DNA of 64,000 nucleotides. Origin: Agathobacter rectalis ATCC 33656. GTDB lineage: Bacteria; Bacillota; Clostridia; Lachnospirales; Lachnospiraceae. The notes under the pieces are model-generated. The model was not told the origin of the DNA. It made no database searches and worked only from the letters and a program-made list of their open reading frames with translations. Both the position numbers and the translations under genes were made by a program. This document shows, in pieces, positions 1-64,000 of this stretch. The DNA lies in the NCBI RefSeq assembly GCF_000020605.1, contig NC_012781.1, forward strand, positions 3,349,501 to 3,413,500, written 5' to 3'. The stretch's first letter is position 1, and every line of letters begins with the position of its first letter.

Positions 1-2183
1 TTCTGGGTAATTCCTGTCGGAATACCGCCCCATTTACGGAATCGCTTCCAGATTTCCACGCTGTAGGCTGCTGTCTGTTCTTCTTTTAAGAGAAGATGGA
101 ATTCATCCACATAGTAACGGGTGGATTTATGAGCGGAACGGTTGATCGTCACTCGGTTCCATACCTGGTCCTGCACAATCAGCATCCCGATCTTCTTCAG
201 CTGTTTTCCAAGCTCCTTGATATCAAAACATACGATACGGTTGTTGATGTCCACATTTGTGCGATGATTAAATACATTTAGGGAACCTGTAACGTAAATC
301 TCCAATGAAGTTGCCAGACGCTGTGCTTCCGGCTCTTCCTGTTTCCGCAACAGATTATATAAATCCTCCAGTATCGGCATCTTCTCTGGCACCGGATCAG
401 CGAGATATTCCTGATAGACCAGCCGCACACAACGGTCAATGATCGTCTTTTCTACCGGTTCCAGTCCATTCTTTCCACCGACAATCAGTTCACACAGGGA
501 CAGAATAAAATCTGCCTTTAAGGACAGCGGATTATCTTCCTCTGAATAATTCAGGTTCAGATCCATCGGATTGATATACTGGTCTGATACCGGTGAAATC
601 CGGATGACCTGTCCGTGCAGTGCCTGCACCAGTGGATAATACTCGGCTTCTGGATCACAAATAATAATATCGTCCTCCGTAATCAGGAAACAGTTCGTAA
701 TTTCTCTTTTTGCTGAGAAGGATTTACCGGAACCAGGTGTACCAAGAATCAGTCCATTCGGGTTCTTCAGACGCTTCCGGTCAACCATAATCATGTTGTT
801 GGATAATGCATTCAATCCATAATAAAGAGCTTCCCCTTCCTGGAACAGTTCCTGTGTCGTAAATGGCACAAAGATCGCTGTTGCCGATGTGGTAAGCCCT
901 CTCTGAATCTCAATTCGATTGACTCCCAGTGGAATACAGGACATCAATGCTGCTTCCTGCTGATAGTCCAGCTGTTTTAAGGAACAGTTGTATTTTTGTG
1001 CGATACCCTGTACCTGGAAGATATTGTTATCCAGCTTCTGACGCTTCTTTGCGGTATTCATCACCAACACTGTCACAAGAAACATACGCTCATTTCTGGA
1101 CTGTAAATCTTCCAGCAGATTCTTTGCTTCTTCCCCGTAGGTCACAAGATCCGATGGAAGCACATCCATGTCATACCCGGAACGTACCGCCCGCTTCTGC
1201 TCTTCAATCTTCATCTTATCCAAATCTGAAATCTTGCTCTTGATCATCTTGATCGCAGAACTCTGGTCAATGGACTGGATATGAATATTGACATTGATGC
1301 TGTCATCCACATCCAGGAAATCTGCAAGCATCCGGTCTGTAAGCTCCGGTGCCAGGATCTGCAGATAACTCACGCTTCCCATGGTCTTTCCCATCAGAAA
1401 TGTCTGATTCTTGGAAAAGTTAAAGGAAGTTGGTGCAATAAAGTCTTTGGTCTTTAATCCTGTTTCCGGCAGCATCTTGTACTGGAACTTAAATGGTTCA
1501 ATCCGATCCTGGTTGAACACATGATACAGAATCTCCAGTCGCTCCAGACCATTTAAGGAATGTGCCTGTGCTCCCAGAACTTTAAAGTTGTTCAGGATAT
1601 CGGCTTCAATCCTTTCAAGCCTTGGTCTTGCCACCTTCAGGCTTTCTGCTTCGATTCCAAAAGTGATATACTTGGTTTTCACCAGACCATTGTTTCCCTT
1701 GGAAAGCTGATTTTTTAACATGGTCCGGTACTCCTCACGAATGGCATTGAAGTCATCGTTCTGATCCGGAATATCAATACTTTTCTCAAATTCAGCCACA
1801 TCCACCTGCTGATTGATAAAGGACAGCTGCACACTGATGGAAGAATCAAAGTAATTTAAAAAATCACAGTAATTCTCAAATATCGTGGTCTTATCCTCAT
1901 TTAAAGCCAGCTGATAATTGATGTCATAAAACTGAATTGTCTTAGAGAAAAAGGTCTTTGTCACCTGGCAGATACCATCCTGCAGCATCCGAATATACGG
2001 AATACTCTGCTGTGCAGTTGTAGGAATGTTTTTCTGTTTCCTACGATCCCGTTCCTGCTTCTTCCTACGCTTTTCCTGTTCTCTTTCTTTTCTGCTTTTT
2101 TTGTTTCTTCTTTCCTGACGGTTTCTTTTTTCCGCCAGGGACAGACGCTCCTGCTGAGCCTCCTGCTTTGTCTTTTTTGCCAT
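1..2183 (-). CDS. VirB4/TraE-like conjugation ATPase, C-terminus beyond window
   Basis: This is the main ATPase of a Gram-positive type IV secretion system, which powers DNA transfer at the inner face of the membrane. The frame is open from an ATG at 2183 to the window edge, about 727 codons. The first 50 residues are a Lys/Arg/Glu-rich tail that begins MAKKTKQEAQQE. A Walker A motif, GTPGSGKS, lies at about residues 481-488 (bases 720-743). The gene follows prgI and its start lies inside prgI, overlapping it by 119 bases. A later start after the basic tail is possible. The ATPase identity is firm from the Walker motif and the operon order; the end of the gene cannot be seen. Confidence 0.9.
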   Translation of the reverse strand, partial: MAKKTKQEAQQERLSLAEKRNRQERRNKKSRKEREQEKRRKKQERDRRKQKNIPTTAQQSIPYIRMLQDGICQVTKTFFSKTIQFYDINYQLALNEDKTTIFENYCDFLNYFDSSISVQLSFINQQVDVAEFEKSIDIPDQNDDFNAIREEYRTMLKNQLSKGNNGLVKTKYITFGIEAESLKVARPRLERIEADILNNFKVLGAQAHSLNGLERLEILYHVFNQDRIEPFKFQYKMLPETGLKTKDFIAPTSFNFSKNQTFLMGKTMGSVSYLQILAPELTDRMLADFLDVDDSINVNIHIQSIDQSSAIKMIKSKISDLDKMKIEEQKRAVRSGYDMDVLPSDLVTYGEEAKNLLEDLQSRNERMFLVTVLVMNTAKKRQKLDNNIFQVQGIAQKYNCSLKQLDYQQEAALMSCIPLGVNRIEIQRGLTTSATAIFVPFTTQELFQEGEALYYGLNALSNNMIMVDRKRLKNPNGLILGTPGSGKSFSAKREITNCFLITEDDIIICDPEAEYYPLVQALHGQVIRISPVSDQYINPMDLNLNYSEEDNPLSLKADFILSLCELIVGGKNGLEPVEKTIIDRCVRLVYQEYLADPVPEKMPILEDLYNLLRKQEEPEAQRLATSLEIYVTGSLNVFNHRTNVDINNRIVCFDIKELGKQLKKIGMLIVQDQVWNRVTINRSAHKSTRYYVDEFHLLLKEEQTAAYSVEIWKRFRKWGGIPTGITQ

Positions 2184-2529
2184 CCGGCACACCCTCCTTT
2201 TTTACAAGGGTGGAAATCTCCTGATAAAAATTTTCTGTCTTATATGGTCTTACCGCTGGACATATAAACTTCTGTCGAATGATATTTGCCACCACTTTTT
2301 CAAAGGGAAGCCCGTCTTTTTCATACATCGCCATGAAGAAAAACGGAAGCATGATCGTTACCATCAGAATGGCAGCGATACTGGAACCGATTGGTTTTCT
2401 CATGAACAGATAAAACGGAATTCCCACAACTGCGGCAAGTGAAAAGAAAATCAACTGCCGCTTTGTCAGATTTAACGCTACTTTTGTTTTGACCTTGGTA
2501 AGGTCTTTTGGTACTGGTACATACGCCAT
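2065..2529 (-). CDS. PrgI family conjugation membrane protein
   Basis: A 154-residue protein with a short cytoplasmic N-terminus (MAYVPVPKDLTKVKTKV), two hydrophobic helices at about residues 27-44 and 50-70, and a conserved segment around GLPFEKVVANIIRQKF, all typical of PrgI proteins of Firmicutes type IV secretion systems. PrgI is thought to be a VirB3-like partner of the VirB4 ATPase. The last 40 residues are Gly/Lys-rich and share DNA, in another frame, with the start of virB4. It lies between the TrbL-like gene and virB4 in one operon. Confidence 0.88.
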   Translation of the reverse strand: MAYVPVPKDLTKVKTKVALNLTKRQLIFFSLAAVVGIPFYLFMRKPIGSSIAAILMVTIMLPFFFMAMYEKDGLPFEKVVANIIRQKFICPAVRPYKTENFYQEISTLVKKEGVPDGKKDKAGGSAGASVPGGKKKPSGKKKQKKQKRKRTGKA

Positions 2530-2552
2530 GGTATGCGCTCCTTTCCTGCCCG

Positions 2553-3422
2553 TTAGTGGGCATTGAATATTGATTTGCTAAGGCTTCCGGTCTTGAATAA
2601 TGAAAATGCAAGAATCACGGTATACGCCGCTACTGAAAACATTGCTGCATGAAGGTCACTGGATATGGTCATTGCATTTACTAAAACTGCATAAATTCCC
2701 ACACAGACCATCATGAAGAATCCCTGAAATGCCAGTGCGAACAAGCCTTTTAAATAGTTGTTTCCGATATTGCCCCATTCCTTATTGGTCATGGTGGCAA
2801 ACGGAATTGGTGCTATGGAAGTATAAAGGTAAATTTCTATCATTCTTCCGTACAAAATAACGGTTATGATGATCGACAGAATCCGCATGGTAATACTGAT
2901 CAACAGCGTTTCCATGGATAGCAGGAACAAATCCCCCAGTTCCATATCTTCCAGTGCATCCACAATCCTTGCGACTGCTTCTGATGCATCCACCGCTGTG
3001 TTCCCGGAGATCACCCCGGCGGCATTGTTGACCACATGCTGGCCAACATCAAAGACCGCCATCGTGATATTGAACGTATTTGTCACCAAATAAATGGCTA
3101 CATACGCCTTGAAAATCCAGAGGAAAATGTTGTAAGTCTCAAATTCATGGAAATTGTTTTTCTGCGTTACCATCGTAATCAGCTCATAGCACAAGACAAA
3201 GGTGATGATCAGTCCCGCAATGGGGACAATTACTGTCTGGGAAATGTTCTGGATCAGATTAAAGATCCCTGCATTCCATCCCTGCGGTGTCTGTCCCACC
3301 TGCCCGGCTATGGTTCCCACCTGCTCATTGACAGACGTGAACATGTTATCCAAACATGACTTGATAAGCCCGATCAGGATATCCTTTATCGCTTCCGTAA
3401 TTCTCTCAATGATGGTGTTCAT
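2553..3422 (-). CDS. TrbL/VirB6-like polytopic conjugation protein
   Basis: A 289-residue membrane protein with about six hydrophobic segments (for example near residues 60-85, 105-125, 165-195 and 225-280). This fits the TrbL/VirB6-like channel component found between maff2 and prgI in Tn1549-like elements. The start ATG follows GAGGAGTGGTAG, right after the maff2 stop. It should form part of the DNA transfer channel in the cell membrane. Since maff2 just upstream is split by IME1, this gene now lies downstream of IME1 rather than directly joined to the original promoter. Confidence 0.8.
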   Translation of the reverse strand: MNTIIERITEAIKDILIGLIKSCLDNMFTSVNEQVGTIAGQVGQTPQGWNAGIFNLIQNISQTVIVPIAGLIITFVLCYELITMVTQKNNFHEFETYNIFLWIFKAYVAIYLVTNTFNITMAVFDVGQHVVNNAAGVISGNTAVDASEAVARIVDALEDMELGDLFLLSMETLLISITMRILSIIITVILYGRMIEIYLYTSIAPIPFATMTNKEWGNIGNNYLKGLFALAFQGFFMMVCVGIYAVLVNAMTISSDLHAAMFSVAAYTVILAFSLFKTGSLSKSIFNAH

Positions 3423-3434
3423 CTACCACTCCTC

Positions 3435-3540
3435 TTAAGAGAACAATGTTGCCAGCTGTGGAATCAGGGTAGTTCCCAGCAGCATGATTCCGGCACCAGC
3501 CATCAGCTGTTTGATGCCCTGGCTCTTTGCTGATGTGTGA
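3435..3540 (-). pseudogene. maff2, 3' part (split by IME1)
   Basis: The minus strand reads T-S-A-K-S-Q-G-I-K-Q-L-M-A-G-A-G and ends in a TAA at 3435-3437. This is the C-terminal half of a Maff2-type small conjugation membrane protein. The N-terminal half lies at 13292-13419. Joining the two at the GA dinucleotide (3539-3540 with 13290-13291) gives one uninterrupted 77-residue frame. The gene is therefore interrupted, not decayed. Confidence 0.88.
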
Positions 3541-3617
3541 TAAAGAAGTAATAGAAGTGTAAAAAATTTTGCCGTTCCTATCCGGCACTTGCGCATTGTG
3601 TCGGATAGGTCGGGCGG

Positions 3618-5228
3618 TTATTCGGGCAAGTCCACCTTGCCAACAAAAGAATAATAAATCTCAATGTCCTGTCTGCGGGTCTTGTTCTCGTCATAGCTGC
3701 ACTCATGCACAACGATTTTCTCTACAAACTCCCGCAACAGAGTAGGGGTAAGTTCTTCAAAACTGGTATGCCGCCGGACAACATTCATAAACTTTTCTGC
3801 GTTCACGGTGGCTTCCTGTGCTTTGGAAAGCTCCGCTTGGATAGCGGCGGCTCTTTCTTTCAGTTCCCGTTGTTCTGCTTCATAGTCTGCCGACAGTTCT
3901 GTGAAACGCTCGTCTGATATGCGCCCGGTCACGCTGTCCTCATACAGCCGCTTGAAGATAGCGGATAACTCGGCTATGCGTTTCTCGGCGGCTTCCAGTT
4001 CCTTTTTCTTGGCGGCGTTCCTGCGTTTGCCCCCGTCCTCGTTCTGCTCAATCAAGAGCTTCATAAACCGGGCTTCATGCTTTGCCGCATAGCTGGTCAC
4101 TTTCCGCAGATTGGAGAGTACACCAGCGGTCAAGAGGTCGGTGCGGATAAAGTGCGCCGTACAGTCATGGGTGCGCTTCTTGTAGCTGCCGCAGATATAA
4201 CAGTCCTGCTTGCGCTTGTCCGTCTGGTATCGCTGCTGATACATGACGCTGCCGCAGTCTGCACAGAACAGTATGCCGGAGAACAAGCCCACTTCATCAT
4301 AGCGGTTGGGGCGTTTGCGCTGCTTGCGAAGCTCCTGCACCCGTTCCCATGTTTGGGTGTCTATGATAGGCTCGTGGTGATTCTCGAAAATCACTTGCTT
4401 TTCCGGGGGATTTTCTACACTGTGCTTGACTTTGTAAGAGAGTTTTTCCGTCTTGAAGTTTACCAGACAGCCTGTGTATTCCCGGTTTTCAAGGATATGC
4501 ACAACGGTATTGGTCGCCCACTTGCACTCATAGCCGGGGTGGTAGCGGCGGGTGCTGCCCGTCCTGCGGTATTCCAGCGTCCCCGGCGTGGGGATTTGCT
4601 GCTCTGTGAGCATACGGGCTATCTTGGTCGGACCATTCCCGGCAAGGCAGAGGTTGTATATCTGCTTGACTACGGGTGCAGCTTCCTCGTCAATAATGAA
4701 ATTTTCGTCCTCGTCCATGAGGTAGCCATACACAGGCTTGCTTGTGATGGGCTTGCCACTCATGCCTTTTGAGCGTTTTACTGCTTTGATTTTCTTGCTC
4801 GTATCTCTCACCAGCCATTCGTTAAAGATATTCCGCAGCGGGGCAAAGTCATTGTCGCCCTGTGCGCTGTCCACTCCGTCATTGATAGCGATGAAGCGGA
4901 CACCTTTCTGTGGGAAAATCATTTCCGTGTACATTCCCACTTGCAGGTAGTTTCTCCCTAACCTCGACATATCCTTTACGATAACTGTCCCTACTTTTCC
5001 GGCTTCAATGTCCGCAAGCATGGCTTGAAAACCGGGTCTTTGAAAGTTCGCACCAGAATAACCGTCGTCCGTGTACCAGCGCAGATTGGAAAAGCCGTTC
5101 TGCTTTGCATAGGTTTCAAGGATACGCTTCTGATTGGAAATGGAATTGCTCTCGCCTTGCAGCTCGTCCTCATGGGAAAGTCTTGGGTAAAGGGCGGTAA
5201 TTGGTTGTTGGTTGGTCTGTCTTAACAT
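3618..5228 (-). CDS. Large serine recombinase (TndX/TnpX-like)
   Basis: The 536-residue enzyme should excise and insert IME1. The N-terminal resolvase domain has the catalytic serine in YPRLSHEDE (about residue 18) and the conserved DMSRLGRNYLQVG near residue 105. A recombinase domain with PVYGYLMDEDE follows. Then comes a zinc-ribbon with CADCG and CYICGSY, then a Glu/Lys-rich coiled coil at about residues 390-470. A C-terminal segment ends near EKIVVHECSYDENKTR (DUF4368-like). The length is normal. The gene's 3' end lies 77 bases from the left terminus of the element. Confidence 0.93.
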   Translation of the reverse strand: MLRQTNQQPITALYPRLSHEDELQGESNSISNQKRILETYAKQNGFSNLRWYTDDGYSGANFQRPGFQAMLADIEAGKVGTVIVKDMSRLGRNYLQVGMYTEMIFPQKGVRFIAINDGVDSAQGDNDFAPLRNIFNEWLVRDTSKKIKAVKRSKGMSGKPITSKPVYGYLMDEDENFIIDEEAAPVVKQIYNLCLAGNGPTKIARMLTEQQIPTPGTLEYRRTGSTRRYHPGYECKWATNTVVHILENREYTGCLVNFKTEKLSYKVKHSVENPPEKQVIFENHHEPIIDTQTWERVQELRKQRKRPNRYDEVGLFSGILFCADCGSVMYQQRYQTDKRKQDCYICGSYKKRTHDCTAHFIRTDLLTAGVLSNLRKVTSYAAKHEARFMKLLIEQNEDGGKRRNAAKKKELEAAEKRIAELSAIFKRLYEDSVTGRISDERFTELSADYEAEQRELKERAAAIQAELSKAQEATVNAEKFMNVVRRHTSFEELTPTLLREFVEKIVVHECSYDENKTRRQDIEIYYSFVGKVDLPE

Positions 5229-5339
5229 AAAATCCTCCGTTTCCGACAGCCAGCCCCACTATTCCGTACCTTGATTGTACCACATGGGGCGGCTGTCTGT
5301 ATAGCGGCAAAAGCGTCAAATCTGCTTCTTTATGGTCGG

Positions 5340-5528
5340 TCAAATCGCCGTTTTTTGTGTAGCAGCTTCCGCTTCCAGCACTTTCATCATCTTGTCGGCT
5401 GCGGTGTCGGTTGCGCCCTGCTTGAAGAAGCCGGAAACGGTAAGGACGGAGTTGCCCATGCGGATTTCCGTCACACAGTCCGGGCGGCGGTCTGTTTTGG
5501 TGGTGCTTGTCTGTTTCGTTTCTGTCAT
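5340..5528 (-). CDS. TnpW-like small transposon protein
   Basis: A 62-residue protein starting MTETKQTSTT, with a core V-T-E-I-R-M-G-N-S-V-L-T-V and an end region ADKMMKVLEAE. This pattern resembles TnpW proteins carried near serine recombinases in Tn4451-type elements. Their role is uncertain. The ATG at 5528 overlaps the stop of the DnaC-like gene (ATGA), which argues for translational coupling and for this start rather than the longer frame upstream. Confidence 0.65.
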   Translation of the reverse strand: MTETKQTSTTKTDRRPDCVTEIRMGNSVLTVSGFFKQGATDTAADKMMKVLEAEAATQKTAI

Positions 5529-6382
5529 AGGCTCTCCTTTCGCTGCTTCATCAGTTGCTTTAAGCGTTCCAGCTTTTCCTGTGCGGTTTCCTTTCGGAAG
5601 TTGCTGCCCGTGAAGCGGACGGGGGCGCACATGGAAGTCAGCCTGTCATAAATACGGGCGTGGGGCGTGTCCTGCGGGTGCTGCAATTCCTCCAGCGTGA
5701 GGTTGGTCGTGGCGATCAGCGGCTTGCCGCTTCGGTAACGGCTGTCAATCACGCTGTAAACCTGTTCCAGCCCGTATTCTGTCCCTCGCTCCATACCGAA
5801 ATCATCAAGTATCAGCAGGGGGTAGCTGCAAAGGCGGGAAATATATTCGTTCCTGCCCTCAAAGCTGGCGGCAAGGTCATTGAGTATCGTTGCAAAGTTT
5901 GTCATGCGAACGGCAACCTCTTTTTCCATAAGGGCGTTGGCGATACAGGCAGCAAGGTAGCTTTTTCCTGTCCCCACGCCGCCCCAAAACAGGTAGCCGA
6001 TATTTTCAGCCTGCATGGTTTCCCAGCTCTCCACATAAAAGCGGGCGGTTTCGGTCTGCGGGTTTCTGCCGTTGTCATGCTCAAATGTCCAATTCCGCAT
6101 AGCAGGGTCGGTAAATCCCCGGCGTTTCAAGTCCTCCACTGTTTCAAGGTGCTTCTGTCGGCTTTCAGCGGCTTCCCGTTTTTCACGGGCTGCCCGTTGG
6201 CAGTCGCACTCTGCCGGGTGTCGGTCATGCCCTAACCATTGGGCGGTTTCTTTTGAAAAGTAGGCTTCTTTGGGCGTATGGCACTTGCCGCAGTATAAAA
6301 GCCCGTCCTCGCCTGTGTAGTCCTCCGCTTCGGCGGTAGTGGTTGTAATGTCCGTAATCATAGCTTCAATCTCGTTTTTCAT
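5525..6382 (-). CDS. DnaC/IstB-like helicase-loader ATPase
   Basis: This 285-residue protein starts with a Cys pair, YCGKCHTP (about residues 30-37), and an HPAECDCQR motif, as in DnaC-like loaders of Clostridia elements. The Walker A motif is GGVGTGKSYL (about residue 135) and the Walker B is LLILDDFGMER (about residue 192). It probably loads the host helicase at the element's origin. Its stop overlaps the tnpW-like start, and its own start overlaps the RepA_N gene stop by four bases, so these three form one coupled unit. Confidence 0.87.
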   Translation of the reverse strand: MKNEIEAMITDITTTTAEAEDYTGEDGLLYCGKCHTPKEAYFSKETAQWLGHDRHPAECDCQRAAREKREAAESRQKHLETVEDLKRRGFTDPAMRNWTFEHDNGRNPQTETARFYVESWETMQAENIGYLFWGGVGTGKSYLAACIANALMEKEVAVRMTNFATILNDLAASFEGRNEYISRLCSYPLLILDDFGMERGTEYGLEQVYSVIDSRYRSGKPLIATTNLTLEELQHPQDTPHARIYDRLTSMCAPVRFTGSNFRKETAQEKLERLKQLMKQRKESL

Positions 6383-7125
6383 AAGCTCTCGCCCTCCTTA
6401 CATGAATAATCGGGTATGCCCTGTTTCGGGGCAGCCTTGCCTTTGGCAGCGTCCTCCTGCGCCCACTTGTAAATGGTGGCTGCATGGCTGTGGTACTGCT
6501 TCCCGGTGGAAGCGATATGGCAGGAAAGCCGGTCAAGGTAATACTCCCACTTGCCGGGGAAGTCCTGTTCCAGTTCCAAAAGTTCTGCGTCAGAAAGGAA
6601 TACATTTTTATATCTGCCATAAGCGGCAGGGGACTGCCCCTCACTCGCTCTTTTTGTTTGGCTCTCTATTAGGTTGTTTATATTAGTTTGGTTAGGGGAC
6701 GGTTTTCCGTCCGTCATAAGGTCAGTTTTCCGGCTGTCAGTTGGTCGGTTTCCTGCCCTTATGAGGGGCGGTTTTCCGTCCGTCAGTTGGTCGGAAAACT
6801 GTACCACTGGAATATCCGGCACTTTCACATACAGATGATTGGCGGCAGAAAAGCCCGTCCGTCTGCGTTCCAGCAGCCCGGCAGCGTCCAGTTCGTTCAG
6901 TGCGCCCTTTATGGTGGTACAGCCTTTATCCAGCATTTCCGCTATCTCTGCTATGGGGTAGACAATGTATGTCCGCCCCTCGCTGTCCTGCCAGCCGTTC
7001 TTCTGCGAAAGGGTGGAACGGTCTAACAGCAGCGCATACAGCAGCTTGGCGGTGTGGGATATGTCCATTTTCAGCAGGAAACGGGGGTAAGGCAGGTAAG
7101 CGGGCAGCTCCGTTTCTGCGGTCAT
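6379..7125 (-). CDS. RepA_N-type replication initiator of IME1
   Basis: The N-terminal half has the winged-helix RepA_N pattern ISHTAKLLYALLLDRSTLS followed by NGWQDSEGRTYIVYPI. The C-terminal half (YGRYKNVFLSDAELLELEQ onwards) resembles the DUF6017 region of related initiators. Between them lies a low-complexity stretch encoded by five 23-bp iterons. The start is uncertain: an ATG at 7125 is used here; a GTG at 7146 overlaps the AGGAGGTG motif. The last residues, EGESL, are encoded by the ribosome site of the next gene. The likely role is to bind iterons and start replication of excised IME1. Confidence 0.85.
   Translation of the reverse strand: MTAETELPAYLPYPRFLLKMDISHTAKLLYALLLDRSTLSQKNGWQDSEGRTYIVYPIAEIAEMLDKGCTTIKGALNELDAAGLLERRRTGFSAANHLYVKVPDIPVVQFSDQLTDGKPPLIRAGNRPTDSRKTDLMTDGKPSPNQTNINNLIESQTKRASEGQSPAAYGRYKNVFLSDAELLELEQDFPGKWEYYLDRLSCHIASTGKQYHSHAATIYKWAQEDAAKGKAAPKQGIPDYSCKEGESL
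6697..6799. repeat. Five 23-bp iterons inside the IME1 repA gene
   Basis: Units begin at 6697, 6720, 6743, 6766 and 6789, an exact 23-base period. The plus-strand consensus is about ggNcggttttccgtccgtc; the third and fifth units are weaker. RepA_N plasmids are known to carry their origin as iterons within the rep gene, so this is a likely replication origin. Confidence 0.8.
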
Positions 7126-7255
7126 ATAATCAGCGATAGGGTTCACCTCCTTGTGGTGTCTGTCTATGGGTTCTGTTACGCTTTTAGGGGGCGTTTTCGG
7201 GGGAAAAGGATAAATGTATCACGCACCCTTTGACACCCTCCAAAAAAGCCTTGAT

Positions 7256-7642
7256 TTATGCGGGTTTGAAATGCCCTAAAGCGTGACATTTCTCCCTTTG
7301 TTTCCGCTTCCGTTTGGCGGCGTTTATCCGCTTCATGCGTCCGGCGCAGTCCGGGCAGTATTTCCCCCGGTTGGATTTGGGGACAAAGAACGCCCCGCAG
7401 ACAGCGCAGCGTTTCCGGCTTCCCCGGCGCAAGAGGGCGGCTTCCAGTGCTTCATCAAGGGGCAGGACAGCGGCAGTAAACCAGCGGCAGAGCAGCGAAT
7501 AGCTGATACTCTGCACACAGACGCAAGGCTCGCCGTCCTCCAAAAGCAGACAATTCCCGCTGTCATAGTTGCAGCACTCATGCACAAGGCGGCGGGCTGC
7601 CCGGTACTGGCGGTAGTCCATGCGGGGGATATTACCGTTCAT
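7256..7642 (-). CDS. Cysteine-rich VLP-domain protein
   Basis: This 128-residue protein starts MNGNIPRMDYRQYRAARRLV. It has two Cys clusters: ECCNYDSGNCLLLEDGEPCVC at about residues 22-42, and CAVCGAFFVP...YCPDC at about residues 83-105. The second is a zinc-ribbon. The tail is basic. Such Cys-rich proteins sit between relaxase and replication genes in many Clostridia mobilizable elements; their function is unknown. It overlaps the relaxase end by 11 bases. Confidence 0.72.
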   Translation of the reverse strand: MNGNIPRMDYRQYRAARRLVHECCNYDSGNCLLLEDGEPCVCVQSISYSLLCRWFTAAVLPLDEALEAALLRRGSRKRCAVCGAFFVPKSNRGKYCPDCAGRMKRINAAKRKRKQREKCHALGHFKPA

Positions 7643-9263
7643 GGCTCTGCTCCTTTCTGCGCTGCGGCTCGCTCCGGCGTAAAATCTGGTCGATATTGCC
7701 CTTGACAGTCTGTAAGCGGCGGTATTCCTCCCGTTTTGCCCGGTAATCGTTGTAGCCGCTGTTTTTCTCTTTGATAAGGCTTTCAATCTCTGCTTGCAAG
7801 GCTTTATAGCCCGGCAGCTTGGAAATGCCGTTCTCCCTGAAATAACGGGCGGTTGCGTCTGCTATGATAAAGTCGCTTTCGTGCTTCTGTCGGTAGGCTG
7901 CTTTTGCTTTGGCGTTTTTCTGCTGTTTCAGCCCGTCCCGGACAGGGCGGGTCTTGGAATAGGCAAGTACCTGCCGTTGCAGCTCCTTTTTCCTGTTCAG
8001 CGTCTTTTCCACCTGCTTCAGCTCTGTAAGGCTTTCCTGCATGGCGGCATAGGCGGCAGAACAGGCTTCGTCCAGTTCCTCCGGGGAGGAAAAGCCGTAC
8101 TGCTGGTAGGCGGTAACGGTAGCCGCCATCTGCTTTAGGTTGTGCTTTGCCGCCCAGCGGTCATAGCCCACGCCCTTGCCCTCGGCTCGCTTGGCTTCCC
8201 GGTCAACCATGCGCTGCAAGGTGTTGTCTGCCGGGGCGGTTTTTGCGGTTTTTTCCTCCTGCAAGCGTCCCTTTTGGGTATGTGGGTATTCCGGTATGGC
8301 TTTAGGCTTTTCGGCGGCTCTGTGGGCGTTCTGCGTAAGCAGGGCAAGGACAGCAGCCTTGTCAAAATCGTCCCCCAGCTTCCGGGCTGTGATAGGCTTT
8401 GTTCTGTCCGGCGTGAGGTAGGAAAGCCGCCCCCGGCTCTCCTTGACGGTCACGCCCTCCCGCAGCAAAAGGGAAGAAAACTCGTCAAAGCTGGTAGCTT
8501 GGGAAAGTGCCTGCCGTATCGTCCGGCGCAGCTTCGCCTTGTCCGTTTCAAACTTGGTGGGCTTGGTCGGTTGTCCGGCGGCTTCTCTGGCGGCGTTCTC
8601 TTTATCAAGGGCAAGCTGCCCTTTCTTTGCCGCCCAGTATTCCCGTTCTGTTATCCGTTCCTTGCTGCCGTTCAAGAGGTCGATTTGGTAAAGCCCCTCC
8701 CGGTGGCACATCTCCATAACTTCACTCTTGAAATATTCCATAGCGGCGTTGGTACAGCGGTGCTTGCAGCCCTCCCGTGTGTCGGCTGGTCTGTCCATGT
8801 AGGGCAGAAGCGGGACTTCATAAATCCGCAGGGAGTTGAGGACGATATGCACATGGATATTCCCGCTGTGGTTATGCCCGTCCGGGTGGGTGCATACAAG
8901 GGCTTGGTGTCCGGGGAAATGCTCTTTACAGAACTGCTCGCCCAGCTCCTGCGCCCGGTCTACGGTCAAGCCGTTGTCTGTCCCGTCCCGTGGGTCAAAG
9001 CTGATGATATAGTGGTGGCTTTTCACATCTTCCCGTTTTTGGTTTTTCTCATAGCGGAGATTGGCTCGCATACAGGCAACGGCGAAATCCTCGCCCCCGC
9101 AGTTAAGGGAAGAAATGCGGTAGTCCTCCCTCGGTATCAGCCGCCCGTTTTCATCAAGGGTGGGCTTCATGGTAAACTCGTCATGCTCAAATGTGAGGTA
9201 GGCTTCCGCTGCGCCATAGTCGGCATTTTTAGAGCTGATATGTTTGAATGTTGCCAACAGCAT
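7632..9263 (-). CDS. Relaxase (MobA/VirD2-like) of IME1
   Basis: The 543-residue protein begins MLLATFKHISSKNADYG. The N-terminal relaxase domain shows the metal-binding three-His motif in HPDGHNHSGNIHVHIVL, near residue 135. A long Arg/Lys/Glu-rich helical C-terminus follows. The enzyme nicks oriT and pilots the strand into a helper's transfer channel. I chose the ATG at 9263, which lies inside the mobC end in another frame, over the upstream in-frame ATG at 9287. MobC lies directly upstream. Confidence 0.88.
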   Translation of the reverse strand: MLLATFKHISSKNADYGAAEAYLTFEHDEFTMKPTLDENGRLIPREDYRISSLNCGGEDFAVACMRANLRYEKNQKREDVKSHHYIISFDPRDGTDNGLTVDRAQELGEQFCKEHFPGHQALVCTHPDGHNHSGNIHVHIVLNSLRIYEVPLLPYMDRPADTREGCKHRCTNAAMEYFKSEVMEMCHREGLYQIDLLNGSKERITEREYWAAKKGQLALDKENAAREAAGQPTKPTKFETDKAKLRRTIRQALSQATSFDEFSSLLLREGVTVKESRGRLSYLTPDRTKPITARKLGDDFDKAAVLALLTQNAHRAAEKPKAIPEYPHTQKGRLQEEKTAKTAPADNTLQRMVDREAKRAEGKGVGYDRWAAKHNLKQMAATVTAYQQYGFSSPEELDEACSAAYAAMQESLTELKQVEKTLNRKKELQRQVLAYSKTRPVRDGLKQQKNAKAKAAYRQKHESDFIIADATARYFRENGISKLPGYKALQAEIESLIKEKNSGYNDYRAKREEYRRLQTVKGNIDQILRRSEPQRRKEQSHER

Positions 9264-9627
9264 CACCCACTTTCTGCAAGACTTCAAACTTTAGGGCAGC
9301 AAGGTCGGAAACCGCCGCCCGTACTTCCCCGGCAAGCTGCGGGTAGGGACTGTGCCACTCGTTCAGCGTCCGGGCTATCTGGTTTAAGTTGCCGCCGATC
9401 CTGCCGTATTCGGCGGTCAGCTTCCCGACAGCGGCAAGCAGCTCGTCATTGACGGGGGAAACGGTTATGATGGGGCGTATGGCTGCCCCGGTTATGGCTT
9501 GCCGGATAAACTCGGCTTGGCTCATGTTGCAGGCAGAAAGCCTTTCCGCAAACTCGGCGTATTCTTCCTCGGTCATGCGTGTCTTGACTACCCGGCTGCG
9601 GTGCGGCGTGTTGTATCGTTTTCGCAT
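9229..9627 (-). CDS. MobC-like relaxosome accessory protein
   Basis: A 132-residue protein with a basic start (MRKRYNTPHRSRVVKTRMTE) and a ribbon-helix-helix-like region (residues 14-45). A conserved MobC segment, YGRIGGNLNQIARTLNEW, follows. It would bind oriT and help the relaxase. The ATG at 9627 follows AGGAGG at good spacing, so the longer upstream frame is not used. The 3' end overlaps the relaxase start. Confidence 0.87.
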   Translation of the reverse strand: MRKRYNTPHRSRVVKTRMTEEEYAEFAERLSACNMSQAEFIRQAITGAAIRPIITVSPVNDELLAAVGKLTAEYGRIGGNLNQIARTLNEWHSPYPQLAGEVRAAVSDLAALKFEVLQKVGDAVGNIQTYQL

Positions 9628-9781
9628 GGTAAAAACCTCCTTTCGGCTGCCGCATGGCTGCGGCGGGATAAGCGGCGTAAGCCGCATAAGCAGGGTTTGG
9701 GGAAGGCACTCCCCAACAAGATTCCCGCAGGAGCAAAATGAGCGAAAAGCGAATTTTGGTACTGCGGTAGAATCTTGCTCT

Positions 9782-9946
9782 AAGAAACTGCCGGACTGCC
9801 GTTCACTTGCTACTGCCACTTTTTCAGAAAATCGCAACCAGCTTTTTTATAAAAGGCTGCCGGATTGCCCTCACTTGCTACTGCCACTTTTTCAGAAAAT
9901 CTATAACCAGCTTTTTCATAAAAGGCTGCGGGCTGGCGTTCTTCCC
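9782..9946. repeat. 69-bp tandem repeats upstream of mobC (oriT candidate)
   Basis: Two full units and part of a third share the same order: ctgccggactgcc, then cacttgctactgccactttt, then cagaaaat and ccagctttt. The ctgc word recurs at 9788, 9857 and 9926, a 69-base period. The repeats lie 160 bases upstream of mobC, where relaxosome binding sites and oriT usually sit. No gene is seen from 9628 to 10212 apart from this array. Confidence 0.6.
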
Positions 9947-10212
9947 TTACTCCCTACAACACCGCAAAAAGCAAAAATGACGGACTTTCCGGCAAGAACT
10001 TTTCCGGCGGCTCGGTCTTTCCCGACAATAAGGCGTTTCGGAAGCTGCGTTTTGCCCGCTGTCTAAAAAAACGGCAGCCTTTTTTTGGTTTCACTATCTA
10101 ATACGGAACTTTTGGAAATTTGCCAAAAATGAGCGCAAAAAAAGCAGCAAATCTTTTTCGGATTTACTGCTTCATGTGCCGCTGCGGGGCGGCGGGATAT
10201 TCAGTTTCTATG

Positions 10213-10413
10213 TTATCGGTCAAGCCGGAACTTGAACAGGCTTTCAATCAGCTTTGTTCTGATGTAGTCCTCCATATCAGAGTTGTAATAGCCGTTCATC
10301 TTAGAGAAGTAGCGGATATATCCAGCGTATCGGTCAAGGACGGCTTGTATCGCTATGGGGTCGCCCTCATGTGCCTTTATGATAGTGTCATAGGGGAGAA
10401 GTCGGTTACTCAT
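10213..10413 (-). CDS. Small helix-turn-helix protein (HTH_16-like)
   Basis: A 66-residue protein, MSNRLLPYDTIIKAHEGD onwards, with a pattern like region 1-2 of conjugative-transposon helix-turn-helix proteins (AIQAVLDRYAGYIRYFSK). It overlaps the end of the sigma-like gene by eight bases. In related elements this pair controls expression of transfer or replication genes. Confidence 0.72.
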   Translation of the reverse strand: MSNRLLPYDTIIKAHEGDPIAIQAVLDRYAGYIRYFSKMNGYYNSDMEDYIRTKLIESLFKFRLDR

Positions 10414-10849
10414 GGGACAGCACCTCCATTTCCTCTTTTAGCCGCTTCAAGGCAAGCCGTATATGCCGCCCGATTGTGCTGCGTGTCCAGCCGCTTTGTT
10501 CTCCGATTTCTTTCTGCGTCAAGTGCTGAAAGTAGTACAAAAAGATTTCTTCCTGCGTCTGTTCCGGCAATCGGGCAAGAGCAGCCGCAAGAGAACAGCT
10601 ATCTAAAAGTATCGTCTGCCCCCGGACAGAGAACGGATAAGTTTCGCCATAGTCCGGCACTTGAAAATACTCGTCTGTGGTGCTTAGTTGGACAAACTTT
10701 TCTTCGGTCAGATATTCAAGGGAGATTTCCCGTTTCCATCTCGCCGCCAGCATACGGGCAGCGTCAAAGGACGCATGGCGAATAACAATCCGGCAATAGG
10801 TATCATGGGTATAGCGGATATGTTCTTGATAGGCTTCGTATTCAGTCAT
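10406..10849 (-). CDS. Sigma-70 family-like regulator
   Basis: A 147-residue protein. The C-terminal region, residues about 95-140, reads like sigma region 4: LPEQTQEEIFLYYFQHLTQ, KEIGEQSGWTRSTIGRHI, and a final LKRLKEEM. It is too short to be a housekeeping sigma factor. It probably works with the small HTH protein that overlaps its 3' end. Its ATG at 10849 follows a GGGGGATTTTCC motif. Confidence 0.75.
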   Translation of the reverse strand: MTEYEAYQEHIRYTHDTYCRIVIRHASFDAARMLAARWKREISLEYLTEEKFVQLSTTDEYFQVPDYGETYPFSVRGQTILLDSCSLAAALARLPEQTQEEIFLYYFQHLTQKEIGEQSGWTRSTIGRHIRLALKRLKEEMEVLSHE

Positions 10850-11000
10850 GGAAAATCCCCCTTTCTTCGATTATGGGAAAGGGCGGCAGCACTCCTTGCT
10901 GTCGCCCCTTGATTGCCTATCTGCAAAGGCGGGCGGGGCTGTCAACGGCAGCGCAGTATGCGCTGTTTATCTTGACCGTTGACTGGCTCGGCTGGCTTTG

Positions 11001-11168
11001 CTACTCGCTGATAATCGGTTTTCCGTCTTTGTCAATCAAGGGACAAATACCCCCGCCAGTTCCAAACTTTGCCACAAGGTAATTGACCCCGGTTTCTCTG
11101 TCCACTACCACATAAAAGCCTTTCACACTTCCTGCGGTTTCAGTAATTTCAAATCTTCTGCTTCCCAT
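11001..11168 (-). CDS. DUF6440-like small protein
   Basis: A 55-residue protein starting MGSRRFEITETAGSVKGFYV and ending in ICPLIDKDGKPIISE. The ATG at 11168 follows GGGAGG with seven bases between. It has the pattern V-V-V-D-R-E-T-G-V-N-Y-L of DUF6440 proteins, which often sit at the cargo junction of such elements. No function is known to me. Confidence 0.65.
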   Translation of the reverse strand: MGSRRFEITETAGSVKGFYVVVDRETGVNYLVAKFGTGGGICPLIDKDGKPIISE

Positions 11169-11189
11169 ATAGATACCTCCCAATAGAAA

Positions 11190-11837
11190 TCAAAGCTCTT
11201 GCTTTACAAAAATGCGATAACTGATTTGATACATCACATAGCACCATGCCAACGCCAGAAGCGGTGAGCAGCAGAGAAGAATAAATACAATCTGGTCTGT
11301 CAATGCAACTCCCAGCATAGTAAGAAGCTGATATATTCCAAAGCAAATCCCTGCCGGAATGAGGAATGATACTAATAGCAGAACACGGCCTTTTTCTGCG
11401 CCAAACTTGAACACAAGAGGAATTGACATACTTCCAAAAATAAGGGAGATTACCCATGCAACGAGTGTCAAAAACAGAAGCTCTCCAATCCCTACTATGT
11501 CGAGTACGATTTTATGTGTGATTAGGCCACCGATAAAACCAATAATCAGCCCAAAGAGGCTGCCAATGGCGCAGAAGATAGCCAGCACCATAAATTTTCC
11601 AGCAACCAATTCTTTCTTGGAAACTGGCATTATCATAGCATACCGTGTCCATTTAGAACTGTCATCAAAAGAAAAGGTTGTTACAATCATCATGCTGCAC
11701 AAAATCGCACATACAAAAATATAGCCTTCTACGCCGGAAAACGGAATAAGCGCAACGGCAAAAACCACAAGGATGAATAGCATAGATTTCGCATTGTGGC
11801 CGATATTAAATAAATCTTTCAAAACAAGACTTTTCAT
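11190..11837 (-). CDS. ABC-2 type transporter permease
   Basis: A 215-residue membrane protein with about six hydrophobic segments. It starts MKSLVLKDLFNIGHNAKSML, the usual short cytoplasmic start of an ABC-2 permease. It overlaps the ATPase gene by four bases, so the two form one transporter. With a YtrA-type GntR gene upstream, it matches small export systems that answer cell-envelope stress or peptide antibiotics; the substrate cannot be told. The DNA is AT-richer than the rest of IME1. Confidence 0.85.
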   Translation of the reverse strand: MKSLVLKDLFNIGHNAKSMLFILVVFAVALIPFSGVEGYIFVCAILCSMMIVTTFSFDDSSKWTRYAMIMPVSKKELVAGKFMVLAIFCAIGSLFGLIIGFIGGLITHKIVLDIVGIGELLFLTLVAWVISLIFGSMSIPLVFKFGAEKGRVLLLVSFLIPAGICFGIYQLLTMLGVALTDQIVFILLCCSPLLALAWCYVMYQISYRIFVKQEL

Positions 11838-12694
11838 TTTGCTTGCTCTCCTTTCACATACAGCAGCAGAATATCGTCGATTGTTGCGTCGTCCACTACG
11901 GCATTTTTATATTTTCTCCGGGCTTTTTCCTTGTCAGCTACCAGCACATTCCATTGATAATCATCTTTGCGGTAAGCCAGAATTTCCGCTTTATCGAGCT
12001 GGTCGAACAGTGCTGCGCCACAGCGGATAATACCATAGTTATAACGAAGTTCATCTTTCGTTTTACAAAAAAGAACCTTGCCCTGATGGATAAATGTAAT
12101 GTAATCTGCGACTTTTTCTAAATCTGTTGTGATATGCGAGGACATCAAAATGGAATGATTTTCGTCCTGAACAAATTCAAGAAATACATCAAGAATATCA
12201 TCACGCATTACAGGGTCGAGGCCGCTTGTCGCTTCGTCCAAAATCAGTAGCTTGGGGTTATGGGAAAGGGCGACGGCAATACACAACTTCATCTTCATTC
12301 CCTTGGACAGAGATTTAATTTCCTTATCCGCTGGAAGTTGAAACCGCTTTAGATAGTCTTGAAACAGATGGCCGTCCCACTGTTTGTAGGCAGCACCAGC
12401 AATTTTCCCGACTTTGGCCGGAGTGAGCGTTTCATAGAAGTTAATTCCGTCAAACACTACGCCAACATCCTCTTTGATTTGTTTTGTGGACGATAATTCC
12501 TGCCCCCAAAAAGTAACTGTTCCATCATCTTTATGAATTAAATCAAGAATAGCATTGATAGTTGTGCTTTTTCCGGCTCCATTTTCGCCAATAAGCCCCA
12601 TGATTGTTCCTTTCGGAACCGAAAACGAAACATGGTCTAACTTGAAATCGGCGTATTGCTTTGTCAAGTTCTCAACCTGCAAAATAGCGTTCAT
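11834..12694 (-). CDS. ABC transporter ATP-binding protein
   Basis: A 286-residue ATPase. It has Walker A GENGAGKST (about residue 36), an ABC signature of the form LSKGMKMKLCIAVAL (about residue 133), Walker B LLILDEATSGLDP and the switch His in SSHITTDLE. The C-terminal 70 residues form a partner domain as in YtrB/BcrA-like ATPases. It overlaps the permease gene and starts two bases after the GntR gene stop, so the three form one operon. Confidence 0.92.
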   Translation of the reverse strand: MNAILQVENLTKQYADFKLDHVSFSVPKGTIMGLIGENGAGKSTTINAILDLIHKDDGTVTFWGQELSSTKQIKEDVGVVFDGINFYETLTPAKVGKIAGAAYKQWDGHLFQDYLKRFQLPADKEIKSLSKGMKMKLCIAVALSHNPKLLILDEATSGLDPVMRDDILDVFLEFVQDENHSILMSSHITTDLEKVADYITFIHQGKVLFCKTKDELRYNYGIIRCGAALFDQLDKAEILAYRKDDYQWNVLVADKEKARRKYKNAVVDDATIDDILLLYVKGEQAK

Positions 12695-12696
12695 AG

Positions 12697-13074
12697 TTAA
12701 TCCTCCTCTTGATAAAATATCGTCAGTAATTCAATCAGTTTTTCCAACGATATTCCACTTATCCGCCCAATATCGGCGGCCTCTTGCAAATGTTCTTCGG
12801 CCAATCTCTGCTGTTCTTCCTGATAAAAGTCTTTGTTCTGTGCCGACACAAAACTTCCTCGGCCTACCGTTGTTTCAATAAAACCGTCCCTTTGCAAATC
12901 TTCATACGCTTTTTGAACGGTAATAACACTCACATGAATGGACTTTGCCAGCGCCCGCATAGAGGGAATAGGATCGCCGGTTTTTAACTCGCCACTCATA
13001 ATCATGGCTTTTATCTGTGAAGTTATCTGCTCATAAATTGGCTTGCTCGTATTACTGCTTATGATAATTTCCAC
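12697..13074 (-). CDS. GntR-family regulator (YtrA type)
   Basis: A 125-residue repressor-like protein. The N-terminal winged helix covers about residues 10-72: KPIYEQITSQIKAMIMSGEL, then PSMRALAKSIHVSVITVQKA and FIETTVGRGSFV. A short C-terminal helix pair replaces the large effector domain, as in the YtrA subfamily. A GTG at 13074 follows AGGAGGGGCGTT and is chosen over longer upstream frames. It begins the ABC operon and probably represses it through the palindrome at 13096-13120. Confidence 0.88.
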   Translation of the reverse strand: MEIIISSNTSKPIYEQITSQIKAMIMSGELKTGDPIPSMRALAKSIHVSVITVQKAYEDLQRDGFIETTVGRGSFVSAQNKDFYQEEQQRLAEEHLQEAADIGRISGISLEKLIELLTIFYQEED

Positions 13075-13095
13075 AACGCCCCTCCTTTGTTCTTT

Positions 13096-13146
13096 AATGT
13101 ACTTATCGTACAAGTACATTATATTCAAGGCAAACGCTTTTGTCAA
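13096..13146 (-). promoter_or_regulatory. GntR/ABC operon promoter with palindromic operator
   Basis: On the minus strand TTGACA (13141-13146) and TATAAT (13118-13123) are separated by exactly 17 bases, a consensus sigma-A promoter. A 25-base palindrome, aatgtactt...aagtacatt with nine-base arms, occupies 13096-13120 and touches the -10 box and start point. This is where the GntR protein should bind to repress its own operon. Confidence 0.88.
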
Positions 13147-13185
13147 TAGGGTATTAGAAAATTTATCTTTGCTTATTAAGCAAAA

Positions 13186-13210
13186 GAAGCCACACAATTT
13201 GTATGGCTTC
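13186..13210 (-). terminator. Hairpin at right end of IME1
   Basis: GAAGCCATAC and GTGTGGCTTC form a ten-base stem with one mismatch on the minus strand, followed by TTTTGCTT. It sits between the element's right end and the cargo promoter and could stop transcription entering from the ICE operon. Confidence 0.5.
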
Positions 13211-13291
13211 CATGAAATTCTACTTTGAAATTTTTACGGAATAACGGGCTGTTGTCTATCAACTTCTTGTGTGTTACTTTATGGCACATGA

Positions 13292-13419
13292 GCATTAGCG
13301 CCGGGATTGTCATTCCCATATCCTTCCAGAAGGTTTACGACACCCCACACGCCAAGACCTGCACCGATTGCGACTACAAGAGTTTTTAAAGTTGTAATTG
13401 CACTGCTAAAAAATGCCAT
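13292..13419 (-). pseudogene. maff2, 5' part (split by IME1)
   Basis: The minus strand begins M-A-F-F-S-S-A-I-T-T-L-K-T-L and runs through G-Y-G-N-D-N-P-G-A-N-A, the N-terminal half of a Maff2 protein with one hydrophobic helix. After the GA core the frame enters IME1 and stops within five codons. The other half is at 3435-3540. Confidence 0.88.
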
Positions 13420-13540
13420 ATACATTCACCAAAACTGACTTTTTTCAGGTGTTTACGGGAATGAAAAAACACCGACTAAAAAGCCGGCGCACCTAATGTC
13501 AGTTATTCCTTTCCTTATTATTTTTCGTTCATTCCCAAGG

Positions 13541-14350
13541 TTACTCCGACAGATCTACTTGAATTACTTCCACCTCTTCTTCAGATTTCGGTGTGTACTG
13601 CGGATTTAACTCTTTCTCAACCTTGTATCGGTTCTTCTCGTTTTCATCTGCAAGAAGCCGATAGTTTTTGTGTTTCGTAATATCATATTTGTCTGAGAAA
13701 AATGGTCTGGCACCACGGATCTGCAGGATACATTTTCCTCCATCCATGACTGCAATCTCGTCCTCTGTCATCAACTGTTTCCCCAGTTTCTGATAATTCA
13801 GTCCAAAAGATTTCTGATTGCTTCTTGTCTCCGAAGTGTTATACAGGTCAATGGTTTCCTTACCCAGAAGCTCACTCATTTCCTTTAATGTGGTCTTCTC
13901 TTTCCCACCAAGGAATAAAGTCGTATCACAGTTGCCCAGAATGGTATCTGCACTATCCTTATACATTGCCTTTAACTGGCTCTGTGACTGCAAAATAATA
14001 GAAGCAGAGATTTCCCTGCTTCGGATGGTTGCGATCAGCTTGTCAAACTGAGGAATTTGTCCGATGTTGGCAAACTCATCAGCGATGACACGCACATGCA
14101 CCGGAAGTCTGCCGCCATATTCATCATCTGCCTTGTCGCAAAGCAGATTGAAAAGCTGTGACTGCAGCATCGCAATCACAAAGTTGAATGTGGTATCCGT
14201 ATCGGACATAATCAGAAACAAGGCTGTTTTCCTGTCTCCGATCTTATCCAGTTCCATTTCATCGTAAGACATGATCTCACGAAGCTCTGCGATATCAAAT
14301 GGGGCAAGTCTGGCACCACAGGAAATCAAAATCGACTTCGCCGTTTTGCC
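13541..14350 (-). pseudogene. virD4 coupling protein, 3' part (split by IME2)
   Basis: This is the C-terminal 270 or so residues of a TraG/VirD4-type coupling protein. It begins G-K-T-A-K-S-I-L-I-S-C-G-A-R-L at the IME2 junction. The Walker B-like segment is VIADEFANIGQIPQFDK, followed by the conserved SIILQSQSQLK. The acidic C-terminus ends VEVIQVDLSE. A TTG inside could not rescue a functional protein because Walker A lies in the other half, at 20882-21958. Confidence 0.9.
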
Positions 14351-14367
14351 TGAAACAAAATGTCAAA

Positions 14368-14382
14368 GACTTTTTAGTACCC
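14368..14382. repeat. IME2 left inverted terminal repeat
   Basis: The 15 bases agactttttagtacc lie 17 bases inside the left junction and match the reverse complement of 20849-20863 exactly. They are probably part of the recombinase binding site. Confidence 0.85.
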
Positions 14383-14398
14383 ATACATTTCATTGCAT

Positions 14399-14433
14399 GA
14401 AAAAAGCCACTGTAGATTTCTCCACAATGGCTA
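14399..14433 (-). terminator. Terminator after the anchored-protein gene
   Basis: The minus strand forms a stem of AGCCA-TGT-GA with TC-ACA-TGGCT around a GAAA loop and is followed by TTTTTTC. It ends the IME2 transcript near the left terminus. Confidence 0.75.
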
Positions 14434-14500
14434 TAAAGTCATTTTTATTCACTTTTGATTTTCGGCAACCTCATGCCCAAACTGGAATAGGTTTGACACT

Positions 14501-14947
14501 TTAATCGGGACTGAACTCCTTATCGGTAATGACATAATGAAATTCATCTGCACCAAAGGTATCTTTGTCCAGATCTGTAATAGTAAATGTAGTTCCATCA
14601 AATTTCATATAGCCGCTGGTGCCGTCAACAACAACGCCATCTTTTACAATGTCCAGATAAACAATTCTATCGATGCTATTCAACTCATAGGCCTGCCAAC
14701 CGTCCACACCCTGAAAATAGGCTGTAACATTGGCAAACGGTTCATCGTTTTCCTTCTTGCAGACAAGATAACTGGCACTGTCCTCCGATACCCAGGTGGC
14801 AGTCATTCCCCAAGGACCTTCCGTTGATACATATCTCCCAAATTTATGGTCGTTGGTACGGTTAATTATGAGTCCTACAAAAGAACCAACAACGAGTACA
14901 AGAATAAGCACAACGACACCAACAATGATTTTTACATTCTTCCTCAT
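14501..14947 (-). CDS. Membrane-anchored protein of unknown function
   Basis: A 148-residue protein with a basic start, MRKNVK, and one strong hydrophobic helix at residues 7-32, then an extracytoplasmic domain of about 115 residues. There is no lipobox Cys, so it is probably held by the helix. The domain is Asp/Thr/Tyr-rich with a repeated strand-like pattern. The ATG at 14947 follows AAGGGTG. It is the only gene of IME2 with no obvious mobility role, so it is the likely cargo. Confidence 0.7.
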   Translation of the reverse strand: MRKNVKIIVGVVVLILVLVVGSFVGLIINRTNDHKFGRYVSTEGPWGMTATWVSEDSASYLVCKKENDEPFANVTAYFQGVDGWQAYELNSIDRIVYLDIVKDGVVVDGTSGYMKFDGTTFTITDLDKDTFGADEFHYVITDKEFSPD

Positions 14948-15059
14948 GATAAATTCACCCTTCCATAAATTCATCTGTTAAGAATATTCTTATTTTTCGC
15001 TCTTATTGAACATACTAATTATACCACAATATATGCAAGTTTTCCATATGCTTTTCTAC

Positions 15060-15224
15060 CTATGCCGTATGCTGATTTGCCCTAACATCATTCTCAATCA
15101 GCCTCTTTATCTTGTCCTTCATGCTTTCTTCGGCATCCTCATTGAAATGCACTCTCACAACATACATTGTGCCACCTATCTGCTTTCTGAGTGCTACCGG
15201 TGTGTGTGATTTTCTATTCTCCAT
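15060..15224 (-). CDS. TnpW family protein
   Basis: A 54-residue protein starting MENRKSHTPVALRKQIGGTM. It has the TnpW core Y-V-V-R-V-H-F-N-E-D-A and then SMKDKIKRLIENDV. It starts at an ATG at 15224 after GGAGAACACAA. TnpW proteins accompany serine-recombinase elements in Clostridia; their role is not settled. Confidence 0.78.
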   Translation of the reverse strand: MENRKSHTPVALRKQIGGTMYVVRVHFNEDAEESMKDKIKRLIENDVRANQHTA

Positions 15225-15272
15225 TTGTGTTCTCCTTTATGTCTGCCTGGTAAGGAAGAGCCTCTTTCAGCT

Positions 15273-15480
15273 GACAACCGGAAGCTGACAACCGACCTCT
15301 AAAAACTCTCAATTCCTTTTATTTATAGTTACTTTTCCTAAATTTACTTTTTCTCAAATATTCCGTTGCTTTCGTTGTCAGAACTATATATATCCCTTAA
15401 AAACATAGTAAATATAAGGTTTTATAGAACATAGAACCGACAACGGGGTTGGCAACGGGATAGACAACCAGCCGACAACC
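15273..15480. repeat. GACAACc repeat clusters around an AT-rich stretch (origin candidate)
   Basis: The word gacaacc or a close variant occurs at 15273, 15287, 15439, 15451, 15463 and 15474. The last four are spaced 11-12 bases, about one helix turn. Between the clusters (15300-15430) the DNA is very AT-rich. The array lies just downstream of the vapE gene. Such a layout fits a replication origin served by the element's VapE and CHC2 proteins. Confidence 0.55.
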
Positions 15481-15490
15481 TATCAGGCAT

Positions 15491-16816
15491 TTATCTCTCC
15501 ATCCACTCCGGTGGCAATGATAACTGCTCCATCTGCTCCTTGGTTATCGGTTGAAAATCCTGACCTCTGTTGTCAGGCTTCTCCCATCCTTTCTGCCTGC
15601 GGTATGGTTCAGGAAAATGTCTTGGATTACTAAAGGCAATCCAATCACTGCAGTTATTCATAATGTCATTAATCTCACGAATTTCCCATTGTGCCGGATT
15701 TCCGTCATTTCCCAATGCCTCAGAATATAACTGCCTTGAACATACCATGCTTCCCTCGTAATGCTCCAAATAGTCAAGAATCAGCTCTTTCTTGGTATCT
15801 TCCTGCATAAACTGCTTCTGATACTCACAAAGCTCTTTTTCCATCTCTTTCGGAAGCCTCAGCTGGCATTTGCCACTCCTGTAGATTTCCATAGCCTCTG
15901 CCCACATCTGGTCGATATATTCCCTTGATGTCTTTTCATCATCGAGTATATGAGTTTCCGCCTCTTCCATATTGCAAAGAATAGGCAGAAATCTTCGGTT
16001 TCCCGACCTGTCCATAGGCAGGAAATCCAGCGAATTTGATGAACCGGCAAACACGCACTGCCTCTTGTGGTCTTTGGGATGCCTGTCGTATGGGGTCTTG
16101 TAAGTGTCTTTCTGTCTGCTCATAAAGGACTTGGTATCTTCCACATTCTTGGCATTGAGAATTGCCACCATTTCAGGGAACTCTATAATCAGATGCCCCT
16201 GTATTTTTCGGTATACATTATCATCATCCATTTTCTTCAAGTCATCCGTAAACCAGTCATCTTCCATGGCAAGGAAACGCAGAAAAGTGGATTTACCGGC
16301 TCCCTGACCACCTACCAGGCAGAGCATTACTTCAAACTTGATGCCCGGGCATGAAATTCTTGCTATCGTCCCTATCATAAAAAGCTTCATTACCTCATAG
16401 GTGTACTCACTGACCTCTGCCCCTAAGAAGTGATGCAGTGCATAGCGTATCCTCTCCCTGCCATCCCATGTTATGGAATTGATGCGGTCAAGAACCGGAT
16501 GGTATCTGTTTTCATTTGCCACGACCTTTATCACATCCTCAATCCGCTTTTCGTTGGATAATCCATAATGCTTTTCAAGGTAGACAACAAGGAATTTCAA
16601 ATCAACATCCGTCAGGCTGTCGCTTTCACGATACCATCCCAAATCCCTTGTAATGTCGATTTTATCCGTAAACATGTTCAGACGGAATGCACCCTGCAGA
16701 TTAGGGTCATTCATCAAAATCAGACGATAGTTACCGACTGTTTTCCTGACTTCTCCCTTTTCTGTGCTCTCCAGCATCGCCCTGACTTCTCCGATACTCT
16801 TCAATTCTTCCTGCAA
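15491..16816 (-). CDS. VapE-like (virulence-associated E) helicase/ATPase
   Basis: A 441-residue protein with the VapE-domain Walker A GGQGAGKSTFLRFLA (about residue 173). Conserved segments KIQGHLIIEFPEM, FMSRQKDTYKTPYDR and FAGSSNSLDFLPMDRSGNRRF follow. In phage satellites and mobilizable elements, VapE proteins are superfamily-3-like helicases acting with a primase. It starts inside the CHC2 gene (86-base overlap) and ends next to the repeat clusters. Confidence 0.88.
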   Translation of the reverse strand: MQEELKSIGEVRAMLESTEKGEVRKTVGNYRLILMNDPNLQGAFRLNMFTDKIDITRDLGWYRESDSLTDVDLKFLVVYLEKHYGLSNEKRIEDVIKVVANENRYHPVLDRINSITWDGRERIRYALHHFLGAEVSEYTYEVMKLFMIGTIARISCPGIKFEVMLCLVGGQGAGKSTFLRFLAMEDDWFTDDLKKMDDDNVYRKIQGHLIIEFPEMVAILNAKNVEDTKSFMSRQKDTYKTPYDRHPKDHKRQCVFAGSSNSLDFLPMDRSGNRRFLPILCNMEEAETHILDDEKTSREYIDQMWAEAMEIYRSGKCQLRLPKEMEKELCEYQKQFMQEDTKKELILDYLEHYEGSMVCSRQLYSEALGNDGNPAQWEIREINDIMNNCSDWIAFSNPRHFPEPYRRQKGWEKPDNRGQDFQPITKEQMEQLSLPPEWMER

Positions 16817-17366
16817 TCGACTTCACCCCCTTTCCAATGTCAGAAACAACAGAAGCTCTGTCAGGAATATCCTTTTCAAGGAGAGTATCAAGCTGATATT
16901 CCACTTTACTGATATTCTGCAGAGCTTCTACAAAGCAGGGATGCCATTCCTCATCCATGCTCTTCGGTGCATATTCTGTTTTCCATTTCCTTAACAGATG
17001 ATAATAGTCTGACAGAACACAAAAACACTGCTTCTGCTCTTCATCCAGTATCTGCTCCGGTGTTTTCTTTGGTGCCATCTTTTTCGGTGGTGCCCGGTTG
17101 GTTGCGTCATAATTCAGTCCAAAGTCAGATGCAATCTTCATTGCAGCTTCCTTTGGTGCAAGCCCGAAATATTTTGCCACAAAATCTATCGCATCTCCGG
17201 TATCTCCACAGCCGAAACAATAGTATCTCTTATCAATCTTCATGCTGGGAGTCTTGTCTTTATGAAACGGACAACAAGCCAGCCCACTCCGGTTGATTTT
17301 GATGCCATACTGCATAGCCACCTGCCTTGCAGTGACATTTTCTTTCACTACTGCAAATACATTCAT
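16731..17366 (-). CDS. CHC2 zinc-finger primase-like protein
   Basis: A 211-residue protein whose first 90 residues form a DnaG-type CHC2 zinc finger: CCPFHKDKTPSMKID and YYCFGCGDTGDAIDF. The catalytic primase domain of DnaG is absent. A helical C-terminus follows. It would bind single-stranded DNA or prime replication together with the VapE protein, whose gene overlaps its end. Confidence 0.87.
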   Translation of the reverse strand: MNVFAVVKENVTARQVAMQYGIKINRSGLACCPFHKDKTPSMKIDKRYYCFGCGDTGDAIDFVAKYFGLAPKEAAMKIASDFGLNYDATNRAPPKKMAPKKTPEQILDEEQKQCFCVLSDYYHLLRKWKTEYAPKSMDEEWHPCFVEALQNISKVEYQLDTLLEKDIPDRASVVSDIGKGVKSIAGRIEEYRRSQGDAGEHRKGRSQENSR

Positions 17367-17368
17367 GC

Positions 17369-18598
17369 TTATCCCAATTCCTCTCCCCTTGCTTTTTTGT
17401 GTGCTGGTGTTTCTGCCACCTTTGCTCTCTGCTCCTCTACAAGCTTCCTGTTTGCCTCAAGAAGGGCACGGACTGACTTCCTTGCATGTTCCTTTACCTC
17501 AGACTTCTTTTGCTCCTTTATGCGTGGATTTTGCAATGTTTCCATTACTTTCCCGGCTACTTTCTGTGCCATGCCCCTGAGCCTGTTTTCCAAATTATCA
17601 AGACACCTTCCGACAAAATCCCGCTTGTCCTTTGGTGTCTTTCTCTCATCCGAGGTCAGCCACTTTTTATATCTGCGAAGCTCCTCAATATCTTCCGCCC
17701 TGGTCTGCTCTGCCATTGTATCAGATACTGCCTCACACGCTTTTTCATAGGCATCCTCAGCTACCTGTTCCACAAAATTCTCCATATCCAAAACTCTCAT
17801 GGTAATCTCATCCAGAACTGCCTGCTTCTCTGCAATTCGCTTTTTCTGATTTTCAATTATAAAGTCCTGCTTTTCAAGATAGCCTGCACCACCATAAACC
17901 GGCTCACACTCCACCTGCACTCCGTTTCTCTGTGCTATCTCCAAAAACAATTTTCTGCATTCTGCATCAAAGTTCATTTTCCGGTTATTGTATTTCCCTT
18001 TCTTTTTTGCTGGGTCAGGCAGTTCAAAGCCAAGCTCTTCCAGTGCCTTATCCTGCTGGGGACATAATTCTCCATATTTGTTTTTTGCGTCAAATACATG
18101 CCTCTCATGAATATGCGGGGTTGCCTCATCCAGGTGCAGTGCCCAGTCCAATATATGAATGTGGGAGCCATATCTTTTATTGAACTCGTCAAAGAACTCT
18201 GCTGATACCTTAGCTAGCACATCCGGTGTAACCGCATGGTCTATATTGCCAAGCTGTATCACGCTTTCTTCCGGGCAGGTCTTATTGTTTTTCAGTACAT
18301 CATCAATCGTTCTGTTTCTCTCCGGATGCCTTGCCTGCTCATTCCTCTCATTCTGTGCATCCACAAAATCTGAATAATGCTCATAGTAATAGGCACGCTC
18401 AATTTCTGTAAAATTAAACTGCCTCTCTTGGGAACTGCCCGCAAAACTGTAACCCTGATAGCAGTCCCAGTAAACATTCTGCTTTGTTCTTTCCGAATCA
18501 ATATGTTCACTGTGCTCCACATCAAAATCCCTGTCATTATGCTTTACATCATAGACTCCATGCTTTCCACTTCTGCCATTATGCCTTGAAGCTTTCAT
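17369..18598 (-). CDS. MOBV-type (Pre/Mob-like) relaxase of IME2
   Basis: A 409-residue protein starting MKASRHNGRSGKHGVYDVK. The metal motif appears as WALHLDEATPHIHE near residue 150, matching the HxDExTPHxH of MOBV/Pre enzymes. A coiled-coil Arg/Lys/Glu C-terminus follows. The start at 18598 follows GGAGAG; an in-frame ATG at 18619 is possible. Its stop is two bases from the CHC2 gene start, forming one mob-rep operon. Confidence 0.83.
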   Translation of the reverse strand: MKASRHNGRSGKHGVYDVKHNDRDFDVEHSEHIDSERTKQNVYWDCYQGYSFAGSSQERQFNFTEIERAYYYEHYSDFVDAQNERNEQARHPERNRTIDDVLKNNKTCPEESVIQLGNIDHAVTPDVLAKVSAEFFDEFNKRYGSHIHILDWALHLDEATPHIHERHVFDAKNKYGELCPQQDKALEELGFELPDPAKKKGKYNNRKMNFDAECRKLFLEIAQRNGVQVECEPVYGGAGYLEKQDFIIENQKKRIAEKQAVLDEITMRVLDMENFVEQVAEDAYEKACEAVSDTMAEQTRAEDIEELRRYKKWLTSDERKTPKDKRDFVGRCLDNLENRLRGMAQKVAGKVMETLQNPRIKEQKKSEVKEHARKSVRALLEANRKLVEEQRAKVAETPAHKKARGEELG

Positions 18599-18875
18599 TG
18601 TCTTTTCTCTCCTCTCCACTGTTTTGTTTTTTTGATGGCGGAGCCGATAAACCCTTGCGTTTGCGGCAAGTAATACCCAGTACTTATTGTCGCTACGACA
18701 ATAAACTGGGCAGGGCTTCTGCCCTTGACCTGATGAAGGCTCTGCCTCTCAACTCCGACAAAGGTTGCACCTCTGTACTCTGCTCCGAAGGAGTTGAAAT
18801 CTGTCATCCCACAGGACGGATAACACAGTTCAACTTCTCCGGTTGCCCTGCATTTCCTGCGGAAATTTGAGCATG
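18599..18875. other. Non-coding region upstream of the IME2 relaxase (oriT candidate)
   Basis: No credible gene lies here. It holds several inverted words: ggcagggcttctgccc at about 18709-18725, and a pair acaaaggttgcacctctgta / tactctgctccg nearby. Its place, directly upstream of a relaxase gene, is the usual one for oriT. The nick site cannot be assigned by eye. Confidence 0.4.
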
Positions 18876-18910
18876 AAAAAAGCACCCAAGACTTCTCTCA
18901 AGTGCTTTCT
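18876..18910 (-). terminator. Terminator after the IME2 recombinase
   Basis: On the minus strand GAAAGCAC and GTGCTTTT pair around an AGA/TCT inner stem and are followed by TTTTTTC. It lies just after the recombinase stop at 18919. Confidence 0.75.
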
Positions 18911-18918
18911 GCGAAATC

Positions 18919-20781
18919 CTATTCAGGCATTCCAATCGTCGGTTCCAATGCAAGACTGCCTGCCGTTGCATAGACTCCGTTCTCCCTGTCCTGCCTGCGG
19001 ATTTCTTCTTTCATTGCCTGCATTTTTGCACGCTTTTCATTTTTTACACGCTCTTCATATTTCCTCTGCCATCCACTTTCTTTTCTTCGTAAATACTGCT
19101 GATGTCTCCTGTCCTTGATTCTGTTAATCCGGTCAATCTCAGCCTGCTCTTCAGCAGTAGGTTCTGTCATCATTGCCGGTGGAACATACCGACCAACAAA
19201 ATTGAAATAGATTTCAATCTCCTGCGTGGTTTGGATGCTCCCCTTTCTGTCTCTTTCATGCACCAGCACCTTATCAACAAATTCATTTACCATTGCCGGT
19301 GTCAGTTCCTCGAACTTCTCATATTTATCAATCAGTGCAATAAACTTGCCGGCAGAATTTCTGCTTTTCTCATATTCTGTGAGCTTCGCTTCCAGCTCCT
19401 TAATCTCTGCATCCAGCTCCGCTTTTTCCCTGGCATACTGCTTATCAAGAACCTCATATCTGCTGTCCGGTAGTTTGCCGAGAATATTGTCCTCATAAAT
19501 ACGGCAGATTAGCTTCTCCAGCTCCTCACAGCGATTTCCAGCCACTGCGATTCTTGCCCTGACCTTTTTTACCTCTGCATCCTCCTGTGTTGACTGTGCC
19601 ATTGTTATGGTGTCTATGAACTCGCTCCGGTCATACTTTGCATATTCAAAGATTGCCCTGAGTGTGTCTCCTATCAGTTCCAGCACCACTGACTCGTTAA
19701 TCCTGTGCTGTGTCTTGCACAATGTTCCGCAAGGTACCTTGGTATAAGCAGAACAGGTATACTGGGCAATCCTCTTTCCATTGCTTGTCCGGTGCACATA
19801 CATTTTTGCACCACAGTCAGCACAATACATAAGACCGGTAAGAACATGATGCTCTCCCCATCCGTCCGGGTATCTCCTTACATTTTCCCGTAATTTCTGC
19901 ACTGTATCAAAGGTCTGCTGGTCAATAATCGGCTCCTGCGTATTCTCAAATATTACCCAGTTGTCCTCTGATACATAATGGCTCTTTTTATCCTTAAAAT
20001 GCTTCTGTGTTTTAAAATTGACCGTGTGACCTAAGTATTCCCTTTTCTTCAATATCCCGACTACTGTAGAAGAACCCCATCCATAAGGGTCTTTCACTTT
20101 CTTGTTTCTGTTATTCCCCTGCCCGAAGCGTGCCATATGCACTGCCGGTATTTCCACTTTTTTCTCCTGCAGAAGTTTTGCTATCTGATAAGGACCCAGC
20201 CCATCAATAGTCCATTTGAATATCAGCCTCACAATTTCGGCAGCTTCTTCATCCACAATCCAATGGTTTCCGTCATTTTCATCTTTCAGGTATCCGTATG
20301 GTGTAACACTTGCCACATGCTTTCCGGATTTTCCCTTGGATTTGAATGTGGATTTTATCTTTTTGCTGATATCCTTGGCATACATTTCATTCATAACATC
20401 CCTGAATACAAGGAAATCGTCATCTCCATTGTAACTGTCATGATTATCGTTAATTGCAATCAGACGAACTCCCTTTTTGCGAAAGAACTCCCGGAGCTGA
20501 CCTACCACAAGATAATCCCGCCCTAACCGGCTCATATCCTTTAGAATAATGGTTTCCACTTCTCCATCTTCCACAAGCTGTATCATAGCCTTAAAGGATG
20601 GTCTGTCAAAGGTTGTGCCGGATATACCATCATCAGTGAAGTGCCTGAACCTGGTCCACCCTTTTTCTCTGCAATAATCTTCCAGCAGCTTCTTTTGATT
20701 TGATATACTGTACGACTCCCCAAGGTTCTCATCCTCTCGGCTTAATCGTTCATATAATACAATTATTTTCTCACTACTCAT
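18919..20781 (-). CDS. Large serine recombinase of IME2
   Basis: A 620-residue enzyme. The catalytic serine is in YERLSREDE (about residue 14) and the resolvase core continues with ILKDMSRLGRDYLVVG. A recombinase domain (YGYLKDENDGNHWIVDEEA), a zinc ribbon (YCADCGAKMY and CSAYTKVPCG), a coiled coil and a long basic tail (about residues 545-620) follow. Its start lies 100 bases from the right terminus, unlike IME1, where the recombinase end faces the terminus. The two recombinases are clearly related but not close copies. Confidence 0.93.
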   Translation of the reverse strand: MSSEKIIVLYERLSREDENLGESYSISNQKKLLEDYCREKGWTRFRHFTDDGISGTTFDRPSFKAMIQLVEDGEVETIILKDMSRLGRDYLVVGQLREFFRKKGVRLIAINDNHDSYNGDDDFLVFRDVMNEMYAKDISKKIKSTFKSKGKSGKHVASVTPYGYLKDENDGNHWIVDEEAAEIVRLIFKWTIDGLGPYQIAKLLQEKKVEIPAVHMARFGQGNNRNKKVKDPYGWGSSTVVGILKKREYLGHTVNFKTQKHFKDKKSHYVSEDNWVIFENTQEPIIDQQTFDTVQKLRENVRRYPDGWGEHHVLTGLMYCADCGAKMYVHRTSNGKRIAQYTCSAYTKVPCGTLCKTQHRINESVVLELIGDTLRAIFEYAKYDRSEFIDTITMAQSTQEDAEVKKVRARIAVAGNRCEELEKLICRIYEDNILGKLPDSRYEVLDKQYAREKAELDAEIKELEAKLTEYEKSRNSAGKFIALIDKYEKFEELTPAMVNEFVDKVLVHERDRKGSIQTTQEIEIYFNFVGRYVPPAMMTEPTAEEQAEIDRINRIKDRRHQQYLRRKESGWQRKYEERVKNEKRAKMQAMKEEIRRQDRENGVYATAGSLALEPTIGMPE

Positions 20782-20848
20782 GTTCTGCTCCTTTCCTCTG
20801 TATTTGAGCCAAAAGTAATAAGCTCAAAGAGAATCTTTAATCTGTTAA

Positions 20849-20863
20849 GGTACTAAAAAGTCT
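20849..20863. repeat. IME2 right inverted terminal repeat
   Basis: The 15 bases ggtactaaaaagtct are the exact reverse complement of 14368-14382 and lie 18 bases inside the right junction. Confidence 0.85.
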
Positions 20864-20881
20864 CTTTCATCTTATTACACC

Positions 20882-21958
20882 AGCCGCCATTTTGTATTTT
20901 TTATACTGTCTGACCGCAAAGTGCTGCGGATCTCTTTCTTCCAGTTCCTGGAACATCATATCTACCGGGTTCTGGTAAGTTTCATCCTCTTCACGGGTTT
21001 CACTTTCATTCAGAAGATCCAGAAGAGTATTCAGATTCTTCTCCTCTTCATCACCCTCATACCAGATGAAGGCAATCAGTGCTGTGTACAGCAGTTTCTC
21101 CGCTTTCACCCAGAAATCCTCGGAAGATTTTTCTCCCTCCCCTTTGGTGTTTGCAATAATTGTCGTCACCAGTTTCAGGATATCTTTTTCAGACCGTATA
21201 TAAGCAAATGGATTGTAATGAAGAGACTTAGAAAAGTTGATCGTATTCAAAACCTTAATCACATAAGGCTCATATACCACTTTCCCGGATTTATCTTTGA
21301 TGACATTTCCATCTTTATCCCTCTTCGGCGGTCCCTTTGCTAACATCTTCCCGCACTCCTCGATCAGAGTGCCTTTGGGATCTGTAATGACCATGGAACA
21401 GTTCATCTGCATGACCGATGGTTTTACGAAAAAACGTGTCTTACCGGAACCACTGCCGCCGATAACTACAATATTTTTATTTCTTGCATATTTCGGTTGC
21501 TTCGGTCTGCTCTCCATCGTCAGTGCTTCTGTTGCTGTCAATGGAATGTTCATCCACGGATTTTCCGACATATAAGGTTTGATATCCTCAGCGTTTCCCC
21601 ATCTGGCTGAACCATACTCGATTCCTTTTCGGAGTTTCTTTGCATCTGACTGTTTCTGCCAAACCAGCACTTTCAAAACGACTGCAACCGTAATCCCTGC
21701 CAGCAGATCTTTCCAGTTATTGCTTAACACAAAACCAGCAAAAATCCGATCTGCGTGTTCCATAGCATATAAGAGTTTGTTCCCCATATCTTCTCCCGGA
21801 CTATTCCGGTAAAGAAAAAATGCCCGGTCTGCATAGAACGCAGCCAGAGCATATGGGAGATTGGTAAGAACCAGTTTCTTTTTATCCAGGGCGGACAGCC
21901 TGACCCCGATCTTATTCTTCCACTTCTGCATCAGAGGTTTGCCGATCTGTTTCTTCAT
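20882..21958 (-). pseudogene. virD4 coupling protein, 5' part (split by IME2)
   Basis: The N-terminal 359 residues of the coupling protein. There are two hydrophobic segments (about residues 30-50 and 70-98) that anchor it in the membrane. Walker A is VVIGGSGSGKTRFF (about residue 165), followed by MVITDPKGTLIEECG. After YKKYKMAAG the frame enters IME2 and stops three codons later. In the intact form the protein would link the relaxase-DNA complex to the VirB4/TrbL pore. It overlaps pcfB by four bases. Confidence 0.9.
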
Positions 21959-22446
21959 CGACTCTGCTCCTGATGCCGGTTCTTTACTTTGTCCTTCGTC
22001 TTCTTTGGCATCATTGCCCGGTAAGCTGCCAGACGCTTGTGAATCGAAGGTTTATTCGCTTTTTGAATCTGTTTCTGGGAAAACTCACGGAAAGCAGCAT
22101 TGAGGGCATCCTGATCACGTCCTTTGAAAAATACCAGATAAACTGGCGGCTCTTTGCTCTTGTCCTTTTTCAGAGCATAGTTAATTCCATATTTTCTGGC
22201 ATAGCGTTCAAAGGACTTGATATTTTTGTTCGTGATCTCGATATTGACCATCCCGGCATTCTGCTTTGCCAGCTCTTTTACCGTGACCTTTCCCTGTTTC
22301 GGCTGATTTTTCTGTGCTTTCTTCTCTACCGATTTCTGCTTATGATGCCGCAGATACGCAGCAAGAACCTTTCTCAACAGGTCTGCTGTGATTTTGGTAG
22401 TCCGAATACAGAACGTGACCGTTTTCTGAGTTACCTCTTCCTGCAT
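21955..22446 (-). CDS. PcfB family conjugation protein
   Basis: A 163-residue basic protein (DUF3801/PcfB pattern) with the core RTTKITADLLRKVLAAYLRH and ITNKNIKSFERYARKYGINY. In pCF10, PcfB is a relaxosome accessory factor that meets the coupling protein. Here it lies directly before virD4 and overlaps it, which agrees with that role. Confidence 0.85.
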   Translation of the reverse strand: MQEEVTQKTVTFCIRTTKITADLLRKVLAAYLRHHKQKSVEKKAQKNQPKQGKVTVKELAKQNAGMVNIEITNKNIKSFERYARKYGINYALKKDKSKEPPVYLVFFKGRDQDALNAAFREFSQKQIQKANKPSIHKRLAAYRAMMPKKTKDKVKNRHQEQSR

Positions 22447-22529
22447 GACTTTTCCCTCCTTTCAGCGATTTAACTGCTGTCCAGATCTGTAATCATGGCA
22501 ATCACCCCCTTTCAATAAAAAAGGACAGA

Positions 22530-23327
22530 TTAACCGGTAATCAGGCTCTGTACCTGTACGAGTTTTTCTGTCCCTTCTTCTTTTCTCTTATCTTCTCCAC
22601 CACAATAGATGGGAACACACATTTCAAGTATTCTGCTATAAATACGCTGATGGGCAGTATCTAAATCTGTGGATTTCATTTCATTCAGTCCCAGATTCGT
22701 TGTTACGATCAGCGGAAGCATTTTACAATAGCGGCTGTCTATCACATTATAGACCTGCTCCAAAGCAAACTCGGAATTTCGTTCTATTCCCAAGTCATCA
22801 ATAATCAGCAACGGATAATCCACAAGATTTTGTATAATCTGGTTCTTATCTGCCTGATAGCTGGTCATTTCATTTAGGATCCTGGAAAAATTTGTCATCA
22901 TGACACGTTCTCCCTGTTCCAAAAGTGCATTTGCAATACAGCCTGCAAAGAAACTTTTCCCGGTTCCAACTGGTCCCATCAAAAGCAATCCTACATTTTT
23001 TCTCTTCATATCTGTCCAGTTTTCTACATACTGCCTGGCAATTAGTATCTTCTGGTTGCTTCCGTTGTCATTTTCAAATTTCCATTCCCAGAATCTTCTT
23101 TCCCGAAGTCCGACGGATTTTCTCTGATAAAGCAGTCGCTGTGCTTCTTCCCGCTGCATCTTTTCATCCAGTTCCTGTCTGGCTTTCACCTCGCATTCGC
23201 ACAAACAAGACACTACATGCTCAAATCCCATCAGACTGACTTTCATCTGTTTTCTTTTTCCACAGATGCCACAATGAAGACATCCCTCTTCGTCCACATA
23301 ATCTGCTGTTACTTTATTTTCCATCAC
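22530..23327 (-). CDS. DnaC-like helicase-loader ATPase of the ICE
   Basis: A 265-residue ATPase with a Cys pair LHCGICGKRK near residue 18, Walker A GPVGTGKSFFAG (about residue 118) and Walker B LLIIDDLGIERNSE. It is a relative of the IME1 loader at 5525-6382 with the same layout. It follows the RepA_N gene; either GTG at 23327 or the ATG three bases later may be the start. Confidence 0.88.
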   Translation of the reverse strand: MMENKVTADYVDEEGCLHCGICGKRKQMKVSLMGFEHVVSCLCECEVKARQELDEKMQREEAQRLLYQRKSVGLRERRFWEWKFENDNGSNQKILIARQYVENWTDMKRKNVGLLLMGPVGTGKSFFAGCIANALLEQGERVMMTNFSRILNEMTSYQADKNQIIQNLVDYPLLIIDDLGIERNSEFALEQVYNVIDSRYCKMLPLIVTTNLGLNEMKSTDLDTAHQRIYSRILEMCVPIYCGGEDKRKEEGTEKLVQVQSLITG

Positions 23328-24142
23328 AGGCTTTCTCCTTCCTGAAATTCATATTTATCCATTCCTATCCTGGTTCCATCCCTTTCTGCCCAAAGACAGA
23401 TTGTTGCAAAATGGTTCTGATATTCTTTTCCACTGGATTTCATATAAACAGAAAGATGATCAATCCGTTTCTGGTAATCCCATGGAAATAGCGTCATCAG
23501 CTCCTGCAGTTCAGCTTCCGACAGAACAACATTTTTAAATCTACCATACTGACTGAATTTTTCTTCCAAAGCGGGAGTATTGCCCTTACTCTTATCAGTA
23601 TGATTCTTTTCAGTCTTATTTATCTTAGTATTACTTCCATCCAGATTCTTGCAGTCCGGACTTCTATTTTTTTGCGTTCCGGACTTCCAGTTTCTTGCAA
23701 TCCGGATTTCCAATTCCTTGCAGTCTGGATTTCCAGTTTCTGGCGTTCCAGAAGCAAAGTATCTTACTGGCTTTCCTCTGCTCCGTTTCACAAAATTTTT
23801 CACGTATATGACAGAAGGACGATTATTCCCCTGCCGATACCGTTCGATCAATCCAATCCCATGCACACTGTCAAGCTCATAAAGAAGCTTTGTCACTGTC
23901 GTATGCGACATTCGCAACAGTTCCTGCAATTCTGCGATCGTATAAATGATATAGACATAACCATCATTGTCAATCCATCCATTTTTCTTGGATAGGCTGA
24001 TTCGATCAAGCAGAATTCCATAAAGGAGCTTTGCGTCTGTGGACAGGCTTGCAAACTCTTTTTCTGTGAACAGAGCTTTGGGGATCCGAAAAAAAGAAAA
24101 CTGGTCAGATTCTTCTGCTCTGAAATATTCAAAATCTGCCAT
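23324..24142 (-). CDS. RepA_N-type replication initiator of the ICE
   Basis: A 272-residue protein. The N-terminal RepA_N domain reads LSTDAKLLYGILLDRISLSKK then NGWIDNDGYVYIIYTIAE. The DUF6017-like C-terminus starts YGRFKNVVLSEAELQELM. The linker (about residues 128-170) is encoded by five 23-bp iterons. The protein ends in EGESL, the same last five residues as the IME1 homologue, and the DNA for them holds the ribosome site of the loader gene. It should start replication of the excised ICE. Confidence 0.87.
   Translation of the reverse strand: MADFEYFRAEESDQFSFFRIPKALFTEKEFASLSTDAKLLYGILLDRISLSKKNGWIDNDGYVYIIYTIAELQELLRMSHTTVTKLLYELDSVHGIGLIERYRQGNNRPSVIYVKNFVKRSRGKPVRYFASGTPETGNPDCKELEIRIARNWKSGTQKNRSPDCKNLDGSNTKINKTEKNHTDKSKGNTPALEEKFSQYGRFKNVVLSEAELQELMTLFPWDYQKRIDHLSVYMKSSGKEYQNHFATICLWAERDGTRIGMDKYEFQEGESL
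23651..23765. repeat. Five 23-bp iterons inside the ICE repA gene
   Basis: Plus-strand units begin at 23651, 23674, 23697, 23720 and 23743, an exact 23-base period, with consensus gcNNtccggattTccagtttctt. The position within the gene is the same as in IME1's repA, but the iteron sequence differs. Confidence 0.82.
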
Positions 24143-24152
24143 AGCTTATTTC

Positions 24153-25034
24153 CTATTCTTCCTCACTATTAAAATCACACCCTGCTGCACTGCCTGTTCC
24201 ATGACACATCTCATTAAACACAAAGTTGAAGCACATCATTAACTCGCTCAGATAATAATTCCTTGCTTCTTTATTGCAGGCATACATATCCTCGATATAA
24301 ACCTCCTCGTTTCCATTCATTCGTGCGATTGTTTCCAGAACTTTCATAAACTTCTTATTAGAACAGCACTCATACTGTTCATTTACATATTTCTGAATTT
24401 CCAGCACATGTTCAGGCTTTCCTTCACAAACAGATAACACGCCAAATGCCAGATCCATACCAAACTCATAGCCATCGGCTTCTACGGCATCAATATCAAG
24501 ATTACCTTCTTCATCGTAATAGCCTCGCTCTTCCATAGGAGTCAGTGGTGTCTCATATTCATCCAGATATCCCATATCTGCAATTGTTCCCAGAATATCT
24601 CTGGATGCTGCCACCATCTTGTCCATGATAATTTCTCTTTCTTCCATCGGCATATTTGCCATAATTCTGTCTAATGTCATCATTGATTCTTCCTCCATCT
24701 CATTTTCATAAATATCATTGATATAAAAGTGGTTCGCCTTTCCATTGTTTTGAACAATACGCACCAGCTTTCCAATCTTAACAAGTTCCTGTACTGCCTG
24801 ATCTACGCCATATCGAGTCGTATTCAGGTCTTTCTTCATTTCGCTTTTTGGATAGATAACAAACAGATCTCCGTTATGATCTACCCAGCCATTCTGCACC
24901 GCAAATTTCAAACGATCCAGAAATAAGCTGTATAAAATTTTTGCTGTATTTGACAGATTTTTGAATTTTTCCACCTGGAACAGCATCTTTGGCACCTGCA
25001 GACAATCTACCGGCATATACTCCACCTTACTCAT
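24153..25034 (-). CDS. Second RepA_N-like protein of the ICE
   Basis: A 293-residue protein whose first 100 residues match the RepA_N winged-helix pattern: LSNTAKILYSLFLDRLKFAV, NGWVDHNGDLFVIYPKSE. The rest is acidic and unlike the initiator next to it, and I see no iterons in its gene. It may be an auxiliary or regulatory replication protein. It overlaps the upstream gene by eight bases. Confidence 0.75.
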   Translation of the reverse strand: MSKVEYMPVDCLQVPKMLFQVEKFKNLSNTAKILYSLFLDRLKFAVQNGWVDHNGDLFVIYPKSEMKKDLNTTRYGVDQAVQELVKIGKLVRIVQNNGKANHFYINDIYENEMEEESMMTLDRIMANMPMEEREIIMDKMVAASRDILGTIADMGYLDEYETPLTPMEERGYYDEEGNLDIDAVEADGYEFGMDLAFGVLSVCEGKPEHVLEIQKYVNEQYECCSNKKFMKVLETIARMNGNEEVYIEDMYACNKEARNYYLSELMMCFNFVFNEMCHGTGSAAGCDFNSEEE

Positions 25035-25419
25035 TGATTATTTCCTCCTTCTGTTTGTACAGCACTTCGGCTGAATTAATATTGATTTCCAGCATCCCTA
25101 CAAATACCTGATAGTACAGCAGGCATATCTGTTCATCCTCTCTTGCCAGATACAATCCTTCCAGTTCATCGGACGGATGTTTCATTCCATATACCGCCTG
25201 ACAGATATCATGGATTTTCTCACATTCCACACTTCTAAGATGCATCTCCAAGGTGTGGTTAAATCTCTGCCAGTCCTCCAGTTTCTGATTTACTGACATC
25301 ATGCACTGGAACAGTTCCGCTGCTTCACATGCTGCTGACAGCACTACATTTTTGTTATTGATACTTCCATCGGCATTTTTCATATGCCCTACCATATACG
25401 CCTGATCTACTGAAACCAT
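25027..25419 (-). CDS. Conserved ICE protein of unknown function
   Basis: A 130-residue, mainly helical protein, MVSVDQAYMVGHMKNADGSI onwards, with a segment CEAAELFQCMMSVNQKLED. The pattern of acidic residues in the helices is faintly like MazG-type folds, but I do not claim this. It sits between ssb and the second RepA_N-like gene. Confidence 0.65.
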   Translation of the reverse strand: MVSVDQAYMVGHMKNADGSINNKNVVLSAACEAAELFQCMMSVNQKLEDWQRFNHTLEMHLRSVECEKIHDICQAVYGMKHPSDELEGLYLAREDEQICLLYYQVFVGMLEININSAEVLYKQKEEIINE

Positions 25420-25432
25420 CTTTTATCCTCCT

Positions 25433-25831
25433 CTATCTAAACGGCATTTCCTCTTCCATGCCCTCTGGGATCTCTAAGAACCCTTCCGCATCTTCTGGAA
25501 ACGGTGGTCTGTCAACTATTTTTGCACCTGCAAATTCGATCCGATTTGCATACACTTCAGTTGTATAGATCTTTTTCCCGGTATCCTTATCTTCATAATT
25601 ACCTGTGACAATCTCGCCTTCCACCATGACCTTCGTTCCCTGCATCAGATAATCTCTGGCAAATTCTGCTTTCTTTGCAAAAGCCTTTACCGGAATAAAA
25701 CTGACTTCATCGGAATAATTTCTTCTGACTGCCAGAACAAACTTGGCAATCTTATGAAGTCCTCTTTCATTCTCCACTTCGTTGTATCCAGGATTTCTTA
25801 CCAATCGCCCGGAAATAACTGTTGTATTCAT
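25433..25831 (-). CDS. ssb: Single-stranded DNA-binding protein
   Basis: A 132-residue OB-fold protein that begins MNTTVISGRLVRNPGY and contains FIPVKAFAKKAEFARDYLMQGTKV in shortened form, as SSB proteins do. The C-terminus is acidic and ends EEEMPFR, a variant of the usual DDDIPF partner-binding tip. It would coat single-stranded ICE DNA during replication and transfer. Confidence 0.85.
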   Translation of the reverse strand: MNTTVISGRLVRNPGYNEVENERGLHKIAKFVLAVRRNYSDEVSFIPVKAFAKKAEFARDYLMQGTKVMVEGEIVTGNYEDKDTGKKIYTTEVYANRIEFAGAKIVDRPPFPEDAEGFLEIPEGMEEEMPFR

Positions 25832-25844
25832 TGGCTTAACCCTC

Positions 25845-26243
25845 CTATGCTTTCATTGATTTGTAACAGATACCGATACATGGTCCACATTTTCCATAGG
25901 CACATCCGTAACATTCATCTTTTTCCAACTCTTCCTGCTTCATTTCATCGGCAAACATTCCTAACAGCGTTGTGTAAATCTTTTTCATTGCCAGGAACTT
26001 CTCTTCTGCTTTTTCCATCTTCTCTTTGTAAAATGGAATCAGTCCACGAAGAACTGGATGGAAACGTTCATTTTCATCATCCCAGGCACAGATTTTCATC
26101 ATACAGCGTGGCTGTTTCTCATAATTGCCCAGATAATACGGGCAGAACGTACAACCTCTTTCTTTAACAATTTCCACCGGAATCACTGGCATCTGACTTT
26201 TGATTTCTTTTGTTACATGCTTACTTTCAATTCGCTCTCTCAT
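25845..26243 (-). CDS. Cys-rich conserved ICE protein
   Basis: A 132-residue protein with an N-terminal Cys set, CTFCPYYLG...RCMMKICAWD, and a C-terminal one, CYGCAYGKCGPCIGICYK. It probably binds metal. The ATG at 26243 follows GGAGG at nine bases; the longer frame runs back into a terminator and is not used. Confidence 0.7.
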   Translation of the reverse strand: MRERIESKHVTKEIKSQMPVIPVEIVKERGCTFCPYYLGNYEKQPRCMMKICAWDDENERFHPVLRGLIPFYKEKMEKAEEKFLAMKKIYTTLLGMFADEMKQEELEKDECYGCAYGKCGPCIGICYKSMKA

Positions 26244-26310
26244 CTTAAAAATCCTCCAGGTATATATATTTGCAAAAGGGATTTCCCCTGAATTGCCTGA
26301 TTTTGGGTAC

Positions 26311-26359
26311 AAAAAAAAGAGGCAAGCTTACGATTTTATTTTCGCAAGCCTGCCTCTTA
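26311..26359 (-). terminator. Strong terminator inside the ICE backbone
   Basis: On the minus strand AAGAGGCAGGCTTGCG pairs with the downstream CGTAAGCTTGCCTCTT and is followed by eight T. It separates the parAB-membrane gene unit from the ssb-repA unit. Confidence 0.85.
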
Positions 26360-26371
26360 TCAAATATTCAA

Positions 26372-26683
26372 TTATTTTCCGATGATATATCGTAAGAAAA
26401 CGTATACCGCACGGATTACATACACTGGAATCATGATACTTCCAATCAAAGCTCCAATGATGACACTTAATGCAGCCATCCCAAGTGTTGCTGTTATATC
26501 CATTCCTTTTGGAATCAGGACCAGCCGCATTTTATGTATTCCAAATGGAAGTCCGGAAAGAAATATCCACCAGAATAAGTCTGTCTGTCCACTGACTTTC
26601 ATGATGGTGGATACCATCCAGAACCAGAATAGCATAAATGCCAGTGGCAGTATTGATTTTTTAATTACATCTTCTATCATCAT
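26372..26683 (-). CDS. DUF6050-like small membrane protein
   Basis: A 103-residue protein with three or four hydrophobic helices (about residues 10-30, 35-48, 60-85 and 88-100). The ATG at 26683 follows AGAAGGA; a TTG at 26704 is less likely. It follows parB and precedes a terminator. The function is unknown. Confidence 0.68.
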   Translation of the reverse strand: MMIEDVIKKSILPLAFMLFWFWMVSTIMKVSGQTDLFWWIFLSGLPFGIHKMRLVLIPKGMDITATLGMAALSVIIGALIGSIMIPVYVIRAVYVFLRYIIGK

Positions 26684-26718
26684 CTTTTCATTCCTTCTGT
26701 CCAACTTCGCATATCATA

Positions 26719-27615
26719 TTATTGTTTTTCTGCCCATGATGCCAGGAGCATAAATATCACTTCTTCCATCTGAGCTTTAGAATATGACTCAGGAAAATAC
26801 TGTTTCAGCTTTTTCGCCGGAATCTGTACCTGTACTTTCTCAGTACTTTCATTCATACAGATCTGGTCAATCTCTGAATATGTCAACATCTGCTCTTTTG
26901 CAATCTGCTTCAATTCCTTTGCCTGCTTCATAGACGGTACCATATTGTGATTACTCATATACTGAAGCAATATCTGTTGTTCTTCACTTCTCAAATATGA
27001 AACTTCAACAGCTGTATTAAAGGGAAGCTTCTTCTCGTCTGCCAGTTCTAAAAGTTCTGCGATTAACTCTGTCAGATGAATATATCGAAGAATCTGTCTG
27101 GAACTATCTCCTGTATTCTGACTGACTTCTTCTGCCGCCAACTTCTTGCCAACTTGGCAAGAAGTTAAATCAGACCGTTTTCCCTGACGCTTTAACGCCT
27201 CATATTTCATTTTATAAGCGAATGCCTTTTCACTGATCAGCAGCTCTTCTCGTTGAATGTTGGAATCTACCATGATCACCGTCGCTTCATCATCTGTAAG
27301 ATCTTTGATGATAACAGGCATTTTCTCTAATCCCGCAAGTTCACATGCTCGTTTTCGCCTATGACCAGCTACCAGCTCATAACCACCGGACTCTCTCAAT
27401 CGCACAATACCAGGAACCAACACGCCATATTGTGTAATGCTTTCTGATAATTCTTCCATTTTCTTATCATCTTTTACTTGAAACGGGTGATTTGGAAATG
27501 GATGAAGGCTTCCTATTTCTATCTCACAAATTCCATTGTTTGTTTCTTCGTTTGTTCCAAATAACGCATCAAGTGGCTGTAAGGAAATGGGAGTTGCTCT
27601 TTTTTTAGATGGCAT
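26719..27615 (-). CDS. parB: ParB-like partition protein
   Basis: A 298-residue protein with the ParB/Srx domain: IEIGSLHPFPNHPFQVKDD, then YGVLVPGIVRLRESGGYELVAGHRR as the CTP-binding GHRR motif. A helix-turn-helix region follows around EEVSQNTGDSSRQILRYI. It overlaps parA by 11 bases. It should bind a centromere-like site and stabilise excised ICE. Confidence 0.9.
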   Translation of the reverse strand: MPSKKRATPISLQPLDALFGTNEETNNGICEIEIGSLHPFPNHPFQVKDDKKMEELSESITQYGVLVPGIVRLRESGGYELVAGHRRKRACELAGLEKMPVIIKDLTDDEATVIMVDSNIQREELLISEKAFAYKMKYEALKRQGKRSDLTSCQVGKKLAAEEVSQNTGDSSRQILRYIHLTELIAELLELADEKKLPFNTAVEVSYLRSEEQQILLQYMSNHNMVPSMKQAKELKQIAKEQMLTYSEIDQICMNESTEKVQVQIPAKKLKQYFPESYSKAQMEEVIFMLLASWAEKQ

Positions 27616-28390
27616 CTTTCAGCACCTCCTCCGTCACTCTCCGATAAGCTTCTGTAGCTTTGCCTTTCGGATCATAAGAGAAAATACTCTGTCCTTCTCT
27701 GACTGCTTCCTTCATTCTTACAGAAAATGGAATATAATTATCAAAGATATGAATTTGACTTCCATATACATTTCTGAGAAGTTCCATGTTATTTCTGGCA
27801 TCATTCGTATGAGCATCGACCATCGTAAACAAAATACCTCCGACTTGCAGCTTCGGATTAATCTGCTTACGGACCTTACCGATTGTTTTTAACAACTGCT
27901 GCAATCCTTTGATTGGCAGGTAGGATGCTTCAACTGGAATGAGGACTTCATCTGATGCAGCCAGCGCATTAATCGTAATCATTCCCAATGATGGCATACA
28001 ATCAATGATGACTACATCATATTGATCTTTGATACCATATAAAATCTGTTTCAATACATATTCTCTACTCATTGCATTTACCAACTGTACTTCCGTACCT
28101 GCCAGTCCAATGTTAGAACAGATAATGTCTATCCCCTCTGCCTGATGTCTGATAAAACATTCGGAAGGAATATCTTCATCTTTCATTACAGCATCCATAA
28201 GAGCAGTAAGTGTTTCATTACTGTCATCACAATCACGATATCCAAATCCTGCGGATACATCAGACTGTGGATCGGCATCTACAATCAACACTTTCATATT
28301 CTTTTGTGCTAATCCTACTGCTAAATTAGCTGTACATGCGGATTTTCCCGTTCCCCCTTTTTGGTTTACAATAGAAATAATTCTAGCCAT
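27605..28390 (-). CDS. parA: ParA-like partition ATPase
   Basis: A 261-residue ATPase with the deviant Walker A KGGTGKSACTANLA (about residue 10), A' motif VLIVDADPQSDV and Walker B DVVIIDCMPSLG. It is of normal Soj-type length. It is the first gene of the visible ICE backbone and lies below two inverted repeats. Confidence 0.92.
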   Translation of the reverse strand: MARIISIVNQKGGTGKSACTANLAVGLAQKNMKVLIVDADPQSDVSAGFGYRDCDDSNETLTALMDAVMKDEDIPSECFIRHQAEGIDIICSNIGLAGTEVQLVNAMSREYVLKQILYGIKDQYDVVIIDCMPSLGMITINALAASDEVLIPVEASYLPIKGLQQLLKTIGKVRKQINPKLQVGGILFTMVDAHTNDARNNMELLRNVYGSQIHIFDNYIPFSVRMKEAVREGQSIFSYDPKGKATEAYRRVTEEVLKDAI

Positions 28391-28424
28391 TTTTCATCAC
28401 CTTTCATCGTCATCAATCAAAAAG

Positions 28425-28477
28425 AGGACTGAATTAGACATCCGGAATCTATATTCCGTGCGAGCTAATTCAGTCCT
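28425..28477. repeat. Inverted repeat upstream of parA
   Basis: A perfect 13-base pair of arms, aggactgaattag and ctaattcagtcct, encloses a smaller ggaat/attcc repeat. On the minus strand it is followed by TCTTTTTG, so it can be a terminator or attenuator; it may also be a partition or recombinase site. Confidence 0.6.
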
Positions 28478-28602
28478 ATAATTACAATAATTCTGTTGTT
28501 TTTACTCTTGTCTTACACAAATCCATTTCCAGTCTGAATCTGTAATAATTCATATTCTGGAATGACAGCGCTGCTTTATTTTTCCCTTTTCAGGAAATTA
28601 AA

Positions 28603-28663
28603 AATAAGGACTAAATTAGTGCAACCCCTTGTATTTACTGGAGTTTTCTAACTTGTCCTTATT
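28603..28663. repeat. Second, related inverted repeat at the integrase end
   Basis: Arms aataaggactaaattag and ctaacttgtccttatt pair with two mismatches. They resemble the 28425-28477 arms (ggact-aattag core). On the minus strand it is followed by TTTTTAATTT. It covers the last codons of the truncated integrase, the presumed ICE boundary. Confidence 0.55.
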
Positions 28664-29709
28664 ATAACTCGACCATGCGATGAAATGGGAGGCATCAGCT
28701 CCGGCTCTCGTTTCTCTTCTTCTGCCAGTTTGCTTTCTTTCTTATTATAGGCATTGACAATATTTTTCAGAAAGCTGTTCACTCCCGCTGGCATAATCGG
28801 ACGTCCATGCTTTGTATTGAAGATGAATCCACTGCGTCCACCGATCTCTACATTACTCTGCAAACCAAGCATCAAGTTCATCTCTCTCTGTTTACGGAAC
28901 GCATCATATACCATCTGTGTCATAGGAATGTCTCTGATTCCTGCATCCGTTTTGGTTTCTGAATCATGAAAACAATATCCTTCATCACCTTCATAATATA
29001 CAAGCTGTCCACCTACATGGATCTCCCGATTCTTCATATCCACATCTGACCAGGTTAAGCCGATGGTTTCACTCACTCTCAGGCAAGCCCCAAACATAAC
29101 CTGCATCATTGGAAGATGAGGCTTATACACATTACTCTGTTCAACAAACTTCAGAAGTTTTTCCTGCTGTTCCAGTGTCAGTGCTTCTTTCTCTTTTGCC
29201 GGAGCCCCATAATCTCCAAGTGTTCCAGTTACCGGATTCTTACGGATAATCCCGTCTTCCACTGCCAGTTCAAAACTGGGATTCAATAAGCCATAAAGAC
29301 CTTTGATCGTGCTGTGTGCCAGTCCTTCATCTGACAATGCTGAAAAGAACGTCCTTACGTGAGATGTCTTAAAATCTACAACACGAATATTTCCCAAAGT
29401 ATTTCGTATCCGATAGTCCCACATACGGATATAATTCTTTTTCGTTCTTTCCTTGATATTCTTTGTTGCCATGTATCGCTCAAACAAAGTATTTACAGTC
29501 AGCTTCTTAACTGATGCGTCTGTAATAAGCAGATCCTCCATATCCTTATTGATCTTCTTTTCCATTTCTCGCAGACTCGCCAGATCAGCTGCATAAACCG
29601 AATTACGCTTTCCAGTAATTTCATCCTTGTAGCGATACTCATAACGTCCATCCGGACGCTGATATTCACCTGTTTTTAAATTTCTGCCTTTATTATCTTT
29701 TCTTGCCAT
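28648..29709 (-). pseudogene. Tyrosine integrase, truncated before the catalytic C-terminus
   Basis: A Tn916-type integrase. The N-terminal arm-binding domain (GEYQRPDGRYEYRYKDEITG), the core-binding domain and the first catalytic arginine region (MFGACLRVSETIGLTW) are present. After LMPPISSH the frame changes to unrelated GRVIIRTS and stops. The HxLRHT box, the later His and the nucleophile Tyr are missing, so the protein cannot recombine DNA. No other frame continues the family. The ATG at 29709 follows AAAGGA. Confidence 0.88.
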
Positions 29710-29940
29710 ATCAATCATTCCTTTCACTTTATTTTTCGTTATTCGGAATGATTTTTGTCCTGTCTGTATCAGTCATATACTGTCTGATATCTGCTCACAG
29801 ATTAACATAATATTTTATGATTTCCAAGGGTAAATTCCTGCAAAATGCTAATTTTTATTTGCCTGTTTTACAGGAATATTTTCCCTTTTTTACTTTTCAT
29901 TCCGAAGGAAAGTTGTTGTATTTTATCTTCTCATCTTTCA

Positions 29941-30135
29941 TTACACTGCCATTGCATCAAGATATCTTTTTATCTTATCCACGTTATAAAGAACACGTCT
30001 TCCAATAATCACTCTTGCTTCTGCATAATCTGCAATTTTCTTTGCAGTTACTTCTCCGCAAGATAACATTGCCATTAATCCTTCAATATCTACCGTCAGA
30101 CGATTCTCAGCCTTATACTCTGTTGTTTTTCTCAT
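29941..30135 (-). CDS. Excisionase-like DNA-binding protein
   Basis: A 64-residue protein with a helix-turn-helix: GLMAMLSCGEVTAKKIADYA then VIIGRRVLYNVDKIKRYLD. This is the excisionase pattern seen beside Tn916-type integrases. ATG at 30135 follows GGAGG. It lies 230 bases upstream of the truncated integrase on the same strand; the gap holds nothing clear. Confidence 0.75.
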   Translation of the reverse strand: MRKTTEYKAENRLTVDIEGLMAMLSCGEVTAKKIADYAEARVIIGRRVLYNVDKIKRYLDAMAV

Positions 30136-30700
30136 GATGCACATACCTCCTTTCCTCCGTATTCTTCTGCATCACCTCCCAGACAGCGGTTATGCCCGTT
30201 GTCAGTACATATACTTTTTGTTTGGACTTCTTACGATGATTTTCCATTCTGTTCGGCGTGTTGGCTTCCATTTGTATATGGCGGTGTCAACGTTACAATT
30301 GACCTCTATCAGAAATCTTTCTGAATACTGGCAGCTTCTTCTCAAGCATACCAGCCGTTGCCGGAGTATCTTCGGTTTCCACATACTACTCTCTGATACA
30401 GCGGTGGAATCCTGTGTTACCTTTAAGCCCCGAAAGGCACCCATACAGCTCATTCAATTTTCAAGGTTCAATAATCAAAAGTTTTATAGGTATACATTTT
30501 TGTACCTATTTCGATTTAATGCCATTATATCCCCCGTTACTGCTAATGTCAATAGCACTTCATGCGTTTTAGGTTCTTTTTTGTACTCTTTTTTGTTGAT
30601 TTTATGCTATCTTGTGTTATAATATGGACAAATAGTTATTCATTTCTTGATTTCACTATCTTCAACGAATGTTTATCAGGACTAATGCAGAGGTGACTTT
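30136..30700 (+). promoter_or_regulatory. Control region between xis-like and XRE genes
   Basis: No gene is seen in this 565-base gap. A palindrome, ataggta...tacctat, lies at 30486-30509. A plausible promoter for the XRE gene has TATAAT at 30618-30623 and a weak TTGATT about 16 bases upstream. The palindrome is a reasonable operator for the XRE protein; this is inference. Confidence 0.5.
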
Positions 30701-31252
30701 ATGAATTTTAATCTGAAACTTAAAAAAATCCGGACATTCCGGAAAATGACACAAAAAGAATTGTCAGAGAAGATCGGACTGACCGATCAACATAGAATTG
30801 TACAATATGAAAAAGGTGTTCGTGTTCCAAAAAAAGATCTGGTTGATAAAATGGCTAAGGCTCTTGATGTTAATCCTTATACCCTCTATGATACCGCTGG
30901 ACGTGACGCTTCCGAAATGATGGAACTGCTTTTCTGGCTGGATGAATTTAATCCATCTGCCCTGCATCTGTTTCTTCCTCGGAAATTTCCTGGTGAAAAA
31001 TGCAATGAAGTAGCAGACACTTCCGTTTACTATCACGACAATGATAGCTGGCCGGCTCATGCTCCTGTCTGTATGTGGTTTGATTATGGAGTTCTGAATG
31101 ATTTTCTAAAAGAATGGGGGGTTCGAATGGATGAACTGAAATCCGGTGTGATTACCAGAGATGAATATTTTGAATGGAAAATCAACTGGCCGTATACCTG
31201 TGATGATTGTGGAAAATATGAACCTAAGAAACAATGGCGAAAAAACTTTTAA
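30701..31252 (+). CDS. XRE-family regulator
   Basis: A 183-residue protein. The first 65 residues are a Cro/CI helix-turn-helix: LKKIRTFRKMTQKELSEKIG and VPKKDLVDKMAKALDVNP. The C-terminal 110 residues have a Trp/Asp-rich, Cys-containing segment (WPYTCDDCGKYEPKKQW). It diverges from the excisionase and integrase genes and probably controls the element they belonged to. Confidence 0.82.
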   Translation: MNFNLKLKKIRTFRKMTQKELSEKIGLTDQHRIVQYEKGVRVPKKDLVDKMAKALDVNPYTLYDTAGRDASEMMELLFWLDEFNPSALHLFLPRKFPGEKCNEVADTSVYYHDNDSWPAHAPVCMWFDYGVLNDFLKEWGVRMDELKSGVITRDEYFEWKINWPYTCDDCGKYEPKKQWRKNF

Positions 31253-31338
31253 AACTACAAACCCAAAATTTAAAATGGATTTCCGTATATTTAACCTATA
31301 AAGTAGATACAAAATCCCAGATGTACAGGTGAACAGAC

Positions 31339-32250
31339 ATGAAAAATATCCATAGCATTGAATTTTATACCGGAAGCAAGGAAGAATTGCTTCCAGATTT
31401 TGAAAAAGATTTTCCCTATATCGCTTCGAGGGCAGAACTTGACAAGTATATAGGGGGTTATGTACCGTGGCACTGGCACAGGACAGTGGAACTTTTTTAT
31501 ATGGAAAGCGGCAGCATTGAATATGATACGCCAGGAGGAAAAATATTGTTTCCGGCTGGAAGCGGCGGCATGATAAATCCCAATGTACTCCATATGACAA
31601 AAGCAATATCGCAGAGAGAAAAGAATATACAGCTACTTCATATTTTCGATGTTTCCTTACTTGCCGGAGAACAGGGAAGCAGGATTGAACAAAAATATAT
31701 TGCGCCTGTCATAACAGCCCCGCAGATTGAGGTAATCCCGCTTTTTCCGGGCAATGCAGAAGAAGAAAGAATTTTGAAATTGCTTGCTGCCTCATTTCGT
31801 TTATCCAGTGATGAATTTGGATATGAAATAAAACTGCGGGAAGCCCTAACTGAAATATGGCTCATGCTTTTTGAACTATCTTGCTCTATGCGTGAAAAGA
31901 AGGGGGAACATAACAAAAGCAACGATAAAATAAAGTTGATGATGATATACATTCATGAACATTACAGAGAAAAAATATCTATTCTGGAACTTGCTGCGGC
32001 AGCATATCTAAGCGAAAGGGAGTGTTATAGAGTGTTCCATGACTGTCTACACATGACACCCGTAGAGTATATAACAACTTATCGTCTACAAATTGCCTGT
32101 CAGATGTTGGCAAAGGGGCAGGAACCTATTACCGTTATCAGCCATGAGTGCGGTTTAGGGAGCAGCAGTTATTTTGGAAAAGTTTTTCGGGAATATGCAT
32201 ATTGTTCACCTACAGAATATAGAAAAAAATGGCAGAATAGTGATATGTAA
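31339..32250 (+). CDS. AraC-family regulator with cupin sensor
   Basis: A 303-residue protein. The N-terminal cupin shows YVPWHWHRTVELFYMESGS and a metal-like His pattern. The C-terminal two helix-turn-helix units are ISILELAAAAYLSERECYRV and ITVISHECGLGSSSYFGKVF. It heads a plus-strand run with a small protein, HD hydrolase, acetyltransferase remnant and HAD phosphatase and may control them. Confidence 0.87.
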   Translation: MKNIHSIEFYTGSKEELLPDFEKDFPYIASRAELDKYIGGYVPWHWHRTVELFYMESGSIEYDTPGGKILFPAGSGGMINPNVLHMTKAISQREKNIQLLHIFDVSLLAGEQGSRIEQKYIAPVITAPQIEVIPLFPGNAEEERILKLLAASFRLSSDEFGYEIKLREALTEIWLMLFELSCSMREKKGEHNKSNDKIKLMMIYIHEHYREKISILELAAAAYLSERECYRVFHDCLHMTPVEYITTYRLQIACQMLAKGQEPITVISHECGLGSSSYFGKVFREYAYCSPTEYRKKWQNSDM

Positions 32251-32338
32251 TGGCGGAAAAGAAATATTTTTCCTATGTCTTTTGCATTATAATGATACCT
32301 GTAAAGTAAATCAGCAATTTACAGGAGGTGAACGCAAA

Positions 32339-32578
32339 GTGATAAAACTAAACATTCTGAACATGAAAAATTTTTTAGATACTGTCAATGCCTGCATTGG
32401 CAAAGTATATATGCTCTGCCCGAACGGTAAAAAACAAAACATTAATGGGGAAGAAAAGATACAGGACAGTTTGTGGCGACAATACTTCCAAAACAAAAAC
32501 TGTCTGTGTCTTATTTTAGAAATTCCGAATCCAACGGACTATATGAACATTGTTTCGTACTATGCAGGGGATTGCTGA
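32339..32578 (+). CDS. Small conserved protein of unknown function
   Basis: A 79-residue protein. A GTG at 32339 follows ACAGGAGGTGAACGCAAA and begins V-I-K-L-N-I-L-N-M-K-N-F-L. It ends PTDYMNIVSYYAGDC. I recognise the pattern as one common in Clostridia elements but know no function. Confidence 0.6.
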   Translation: MIKLNILNMKNFLDTVNACIGKVYMLCPNGKKQNINGEEKIQDSLWRQYFQNKNCLCLILEIPNPTDYMNIVSYYAGDC

Positions 32579-32653
32579 TTTGTCTGCAAATATTTCATTA
32601 TAAAGGGCCGGGCGTTTTATTTTTCGGCCCCGCCCTTTTGAAAGGAGTTAAAA

Positions 32654-33253
32654 ATGGAGTTGAACCTTCAAACCGCAGAATTGGCATTAAGGGAAGCGTC
32701 AGAATCCAATCCGGGAGCATGGGCAGATCATTCCCGGTTTGTAGCCGAAGCCTGTAAAAACATTGCATCACATTGTAAAGATTTATCTTCTGAACAGGCA
32801 TATATTTTCGGGTTATTGCATGATATTGGCCGCTATGCCGGAGTGAGTTCGGAAAGGCATCTGATAGACGGCTATCGGTACTGTATGGAGCGCGGATGGG
32901 AAAAAGCTGCACAAATATGTATATCCCACGCATTTATGATTCAGGATATTGCCACATCTATCGGTGTGTTTGATGTTAGTGATGAGGATTACCTGTTTAT
33001 GAAAGAATTTGTTGCAAATGCGGTATATGATGATTATGACCGTCTTGTACAGTTATGTGACGCATTGGCTATGCCTTCGGGGTTCTGTCTTTTGGAAAAG
33101 AGATTTGTAGACGTGACAATGCGATACGGCGTTCACCCAGCGACAATAGACAGATGGAAAAAGATTTTAGAGATTAAAGAACAGTTTGAAAATCAGATCG
33201 GCTGTTCTATCTATTCTCTGCTTCCGGGTATTGTGGAAAACAGTTTTCGTTAA
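32654..33253 (+). CDS. HD-domain phosphohydrolase
   Basis: A 199-residue protein with the HD motif in [12 protein letters not shown] (about residue 55), an upstream His in WADHSRFV, a second His cluster at SERHLIDGY and CISHAF, and a downstream Asp in VQLCDALAM. This is the usual metal set of HD hydrolases acting on nucleotides or phosphate esters. It starts after GAAAGGAG. Confidence 0.83.
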
Positions 33254-33264
33254 GGGGGGATATT

Positions 33265-33555
33265 GTGTATTACGAATCCAGTGATTTTTTGGAAACTGCA
33301 GACAGCGATACGTTAAAGCAGATTGCCCGCACAAGGGAATTAACAAGGGAATATTATTTTTCTGATTATGGAGATACAGAAAAACGCACTTCTATTCTTC
33401 GGGAGCTGTTGGGTGGAATAGGGGAAAACAGCGTGATAGGGGCTGGAAGTGTAGTTACCCGCCCTATCCCGCCTAATTGTGTTGCAGTAGGAAATCCATG
33501 CAGGGTGATACATTATTTTGATACAGACAGGGAAAGGTGGCAGCATGAAGTATAA
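33265..33555 (+). pseudogene. Maltose/galactoside O-acetyltransferase, internally deleted
   Basis: The N-terminal 48 residues ([20 protein letters not shown] onwards) match the cap domain of Maa/LacA acetyltransferases. After LGGIGEN the frame jumps to [20 protein letters not shown], the C-terminal end of the hexapeptide helix. About 90 residues of hexapeptide repeats, including the catalytic His, are missing, with no frame shift. GTG start at 33265 after AAGGGGGG. Confidence 0.82.
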
Positions 33556-34180
33556 GCATATCGTTTTTGACATTGACGGCACTCTGATTGATACGGAATA
33601 TGCTGTATTACATTCTTTACAGGAAACTATAAAGGAATTGTCCGGGAGAAAGATACCATGTCCTGAACTAAGATTTGCGTTAGGTATTACAGGAACAGAC
33701 GCTTTGAAAAAACTTGAGATAAAAGACACTTCCTATGCGATAGAATTATGGGATAAAAATATGCGTAACTATACAAATACCATTAAAGTATTTGACGGAA
33801 TCATTGAATTATTGAAAAATCTTCTAAGCCTGGATTATAAAATGGGGATTGTCACATCAAAGACAAGGGAAGAATTTACACATGATTTTTGTCCGTTTGG
33901 TATCAGTCATTATTTTAAAACAATCATATGTGCAGACGATACACAGGAACATAAACCCAATGCCGCACCGATTTTGAAATATGTGGAATTATCAAAAACA
34001 GACCATAGGAAAGTACTTTATATCGGAGATAGCAAATATGACAGTAAATGTGCGGAAAATGCGGGAATTGATTTTGCTTTAGCAGTATGGGGCAGTCATA
34101 ATAAGCACATAAAAGCAGATTATTTTTTAGAAAAACCTGCCAATCTGTTATCTGCTATCACTTCAGAGAAATTTTATTAG
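33545..34180 (+). CDS. HAD-family phosphatase (phosphoglycolate phosphatase-like)
   Basis: A 211-residue HAD hydrolase. Motif I is [12 protein letters not shown] (residues 6-17), motif [10 protein letters not shown], motif III the Lys of HKPNAAP, and motif [20 protein letters not shown] helical cap lies between I and II. The ATG at 33545 is chosen over an upstream in-frame one because of AAAGGTGG before it. It overlaps the acetyltransferase end by 11 bases. Confidence 0.87.
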
Positions 34181-34255
34181 CGATGAAAGATCGAACGAAA
34201 ATGACTCCGAGGTATATTAAAAAAACTTGCTTGATCAATTATGGTGATTTTGATT

Positions 34256-34293
34256 AAGTAGCCTGTATGTAAAATAAAGCATACAGGCTACTT
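34256..34293. terminator. Bidirectional hairpin between converging genes
   Basis: A perfect 14-base stem, aagtagcctgtatg and catacaggctactt, separates the plus-strand HAD gene from the minus-strand DUF6061-like gene. Runs of T are weak on both sides. Confidence 0.65.
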
Positions 34294-34298
34294 GTGGT

Positions 34299-34535
34299 TT
34301 ACAATTCCAAAGAATCTTCTGCATCTACCCACATTTGCATATTACCATCAAGATATAATCGTGCATATTCAAGTGGCTCATCAATAGCAAGTGTATTTAA
34401 TGCGCAGTCTGATCCAGGAGTGGTTTTTAAGTTCTTCTCAGCTTCCCAACAGTCAATGCGGAGCATATAACCGGCATTGGTATAAACATCAATGCTGTTT
34501 CTGTGTGGATTGTATTCTGCAAATATTGTTCTCAT
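34299..34535 (-). CDS. DUF6061-like small protein
   Basis: A 78-residue protein that begins MRTIFAEYNPHRNSIDVYTN and ends with a conserved segment, DEPLEYARLYLDGNMQMWVD. A shorter relative with the same C-terminal pattern lies at 39673-39846. The function is unknown. Confidence 0.68.
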   Translation of the reverse strand: MRTIFAEYNPHRNSIDVYTNAGYMLRIDCWEAEKNLKTTPGSDCALNTLAIDEPLEYARLYLDGNMQMWVDAEDSLEL

Positions 34536-34850
34536 CGTATCTTATCTCCATTTTTTTAATAATCAGTTATAGAGTTAAATATCGAAAACATTTCAATCAG
34601 TTCACCATGTTGTTATTGTTATATGTTATACTGTGTTATGAAATTTTCTTTCCCTTAATTTTTCCCATATTAAGGTTCATGAAAGCTAATGGGAGAATGT
34701 AACACAAGGGAAAGAGTAAGGGAAGGTACACTTGCTACAAACTTAGTGTTTTCAAGGGTTTGCGAAGAATTTGATAATCAAATATAACAGTTATTAAATT
34801 TCCTAAAATAAGTGGAATATCAACTGGAATTTGTAAAGGAGATATACAAC
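34536..34850. other. Intergenic gap without a clear gene
   Basis: The gap of 315 bases is AT-rich and holds only short shadow frames. An AAGGAGATATACAAC ribosome site at its end serves the gene at 34851. Confidence 0.5.
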
Positions 34851-35231
34851 ATGAAGAAAGTCTGCTTAGCGGTTTTGCCAGCTTTAACAATAGTGTTAGA
34901 ATTATTACCCTTTGGAGCAGTTTGTATTTTTGCAACATCTCCAACAGAAAGAGTAAAAGAAACATTCTCATACTTTAGCCTTACACCGTTTGGCTATGCA
35001 AATTTTGCTCCACTTATTACAGCCACACTTACTGTTGCCATCTTCTTACTTTCATTGTTTTCATTGAAGAAGAAAGGTGTTCTCAAAGCATTGTTTGTCC
35101 TTTCCATTATTACGGTAGTTATTTTTCTTTTGCCATTGATGTATGGCTTAAACTACTATACCCTTGTAGGAGCCTTTATAACAGTAACACTTGTAATAGA
35201 AAGTATTTTGGCTAAGATACAACAAAAGTAA
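34851..35231 (+). CDS. Four-helix membrane protein of unknown function
   Basis: A 126-residue protein with hydrophobic segments at about residues 4-28, 50-70, 80-98 and 103-120. The ATG at 34851 follows AAAGGAGATATACAAC, so the longer upstream frame is not used. It stands alone between a DUF6061-like gene and a strong terminator. Confidence 0.7.
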   Translation: MKKVCLAVLPALTIVLELLPFGAVCIFATSPTERVKETFSYFSLTPFGYANFAPLITATLTVAIFLLSLFSLKKKGVLKALFVLSIITVVIFLLPLMYGLNYYTLVGAFITVTLVIESILAKIQQK

Positions 35232-35270
35232 AGCGATAACTTCCAGTTTGCAAAACTGACCAAAAATACA

Positions 35271-35308
35271 AACAGTTCGTAAAAGTATAATTTTACGAAC
35301 TGTTTTTT
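35271..35308 (+). terminator. Terminator of the membrane-protein gene
   Basis: Arms aacagttcgtaaaa and ttttacgaactgtt form a perfect 14-base stem with a five- or six-base loop, followed by TTTTT. The remaining 226 bases up to 35534 hold no gene that I can support. Confidence 0.88.
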
Positions 35309-35534
35309 TGAAAAAACAAATAACTACAACTGTACCGATATATCGGAGACGTAAACTATAGTATTAAATAAGGGGATGGTCAGCTCATTTGTGGCAGAAT
35401 GGTATGGTCGAAGCGCGGAGCGGCATCATGAATGAAGGGTGATGTCGCTCGAAATTATATGCAATGAAATAAGCGCGGTTCAGCAGGAATTGCTATTGAA
35501 GTTTGAAATAAAATCAATCGCCATGCTAGAATAT

Positions 35535-36101
35535 TCACCAAAACAAGATTCCGAGGCCTGCTGAAAACAGGATCATCAGAATTGGCGATGGAGCTGTTTT
35601 TCTGATTATTTTACAAATCAGATGTGTTGCTCCGAGCATAGCAAATACTGCGATAGAGCGCAAATCGGGCGCAAATCCGGCCTGTAAATCTGTGAGGCCA
35701 AACAGCGTAGACAGCGCCATGCTGAGCGCGGTCGCAAGGATCATCGCTACAACGCACGGACGAACTCCCGATAAAAAGGCGTTGACGGGTGCATATTTCA
35801 TCAAATTCTTTAGTGCGGATGCAATTAAGAGAATAATCAAAAATGACGGCAACACCACGCCCAGCGTTGCAACAAATGAACCGAGGATTCCGCCCTGTGT
35901 TGAGCCGATAAAGGTTGCCATATTCACGGCAAGGGGTCCCGGTGTGGATTCAGATACGGCAATAAAATTCAGAAACTCGTTCTCTGTCAGCCAGCCGTTG
36001 GAAAGCACCCTTTCGCGTACCAGCGAAACCATTCCATAGCCGCCGCCGAAAGACAAGGCACCGATCATCAAAAAGTTCAGAAAGAGACGCAGATATATCA
36101 T
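35535..36101 (-). CDS. Chromate transporter half-protein 1
   Basis: A 188-residue ChrA-type half-protein with about six helices. The family signature appears as FGGGYGMVSLVRERVL and AVSESTPGPLAVNMATFIG. Half-size ChrA proteins work as pairs. The partner lies upstream with a four-base overlap. The family exports chromate in some bacteria, but in gut Clostridia the true anion is unknown. Confidence 0.87.
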   Translation of the reverse strand: MIYLRLFLNFLMIGALSFGGGYGMVSLVRERVLSNGWLTENEFLNFIAVSESTPGPLAVNMATFIGSTQGGILGSFVATLGVVLPSFLIILLIASALKNLMKYAPVNAFLSGVRPCVVAMILATALSMALSTLFGLTDLQAGFAPDLRSIAVFAMLGATHLICKIIRKTAPSPILMILFSAGLGILFW

Positions 36102-36673
36102 GACGTTTTCCCATCTCCTTTCCGGATTTTTCGCAGAAAGAAAACAACAAGCCCGACCGCGCCGCAGATCAGGATGTAAAACACAGAGGAAAACGAAACT
36201 GCTGTGATCGAGCAGCAGAGCATGGAAGCCATGACCAACGTGAGAAGCGTCAAGTTTAGTGTGTTTTTGTCAATACTTTTAAGCATTTTCAGCCCTGCGG
36301 TAAGGATCAGATAGATCACACATACCTGAATCCCGCGGAATGCGCAGGAAACCCAGCGCAAACTGAGAAACTGATCAAAGAACAGCGAGATACCATAAAT
36401 TACAAAGAAAGATGGAATGCAGACAGCAAGTGTGGACATGGTTGCACCCGCAAATCCTGCAATTTTGTAACCAATGTAAGTCGCACTGTTGACGGCGACT
36501 GGTCCTGGCGTGGATTCGGCTACCGCAACCATGTCCAGAAACTCGCTTTTTTCAAGCCATTTTTTCTTTTCAACGAACTCATTTTCAAGCAGCGCAATCA
36601 TAGCGTATCCGCCGCCAAAGGTGAACGCACCGATTTTTAAGAATGTGATAAATAAAGAGCAAATTAGTTTCAT
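36098..36673 (-). CDS. Chromate transporter half-protein 2
   Basis: A 191-residue partner with the same signatures, TFGGGYAMIALLENEFVEKK and AVAESTPGPVAVNSATYIG. Its ATG at 36673 overlaps the lgt stop (ATGA), so lgt and the two halves are one operon. Confidence 0.87.
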   Translation of the reverse strand: MKLICSLFITFLKIGAFTFGGGYAMIALLENEFVEKKKWLEKSEFLDMVAVAESTPGPVAVNSATYIGYKIAGFAGATMSTLAVCIPSFFVIYGISLFFDQFLSLRWVSCAFRGIQVCVIYLILTAGLKMLKSIDKNTLNLTLLTLVMASMLCCSITAVSFSSVFYILICGAVGLVVFFLRKIRKGDGKTS

Positions 36674-37446
36674 GCCTGTATATCCTTCCTTCTGCAAATA
36701 ATACCTACAAGTAAAACACCCAATAAAATCAGGCAGCCAGACAACACCTGCGACACGCGGACACCTGGCATCAGATAGAGACTGTCAGTACGCAGTCCTT
36801 CAATCAAAAATCTTCCAAGACCGTAAATCACAAAATACATACAGGTCAGGGTTCCTGCCTTTGGATTTTTTCTACTGACAATTAGCATGGTAGTCAACAG
36901 ACACAAATTCCACATACTTTCATAGAAGAATGTTGCTTGATGCCATTCTCCAAGTACGTCAATATATACGGCATAAGGAAAAAACTGCAACGATGAATCT
37001 GTAACCAAATTGCCGAACGCTTCTTGATTTACAAAATTACCCCAACGTCCGATTGCTTGTCCAAGCACAAGACTTGGAACGACTAAATCCAGAAAACGGA
37101 ACAAAGGAAATTTGTGATGGCGGCAAAATAAAATTGCCGTAACCAGACCGCCAATCACTCCACCATAAATGGCAAGCCCGCCTTTCCATATTTTGAAGAT
37201 GGTAAGAATATCGCCGGAATAACTGTTCCACTCAAATACGACATAATATCCTCTGGCGCAGACAATTGCAATAGGTAATGCAAGAAGAATAAAGTCAAAT
37301 ATCAGATCGTCCTTGAGACCTTGTTTTCTGGCTCGGTAAATTGCAAGTATTACACCTAAAACCATACCGACGGCAATAATTACACCATACCAGGCAATGC
37401 TCCATCCCTCTATGCCAAATAAATTTTCAATCAAATACTTACTCAT
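36670..37446 (-). CDS. lgt: Prolipoprotein diacylglyceryl transferase
   Basis: A 258-residue membrane enzyme that moves diacylglycerol from phosphatidylglycerol to the lipobox Cys of prolipoproteins. Seven hydrophobic segments are visible. The Lgt signature is GQAIGRWGNFVNQEAFG (about residue 128). The ATG at 37446 follows AAGGTG. It lies unusually within a chromate transporter operon and may not be the only lgt of the cell. Confidence 0.92.
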   Translation of the reverse strand: MSKYLIENLFGIEGWSIAWYGVIIAVGMVLGVILAIYRARKQGLKDDLIFDFILLALPIAIVCARGYYVVFEWNSYSGDILTIFKIWKGGLAIYGGVIGGLVTAILFCRHHKFPLFRFLDLVVPSLVLGQAIGRWGNFVNQEAFGNLVTDSSLQFFPYAVYIDVLGEWHQATFFYESMWNLCLLTTMLIVSRKNPKAGTLTCMYFVIYGLGRFLIEGLRTDSLYLMPGVRVSQVLSGCLILLGVLLVGIICRRKDIQA

Positions 37447-37459
37447 ATCAACACCTTTT

Positions 37460-37990
37460 CTACACAATCAGAAATTCATTTTCTTGTTCTATATATCTAC
37501 AAAAGATAAATATACCGCAAATAATTTCCGGGACAAAACCGCAAATATCTTCCACAGCCCATCCTCCTGCAATACCCTTGTGCATAATACGAAGAACCTC
37601 CGAATTGTGGGCGTTTATCAAAGAATAATTCTGGCTATTGTGCATTGTCAAAAGATATTCTTCGCCGTTCACAACAATATTGGCATGGTCAACTCTTGGC
37701 ATTCTGCAAATTGGCCAACCCACCACATTGGGATCATCACCATCTACATATCCGGGGCGAGCAGAACCGACTAACTGATTTTCGTTGTCGGTCAGTAAAT
37801 ATTCCCGATTTCTTACATCACCGGAACTTGCTTTTGATTCATCGAGATAACGGGCGTCCGCCGTCAAAAGCAGCTCACCTGCGATGCTGAGAATCTTTCT
37901 TTGCGGACCGAGCAACGCACTTTTTATTCTTACCAAGGCAAGCTGAGATTCATTTTTATAAAGGACTCCTGCCTTTATCGTATATTTCAT
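37460..37990 (-). CDS. Tubby C-terminal/LURP-like protein
   Basis: A 176-residue protein, MKYTIKAGVLYKNESQLALV onwards, with a beta-rich pattern and a C-terminal helix (EDICGFVPEIICGIFIFCRY). It resembles the tubby-like or scramblase-like beta-barrel domains of Firmicutes. The ATG at 37990 follows GAGGAGGCGCAGTT. The upstream frame that runs into the broken chromate gene is a read-through and not its start. Confidence 0.65.
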   Translation of the reverse strand: MKYTIKAGVLYKNESQLALVRIKSALLGPQRKILSIAGELLLTADARYLDESKASSGDVRNREYLLTDNENQLVGSARPGYVDGDDPNVVGWPICRMPRVDHANIVVNGEEYLLTMHNSQNYSLINAHNSEVLRIMHKGIAGGWAVEDICGFVPEIICGIFIFCRYIEQENEFLIV

Positions 37991-38006
37991 AACTGCGCCT
38001 CCTCTC

Positions 38007-38631
38007 TTATACAAGTGAATACATGATGATTCCTGCAAATCCCGAACCTGCCATAACCAAAGCGGATTCGGTTTCCACTTTCTTAAAACAATAATGCCAA
38101 TAACAAAAATAATCGCAGCAATCAAGTCCAAAGATGCCAAATCATTCGGAAGCGTTCTCTGTCCGTAGAGTGCCATAATCAACAGTGAGATACCCGCTGA
38201 TGCAATCATTGCAATGACCGCAGGGCGAAGTCCGGCAAGAATGCCCTGCGCCATATTCAATCCACGGAACCGATAATAGATATAGGCAAGGGTCATTACG
38301 ATAACACAGGATGGAAACACACAGCCAACCGTTGCGATGACAGCACCGTGAGCATTGCGCCGAGGAAACCCGCCACATGATAACCTACCAAAATGGAAAC
38401 ATTAACTGCTATTGCGCCCGGAGAAGACTGTGCGATTGCGGTCAGATCCATCATCTCATCTTCTTCAATCCAACCAAGTTTCTCCACGAATTTCTTTCGC
38501 ATCAACGGAATGATTACAAATCCACCGCCAAAAGTGCTAGCACACAGTTTAAAAGTGGAGAAAAACAATTTTTTGTATTTTTGCAAGCTATTCACTTCTA
38601 AAAATGCCGTCCTTTCTATGTTTATTAACAT
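38007..38631 (-). pseudogene. Third chromate transporter half-protein, two frameshifts
   Basis: The first part (STFGGGFVIIPLMRKKFVEK, AIAQSSPGAIAVNVSILVG) is normal. Near 38330 the family sequence moves to another frame (ATVGCVFPSCVIVMTLAYIY). Near 38085 it moves again, to VETESALVMAGSGFAGIIMY and a TAA at 38007. Each shift lies where a base or two has been lost or gained, assuming the sequence is correct. It is divergent from the LysR gene. Confidence 0.82.
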
Positions 38632-38708
38632 TATACCGCTTGATTTCTGATAAGGGAAATAATATAATTTTACAGAAATGATAAGTATTTTTATATAAGG
38701 GGATTGTT

Positions 38709-39626
38709 ATGACGATACGACACATGATAATATTTCGTACCGTATGCGAAAATGGATATAATTCCACCAAAGCAGCGGAAGTTTTACACATGACACAGCC
38801 AGCAGTCAGCCTTGCCATTAAGGAACTGGAGCAATATTACGGAGTACACCTGTTTGACAGAATCGGCAGACGATTGCAAATCACCGATGCAGGTCAGCAT
38901 TTTCTTCAATATGCGATACATATATCCGACTTGTTTTCAGATATGGAAACAGGGTTGCGTGATTGGGATTCTAAAGGAGTTCTCCGTATTGGTGCAAGCA
39001 TCACCATCGGCTCGCAGTTTTTACCGAACTATGTAAAGGCATTCTCTGAACTCTGCCCAGAGCTTGATGTCAGAGTTATCGTTGAGCAATCAGAACATCT
39101 GGAACAAAAAATTTTGGCAAATGAATTGGATTGTGCGTTGATCGAAGGTATTGCACATGATCCAAATATCGTTTCGGAAGCCTACATGGAAGATCATTTG
39201 AGTGTTATATGCGGTACGGATAAAGGCTGGACACAGGGGCAAGTTATATCCATAGAAGATTTTCAAAGACAGCGATTTCTCTTGCGAGAAAAAGGCAGTG
39301 GCACACGAGAGGTGTTTAACCGTGTAGTTGAACAGGCTGGCATCCACATTACACCAGTATGGGAAGCAACGAGCACAACAGCACTGGTCAATGCTGCAAT
39401 CAATGGATTAGGAATTGCTGTATTACCGCATCGAATGATTCTTCCGGCTCTGCGACAAGGCTTGATTTGTACTGTCAAAGTAGAGGGGTTGAGTTTCAGC
39501 CGAAATTTCCATATAATTCATCATAAAGATAAGTTTTTAACAACTTCTGCCAAGCGATTTATTACTTTGTGCAGAGATTTTGAGACTGATTACCCCTTGC
39601 CTTGTTACAACGGACTATATGAATAA
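38709..39626 (+). CDS. LysR-family regulator
   Basis: A 305-residue protein. The helix-turn-helix is NSTKAAEVLHMTQPAVSLAI at residues 18-37. The effector domain has GVLRIGASITIGSQFLPNYV. It is divergent from the broken chromate gene, the usual layout for a regulator of these transporters. It is followed by a terminator. Confidence 0.92.
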   Translation: MTIRHMIIFRTVCENGYNSTKAAEVLHMTQPAVSLAIKELEQYYGVHLFDRIGRRLQITDAGQHFLQYAIHISDLFSDMETGLRDWDSKGVLRIGASITIGSQFLPNYVKAFSELCPELDVRVIVEQSEHLEQKILANELDCALIEGIAHDPNIVSEAYMEDHLSVICGTDKGWTQGQVISIEDFQRQRFLLREKGSGTREVFNRVVEQAGIHITPVWEATSTTALVNAAINGLGIAVLPHRMILPALRQGLICTVKVEGLSFSRNFHIIHHKDKFLTTSAKRFITLCRDFETDYPLPCYNGLYE

Positions 39627-39632
39627 AAGATT

Positions 39633-39665
39633 AGAGCCGCAGTCCAATCACATGACTGCGGCTCT
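39633..39665. terminator. Bidirectional terminator after lysR
   Basis: A perfect 12-base stem, agagccgcagtc and gactgcggctct, lies between the converging lysR and DUF6061-like genes. The minus side continues with TAATCTTTTATTC. Confidence 0.75.
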
Positions 39666-39672
39666 TGCAATA

Positions 39673-39846
39673 TTAGTATAAAGATTTATATTCAGTTACA
39701 GTTTTCAGATATGCTTCGGGATTGCCGTTCAGTATCAGCTCAGCGTATGCTACCGGGTCATTGTAAATCAGATAATCAAGCTCTGATCGCTGATACATAT
39801 TGTCGGCAACCTCATTCTCAACGGCGATGGTATCAATGGCAATCAT
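39673..39846 (-). CDS. Short DUF6061-like protein
   Basis: A 57-residue frame, MIAIDTIAVENEVADNMYQR onwards, with the end segment NDPVAYAELILNGNPEAYLK, like the C-terminal part of the protein at 34299-34535. It could be a full short protein or a 5'-truncated copy, since no good ribosome site precedes it. Confidence 0.5.
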   Translation of the reverse strand: MIAIDTIAVENEVADNMYQRSELDYLIYNDPVAYAELILNGNPEAYLKTVTEYKSLY

Positions 39847-39853
39847 GCTGCCA

Positions 39854-40101
39854 TTTTATTCTGTTGTAAAACTCTATAGCCGCCGCAATATCCTTCTCAT
39901 CCGGATGCCCCTTTGATACCCCGCCAATCAGCTTGAACGGTCCGAACGTATCAAAACCCTTGCACGAAAACCTTCCAACAAGTCTTTCTCTACAGTCTGT
40001 GTCGCATCTATCAGCTCGACATCGTTTGTCTTTGCTATCTCGTCAATTATCTTTTTTGTGTTTCCGTGATGCACTGATGCATATACTATTGCTGTCTTCA
40101 T
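39854..40101 (-). pseudogene. Flavodoxin with internal deletion
   Basis: The minus strand begins M-K-T-A-I-V-Y-A-S-V-H-H-G-N-T-K-K, the FMN phosphate loop of flavodoxins. After EKDLLEG the middle is missing, and the typical end, GFDTFGPFKLIGGVSKGHPD, continues in another frame. The missing part would be about 80 residues. The 229 bases upstream hold no gene. Confidence 0.78.
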
Positions 40102-40330
40102 CTGTAATGCTCCATTAAAGGATTTTTGTTTGCCGGTTTTATCTCCGGTTCATCGTTCTTCATATCCTTTTATCCTCTGTTTTATTCCGCATTCATATTT
40201 TAAAACTTCTACACTGTTTGTATGTATAAATATATGATACTGATTTATTGAATTTACTGCAACATAATCTTGAAGTTTATGTAATGTATTTCGATAACAA
40301 AGGTATTCAGCAAAGACCGTTTACGCTATA

Positions 40331-40858
40331 TTATTTTTTGAGTAATTCCAATGCCCTGTCCATTGGTACGCAGTCTGCATATCGTTCAGGCCAGAGAAAT
40401 TCATTATAGTAATGGTAAGCCTGTTCCCTAGTCATGTACTCATTGTCCTGCGTAGAATTTGCATAAGCAGGAACAATCATGTGTAAGCCATGCTCAAAAC
40501 CAGCCTCTACCGTGGCATTGATACAGAAATCAGTCATAATGCCACAAATCATCACGTCTTTTTCTTCCTTTGCAGTCAGATACTCAAGCAGACCACTCTC
40601 TTTTTTGAACGAACTGCATACAGACTTAATAAATCGTTTTTCATCAGGCATCGGTTTAAACTCGGAATAGACCTCAAACTCATCATCCCCGATAGAGAAT
40701 CCAGTACCAGGTCCATCATCATGCTGTACATAAATAACTTCTATACCTTGTTCTCGAGCTGCTCCAATCAGCTTTTTGATATTACCAACAAACTTTCTGA
40801 ACTCATATAAGCGTTCATCCACGATACCATTCTGTGCATCTACAACCAATAAAACCAT
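40331..40858 (-). CDS. Isochorismatase-like cysteine hydrolase
   Basis: A 175-residue protein. The catalytic Asp is in LLVVDAQNG (residue 7) and the catalytic Cys in ICGIMTDFCINATVEAGFEHG, cut here to ITDFCINATVE in idea: Cys at about residue 112. A cis-peptide region precedes it. The substrate cannot be told; nicotinamidase-like or carbamoyl hydrolases share the fold. The ATG at 40858 follows AAAAAGGAG. Confidence 0.85.
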   Translation of the reverse strand: MVLLVVDAQNGIVDERLYEFRKFVGNIKKLIGAAREQGIEVIYVQHDDGPGTGFSIGDDEFEVYSEFKPMPDEKRFIKSVCSSFKKESGLLEYLTAKEEKDVMICGIMTDFCINATVEAGFEHGLHMIVPAYANSTQDNEYMTREQAYHYYNEFLWPERYADCVPMDRALELLKK

Positions 40859-40902
40859 GAATAATCTCTCCTTTTTGAGCTTTTTGCTTTGATTCAAATA
40901 AA

Positions 40903-41424
40903 CTAAATTCGTATATTATAATAGAGCGTAACTTCTGCTTTATACACCGATTCTGTATGAGAATCAAATAGCACCCATTCCACCAAATCGAAGCTGTCCG
41001 GATTCTCATGCAGAAATCTAGCAACTGTACGTACCGCAATCTTTGCCGCAAGTACCACCGGAAAACTATATGCTCCCGTTGATATGGAAGGAAATGCAAT
41101 AGACCTGATTCCATTATCCCTAGCCAGCTTCATAGAATTAAAATAGCAGTTAGAAAGAAGCTCCTCTTCTCTATTACTTCCACCATTCCATATCGGTCCC
41201 ACAGTATGTATCACATAATCACATGGCAGATTATAGGCTTTTGTTATCTTTGCTCCTCCAGTCTCACATCCGTGAAGTGTCCTGCACTCTGTCAGAAGTT
41301 CCGGTCCCGCTGCTCTGTGAATCGCACCATCTACACCACCTCCGCCCCAAATGGCATCAGAGACAATTTTGCGATTTTGAAAAACTGCTTTCCAAAAGGA
41401 ATTCCGGTAATTGTTATACAACAT
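40903..41424 (-). CDS. Macro-domain protein with lost N-terminus
   Basis: From [15 protein letters not shown] to the end this is an ADP-ribose-binding macro domain (MacroD type), with [10 protein letters not shown] and [10 protein letters not shown] of the ligand pocket. The usual start (D-x-x-x-x-x-x-D-A-I-V-N-A-A-N) is absent; the first 25 residues of the frame read through DNA of a YccF-like gene instead. Loss of the NAAN loop suggests a broken deacetylase. It is listed as coding because the frame is open, but it may be a pseudogene. Confidence 0.75.
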
Positions 41425-41500
41425 ATCAGACCTGCCACAGCATTTCCAATAGTTGTGTTTATCCTGCTAACACTAATAGTATATCCATTGACTCCATAAC
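41331..41500 (-). pseudogene. YccF-like membrane protein remnant
   Basis: A second minus-strand frame reads [40 protein letters not shown] and then stops at 41331. This is the second half of a YccF (DUF307) protein. It overlaps the macro frame, and the macro family signal begins where YccF ends. A deletion has joined the two genes. Confidence 0.72.
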
Positions 41501-41522
41501 AAAATTTGTGTATAATTTTGTT
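41488..41522 (+). promoter_or_regulatory. Toxin-antitoxin promoter and operator
   Basis: TTGACT (41488-41493) and TATAAT (41511-41516) are 17 bases apart. A palindrome with nine-base arms, aacaaaatt and aattttgtt, spans 41498-41522 and covers the -10 box. The antitoxin, alone or with toxin, would bind here and repress the pair. Confidence 0.85.
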
Positions 41523-41543
41523 ATCAAATAGGGAGGTGTTTTT

Positions 41544-41807
41544 ATGCCAGCAATCAAATCAAGTGCTGATTTAAGGAATAATTACAATGAAATTTCTACA
41601 TTTTGTCATAATTATCCTGAACCAGTTTTCATCACGAAGAATGGAAAAGGCGACCTTGCCGTTATGAGCATTGAAGCCTACGAAGGACTGACCAGCCGCT
41701 TTGAACTTTACAGCCAGATCAAGGAAGGAATGGACGATATTGCCACAGGTAACACCAGACCATTTTCCGAAGCTATGGCTGATATCAGGAGCCGCCGCAG
41801 TCGATGA
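41544..41807 (+). CDS. Phd/YefM-type antitoxin
   Basis: An 87-residue protein with the Phd/YefM N-terminal pattern: IKSSADLRNNYNEISTFCHN, VFITKNGKGDLAVMSIEAYE. The C-terminal 30 residues would wrap the toxin. It follows GGGAGGTG and overlaps the toxin start by four bases (ATGA). Confidence 0.9.
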   Translation: MPAIKSSADLRNNYNEISTFCHNYPEPVFITKNGKGDLAVMSIEAYEGLTSRFELYSQIKEGMDDIATGNTRPFSEAMADIRSRRSR

Positions 41808-42136
41808 GCTATCAGGTTCATATCACTTCCACCGCAGAACACGATATTATGCGTGCTGCGGATTACATCGAATTTACCCTCAAAAATCCGAATGCCGCAG
41901 ATAATCTGTTAGATGCTGCGACTGAGCAGATAGGCTCACTAGCCGACCTGCCACAGAAGTTTCATCTGGTAGATGATCCGGTACTGGCAAGCTGGGGCAT
42001 TCATTTTGTAATAATCAATAATTACCTTGCCTTTTATACGATTGATGAAGAAAAGCAGACTGTAATCATAGTCAGATTTCTCTATCAGAAAAGTAACTGG
42101 ACTGCCATTCTTCGACAGGGATTTTCCCTCATTTAA
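41804..42136 (+). CDS. RelE/ParE-family toxin
   Basis: A 110-residue protein. It has the ParE-like start YQVHITSTAEHDIMRAADYI, a central LADLPQKFHLVDDP and a final strand TVIIVRFLYQKSNW. It would act on ribosome-bound mRNA or gyrase; the family pattern does not decide which. It is translationally coupled to the antitoxin. Confidence 0.88.
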   Translation: MSYQVHITSTAEHDIMRAADYIEFTLKNPNAADNLLDAATEQIGSLADLPQKFHLVDDPVLASWGIHFVIINNYLAFYTIDEEKQTVIIVRFLYQKSNWTAILRQGFSLI

Positions 42137-42443
42137 GGAATCTGTTTTTATGCAGGTTCCTTTTTAGTGCATATTTTACGAATATACACGTGTAATCAGC
42201 TTTCAAATCATTATTAGACTTTGAAATATTCTCATCTTTACTAATTGCTACTGATAAATGAAATCGTCTATCAATAGGTTCTTCATAATTTCCCGCCCAT
42301 TTTGCATAATATTGTTCATTAATCCTATTATATCTACACTCTTGAATAAATGCTATATCAGTGGAAATAGAGTCAAAATAATCATTAAAACTATCATCAA
42401 TAACAAAATTGAACATATTCATATTAAGTGTCAATAATAGCAT
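42129..42443 (-). pseudogene. Endonuclease/exonuclease/phosphatase family fragment
   Basis: The 104-residue frame matches only the start of EEP-fold enzymes: LLLTLNMNMFNF and DIAFIQECRYNR, the metal-binding Asn and Glu region. The catalytic His/Asp at the C-terminus are absent. It ends against the toxin gene with an eight-base overlap. Confidence 0.68.
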
Positions 42444-42502
42444 TTTTATCCCTCACAAATTTCAATTTTCCATTTCTTCAACCTTGATTTTCAGTGCAAG
42501 CT

Positions 42503-43027
42503 TTATAGTTCTTTTCCAATATCCTCAAGCTCTTTCATAGCATCCTGATTTTTAGAAAGCTCATCCTTTGCTGTAGCATAATATGATTTCTGGAAAAGCA
42601 AATTCCATGAAAGATATTTAGCCATACAATCAAACTGCTTATCAATCAGCTCATACTGGATACTGTCTACAGGAGAACCACCTACAACAATCGTGCCAAC
42701 CTTTTTATTTTTCAACTGCAATCCACGACAATAGCACTTATCAATGATAAGTTTCAATTGTGCTGACATTCCCCACCAATAAACTGGTGTAGCAAAAAGA
42801 ATCATATCTGCAGCAGCAATTTTATCAATTGTAGGATTCGTATCATCCTTATCAACGCATCCCTTAGAGCATTGACAGACACCACATCCCTTGCATGGTG
42901 CGATGTTAAGTTTGTCAGGTTCAATGATTTCAATTTCATTTTTTTCAGATGCTCCTTTTACAAAAGCCTCAATCGCTGTAAGAGTGTTTCCTTTTCTTGC
43001 ACTTCCATTTATAATGATTACTTTCAT
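42503..43027 (-). CDS. NAD(P)H-dependent flavin reductase family protein
   Basis: A 174-residue flavodoxin-fold protein. The FMN loop is INGSARKGNTLTAIEAF (residues 6-22). A Cys cluster, CKGCGVCQCSKGCVDKDD, and the pocket FATPVYWWGMSAQLK are typical of iron-sulfur flavoproteins and their relatives. The start follows GGAGGCTTTGCGAG. Confidence 0.87.
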   Translation of the reverse strand: MKVIIINGSARKGNTLTAIEAFVKGASEKNEIEIIEPDKLNIAPCKGCGVCQCSKGCVDKDDTNPTIDKIAAADMILFATPVYWWGMSAQLKLIIDKCYCRGLQLKNKKVGTIVVGGSPVDSIQYELIDKQFDCMAKYLSWNLLFQKSYYATAKDELSKNQDAMKELEDIGKEL

Positions 43028-43333
43028 CTCGCAAAGCCTCCATTCTGCTTATCATATAAGCAAATAAGTTCTAAATAATAATTTTTCTCACATAGCCACA
43101 TTATATCATAGTAAATATGCCTATGCGATAACATTTATTGCTTCCTCATCCAGCATGTATCTGACTGTCAGCCTGAACTTTAAATGGATGATTTTTAAAA
43201 TCGTGAAGTCTCTCAATTTCTATCTCCACAACTTTTTCATCATTTCCTCTCATTTGGGTGGAAATTTTTAATTTTGGGTGGATGAAATAATCATTTTTTT
43301 AATGATTTTCGGTGGATTTTTCCACCCAAAAAT

Positions 43334-43372
43334 GAAAAAAGCAGTAATGAATTTTCTTAATCATTACTGCTT
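43334..43372 (-). terminator. Terminator downstream of the tRNA remnant
   Basis: A perfect ten-base stem, gcagtaatga and tcattactgc, with a ten-base loop is followed on the minus strand by TTTTTTC. It lies where the terminator of the tRNA would be. Confidence 0.8.
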
Positions 43373-43380
43373 CAAACAAC

Positions 43381-43421
43381 TGTTCTCAGGGGGAATCGAA
43401 CCCCCAACTAGCGCTTAGGAG
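43381..43421 (-). tRNA. tRNA 3' half, anticodon loop CCU (Arg-like), att-site scar
   Basis: The minus strand reads CTCCTAA (a seven-base anticodon loop with CCU), then GCGCT, a variable part, the T stem and loop GGGGGTTCGAATCCCCC, and an acceptor strand TGAGAAC with a final A. The 5' half (acceptor, D arm, 5' anticodon stem) is not present: the sequence changes exactly at the loop. Such 3' halves are left when a tyrosine-integrase element inserts in a tRNA gene. No intact tRNA is in the window. Confidence 0.78.
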
Positions 43422-44035
43422 TTCAAGTCACTACAGAAAATCTATGTTTTTCTTGGTCAACATAAGTCAAGCAACAACTTGATTTTACTGACTTTCCTGT
43501 AAATCCATGTCAAAATAAGAAAACTGAAAATCATCCAAGTTAAGCACCTCTCGCTGACAAATGAGTGACACTGTCACCCTGAGGGTTCAACCATTCCGTT
43601 CCTGCGAATTCATATTTATGGCTACCATTCTCACTGAATATGCGGTAATGATAACACTGTTTTCTTATTAGATTATCTATATTATAACGTGTGTGAGGTC
43701 GGATGTCGATTGTTTTTTGACCATTATTTACTCCGCATTACACGTACTCTCTTCTATGTTATAAAATCAAGCATCTTCTGCATATACACCATCTCCATAA
43801 TATAGAAAAGAGGAGTCCCCGCAGGTTCTCCCCCGGTCGCAGGCCTCACAGGTTTCTGCAACGCGATCACTGTATTTGCAGTTTATTCCGCAATGGGAAT
43901 GGGTTTTCGGTCTCCATCCCGACCACTGGAACAGGTTTAAGGTCTCTGTTCCGACCTTATATACATCTTTTATATTTTAATTATGCAAGATAACTTTAGA
44001 ATCTGCAACAAGTTGTTGCTAAATTAACTGCTTAT
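43422..44035. other. Gap of 614 bases with a coding remnant and hairpin repeats
   Basis: The gap holds no complete gene. A start-less minus-strand frame at 43767-43975 reads SHCGINCKYSDRVAETCEAC then DRGRTCGDSSFLYYGDGV; its Cys pattern looks like a protein end, so it is a possible remnant. Inside it lie the hairpin repeats described separately. Confidence 0.4.
43895..43956. repeat. Two tandem hairpin units with paired changes
   Basis: Unit 1 (43895-43924) is gggaatggg, ttttcggtct, ccatccc, gacc. Unit 2 (43928-43956) is ggaacagg, tttaaggtct, ctgttcc, gacc. Each folds as a stem around a ttNNggtct-type loop, and most bases that differ between the units differ on both sides of the stem. Confidence 0.55.
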
Positions 44036-44686
44036 TTATGAACTCAATTCCGTTACCAGTGAAGAATATCTTTTTGTCCGGTTCTTTATATCCTCCTCAC
44101 TGACACCATAATAACAATATAAATCTCTGGCTATTTTCTTAAACCTTTTTATGACCGACTTATTTCCAGAGTAAGATATTCCAAATATATTCCAGGTATA
44201 ATCTACCTCTATTTCCATTAAATCCTCACCAATTTTTATTTCATATAAATGAAAATCCATGGGAATTACATTATCAGGCATTTGGTCAATCAATTTATTT
44301 CTAATTTCCATTTCATTCAAAAAATTTTTAACAGATTCTTCATTATGAAAATCTGGTTTTGGAATATCCTTCCTTTGGCCCAAAAGTTCTGGTTTATGCT
44401 GCATAATCAAACTAGCTTTTAGATTTTTCTGTCGTTCTATCCAATTTGTTGCGGCAGGATTGATTTCCACTAAATCATAATGATCCTTTGCGTATTGCAC
44501 CACTTCCGCAAGGGTATGCGGGTTGGCCGCTATTCTCTTTTCTATCCTTTTTCGTCTGGATTGATAGATAGCATTTCGGATTCTAATCTTTAGAGATTGC
44601 TTTTGAGCTTCTCCAAATATAAAAACACTTGTGGGACCATCTTCACCATTTATTATGGAAACTTGATTGATACTTTTATTTTTCAT
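44036..44686 (-). CDS. Unknown protein with N-terminal GEDGPTSVF motif
   Basis: A 216-residue, mainly helical and charged protein without signal peptide or membrane helix. The start, VSIINGEDGPTSVFIFGE, contains a motif like the conserved GGADGPTSI loop of sodium-pumping decarboxylase beta subunits, which have no other similarity here. The rest is unknown to me. It is the last gene of the paralog array on the minus strand. Confidence 0.65.
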   Translation of the reverse strand: MKNKSINQVSIINGEDGPTSVFIFGEAQKQSLKIRIRNAIYQSRRKRIEKRIAANPHTLAEVVQYAKDHYDLVEINPAATNWIERQKNLKASLIMQHKPELLGQRKDIPKPDFHNEESVKNFLNEMEIRNKLIDQMPDNVIPMDFHLYEIKIGEDLMEIEVDYTWNIFGISYSGNKSVIKRFKKIARDLYCYYGVSEEDIKNRTKRYSSLVTELSS

Positions 44687-44712
44687 AAGTGCCCTCTACT
44701 CACAAATCCCGA

Positions 44713-45127
44713 TTATATCGGTGATTCACAATCTTTTAGCCAAAATCGCAGTTCCATAACCGTCACAGCAATTTTATACTTTACTTCGATTTCAATCTTT
44801 TCTGGTGGATTGGCTAAAAGCCTGTCAATATCATTTTCCTCAACACCAGCCATTTTTGCTATGCGCCGTAACCGTAAGCACATGACCTCCATTAACACGA
44901 ATACTTTGTCCTTCTGCAATATTAACAGAATTATTCTGTCTGCTAATTGAAGCACCCTTCGCCAATTTTATTGGTGTTTTTAACGCTTGTGCCAGATCCT
45001 CTACCGGATTTAGTAAGTGCTGCAACATCGCCCCATTATATGCTTCCTTATCTTTAATAACTGTATTTTTATAATTAGATGTAAGTGCTCTTGTATTGGG
45101 ATTAATATAACTTGATATTGATTGCAT
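44713..45127 (-). pseudogene. Recombined copy of the SNYKNT family
   Basis: The first 88 residues (MQSISSYINPNTRALTSNYK onwards, to GGHVLTVTAH) are nearly identical to the start of the 312-residue protein at 62464-63402. At GCGCAT the similarity ends; the frame stops at 44840 after SKNGWC. A different frame then reads MAGVEENDIDRLLANPPEKI up to a stop at 44713. This is a copy cut and joined to another tail. The first stretch alone (44840-45127) codes for 95 residues. Confidence 0.72.
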
Positions 45128-45209
45128 CATCTCAACCTCCAATTATTTTCATTCCTCTGTCATTCGGAATCTATTCACTCTCCATAACGGTCCAAGTGAT
45201 CTATTACTT

Positions 45210-45983
45210 TTATGACCATCTATACCAAGTTCCGCTATTCAAAAGCTGTGACATACTTTCTTCATATCTTTTCACTGCTTTCTGCTGAATGGAACTAGGC
45301 ACCACATAATCGTTACCAACTTCACTTATTTTCCCATTTACCAGTTCGCAATGTGTCCCGTTTATCACAAATTCTCTGCTTGTATCCACTCCCTGTGACG
45401 CAAGAAAATCTAAAATATAATCGGTGTATGTATCTGTCATACTTGAAAAATACTGCTGATCCGCAAAATGTATCAGGGAGTTCAGACCACCTATCATCAT
45501 ATTGCATCTTTCATCATCTGCCTTGCTTCCGTTTCCATAGCCCTCGCCCCAGACAAAATCTTCCTGTACCGTCATGCTGTATCCATTTCCAAGATTAAAT
45601 CTGCTTCCAACCCCAATCGTGATACTGTTTGTACTGGGATCATATGGTTTGTACCCTCTGGTTTTAAATGGCTGCTGTACGGTTCCAAAGGTTTGAATCT
45701 CGGATGGGAGATATGACATACCCGTAATTGCCGTAAACGCTTTCTGCCCATTCACATAAAAGGAAGTATGGGTTGCACTGTCTATATCCGCTGTAATCTC
45801 GACTTTCTCATCATTGGCAAAAGGATTCTGTCCGGTCATTCCGGTTCCATATGCATACAGCATTCTTGTAAACTGATATCTTGTATGTTCATCAAAATGA
45901 TTCAGTGTCTCTGTATCTTCTCCCTTTACATCTCCATTGCAAAAATCAAAAAATTTATTTTTGTTTATTTTATGTTCTAGCAT
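45210..45983 (-). CDS. Array protein with GVDTS module, unknown function
   Basis: A 257-residue protein, leaderless, with Thr/Gly/Tyr-rich strands (TSFYVNGQKAFTAITGMSYL). Near residue 195 it has DFLASQGVDTSREFVINGTH, the same pattern as VMSYLGIDTSKDFTVNGMKY in the 312-residue protein. There is no clear ribosome site, so it may be 5'-truncated. The function is unknown. Confidence 0.62.
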   Translation of the reverse strand: MLEHKINKNKFFDFCNGDVKGEDTETLNHFDEHTRYQFTRMLYAYGTGMTGQNPFANDEKVEITADIDSATHTSFYVNGQKAFTAITGMSYLPSEIQTFGTVQQPFKTRGYKPYDPSTNSITIGVGSRFNLGNGYSMTVQEDFVWGEGYGNGSKADDERCNMMIGGLNSLIHFADQQYFSSMTDTYTDYILDFLASQGVDTSREFVINGTHCELVNGKISEVGNDYVVPSSIQQKAVKRYEESMSQLLNSGTWYRWS

Positions 45984-46029
45984 AAGTCATTATTTTAATT
46001 GCACACCTTACGGTTTCATATCAAAGTTC

Positions 46030-46650
46030 CTATGCCAAAGCATCAAATGCCGAAACTCCATTTTCTGTCACTCCTATAGAAGTTGAAGTACCTAGCAATT
46101 CCACCATTTTTCCTGTCAGGTCATCTACATCTTTTCCATCAATTTTCAGATTATATTGCCGTTCTTCCTGCTCCTGTTTTTCGGCACGCTGTTTTTCCAG
46201 TCTTTCCTCTGTCTCTTTCTTTTCTGCTTTCCTTTTCTCGAGTCTTTCTTCAAGTTCTTTCCTTGCTTTTTCTGTTCTCGGATCAACTTCATCTTGAGTA
46301 CACATTACAGAACTCATGCTATCATATCCATTTATAGTAATACTATAACTCAGTATCTTTGCTCCTCTTGCTGCCACATAAGCTCTTGACTGTTCTATTG
46401 TTTTTGGTATTAGCGATAAATTGTACTCCAACCATTGTTTTGTCTTTTCATCTCCCATAGCCTTTGACAAAAGAGAACTGTTTATATTTACGGAATAATC
46501 CCTGCTTCGTAAACATTCGTATTTTTGTGTTAAATAGTTCTTATATTCATGAGCATTCTTATATGTCCTGCCCGTTTTGTTTCCAGCATTTTGTGTATTG
46601 CCATAACTATTCGTATATGACGCATATGTTCCTATTCCTGTAACTGCCAT
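46030..46650 (-). CDS. DUF6033-like leaderless protein, copy a
   Basis: A 206-residue protein that starts MAVTGIGTYASYTNSYGNTQ. Residues about 30-130 form the conserved domain (YLTQKYECLRSRDYSVNINS). A long charged helix, KARKELEERLEKRKAEKKET, follows. It ends in NGVSAFDALA, the tail shared in form with other array members. ATG at 46650 follows GAAAGGAG; an in-frame upstream extension covers the leader repeat and is not preferred. Confidence 0.75.
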   Translation of the reverse strand: MAVTGIGTYASYTNSYGNTQNAGNKTGRTYKNAHEYKNYLTQKYECLRSRDYSVNINSSLLSKAMGDEKTKQWLEYNLSLIPKTIEQSRAYVAARGAKILSYSITINGYDSMSSVMCTQDEVDPRTEKARKELEERLEKRKAEKKETEERLEKQRAEKQEQEERQYNLKIDGKDVDDLTGKMVELLGTSTSIGVTENGVSAFDALA

Positions 46651-46660
46651 ATTAACATAT

Positions 46661-46735
46661 CTCCTTTCATTATTCGGAGTCCTTCCAACTATGCCACCTG
46701 TTGGATTTCTCTCAGAATCAATATAATATTGATTA
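46661..46735 (-). repeat. Array leader repeat A
   Basis: On the minus strand the motif reads attgattctgagagaaatcc then aacaggtggcatagttggaa and ends in the ribosome site of copy a. It matches leaders B (47860) and C (57061). Translated it gives YYIDSERNPTGGIVGRTPNN, in frame with the gene below. Confidence 0.75.
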
Positions 46736-47770
46736 CACGCTAGCTTCAAATATACTTTGACTAATACCTTTTATCCACATATTCTGCGTTGCTCCATACC
46801 CTCTTTCCTGCCCTATATCATACAACCCACTGCTGTCAAAGCCTATTTTCAATACTAAATCATTTTCTTTTTTCCATCCATTCTTAGCATATTCCAACCA
46901 TCTATTAGAATAAAGTTCATACCCTGCGCCATTTTTAGCCTTTTCCTTAAACAAGACAAGTAAATCTGTGCCATCCTCTGCAATAAAAGTACCATTTCTA
47001 TATGTCGCATTGCGTGCATCATACCCTGTTGTCTCATAGACTTCATGCCATAAAGAATATTGGTTTGCCTTTGTCATATTTGCCTGCGAATTAACAATTT
47101 CATTGTCTGCATCATGCATACAAATCCACGCATGTGTCCATATATTTTTCGCATTATCCCCTTCATTCAGTAATTTTTCTATCTGCGATAATATGTCTCT
47201 ATCTGCATTTCCCGACACTGTTAATTGATATGTATATGGATCAATAGAAAATACCAAATCTGCCTGTTTTGATATTGATATCCCATTCTTTGAAAGTAGA
47301 TTTGAAATTTGCTGATTTACAACACTTCTGGCATACTGTTTTTCCCTGTCAGTATTGCGTACATAACCAACACTTCTTGAACCTCCTGTATATACATCCT
47401 TGTAATTTCTTAATGCATAATCATACCGGGCAAATCCAGCCGAATATTTTCCTCCTGTTTGTAACATTCTTTTCTCATTGCGGTAAGCTATGGAACGCTG
47501 ATCTTCTGTCATATATGAGCAAAAATTAGGTGAGGTCACATCACAATATTTTGATTCGATATATGTCATCGGATCAGAATGAGACAAATTTTCTTTGTAC
47601 ACTTTATCATAATGCTCCTGCAAAACTTTTTGTACGAAACGATCTTCCTCGGTAAGTCCATCATATTGATAACCTACAGTTGTACCAGTGTTGGAATTAT
47701 TGGGCAGGTTGTTTAAATCCCTGCCAGCTGGAATGTTATTATAATAGTCAGAATTATTTACAGTAACCAT
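46733..47770 (-). CDS. DUF4885-like protein, copy a
   Basis: A 345-residue leaderless protein starting MVTVNNSDYYNNIPAGRDLN. It has the family segments PMTYIESKYCDVTSPNFCSY, YARSVVNQQISNLLSKNGIS and FSIDPYTYQLTVSG. It is nearly identical over its whole length to the gene at 61367-62404, with about 20 residue changes. Similarity between the two loci stops at the stop codon. The function is unknown. Confidence 0.8.
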   Translation of the reverse strand: MVTVNNSDYYNNIPAGRDLNNLPNNSNTGTTVGYQYDGLTEEDRFVQKVLQEHYDKVYKENLSHSDPMTYIESKYCDVTSPNFCSYMTEDQRSIAYRNEKRMLQTGGKYSAGFARYDYALRNYKDVYTGGSRSVGYVRNTDREKQYARSVVNQQISNLLSKNGISISKQADLVFSIDPYTYQLTVSGNADRDILSQIEKLLNEGDNAKNIWTHAWICMHDADNEIVNSQANMTKANQYSLWHEVYETTGYDARNATYRNGTFIAEDGTDLLVLFKEKAKNGAGYELYSNRWLEYAKNGWKKENDLVLKIGFDSSGLYDIGQERGYGATQNMWIKGISQSIFEASV

Positions 47771-47859
47771 ACTATACCACCTACCTTATAATCTGTATCA
47801 TGTGAATCATACTGAAACCCTATCGATAAACTTTTTTCATTTTATTTTCCACATTTTTT

Positions 47860-47929
47860 CTTCATTATCCGGAGTTCTTCCGACTGTGTCACCTGTTGGC
47901 TTTCTCTCAGCCTCAATATGATATGTAAT
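47860..47929 (-). repeat. Array leader repeat B
   Basis: Minus-strand text tcatattgaggctgagagaa then agccaacaggtgacacagtc matches leaders A and C. Here the frame (ITYHIEAERKPTGDTVGRTP) stops before the next gene, so it is not an N-terminal extension of it. Confidence 0.72.
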
Positions 47930-47968
47930 CCAAGTTCTCTTTTTTTCCTATGTTCAAATGACTAAGCA

Positions 47969-48514
47969 CTATTTATACTTACTATTTGCATTTGGCAAAT
48001 TAAGATATGTATCCATACTTTTCGTCCAAAGCAACGATAAGTCAAACCTTCCCAATTTGTTTAAATCTTCTATGCTTTTTTTGAACATTGAGATAAAATC
48101 TCTTCTGTCGTTAAGTCCCATATTACCAGCTTCAAGCGGCAGAGACGTGAAACCTCCCTGCTTCTCCACTTTGTAATGTGCCTCCAATGCACGCATTTCG
48201 ACTACTGTAGCATTTGATGGATTAACGTCATTGATATAAATTCTTTGCTCAAACTCTTTCCCGTTTTCATCCACACCTTTCGCTAACACCACAGGATTTT
48301 CATCCGTCGAATCATCCGCATATTTAAGACAATAAGAAAGACCGGTACCATTACCTCCCGTCCACAACATATTATCTGTTGTGAATATCTGATATACCTT
48401 TGGTGTTTCAACCGTACAAAATGTCTTTTCCCCAGATGCAGGAGTTTTCATTTGATTACCTTTTTGTTGACCGTACAATGAAGATACGGTATTCAGACCA
48501 GAACCAATATACAT
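47969..48514 (-). CDS. Array protein of the MYIGSG type, copy a
   Basis: A 181-residue leaderless protein that starts MYIGSGLNTVSSLYGQQKGN and ends LNLPNANSKYK. It has a beta-rich middle and a conserved helical end (RRDFISMFKKSIEDLNKLGR). A nearly identical copy begins past the right window edge and ends at 63465. It lies above leader B and a DUF4885-like gene. Ribosome site GGAGG. Confidence 0.72.
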   Translation of the reverse strand: MYIGSGLNTVSSLYGQQKGNQMKTPASGEKTFCTVETPKVYQIFTTDNMLWTGGNGTGLSYCLKYADDSTDENPVVLAKGVDENGKEFEQRIYINDVNPSNATVVEMRALEAHYKVEKQGGFTSLPLEAGNMGLNDRRDFISMFKKSIEDLNKLGRFDLSLLWTKSMDTYLNLPNANSKYK

Positions 48515-48547
48515 ATTTCTGTTCCTCCAATCAGATCAAAATTTTTT

Positions 48548-48709
48548 CTATATGACTAAACATTTTTCATGGTTAACAATTTGCTCAATTCCTCTATTTC
48601 CTTTATAGGATAAAATAACTTGCTCTCCCAGTCCCATCTCATCAAACAACCATATTACGCACATAAAGTCCAACATTGCATAAATGAAATATATACCGCA
48701 TAAAAACAT
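48548..48709 (-). CDS. Possible 53-residue hydrophobic peptide
   Basis: A short frame starts one base after the DUF3879-like stop (TAG-G-ATG): MFLCGIYFIYAMLDFMCVIW, then DEMGLGEQVILSYKGNRG. It has one membrane-like helix and a charged end. There is no ribosome site of its own. It may be translated by coupling, or be the remnant of a longer gene. Confidence 0.3.
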   Translation of the reverse strand: MFLCGIYFIYAMLDFMCVIWLFDEMGLGEQVILSYKGNRGIEQIVNHEKCLVI

Positions 48710-48710
48710 C

Positions 48711-49367
48711 CTATATTTTTATATCTACTGACTTCTTGCCACTCTCAACAGACTCTCTTGTAATACCATCCAATGCACCAGCCGGTATTGGTTTACCCGC
48801 TTTCCATGTAGGATCAGCGGCTTTTGCTGCTTCTGCAAATGCCTGTCTGTATTGATGTTCATATTGTTCCATTGTCCAGCCTGCTGATAAGCGGTCATCC
48901 TTATCCATTTTTCTGTATAAATTGTTATATACACTCTCCCTTTTGGTAGTATCACCATTTAAAGTACCGTTTTCATTTAAGAATTCTTTCTTTGCCAGTT
49001 CAAACATTTCTTCCCGGCTGCTCTCTGGAATAGAAATGATATGTTTATAACTGTTTCTGTTCTCATCCGTTACAGCAAGTCCTGTTAATCCGGTATTCGG
49101 ATCAATCCAGTCTCCATTTTTGTCATACTGGCTCATCAGGTTCTTAATTGCCTGAACATTTGTAAACATTGCACCGTTTCCATTTTTCATCATCTCACTC
49201 AGTGCTGCTTTATACTTTTTACTGTTTGTGTCGATCCCTGCTGCTTTTAATTGTTTCTGTACAGAACTGCTGTTCATTTGGGACAACTGAATATTGTTGA
49301 CTAAATTTGTTTTTGATGTTCCAAATGTCGTTTGAAATAAAAAACCGTAGTCCGTAATTCTTGACAT
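48711..49367 (-). CDS. DUF3879-like leaderless protein
   Basis: A 218-residue protein. The start SRITDYGFLFQTTFGTSKTN and the segment AAGIDTNSKKYKAALSEMMK match the DUF3879 pattern. It ends SGKKSVDIKI, a tail like those of other array members. It is the first gene below the kinase, behind the direct-repeat promoter at 49449-49492, so it is the best candidate for direct control by the LytTR regulator. Confidence 0.78.
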   Translation of the reverse strand: MSRITDYGFLFQTTFGTSKTNLVNNIQLSQMNSSSVQKQLKAAGIDTNSKKYKAALSEMMKNGNGAMFTNVQAIKNLMSQYDKNGDWIDPNTGLTGLAVTDENRNSYKHIISIPESSREEMFELAKKEFLNENGTLNGDTTKRESVYNNLYRKMDKDDRLSAGWTMEQYEHQYRQAFAEAAKAADPTWKAGKPIPAGALDGITRESVESGKKSVDIKI

Positions 49368-49448
49368 AATCGAAGCCTCCTATCATTAAATTTTTTATAT
49401 CTGTCATCCGCTTTATTTTTCTTTTTCTATCGACAACCCACTTCTAAT

Positions 49449-49492
49449 ATTTTACCTTTTCTGCACCAAGTACGATTTTTTTGCACGAAGTA
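49449..49492 (-). promoter_or_regulatory. Candidate LytTR operator and promoter
   Basis: Two direct repeats on the plus strand, tgcaccaagta (49462-49472) and tgcacgaagta (49482-49492), start 20 bases apart, two helix turns, as LytTR sites usually do. On the minus strand a TAAAAT box follows the second repeat by about eight bases. The site is between the kinase stop and the DUF3879-like gene. Confidence 0.62.
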
Positions 49493-49499
49493 AGACTTT

Positions 49500-50792
49500 T
49501 TATGAATTGAGGAATAACTCAGCAATAAATTTATTTCCATCACTTTTCAATATTAAATTTCCATCATATTTTTTTACACTGCTCTGAACATTCAGCAGTC
49601 CTATTCCACCGCCTTTTCCTTTCGCTGATACCGGAAAACCATTTTTCCACTTTACCTCCCCGCAGTTATTTTCGATGCTGGCAGCTATCATTTTATGGTA
49701 TGAGCCAATCTTAATCGAAATATATTTCCCGCCTTCAAGCTTCTCTGCAGCCTCAATCGCATTATCTAATAAATTTCCAAAAATAGTTGTAATGTCGATT
49801 GGTGCAAGGAAATTCAGATTCACATTATCCACCTTTATGGTTACTGAAATACCTTTTTCCCTCATAACGGATTCTTTATCGGTAAGAAGAATGTTCAAGA
49901 TCGGATTTTCTGTGTATTGAACCGGAATGAGCGGCTTTAACAGTTCTCTGATTTCCGCTGCATATTCTCCTGCCGTATTCCCCTGCTCTGCACCATATAA
50001 TCCTTCGATTGCTTTAATATGCTTATTTACATCATGTAATATGTGGACGGTTTGATCATATTTTTTTGTCTGCGTCAAATAGTATTCGTATTGTACCTTT
50101 GCCTGTTGCTCTAAAGCGATGAGCTGCTTTTCATAATAGTTCTTTTCATCTGCCATTTTAACAAAATATAAAAGGTATAGATCTGCCAGAACAATACACC
50201 CCATATTGACTGCACATAAATAATTTTCTTCTCCATTTTTAAAATTCTCTACAATTACACCCATGTTAATCAGATTGTATAGGAGTATAATTCCATACAT
50301 GATGTACCTTGTCTTTGCATAAGGAATATCGCTCTTTTTCACAAACCTGTTTATGAATGTATAATACAAAAAAATAAGTATTACTTTTGAAAATGTTACC
50401 TCAAGGCAGTAAAGCATCGTTTCATTCACATTTTTTATATCTGCTGCCTGCAAAATACATTGTAAAAGAATCACTCCTAATGATTCACAGACAGACATGC
50501 AAAATACCAATGCCTCACATTCAATGATACGTCTTAACGGTTTATCCATATCCTCATAATACAGAGCATATGCTATTATCCCCGTCAACACGCCCCAGAC
50601 CACCAAATTTAATATGGAATGATTGAGCATATTGATACAGGTTGTAAAAATCACTGTGACAGTCTCGATCACAATATATACATATCTACTTTGACTACTC
50701 TTTTTATACTTTCCATTCATAAACTGGAACAGTATGGTACTTATGATAAAACAGGAAAGAGCATTACATAATATCAGTAAAATCGTATTCAT
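49500..50792 (-). CDS. AgrC-like sensor histidine kinase (GHKL)
   Basis: A 430-residue kinase. About six membrane helices occupy residues 1-205. The phosphorylated His is in HILHDVNKHIKAIEG (about residue 252). The GHKL ATPase has NLLDNAIEAAEKLEGG and GKGGGIGLLNVQSSVKKYDG. Kinases of this class usually sense peptides. No agrB- or agrD-like gene is seen in the window. It lies eight bases after the response regulator. Confidence 0.9.
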   Translation of the reverse strand: MNTILLILCNALSCFIISTILFQFMNGKYKKSSQSRYVYIVIETVTVIFTTCINMLNHSILNLVVWGVLTGIIAYALYYEDMDKPLRRIIECEALVFCMSVCESLGVILLQCILQAADIKNVNETMLYCLEVTFSKVILIFLYYTFINRFVKKSDIPYAKTRYIMYGIILLYNLINMGVIVENFKNGEENYLCAVNMGCIVLADLYLLYFVKMADEKNYYEKQLIALEQQAKVQYEYYLTQTKKYDQTVHILHDVNKHIKAIEGLYGAEQGNTAGEYAAEIRELLKPLIPVQYTENPILNILLTDKESVMREKGISVTIKVDNVNLNFLAPIDITTIFGNLLDNAIEAAEKLEGGKYISIKIGSYHKMIAASIENNCGEVKWKNGFPVSAKGKGGGIGLLNVQSSVKKYDGNLILKSDGNKFIAELFLNS

Positions 50793-50800
50793 CGTTTCTC

Positions 50801-51544
50801 CTATGAATTTTTCTGCAAAAATTTATTTACTTCTTCTCTAAAATCGCTGCTTCTCTTTTGCGCAATCTGGAGTTCTTTTCCATTATCCATATAAATAATA
50901 AAACCCTTTATTTTTTCAATATGCCTTAAATTAACCAGATTTCCTCTGCAATTCACAACAAAATCATAGGGCTGCAGTTCCTCAACCAGTTTTTCAAAAA
51001 TGCAGTCATACTCATATGTGATATCAGACAACGCTATCAGTACTTTTCTTGATCTTTTTATGTATTCAAAATATAAAATGTCCCTGAGTTTCAATTTAAT
51101 CGACAGATACTCTTTCCCATTGCTGTCCGTCACTTTATAAAAATCCTTTTCTGCTCCGGTATCCGGCAGTTGATCCAGCAGTTCCAACATCTGCGTTTCC
51201 AATTTATCATATTCCAATGGCTTACATAGAAATGAAAATGCGTGAACTTCGTTAATGACCTGCATACAATATTCTTCATAACTCGTAATATACACTAATT
51301 TCACATCCGGAAATTTTTCTTTCAATGTTCTCCCCAGTTTAATACCATTCAGTTCTTCCATCGAAATATCTAAAATTCCGATATCAATGTTGCTGATATT
51401 TTCAAGCATTTGATTTGCAGACACAAATTGCTCTATATGATAAGCAATCTGTTGGCTTGTAAAAATCTTATGCAGCATAGTCACTGCACGCTCAAGATCT
51501 GCCATATCGTCATCACAAACAGCAATTTCCAGCATATTACTCAC
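50801..51544 (-). CDS. LytTR-family response regulator
   Basis: A 247-residue regulator. The receiver domain has DDDMADLE near the start and the phosphorylated Asp in IGILDISMEELNGIKLG (about residue 57). The LytTR DNA-binding domain covers about residues 145-245: LRDILYFEYIKRSRKVLIAL and VNCRGNLVNLRHIEKIKG. It precedes the kinase in one operon and probably controls array genes on both sides. Confidence 0.91.
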   Translation of the reverse strand: MSNMLEIAVCDDDMADLERAVTMLHKIFTSQQIAYHIEQFVSANQMLENISNIDIGILDISMEELNGIKLGRTLKEKFPDVKLVYITSYEEYCMQVINEVHAFSFLCKPLEYDKLETQMLELLDQLPDTGAEKDFYKVTDSNGKEYLSIKLKLRDILYFEYIKRSRKVLIALSDITYEYDCIFEKLVEELQPYDFVVNCRGNLVNLRHIEKIKGFIIYMDNGKELQIAQKRSSDFREEVNKFLQKNS

Positions 51545-51710
51545 CTTCTTTCTATCTTCCTACTATATCGGTAATTTTTATTTTTCCATTAAATAAATAT
51601 AAAGTACTCTGCATATTATCTAAATAGGCTCTAAATAAATATCATATATATAGAAAATGTGCCATCATCTTGACGGCACATTTCCTATATTTTCCCCCCA
51701 AATTATATTG

Positions 51711-51797
51711 CTACAGTATAGAATACCATTGTCTGTCCATACTATCAGCTTCATACTGATATGTAATCAACTGATTCATGTCTTTTAAACCCGCCAT
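51711..51797 (-). pseudogene. 3' relic of a DUF4885-like gene
   Basis: The minus strand reads GLKDMNQLITYQYEADSMDR then QWYSIL and a TAG. It is almost the same as the last 28 residues of the protein at 54707-55897. Nothing of the rest of the gene remains. It lies between the two-component genes and the PPC-domain gene. Confidence 0.75.
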
Positions 51798-51815
51798 TTC
51801 TATTAGGTTCTATCA

Positions 51816-53258
51816 TTATATTATAGTTTTCATATTTTTATAGTATCCTGCATTATCCATAACACTATTATTGCCAGATGTACCCACAGTACTTACCTCA
51901 GAGTCCGAAATATTATACCCTGCCTTAAATGCAAGAATATCCTCCAATCCATATTGATTTTTATAATCCGTCAGCATATAGATATTATCTCGTATTTCCT
52001 CATATTTCGCATTGGCTTCCTGGGAGTTCATTATTTTACACATTTTCTCTGGAAGTCCGGTAATCTTCCCATTGTCATCTACGTTTATATCGTCAAATGA
52101 ATACTGTCCATTTGTTGCTTTCTGAATGAACTGTTCCACTTCATAGTAAGCATTTACTAATCTATATTGTGTGTTAGAAATATCTGCTGTCTGAATATAT
52201 TTTTCCCACATATCATCAGCAAAATTTTCCGATATCATATTTTTTATCTGTTCTTTGTTTTCTTCTGTAATGTCCCCGTTAATCGTAATAGTTCCAGATA
52301 CATCTATTTCAATTTTCCATGATGTATCTGGCAGTTCAATTCCTTTTTCATTTGCTATTCTTTCTATTTCTGCATAAAAATCGTTTTTTATATAATTCGA
52401 CTTCTCTGCTCTCTCATAATCAGATAAATTGGCAAATATTTTCACATATGCCATTTCCGACACACTTAACTGCTCCCCCTTTTTCATCTTATTTAATAAT
52501 TCTTCTACACTATCCGTTCCCGAATATTTTTCATCTTCCGGCAACGCTTCAAATTGCATCTGATGTAATTTGTCAATTTCGCTTTGATATGTTTTTTCAT
52601 ATTTCTGCTTTATTGCATTTTTTTCTTCTGAATTATCTGCATTTGCTATTTCTTGTGAGTGCTGCACATTACTACTTGAAGTATCCCTGTTTTTCGTTTC
52701 CGTAATTTTTATTCTATAGGAACCTTCCCCGGAATCCGATGTCATATTGGAATTTTCTACTCTGATCACATAATCTGATGTAACGCAGTCCCAATTAGGT
52801 ACCGTAAGCTGTTTATTACCATGTCCATCATCTGTCGCTATTCCAATCTGATTGCCATATAAATCGTACAATACTAAATTATATGCCTGACTATTCTTGC
52901 TTTCCAATGAAATCGTTATCTCTGAAGATATACCCATTTTAGAGTAAAAACTTTTTTGCGGATAAGAAAAAGAATAGTAATCTACATCATATTTTGAATC
53001 GATTGTTCCCTCTAAATAACTTTCATTATTATGCAACAATGTTCCTATATCATATGTACTGTAATAGCGATCTACCTGATCATCGTATTTCGTATGCTGA
53101 TGATAACTATCATTCTTATTTGTTTTGGCATTTTCTATTAACACCGTTTGCTCATTTAATTCTTTCATCGGCGATTTAAAACTTTTTGCTGCATTTCCTG
53201 TCTCATATATTTTACTATCTACTATTCCGCCACCTATATAATGTACATAGTGTCCCAT
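51816..53258 (-). CDS. Array protein with PPC-like beta domain
   Basis: A 480-residue protein that starts MGHYVHYIGGGIVDSKIYET after an AGAGGTG ribosome site. Residues about 80-190 look like a bacterial pre-peptidase C-terminal (PPC) beta-sandwich: GTIDSKYDVDYYSFSYPQKS and YNLVLYDLYGNQIGIATDDG. The C-terminal 280 residues are helical and like other array proteins. PPC domains normally act outside the cell, yet there is no signal peptide. Confidence 0.7.
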   Translation of the reverse strand: MGHYVHYIGGGIVDSKIYETGNAAKSFKSPMKELNEQTVLIENAKTNKNDSYHQHTKYDDQVDRYYSTYDIGTLLHNNESYLEGTIDSKYDVDYYSFSYPQKSFYSKMGISSEITISLESKNSQAYNLVLYDLYGNQIGIATDDGHGNKQLTVPNWDCVTSDYVIRVENSNMTSDSGEGSYRIKITETKNRDTSSSNVQHSQEIANADNSEEKNAIKQKYEKTYQSEIDKLHQMQFEALPEDEKYSGTDSVEELLNKMKKGEQLSVSEMAYVKIFANLSDYERAEKSNYIKNDFYAEIERIANEKGIELPDTSWKIEIDVSGTITINGDITEENKEQIKNMISENFADDMWEKYIQTADISNTQYRLVNAYYEVEQFIQKATNGQYSFDDINVDDNGKITGLPEKMCKIMNSQEANAKYEEIRDNIYMLTDYKNQYGLEDILAFKAGYNISDSEVSTVGTSGNNSVMDNAGYYKNMKTII

Positions 53259-53330
53259 CTTATCGTCACCTCTTGGAATCCACGGATTGTATAAAAATAC
53301 CATCCGTAATTTATTTATCTTTCTAAATAT

Positions 53331-54515
53331 TTAGCCCACTATTATTCCGAAAGGAACTAAATAATCCAATGTCATCTGTGTCATTGTAGTGCAACTAGCA
53401 TTTACATAAGAAATACCACTTACCCAATGTACTGTAACAGATGTTGCATAGTTTCCATCAATTGATCCTGATGGTGGATTATTGTCAACCAAGTCACTCC
53501 ACCAACCACCTGTTTGTGCTAGTTTTTTTGAATAACTAGCAGTTGCTGGCGTATAATAATAGTCAATGCTTGATGCGTATGTATTATTAGCAAATGCTTT
53601 TGATTTATCCGAAAATTTCACACCTGTCAATGCATACTCATCTTCACTTCCACTAGGACAATTAATGGTCAATGTTTGCGTACTTGCTGATTGGCTAGAT
53701 GAGCTTCGATTCCACTTTATTGTTGTATAATGTGTAAGATCCGAAAAGGTTGTTGTTTGTGCTATTGGCAATGGTTGTCCAGCATAATATCCATAATGAT
53801 AACCGGTAGTTGCTGTTGCATCTTTTACCTTAAAAACAATATAATAATTTCCATCAATAAGACCTAAACTAATTACCTTATTCGACGTTCCTGCAATCGT
53901 TTTAGTTGTTGAATAATATCTGTCAAAATAACTGGTAACTCCCGCCTCATCCGATGAACGATATATTAAATTTATATCATTGTCAAAAATAAATACATTA
54001 ACATTAGATTCTAACATAAATGTAATATTATTACAGTCCTCATCCGAAACAACACATTGATAATAATGTCCCTGATTTTCATCATATGCAGAATCATTCA
54101 GATACCCCTCTCTTAATGCCGAATTATAGTTGCTCTGACCTTTTGGATTCAGTAAGAAACCAGACATTACAAACCCTTCTGATGTTTTTGCATATGTACT
54201 AAAAATTTCTGTATTCGATGTCCATTTCTGATCAGAGAAATTATATTCCATCGTGCTTGCACTCCACATATATTTATTTGACACCCTTCTTGTATCTGCA
54301 TATGCACTTGCTCCATCATTTGTTGCATCCGTAAAGTCACAAGTCACTTCTTCGGTTGCAATTTTCGATTGTAATAATGTTAAATCCGTGTCGTTATCTT
54401 CTGTATTGAAATGTACTTTATTGCCATTATCAATACTTGCCGCATTCGCTACTGAGACATTTCCTAACAGCAAACATGCTGCCAATAATATTGTTGCTAT
54501 TTTTCTCTTTTTCAT
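53331..54515 (-). CDS. Secreted protein with Sec signal peptide
   Basis: A 394-residue protein. The signal peptide is MKKRKIATILLAACLLLGN then VSVANAAS, with cleavage expected after ANA. The mature part is Ser/Thr/Tyr-rich and beta-rich, with repeated YYST, WNRSSSS and YYTPATAS stretches. No catalytic motif or wall anchor is seen. The ATG at 54515 follows AGAAAGGAA. It is the only array member with a normal Sec signal. Confidence 0.78.
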   Translation of the reverse strand: MKKRKIATILLAACLLLGNVSVANAASIDNGNKVHFNTEDNDTDLTLLQSKIATEEVTCDFTDATNDGASAYADTRRVSNKYMWSASTMEYNFSDQKWTSNTEIFSTYAKTSEGFVMSGFLLNPKGQSNYNSALREGYLNDSAYDENQGHYYQCVVSDEDCNNITFMLESNVNVFIFDNDINLIYRSSDEAGVTSYFDRYYSTTKTIAGTSNKVISLGLIDGNYYIVFKVKDATATTGYHYGYYAGQPLPIAQTTTFSDLTHYTTIKWNRSSSSQSASTQTLTINCPSGSEDEYALTGVKFSDKSKAFANNTYASSIDYYYTPATASYSKKLAQTGGWWSDLVDNNPPSGSIDGNYATSVTVHWVSGISYVNASCTTMTQMTLDYLVPFGIIVG

Positions 54516-54706
54516 GAATAATTCCTTTCTGTTCATAGTTCTTTATTTTATAGTTTTTTGATTTATATAGATTCATTATTAAAACGCTTTCCCTCCCTCT
54601 ATTGTTTATTTTTTAATTTAAAAATTTCGAATCATATATTTTATCTAAAAAACTATATTACTATACTTGACACACTTCCCTATATTTTTTCAAAAATATT
54701 ATATTT

Positions 54707-55897
54707 CTAAAGTACAGAATACCATTGCCTGTTTGTACTATCAGCTTCATATTGATATGTGATCAACTGATTCATGTCCTTTAAACCACTCTTTCCATAT
54801 AAAATGCTTAAAGTCATATCCGGCACATTGTTCCATCCTTTAGTTGACATAGTTGAAACCAGGTCATGTATCCAATTCTTCATTTGCTGCTTGAACTCTT
54901 TCGGAACTTTTCCAGAATCTTCAACAGCCTTATCCACTAAGTCTAATATATTCTCTCCTGACTCCGTATAATATGTCCCATTTTTTTCCTCAAGTTTGTC
55001 TAATCCATATCCTGTATAACTATAAACCTGATGATATGCTTCGTATTTCATCTTTGATTCCTCTGTTACTTGAGAACTCTCACAGCCATCTTGTGTTGAG
55101 CAATAATAGATATGCTTATAGAGATTTTTCCCATTATTACCTACATTTAAAGCATTCTGCATCAACACCTTTGTTTCTTCATCCACGCCATCTACCGTTA
55201 TCTCGTAACTGTATGGATCGACAGTAAAAATACAATCTTCCGTAATAGAAGATGTGTCTACACCAGCCTGCTTTAAAATATTTGAAATCTGCGAATTTAC
55301 CAATGCTCTTTCAAATTGGATTTTATCCGAATCTACACTGTCGCCGTCCACTTCAATTCCCCTGAACAAAGAATCCTGATAATTTACACCATTTATTTTT
55401 CCTGTCCGGCACATCTGCATCTCATAATTATATGCAATCCTACGTTCTGTATCAGTCAGATTCGTCTCGTAATACTCTGAACTCTTATCAAAATACTTGG
55501 AATGAATATAATTTTCAGGGTTAGAATGTGTTTTTGCTTCTGCAGCAAGCTTAGAATACTTTTCCGTTAATGCTGCCCTAAATGCTTTACCTGTACTCAT
55601 ATATTCACTTGTTTTCGCATTAATCTGTGTTCCTGCATTCTCAATGATCTCTTGATTCGTTTTTTTTGCTGAAGCTATATAGGACTTTAAATCAATGCTG
55701 CTATCAATACTTGTATTATGTGTTCTTCCACTTGTACTTTTTGTCAGTTTTTCCTTTCCTGATGCACTTATCGTTAAAGTATCTCTTGTGCCTCTACAAC
55801 CAGTGTTTTGACTGCTTGCCGCTTTTTGTTGTTGACCAAACAGAACATTAAGCAATGACTGATTAGCATTTATTCGGCTGTTAAAAAATATATTCAT
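54707..55897 (-). CDS. DUF4885-like protein, diverged copy c
   Basis: A 396-residue leaderless protein, MNIFFNSRINANQSLLNVLF onwards. It has the motif RDTLTISASGKEKLTKS near residue 40. The family core follows: PENYIHSKYFDKSSEYYETN, ILKQAGVDTSSITEDCIFTV and DPYSYEITVDG. It aligns with the 345-residue copies but is far from identical. It ends NRQWYSVL. Ribosome site AAGGAGG. Confidence 0.77.
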   Translation of the reverse strand: MNIFFNSRINANQSLLNVLFGQQQKAASSQNTGCRGTRDTLTISASGKEKLTKSTSGRTHNTSIDSSIDLKSYIASAKKTNQEIIENAGTQINAKTSEYMSTGKAFRAALTEKYSKLAAEAKTHSNPENYIHSKYFDKSSEYYETNLTDTERRIAYNYEMQMCRTGKINGVNYQDSLFRGIEVDGDSVDSDKIQFERALVNSQISNILKQAGVDTSSITEDCIFTVDPYSYEITVDGVDEETKVLMQNALNVGNNGKNLYKHIYYCSTQDGCESSQVTEESKMKYEAYHQVYSYTGYGLDKLEEKNGTYYTESGENILDLVDKAVEDSGKVPKEFKQQMKNWIHDLVSTMSTKGWNNVPDMTLSILYGKSGLKDMNQLITYQYEADSTNRQWYSVL

Positions 55898-55948
55898 AAT
55901 ATCACAAACCTCCTTATATATATCGGATTATCCTAATCTTTCACTATC

Positions 55949-56430
55949 TCAATAATCACCGAATCTGTCATTGATTCCTGTTTCATACGAATACCATCGT
56001 GTAAATACAGACATATTACTCAGGAAATTTTTGACTTTAGAATTGTCTTTAGTATCCGAATAATAATCTTCCATTAAATCCCATACATTACGGATTTCGC
56101 CTTCCGACCTGATTTCTGAAATCCGAATTCCATATACTGTTAAAATCAAAACCACCGTCTAACGTAAGGCTGGAATTTGCTTCGATTTCATCACAGTCAA
56201 TCCCGCCCAATTCCCATTTTTCCGTCATTTTCCAGGCAGATTCTCTCAATGCCGCATTGGTGTCATTGCATTGATAGTAATAATCTGAATTATAATAAGT
56301 CCAATCACTGTGATCATCAGAATAGTATTTTTCCTTAAACAATGCCAGTAAATCTGTACCATCCTCTGCAATAAAAGTACCATTCTTTGAAAACAGATTT
56401 GATATCTGCTGATTTACAACACTCCTATTT
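55949..56430 (-). pseudogene. Broken DUF4885-like gene
   Basis: The remnant begins with the internal segment RSVVNQQISNLFSKNG and jumps directly to TFIAEDGTDLLALFKEKYY, leaving out about 95 residues present in the intact copies. It then continues into an end not found in them (DDHSDWTYYNSDYYYQCNDT), with one frame change near 56130. It ends NDRFGDY. There is no start codon at its 5' end. Confidence 0.75.
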
Positions 56431-56458
56431 ATAAACCATTATTTTAATCGCACGCTCT

Positions 56459-57046
56459 TTACGCTTTCATATCAAAATTGTCTTGTGACATTATATTTTC
56501 ATTCATACCACCAGTTCTTTGTTCACTGTTTAATGCTTTTCTTGCATCACAAAAAGCCTCATAATACGTCGATTTTAACGCCGAATGTACCTGTGACTCT
56601 GCTTTTGTTTCCTTTTCTTGCCAGCCTACTCCCTCTGTATATGTCAGAACTTCTTCACCACATTCGTTATATACATGAGCTGCTGATCCTGTTCCCTCTC
56701 CCTGAAACTCTGCCTCATATGGTATCCCGAACAAAATACAGAGCCATTTTTTATCAGCTTTTTCAACTTCTTTCATTGCGGACATATTGCCGGAATTCAT
56801 TGATTGATTAAATTTTCCAATTAAGGCTGCCCTGTTCGGTGCCACTTTGCTTACTTCCATCTTACGCAAATTCATAAACGCATTTCCCATATATACGTTG
56901 TCCTGTGCATCTTTTTTTGCCAGTTCAACAATTTTCTCTTTTAAAGAATCCGTTAATTTCCATTTGTTTTTTTCAGAAGATTTAGAAACTTTTTTATCCG
57001 AAGTGCCCCATAATTTTGCTGTGCTATAATTATTTGATACCTCCAT
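56459..57046 (-). CDS. Array protein with FDMKA tail
   Basis: A 195-residue leaderless protein starting MEVSNNYSTAKLWGTSDKKV. It has a Lys-rich helical start, a middle with KWLCILFGIPYEAEFQGEGT, and the end NENIMSQDNFDMKA. The ATG at 57046 follows AGGAG; the upstream in-frame stretch is leader C. It resembles DUF6033-like members only at the tail. Confidence 0.65.
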   Translation of the reverse strand: MEVSNNYSTAKLWGTSDKKVSKSSEKNKWKLTDSLKEKIVELAKKDAQDNVYMGNAFMNLRKMEVSKVAPNRAALIGKFNQSMNSGNMSAMKEVEKADKKWLCILFGIPYEAEFQGEGTGSAAHVYNECGEEVLTYTEGVGWQEKETKAESQVHSALKSTYYEAFCDARKALNSEQRTGGMNENIMSQDNFDMKA

Positions 57047-57060
57047 TTTATGGTAACTCC

Positions 57061-57133
57061 TTTCTTCATTATTTGAAGTTCTTCCAACTATGCTACCTGT
57101 TGGATTTCTCTCAGCATCAATATGATATGTAAC
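57061..57133 (-). repeat. Array leader repeat C
   Basis: Minus-strand text atcatattgatgctgagaga then aatccaacaggtagcatagt. Translated it reads VTYHIDAERNPTGSIVGRTS, in frame with the gene below. It is the third full copy of the leader. Confidence 0.75.
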
Positions 57134-57214
57134 TTTATTTGCAAACCACCATACTGATATCATCTTTTGAATTTTGACACTCAGCAATAACCATTGCATA
57201 TTTCCATCATAATC

Positions 57215-58114
57215 CTAAAGTGCATACATATGTTGTAATTTACTCAACATATTACTTACTCTGCCTTCAACAGCTTCTGGCTGATTCCTTAATTCATACC
57301 TGCTTCCATAGTAATCATTTAAACGGTCTTTCATCTCATTACAAAATAATTTTTGATCTGTTTTACCATTTAAAAACTGATTGCAGATACCACTTATCTC
57401 TTTCTTCTCATTTGTATAAAAAGCTGTCTCATCTGAGATTATTTCTGACTTGTACTTATAAGATTCTGTTTTGCTTCCAATTCCAACAACCATGTAATCT
57501 GGTGTCATTCTCTCCATGATGGAATTACGTGCTGAATCATTAAAATGAACATATTCGTCAATCATGTCTGAAAAACCTGCTTGTAATTGCTCTGGAACAT
57601 ACATTTCATTTACTTTTCTTAGCCCCGCTTCACTTGCACTTAACAAAAATACAGATTCATAAGAAGTTCCTCTATATCCCTCCTGAGCATTCAAAGAATC
57701 TACATCTGCTGTCATTGCATTAATCTTCTCTTTTAAATCTTTCATTTCATCTTCTGTCAAATATTCAGAAGCATTTTCGTCCAGCCATTTTTCAAAAACC
57801 TCTGACTGATTTTCCGAACAGCCTTCAAACGCACTTTGTTCTCCAGAAATGGAAGTTGCTTTCAAATCTAATTTGAATAAATTTTCACATTTGTATTCTG
57901 CTGGTATTTCTTTTATCTCTCCATTGATTGACGAAAAATGCATTGCCTGAAAATCTGAGACTTTATCACGAGCAGTCTCAACTAACTTTCTTGCTGAATC
58001 ACTGATTTTCACATCATCCTCCGAAATAATATTCTGAGGAACAGTTGTTTTCTTCTCAACCTTATTTTTTATCATTTCTGGATTATTAATATACCTATTT
58101 CCTTGAACTTTCAT
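57215..58114 (-). CDS. Array protein with ISDSARKL motif
   Basis: A 299-residue leaderless protein, MKVQGNRYINNPEMIKNKVE onwards. The motif DVKISDSARKLVETARDKV (about residues 34-52) is like the N-terminal motif of FlgM-type and other flagellum-linked proteins. The rest is helical and acidic. It ends SKLQHMYAL. Ribosome site AAGGAGG. Confidence 0.7.
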   Translation of the reverse strand: MKVQGNRYINNPEMIKNKVEKKTTVPQNIISEDDVKISDSARKLVETARDKVSDFQAMHFSSINGEIKEIPAEYKCENLFKLDLKATSISGEQSAFEGCSENQSEVFEKWLDENASEYLTEDEMKDLKEKINAMTADVDSLNAQEGYRGTSYESVFLLSASEAGLRKVNEMYVPEQLQAGFSDMIDEYVHFNDSARNSIMERMTPDYMVVGIGSKTESYKYKSEIISDETAFYTNEKKEISGICNQFLNGKTDQKLFCNEMKDRLNDYYGSRYELRNQPEAVEGRVSNMLSKLQHMYAL

Positions 58115-58260
58115 GGTAACCTCCTTAAGTTAGTCCACACTTTCTATACTTCTTTATCTATCTTGCTCGATGTCAAAGAACCTGCATCTATTTTCAGGTA
58201 ATCTACATCACTGTCATTGCTCAATGAACCAATTTGATATTTTCCTTTTACCGAACCCTC

Positions 58261-59010
58261 TTATGCCTTAATATCAAAACTTGATCTATCAGGTGCAGAA
58301 ATACTCACAGATTCTGCTACAAGGCTCTGTGTCATACTTTTTACATCATTACCAGTTACGGATAAGGTATAATCACCCGTTTCTTTTCCTTCTGCCGATT
58401 TTTCTGCACGTTTCTTTGCAGCTTTTTCTTCCTCTGCTTTTTTAGCAGCTCTTTTTTCTTTTATCTTTTCCTCTTTTTCTCTGATCTCTTTTGCCTTTCG
58501 TTCAGCATTCTCTTTCGCTATTTTCCCATCTGGATCATTTGTACCAGATATTGCCACCGAAATATTTCCGTTTGCATCAATCATATAACTCAGATTTGTC
58601 AAAGTGCCCAAACATCCATTCACCGCACTTTTTGCACAATCTGGAATGGCTGCTAAGTTTTCCTCCAGATACTTTGCTTTTTCTGGATCATTCATACACT
58701 TCTGTAAAAATGCACTTGAAACGGATACTGTTGTCGGAACCCCTTGCATTGAAGTCGTTCCCGTATTCATATAATGGTATTTTCCTTGCAAGTATTTTGA
58801 ATAATCATTTACATTGCTATACCCTGTCTTAATCTGCTCTGTTTTTGTCACACCGGGACGTGATGTTTTTAATTCAACTGTACTTGTTGTCACGTTGCCA
58901 TCTTTTGTATTTGTACTATCCTTTTCACTATCTGTTTTTTTTACAGTATTCTTATAATTTGAAGCATAATACGATGTGTAACTGCTGTTATTGATACCCG
59001 TAATTGCCAT
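58261..59010 (-). CDS. DUF6033-like leaderless protein, copy b
   Basis: A 249-residue protein that starts MAITGINNSSYTSYYASNYK and goes on NTVKK, so it carries both the MA[IV]TGI start of copy a and the SNYKNT motif of another family. The conserved domain has YLQGKYHYMNTG and FLQKCMNDPEKAKYLEENLA. A long Lys/Glu helix (about residues 165-205) follows. It ends DRSSFDIKA. Confidence 0.76.
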   Translation of the reverse strand: MAITGINNSSYTSYYASNYKNTVKKTDSEKDSTNTKDGNVTTSTVELKTSRPGVTKTEQIKTGYSNVNDYSKYLQGKYHYMNTGTTSMQGVPTTVSVSSAFLQKCMNDPEKAKYLEENLAAIPDCAKSAVNGCLGTLTNLSYMIDANGNISVAISGTNDPDGKIAKENAERKAKEIREKEEKIKEKRAAKKAEEEKAAKKRAEKSAEGKETGDYTLSVTGNDVKSMTQSLVAESVSISAPDRSSFDIKA

Positions 59011-59074
59011 AATCCTACCTCCCTGTTATTGAAACTTAAAATAATTTCTATTATATTGAACGACTTGGATATTT

Positions 59075-59107
59075 AATTTCTCTCAGCCTCAATATGATAT
59101 GTAATTA
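59075..59107 (-). repeat. Array leader repeat D, partial
   Basis: Only the first part of the leader remains on the minus strand: ttacatatcatattgaggct then gagagaaatt. The rest is unrelated. It lies upstream of DUF6033-like copy b. Confidence 0.6.
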
Positions 59108-59141
59108 CTATTTTTATTTGTAAATCATAGTACTAACATCA

Positions 59142-59885
59142 TCAAATCTTAATGCTCATCAATAACTGCTCTCTATTAGGCTGAATCATTGTATATTTCT
59201 CCTTAAATGAGGTAATTGCACCATACATTTTCTCAGTTAAATTTTCTGGGATTTCGTCCTTTCCCCTGGTTTTTTGCTCCTCAATGTAAGCTGATGCCAA
59301 AGTTGACCTTGTGGTAATTTTTGAAATTTTATTCATTTCTTCACCAATAATTCCACGGGCATGCTGATTGGTTGTCTCCATTGTCACAAAGTCATCCACT
59401 GTTTTTTTATATGCAGCATCTAAATTGCTTAACTCTTCATCCTTTGTAAGCTTACGAGGTCCATTTTCATCAGCTACATATATTTCTCTGGTTCCATTTT
59501 CATAGCCCTTCACAATTTCATCATATAATTCTGCGTATGCTTTAACATAATTATTTGCCTTGTCAGTAATATTTAAGGCACTTTTTCCTGTATCAACATT
59601 TTGATTCTGCTGTGCTGCCTTCTTTTGAATTTCATAACTATAATCAATATCACTGATTTTTTTACTCGCTAACAGTTCCTTTCTTTGAACCACATCATCA
59701 TATTTTTCCTGTCCACTCTGCTGTATACGATTACGATAATACTCCAATCCCTCATTAGAAATCGAAAGCTTCACTGATTGCCCCACTGTATGTTTTTCGT
59801 TTGTCTGACTATTTCCTTTCTGTACTTTATCAGTATTTTTTTCCATTATTGAATTCGTATTATTCATGTAATTAAATATTTTCAT
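59142..59885 (-). CDS. Array protein with SIKI tail
   Basis: A 247-residue leaderless protein, MKIFNYMNNTNSIMEKNTDK onwards. The motif VKLSISNEGLEYYRNRIQ (about residues 38-55) is of the same form as ISDSARKL in its neighbour. The rest is helical. It ends NREQLLMSIKI. Ribosome site AGAGGTG. Confidence 0.68.
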   Translation of the reverse strand: MKIFNYMNNTNSIMEKNTDKVQKGNSQTNEKHTVGQSVKLSISNEGLEYYRNRIQQSGQEKYDDVVQRKELLASKKISDIDYSYEIQKKAAQQNQNVDTGKSALNITDKANNYVKAYAELYDEIVKGYENGTREIYVADENGPRKLTKDEELSNLDAAYKKTVDDFVTMETTNQHARGIIGEEMNKISKITTRSTLASAYIEEQKTRGKDEIPENLTEKMYGAITSFKEKYTMIQPNREQLLMSIKI

Positions 59886-59898
59886 ATTGTCACCTCTT

Positions 59899-60852
59899 TC
59901 AATTATTCAAATATCCCTGATCCAGTTCTTCTTTCGACCAGACTCTTTCATACGTTCCACCAATTTCGTCAAAAACCTTTTGCCATGTAGAAAATTTATG
60001 GATTTCCTCCATGCTATCCTTGTTATTCTGAAGCCATTCATACAGCTTTTCATACATAGAACCAGAAAACCGGACACTCCAATTGTTTTTATAATTTTCA
60101 TTGTCACTGTATGACATTCCATCAGCTCCTATGGATATAATTCCCTGATCTGTCCGTTTTGCCATTCCTCTAATCTCTAAATCAGCCCAGATAAAACCTT
60201 CTTCCCGACTCTCAATTAAATTAGGGTATTTGTCAAAATACATCTCCGCTAATTCTTCATACCTCTTCCGATCCGCTTCATTTTGCAGAAGAACCTTGCC
60301 ACCTCTGCCTTCCTCACCGTCTTTTACTAAATACTGGATGCCGGTATCTGAATGTGTATTTAATGTAAATCCCTGCAAAGTCTCCACATCCAGCGAATCT
60401 TTATCCATTACATTCTGCAATGCATCTTTTAATTCATCATCTAATACCAGGGCATCGTAACTCATCGTTCCATGCTCAGAAATCAAAAACTGCTTTCCTG
60501 TTGTTTCATCCTGTCTTATTTTTATATCAGAATAGGAAAATGCCCCCAAACGCTCCCCGTCTTTATTGTATATATCAAAACATTCAGCTTCATTATCGGG
60601 TACGATTCTATAATTTTCGGATTCGTACTCTGAATATTCCTGTTTCAAAGTATTTATCGTTTTTCCTGACAGTGCCAGATAAGAATCCATCACTGTACTT
60701 TTCTTAGCACGATTGATATCCGCTCTACTGCTAATATCCTCCTTATCCACCGTCTGAGCCAAAGTGTCAGCCCACTTATTCTGGTTCCGATTTGGTTTTA
60801 GGTTGTTATAACCTGTTGAATAACGGCTCTCCGCTCCTATACTTCCAATCAT
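59899..60852 (-). CDS. Array protein of unknown family
   Basis: A 317-residue leaderless protein, MIGSIGAESRYSTGYNNLKP onwards. It is acidic, with a middle domain (VPDNEAECFDIYNKDGERLG, KIRQDETTGKQFLISEHGTM) and a helical end. It follows a ribosome site GGGAGGAATTTAAA that recurs below the gene at 62464. The gene below starts 14 bases on. Confidence 0.66.
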   Translation of the reverse strand: MIGSIGAESRYSTGYNNLKPNRNQNKWADTLAQTVDKEDISSRADINRAKKSTVMDSYLALSGKTINTLKQEYSEYESENYRIVPDNEAECFDIYNKDGERLGAFSYSDIKIRQDETTGKQFLISEHGTMSYDALVLDDELKDALQNVMDKDSLDVETLQGFTLNTHSDTGIQYLVKDGEEGRGGKVLLQNEADRKRYEELAEMYFDKYPNLIESREEGFIWADLEIRGMAKRTDQGIISIGADGMSYSDNENYKNNWSVRFSGSMYEKLYEWLQNNKDSMEEIHKFSTWQKVFDEIGGTYERVWSKEELDQGYLNN

Positions 60853-60874
60853 TTTTTAAATTCCTCCCGGCATT

Positions 60875-61363
60875 TTATTCTCTTATTTTAGATGCCAGTA
60901 CGGTATAAAATTCTTTTTCCTGCTGCAGATATGCTGCCCTTTCCTCTGTAACTGCTGCCAACGGATTTTCTATTCTCTCCAATACTTTGTCGATAGCTGC
61001 TAAACAACTTTCTTTCGTTTCACCAAAAATATTGTCATCACCACCTGTCAGAAAATCCTGCTCTACCGATAGCTGCGTTAATATACTGGTTACATCCGTC
61101 TGAAATGGATTAAAACCAGTTTCTTCCAATGTTTCCTGCCATGCTGCCTTGACACTCTGCGGAACTGTCTGAAGGTAATAACCACTCATATAAGCAATCT
61201 GCTTTTTGGTTTTTTCGTCTGCAAACTGATAGGTTCTGTTATTCACTTTTTTTGTACTTTTTCCTTTCGATGGAATATAAGACCAGTTTGGTTCTCCATT
61301 ACTACCAGAAGTAATTAGCTGTTCCCTTCCAACTGTTCCTATATTTGAAAAAGAGATTCCCAT
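60875..61363 (-). CDS. Chimeric array protein
   Basis: A 162-residue protein. Its first 40 residues (MGISFSNIGTVGREQLITSG) are unique in the window. From NRTYQFADEKTKKQIAYMSG to ASKIRE it is nearly identical to the last 120 residues of the protein at 62464-63402. It starts three bases after the DUF4885-like stop, with no own ribosome site, so translation is probably coupled. Confidence 0.74.
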   Translation of the reverse strand: MGISFSNIGTVGREQLITSGSNGEPNWSYIPSKGKSTKKVNNRTYQFADEKTKKQIAYMSGYYLQTVPQSVKAAWQETLEETGFNPFQTDVTSILTQLSVEQDFLTGGDDNIFGETKESCLAAIDKVLERIENPLAAVTEERAAYLQQEKEFYTVLASKIRE

Positions 61364-61366
61364 TAA

Positions 61367-62404
61367 TCACACTCTAGCTTCAAACATACTTTGGCTAACA
61401 CCTTTCATCCACATATTCTGTGCTGCTCCATATCCTTTTTCCTGCCCTATATCATACAATCCACTGCTGTCAAAGCCTATTTTTAATACCAAATCATTTT
61501 CTTTCTTCCAGCCATTTTTAGCATATTGCAGCCATCTCTTAGAATAAAGTTCATACCCTGCACCATTTTTAGATTTTTCCTTAAACAATGCAAGTAAATC
61601 TGTACCATCCTCTGCAATAAAAGTACCATTTTTATATGTCGCATTGCGTGCATCATACCCGGTTGTCTCATACACTTCATGCCATAAAGAATATTGGTTT
61701 GCCTTTGTCATATTTGCCTGCGAATTAACAATTTCATTATCTGCATCATGCATACAAATCCACGCATGCGTCCAAATATTTTTTGCATTATCTCCTTCAT
61801 TCAGCAATTTTTCTATCTGCGATAATATATCTCTATCTGCATTTCCCGACACCGTTAGTTGATATGTATATGGGTCAATAGAAAATACCAAATCTGCCTG
61901 TTTTGATATTGATATCCCATTCTTTGAAAGTAGATTTGAAATTTGCTGATTTACAACACTTCTGGCATACTGTTTTTCCCTGTCAGTATTGCGTACATAA
62001 CCAACACTTCTTGAACCACCTGTATATACATCCTTGTAATTCCTTAATGCATAATCATACCGGGCAAATCCAGCCGAATATTTTCCTCCTGTTTGTAACA
62101 TTCTTTTCTCATTGCGGTAAGCTATGGAACGCTGATCTTCTGTCATATATGAGCAAAAATTAGGTGAGGTCACATCACAATATTTTGATTCGATATATGC
62201 CATTGGATCAGAATGAGACAAATTTTCTTTGTACACTTTATCATAATGCTCCTGCAAAACTTTTTGTACGAAACGATCCTCCTCTGTAAGTCCATCATAT
62301 TGATATCCTACAGTTGTATCAGCGCTGGAAGTATTGGGCAGGTTGTTTAAATCCCTGCCCGCTGGAATGTTATTATAATAGTCAGAATTATTTACAGTAA
62401 CCAT
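61367..62404 (-). CDS. DUF4885-like protein, copy b
   Basis: A 345-residue near-duplicate of the protein at 46733-47770. Most changes are at residues 25-30 (SSADTT for NTGT), and in the last 90 residues (KSKNGAGYELYSKRWLQYAK). Its flanks differ from those of copy a except for a short GATACAGATTATAAG upstream. The two genes lie 14.6 kb apart in the same orientation. Confidence 0.8.
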   Translation of the reverse strand: MVTVNNSDYYNNIPAGRDLNNLPNTSSADTTVGYQYDGLTEEDRFVQKVLQEHYDKVYKENLSHSDPMAYIESKYCDVTSPNFCSYMTEDQRSIAYRNEKRMLQTGGKYSAGFARYDYALRNYKDVYTGGSRSVGYVRNTDREKQYARSVVNQQISNLLSKNGISISKQADLVFSIDPYTYQLTVSGNADRDILSQIEKLLNEGDNAKNIWTHAWICMHDADNEIVNSQANMTKANQYSLWHEVYETTGYDARNATYKNGTFIAEDGTDLLALFKEKSKNGAGYELYSKRWLQYAKNGWKKENDLVLKIGFDSSGLYDIGQEKGYGAAQNMWMKGVSQSMFEARV

Positions 62405-62463
62405 ATTATCCCCCTGCCTTATATAAGTCTTATAATCTGTATCTTTAAATTCCTCCCGGCATT

Positions 62464-63402
62464 TTATTCTCTTATTTTAGATGCCAGTACGGTATAAAAT
62501 TCTTTTTCCTGCTGCAGATATGCTGCCCTTTCCTCTGTAACTGCTGCCAACGGATTTTCTATTCTCTCCAATACTTTGTCGATAGCTGCTAAACAACTTT
62601 CTTTCGTTTCACCAAAAATATTGTCATCACCACCTGTCAGAAAATCCTGCTCTACAGATAACTGCGTTAATGTACTGGTTACATCCGTCTGAAATGGATT
62701 AAAACCAGTTTCTTCCAATGTTTCCTGCCACGCCGCCTTTACACTCTCCGGCACTGTCTGAAGGTAATAATCACTAATATATGCAATCTGCTTTTTGGTC
62801 TTTTCATCTGCAAACTGATAGGTTCTGTTATTCGCTTTTAACTGTTCATATGCCGCCTGCGCCTCACTATTCGCTTCTGACTCATACCAGCCATCTTTAT
62901 TTTTGCTATATTTCATACCATTGACCGTAAAATCTTTGGAAGTGTCTATACCCAGATAAGACATAACATCCGTAATTCCTTCTGTATACCGGGCATATTC
63001 CTCCTTTGAATGTGCTACAGTAGTCATTGTCCCACCTGCATTTCGCAGCATGGATGCCAATGCATCTGCCATTCTCTGTGCTTTTACATATGATTGTGTA
63101 TCATACGGATTATCTCCACCAGAAACCTCTACTCCATGCGCCGTAGCCGTAATCACATGACCTCCATTAACACGGATTCTTTGCCCTTCCGCAATATTAA
63201 CAGAATTATTCTGTCTGCTAAGTGACGAACTCTTCGCCAATTTTATAGGTGTTTTTAACACTTGAACCAAATCTTCTACCGGATTTAGTAAGTGCTGCGA
63301 CATCGCCTCATTATAGGTTTCCTTATCTTTAATAGCTGTATTTTTGTAATTAGATGTAAGTCCTCTTGTATTAGGATTAATATAACTTGATATTGACTGC
63401 AT
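62464..63402 (-). CDS. SNYKNT-family array protein, full length
   Basis: A 312-residue leaderless protein. Start: MQSISSYINPNTRGLTSNYK then NTAIKD. The middle has GGHVITATAHGVEVSGGDNP and VMSYLGIDTSKDFTVNGMKY. The end domain from NRTYQFADEK is shared with the chimera at 60875. The start domain is shared with the broken copy at 44713. This gene shows the whole arrangement from which the other two are pieces. Ribosome site AAGGAG. Confidence 0.76.
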   Translation of the reverse strand: MQSISSYINPNTRGLTSNYKNTAIKDKETYNEAMSQHLLNPVEDLVQVLKTPIKLAKSSSLSRQNNSVNIAEGQRIRVNGGHVITATAHGVEVSGGDNPYDTQSYVKAQRMADALASMLRNAGGTMTTVAHSKEEYARYTEGITDVMSYLGIDTSKDFTVNGMKYSKNKDGWYESEANSEAQAAYEQLKANNRTYQFADEKTKKQIAYISDYYLQTVPESVKAAWQETLEETGFNPFQTDVTSTLTQLSVEQDFLTGGDDNIFGETKESCLAAIDKVLERIENPLAAVTEERAAYLQQEKEFYTVLASKIRE

Positions 63403-63464
63403 TGTCTCAATCTCCTTCGTTTATTCTAAATTCTCTTTTCCTTCTATGTCCAAATAACTAAGCC

Positions 63465-64000
63465 TTATTTATACTTACTATTTGTATTTGGCAAATCAAG
63501 ATAAGCATCCATACTTTTCGTCCAAAGCAACGATAAGTCAAACCTTCCCAATTTGTTTAAATCTTCTATGCTTTTTTTGAACATTGAGATAAAATCTCTT
63601 CTGTCGTTAAGTCCCATATTACCAGCTTCAAGTGGCAGAGACGTGAAACCTCCCTGCTTTTCCACTTTGTAATGTGCCTCCAATGCACGCATTTCGACTA
63701 CTGTAGCATTTGATGGATTAACATCATTGATATAAATTCTTTGCTCAAACTCTTTCCCGTTTTCATCCACACCTTTCGCTAACACCACAGGATTTTCATC
63801 CGTCGAATCATCCGCATATTTAAGACAATAAGAAAGACCTGTACCATTACCTCCTGTCCACAACATATTATCTGTTGTAAATATCTGATATACCTTCGGT
63901 GTTTCTGCCGTATAAAATGTCTTTTCCCCAGATGCAGGAGTTTTCATTTGATTACCTTTTTGTTGACCATATGATGAAGATACGGTATTCAGGCTAGAAC
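63465..64000 (-). CDS. Array protein of the MYIGSG type, copy b, start beyond window
   Basis: The frame is open to the window edge and matches 47969-48514 almost residue for residue (SSYGQQKGNQMKTPASGEKT to NSKYK). The first eight or so residues lie outside. It is followed by the SNYKNT-family gene, whereas copy a is followed by leader B and a DUF4885-like gene. Confidence 0.74.
   Translation of the reverse strand, partial: SSLNTVSSSYGQQKGNQMKTPASGEKTFYTAETPKVYQIFTTDNMLWTGGNGTGLSYCLKYADDSTDENPVVLAKGVDENGKEFEQRIYINDVNPSNATVVEMRALEAHYKVEKQGGFTSLPLEAGNMGLNDRRDFISMFKKSIEDLNKLGRFDLSLLWTKSMDAYLDLPNTNSKYK

Follow-up and report, generated by a model that had tools for sequence, protein, structure and literature searches.

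The window, a stretch of 64,000 nucleotides, covers positions 3349501-3413500 of contig C1 in a single-contig genome of 3,449,685 bp. Its right part carries a gene array, which is a real feature: leaderless ORFs follow each other on the minus strand from position 44036 to the window end, 16 of them complete and a 17th cut by the edge (63465-63998). One Sec-type protein, several relics and one GHKL/LytTR pair also belong to the array in the window. It extends about 5 kb beyond the window, to C1:3418408, where it includes another GHKL/LytTR pair (L037:9434-11408) as well as the ORF J222. The first-pass annotation had placed the array at 43767..64000. The leaderless run around LytTR/GHKL is indeed there, but it starts at 44036, with no array ORF in 43767-44035, and its right end lies past the window. 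The features in the window are:

44036..44686, minus strand: g216, leaderless ORF of 216 aa at the left end of the array, no Pfam family
44840..45142, minus strand: relic, N-terminal part of the I312 family (repeat D4, 90% identical to 63136-63415)
45210..45983, minus strand: A257, leaderless ORF, no family
46030..46650, minus strand: D6033a, divergent DUF6033 (Pfam 42.4 bits, cut-off 25), likely ATG start at 46650
46733..47770, minus strand: D4885a, DUF4885 (Pfam 171.9 bits)
47969..48514, minus strand: B181, leaderless and without a family, with another copy at 63465 (repeat D2)
48711..49367, minus strand: DUF3879 protein (Pfam 304.6 bits), C-terminus VDIKI
49425..49492, minus strand: promoter of the DUF3879 gene, a pair of 11-nt half-sites offset by 20 nt and directly followed by TAAA-N16-GTCGATA
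49500..50792, minus strand: GHKL sensor kinase, AgrC-like (HATPase_c_5, 74 bits)
50801..51544, minus strand: LytTR response regulator (Response_reg 44.6 bits, LytTR 39.3 bits), sigma-28-like site upstream at about 51572
51702..51791, minus strand: relic, DUF4885 C-terminus (repeat D8, 89%)
51816..53258, minus strand: C495, leaderless, no family, likely start at 53258
53331..54536, minus strand: Sec-type protein with DUF6947 and CBM-like_2 domains (Pfam), signal peptide recognised by eye
54707..55897, minus strand: D4885b, DUF4885 (Pfam 169.2 bits), sigma-28-like site at about 55927
56088..56426, minus strand: relics, pieces of DUF4885 (repeats D6 and D7)
56459..57046, minus strand: E246, leaderless, C-terminus FDMKA, likely start at 57046
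57215..58114, minus strand: F299, leaderless, no family above cut-off
58261..59010, minus strand: D6033b, DUF6033 just under cut-off (Pfam 22.7 bits, cut-off 25), C-terminus FDIKA
59142..59885, minus strand: G247, leaderless (ORF list and Pfam scan)
59899..60852, minus strand: H317, leaderless, with a relative adjoining a GHKL/LytTR pair in G096
60875..61363, minus strand: I162, chimeric gene (repeat D1)
61367..62404, minus strand: D4885c, DUF4885 (Pfam 173.4 bits)
62464..63402, minus strand: I312, leaderless, no family (ORF list and Pfam scan)
63465..63998, minus strand: B181 again (second copy), truncated by the window edge, full-length at L037:5965-6510

Only six of the complete ORFs match DUF4885, DUF6033 or DUF3879, and no Pfam family was found above the cut-off for the other ten complete leaderless ORFs in the scans of 20 window proteins. 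At least 14 genes had been said to resemble these three families. An array of that size is present, but the family matches cover only part of it. The description of the proteins as lacking signal peptides with one exception was accurate, the exception being the Sec-type protein. In the literature searched we found no paper on DUF4885, DUF6033 or DUF3879, which are bare family names.

Within the array there are four direct repeats of 280-300 nt with 90-98% identity. The I162 gene combines a J222-type start (compare L037:8574) with an I312-type end (compare 62464), and broken copies are found at 44840-45142, 51702-51791 and 56088-56426. The copies are thus duplicated, chimeric and broken, as described earlier. 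Fusions also occur among the 120 listed of the 273 database relatives of D4885b, some of which carry it fused with DUF3879 or with different N- or C-terminal parts, although cases seen on a single contig may be assembly artefacts.

The idea of a recombining set is borne out by comparison with other genomes, as array segments have been traded and reshuffled across species. The DNA identity of flhA between the window genome and G183 or G182 is 72-74%; many array segments are 90-99% identical to their counterparts in these two genomes and others 67-84%. Segment order is shuffled between the window genome and G183, G182 and also G175, the flhA comparison covering the first two. The g216 ORF, for example, has a DNA match of 98.9% in G175 and 73% in G182. 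Near the array genes of G183, MobA/MobL relaxases and a serine recombinase are found. Seven of nine gene pairs were informative for dN/dS, with values of 0.04-0.26 (of the remaining two, one has no synonymous change and one is saturated), and therefore the intact array copies are maintained by selection. To judge from these sequence comparisons, the array segments undergo horizontal, mosaic exchange under purifying selection.

Both an AgrC-like GHKL kinase and a LytTR regulator are present in the window array, and the check proposed in the first-pass annotation, whether the families co-occur with such a pair, came out mostly in its favour. A same-strand GHKL/LytTR pair adjoins 16 of the 32 loci with divergent DUF6033, DUF4885 or DUF3879 copies, several of which share a genome, compared with 6 of the 80 loci that have a stand-alone DUF6033 gene (Fisher P 1.6e-6); a single partner was found in three more of the 32. 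AgrB adjoins DUF3879 in L086 (window genome), L219 and L259, and DUF4885 in L041. The gene order on the faecal scaffold L259 is LytTR, GHKL, AgrB and DUF3879, with a subtilase downstream. Related loci do carry AgrB, but none was detected among the 20 window proteins scanned with Pfam, nor was a gene for an Agr signal peptide identified. In G183, G177 and G191, GHKL/LytTR pairs are adjoined by FlxA relatives. The layout of the DUF3879 promoter also precedes DUF3879 in G183 and, in L047 of G175, a DUF6033 gene. Allowing up to two mismatches in each half-site, we found the pair at five distinct places (7 rows, two of them repeats) in the DNA searched. We infer that the LytTR protein binds the predicted half-site repeat at the DUF3879 promoter.

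The flagellum was overlooked in the first-pass annotation: these families occur in flagellated genomes, and DUF6033 has flagellar-type promoters. In a main sample of 150 genomes, each from a different genus of Lachnospiraceae, FlhA was found in 82. DUF6033 is present in 45 of the 150, all of which are FlhA-positive (G144 with a partial match), giving P 6.5e-16 by a statistic that ignores kinship. DUF3879 and DUF4885 follow the same pattern, with FlhA in 6 of 6 and 4 of 4 genomes, respectively. In a second sample, of 79 closer relatives, DUF6033 occurs in 39 genomes and FlhA in 38 of these; the exception, G174 (82% complete), gave no match to FlhA and did give matches to Flg_hook. At phylum level all seven genomes with DUF4885 have FlhA, but so do 326 of 398 genomes, hence this count is uninformative.

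In the window genome a long distance separates the array from the flagellar genes (with FlhA at C1:1666037), and structural flagellar genes are near only 5 of the 80 stand-alone DUF6033 loci. One locus of G106 (L088) is arranged differently, with flagellin, LytTR, GHKL, six array genes, DUF6033 and FliS following each other on one strand and FlgF and FlgG, assigned by eye, further along. Flagellin, FlgF/FlgG and the regulator pair are present too in the related loci L099 and L100. Membership of a known operon such as flagellar assembly had been named as a finding that would refute the proposed system, and it applies by half. The families are linked to the flagellum, but they lie within a flagellar locus only in G106 and these two related loci.

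We searched for sigma-28 promoters with a matrix trained on 15 DUF6033 sites, taking percentiles of 939 control ORFs as thresholds. One E. rectale flagellin promoter scored 20.4 and the FlgM promoter 19.0, and the top-scoring control ORFs include flagellins. Among 62 DUF6033 upstream regions outside the training loci, 49 were above the 95th and 29 above the 99th percentile. The seed and test promoters are homologous, and the counts therefore show that the site is conserved, not that it arose independently. Stand-alone DUF6033 genes mostly follow predicted sigma-28-type promoters. In the window, DUF3879, D4885b and LytTR reach the 95th-98th percentile, as does J222 just outside, and 16 of the 20 genes tested in the array fall short of about the 95th percentile. 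Among 37 hand-picked array proteins from other genomes, six were above the 95th percentile; the strongest sites scored 21.6 (L094), 20.3 (L091) and 19.2 (DUF6033 of L088).

The ends of the proteins were compared between 18 array proteins (all 16 complete leaderless ORFs of the window plus two from just beyond it) and 109 mechanically chosen control ORFs. The fraction of N, S, T, Q, G and Y in the first 25 residues is 0.542 in the array proteins and 0.298 in the controls (P 5e-10); it is 0.49 in eight exported flagellar proteins and 0.455 in the 37 array proteins from other genomes. Acidic residues in the same stretch make up 0.064 in the array and 0.112 in the controls (P 0.007). Structure models have low predicted confidence over the first 43 residues of D4885b and the first 29 of a DUF6033 protein. 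By composition and structure models, the array ORFs thus combine the absence of a Sec signal with a polar, probably disordered N-terminus, as flagellar type III substrates do. Their cysteine content is 0.82%, compared with 0.25% in flagellar and 1.77% in control proteins.

Several array proteins end in a pentapeptide resembling the C-terminus of the FliK hook-length regulator. We described it as Phi-D-Phi-x-Phi, in a strict and a loose form set after the tails were seen. The strict form is found in 3 of the 18 array proteins and in none of the 109 controls and the loose form in 8 and 3, respectively, while 10 of the 18 lack even a loose tail. In the 37 array proteins from other genomes the tail is strict in 10 and loose in 17. 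Across 25 loci, 23 of 380 ORFs have the strict tail, all within these families or their immediate neighbours. At the 80 DUF6033 loci the pattern occurs in 39 of 77 DUF6033 ORFs and in 12 of 1079 other ORFs, most of these 12 being in small clusters close to DUF6033. FliK itself ends in Phi-[DN]-Phi-x-[AV] in 28 of 30 proteins, taken from Lachnospiraceae and from 11 further families of the same order. Unlike FliK, whose last residue is mostly Ala, the array proteins vary at this position, and the FliK Flg_hook domain (PF02120) is absent from the Pfam scans of the 20 window proteins. Array members unrelated to each other share the FliK-like tail, and five residues cannot separate relatedness from convergence. 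For Salmonella FliK, the last five residues are reported to be important for export switching (PMC10965912).

The reading that we tentatively prefer, and hold to be close to evenly balanced between right and wrong, is that the array encodes traded, recombining leaderless proteins that are cargo of the flagellar type III system under sigma-28 and Agr-type GHKL/LytTR control. The GHKL kinase would sense a peptide and the LytTR regulator would bind direct repeats preceding a sigma-28-type promoter, so that array products would be made only in flagella-building cells. Their polar, disordered N-termini may be recognised as in flagellin and FlgM, and the FliK-like pentapeptide of several members could engage the export gate. 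Once outside the cell, the products would serve as surface or secreted factors that can be exchanged. Export, regulator binding and the extracellular role are predictions from sequence. Of the regulated, recombining set of exported or contact proteins proposed at first, the regulator link and the recombination are supported, and export or contact we infer.

Some of these observations would also fit proteins that stay in the cell as motility or export-gate regulators or chaperones, the FliK-like tail binding the gate while the protein itself is not exported. The presence of cysteine and the confidently predicted folded core of DUF4885 agree with such a role, which we nevertheless regard as unlikely, as a large traded repertoire with chimeras and N-termini resembling those of exported proteins suit cargo better. 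The proteins might instead leave through another route, for example type VIIb, or by lysis, with the flagellar co-occurrence arising from shared ancestry. Polymorphic, leaderless and chimeric proteins are typical of type VIIb-like systems, and the FlhA statistic ignores phylogeny. Yet no LXG or WXG100 family appeared in the Pfam scans of the 20 window proteins, DUF6033 has predicted sigma-28 promoters and one array sits inside the flagellar locus of G106, all of which makes this explanation quite improbable. It is very improbable that the array is a decaying mobile-element gene cluster kept by transfer and recombination, its genes having no joint role. Relics and repeats in the array and the relaxases and recombinase next to array genes in G183 point that way, but the low dN/dS values and the recurrence of the same families next to the same regulators in other genomes speak against it.

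If the array products are flagellar cargo, motile Lachnospiraceae, which are common human gut bacteria, would have one more way of secreting proteins to the mucosal surface. Beyond this, it is possible, though rather doubtful, that the flagellum of Gram-positive gut commensals is a previously undescribed quorum-controlled secretion device with a polymorphic, traded cargo carrying a FliK-type gate tag. The immotile E. rectale subspecies ErEurope is described as having fewer agrB copies and none of four motility operons (PMC7278147), and with flagellar cargo such differences in motility between strains could reflect differences in the secreted repertoire. Since the DUF families are tied to the export apparatus, Agr-type signalling and the flagellar sigma factor, what they do can be tested directly.

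Sigma-28 regulons, Agr systems and FlxA-like genes are each known in kind; their combination in a Gram-positive commensal, as an Agr-linked, traded array whose products are likely flagellar cargo, was not found in the literature searched. Yersinia YplA and Campylobacter Cia are non-structural proteins using flagellar type III export, and Campylobacter FlaC is reported as another. The array proteins resemble such substrates in being leaderless, linked to flagellar genes and likely to use the same channel. They differ in belonging to Gram-positive commensals, with many paralogues, Agr-type regulators, mosaic exchange and an export that is predicted only. Agr quorum sensing, with AgrB, an AgrC-like GHKL kinase and LytTR, is matched by the pairs next to the arrays and by AgrB in some loci, but the linked genes here are flagellum-associated. 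Another comparison is the FlxA family (PF14282), whose E. coli flxA promoter is FliA-dependent (PMC4183435). DUF4885, DUF6033 and DUF3879 are separate Pfam families, and FlxA-like members are found within such arrays (L049, 60 bits).

The array bears traces of recombination. A 72-nt repeat recurs at gene borders and could supply homology for cassette exchange. In the relative G182, one ORF joins the beginning of the LytTR regulator to the tail of a DUF4885 protein, so the regulator too has been broken by recombination.

Window 46662-46733, 47857-47928 and 57061-57132: 72-nt repeat, copies 79-88% alike
L222:2779-3387 (G182): LytTR/DUF4885 hybrid ORF

A second family adjoins DUF6033 (L116:9149-9820, with relatives in L088, L105, L110, L123, L132 and L134). 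Its members have the N-terminus MRITTQML, a YDFWG-like C-terminus and strong sigma-28 scores; the FliD_C match is weak, at 26.7 bits barely above the cut-off.

DUF4885 proteins are also encoded on plasmids of Aliarcobacter, a genus which is flagellated and Gram-negative, and their N-termini, MNINTN and MTINSN, are flagellin-like.

L232:7785-9158 and L233:7767-9116: plasmid DUF4885 proteins

Away from the arrays, nine ORFs, one per locus, contain a part resembling the FlhA cytoplasmic domain (22-33%, blastp). By eye, each starts with an XRE-type HTH. This domain composition suggests that they are perhaps regulators reading flagellar export.

HTH and FlhA-like ORFs:
L207:9332-10084
L208:7197-8069
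L209:9701-10456
L210:9627-10427
L211:8529-9272
L212:2075-2923
L213:8873-9724
L214:8693-9301
L215:9000-9740

The faecal scaffold L259 (MT836337.1) carries LytTR, GHKL, AgrB, DUF3879, subtilase and Sec-type proteins at 2702-10910. Its database entry is bacteriophage, but it looks like a bacterial locus, chromosomal or mobile, rather than phage.

Left of the array, two overlapping small ORFs, noted by eye, look like a RelBE-type toxin-antitoxin pair.

Window 41544-42136: overlapping small ORFs
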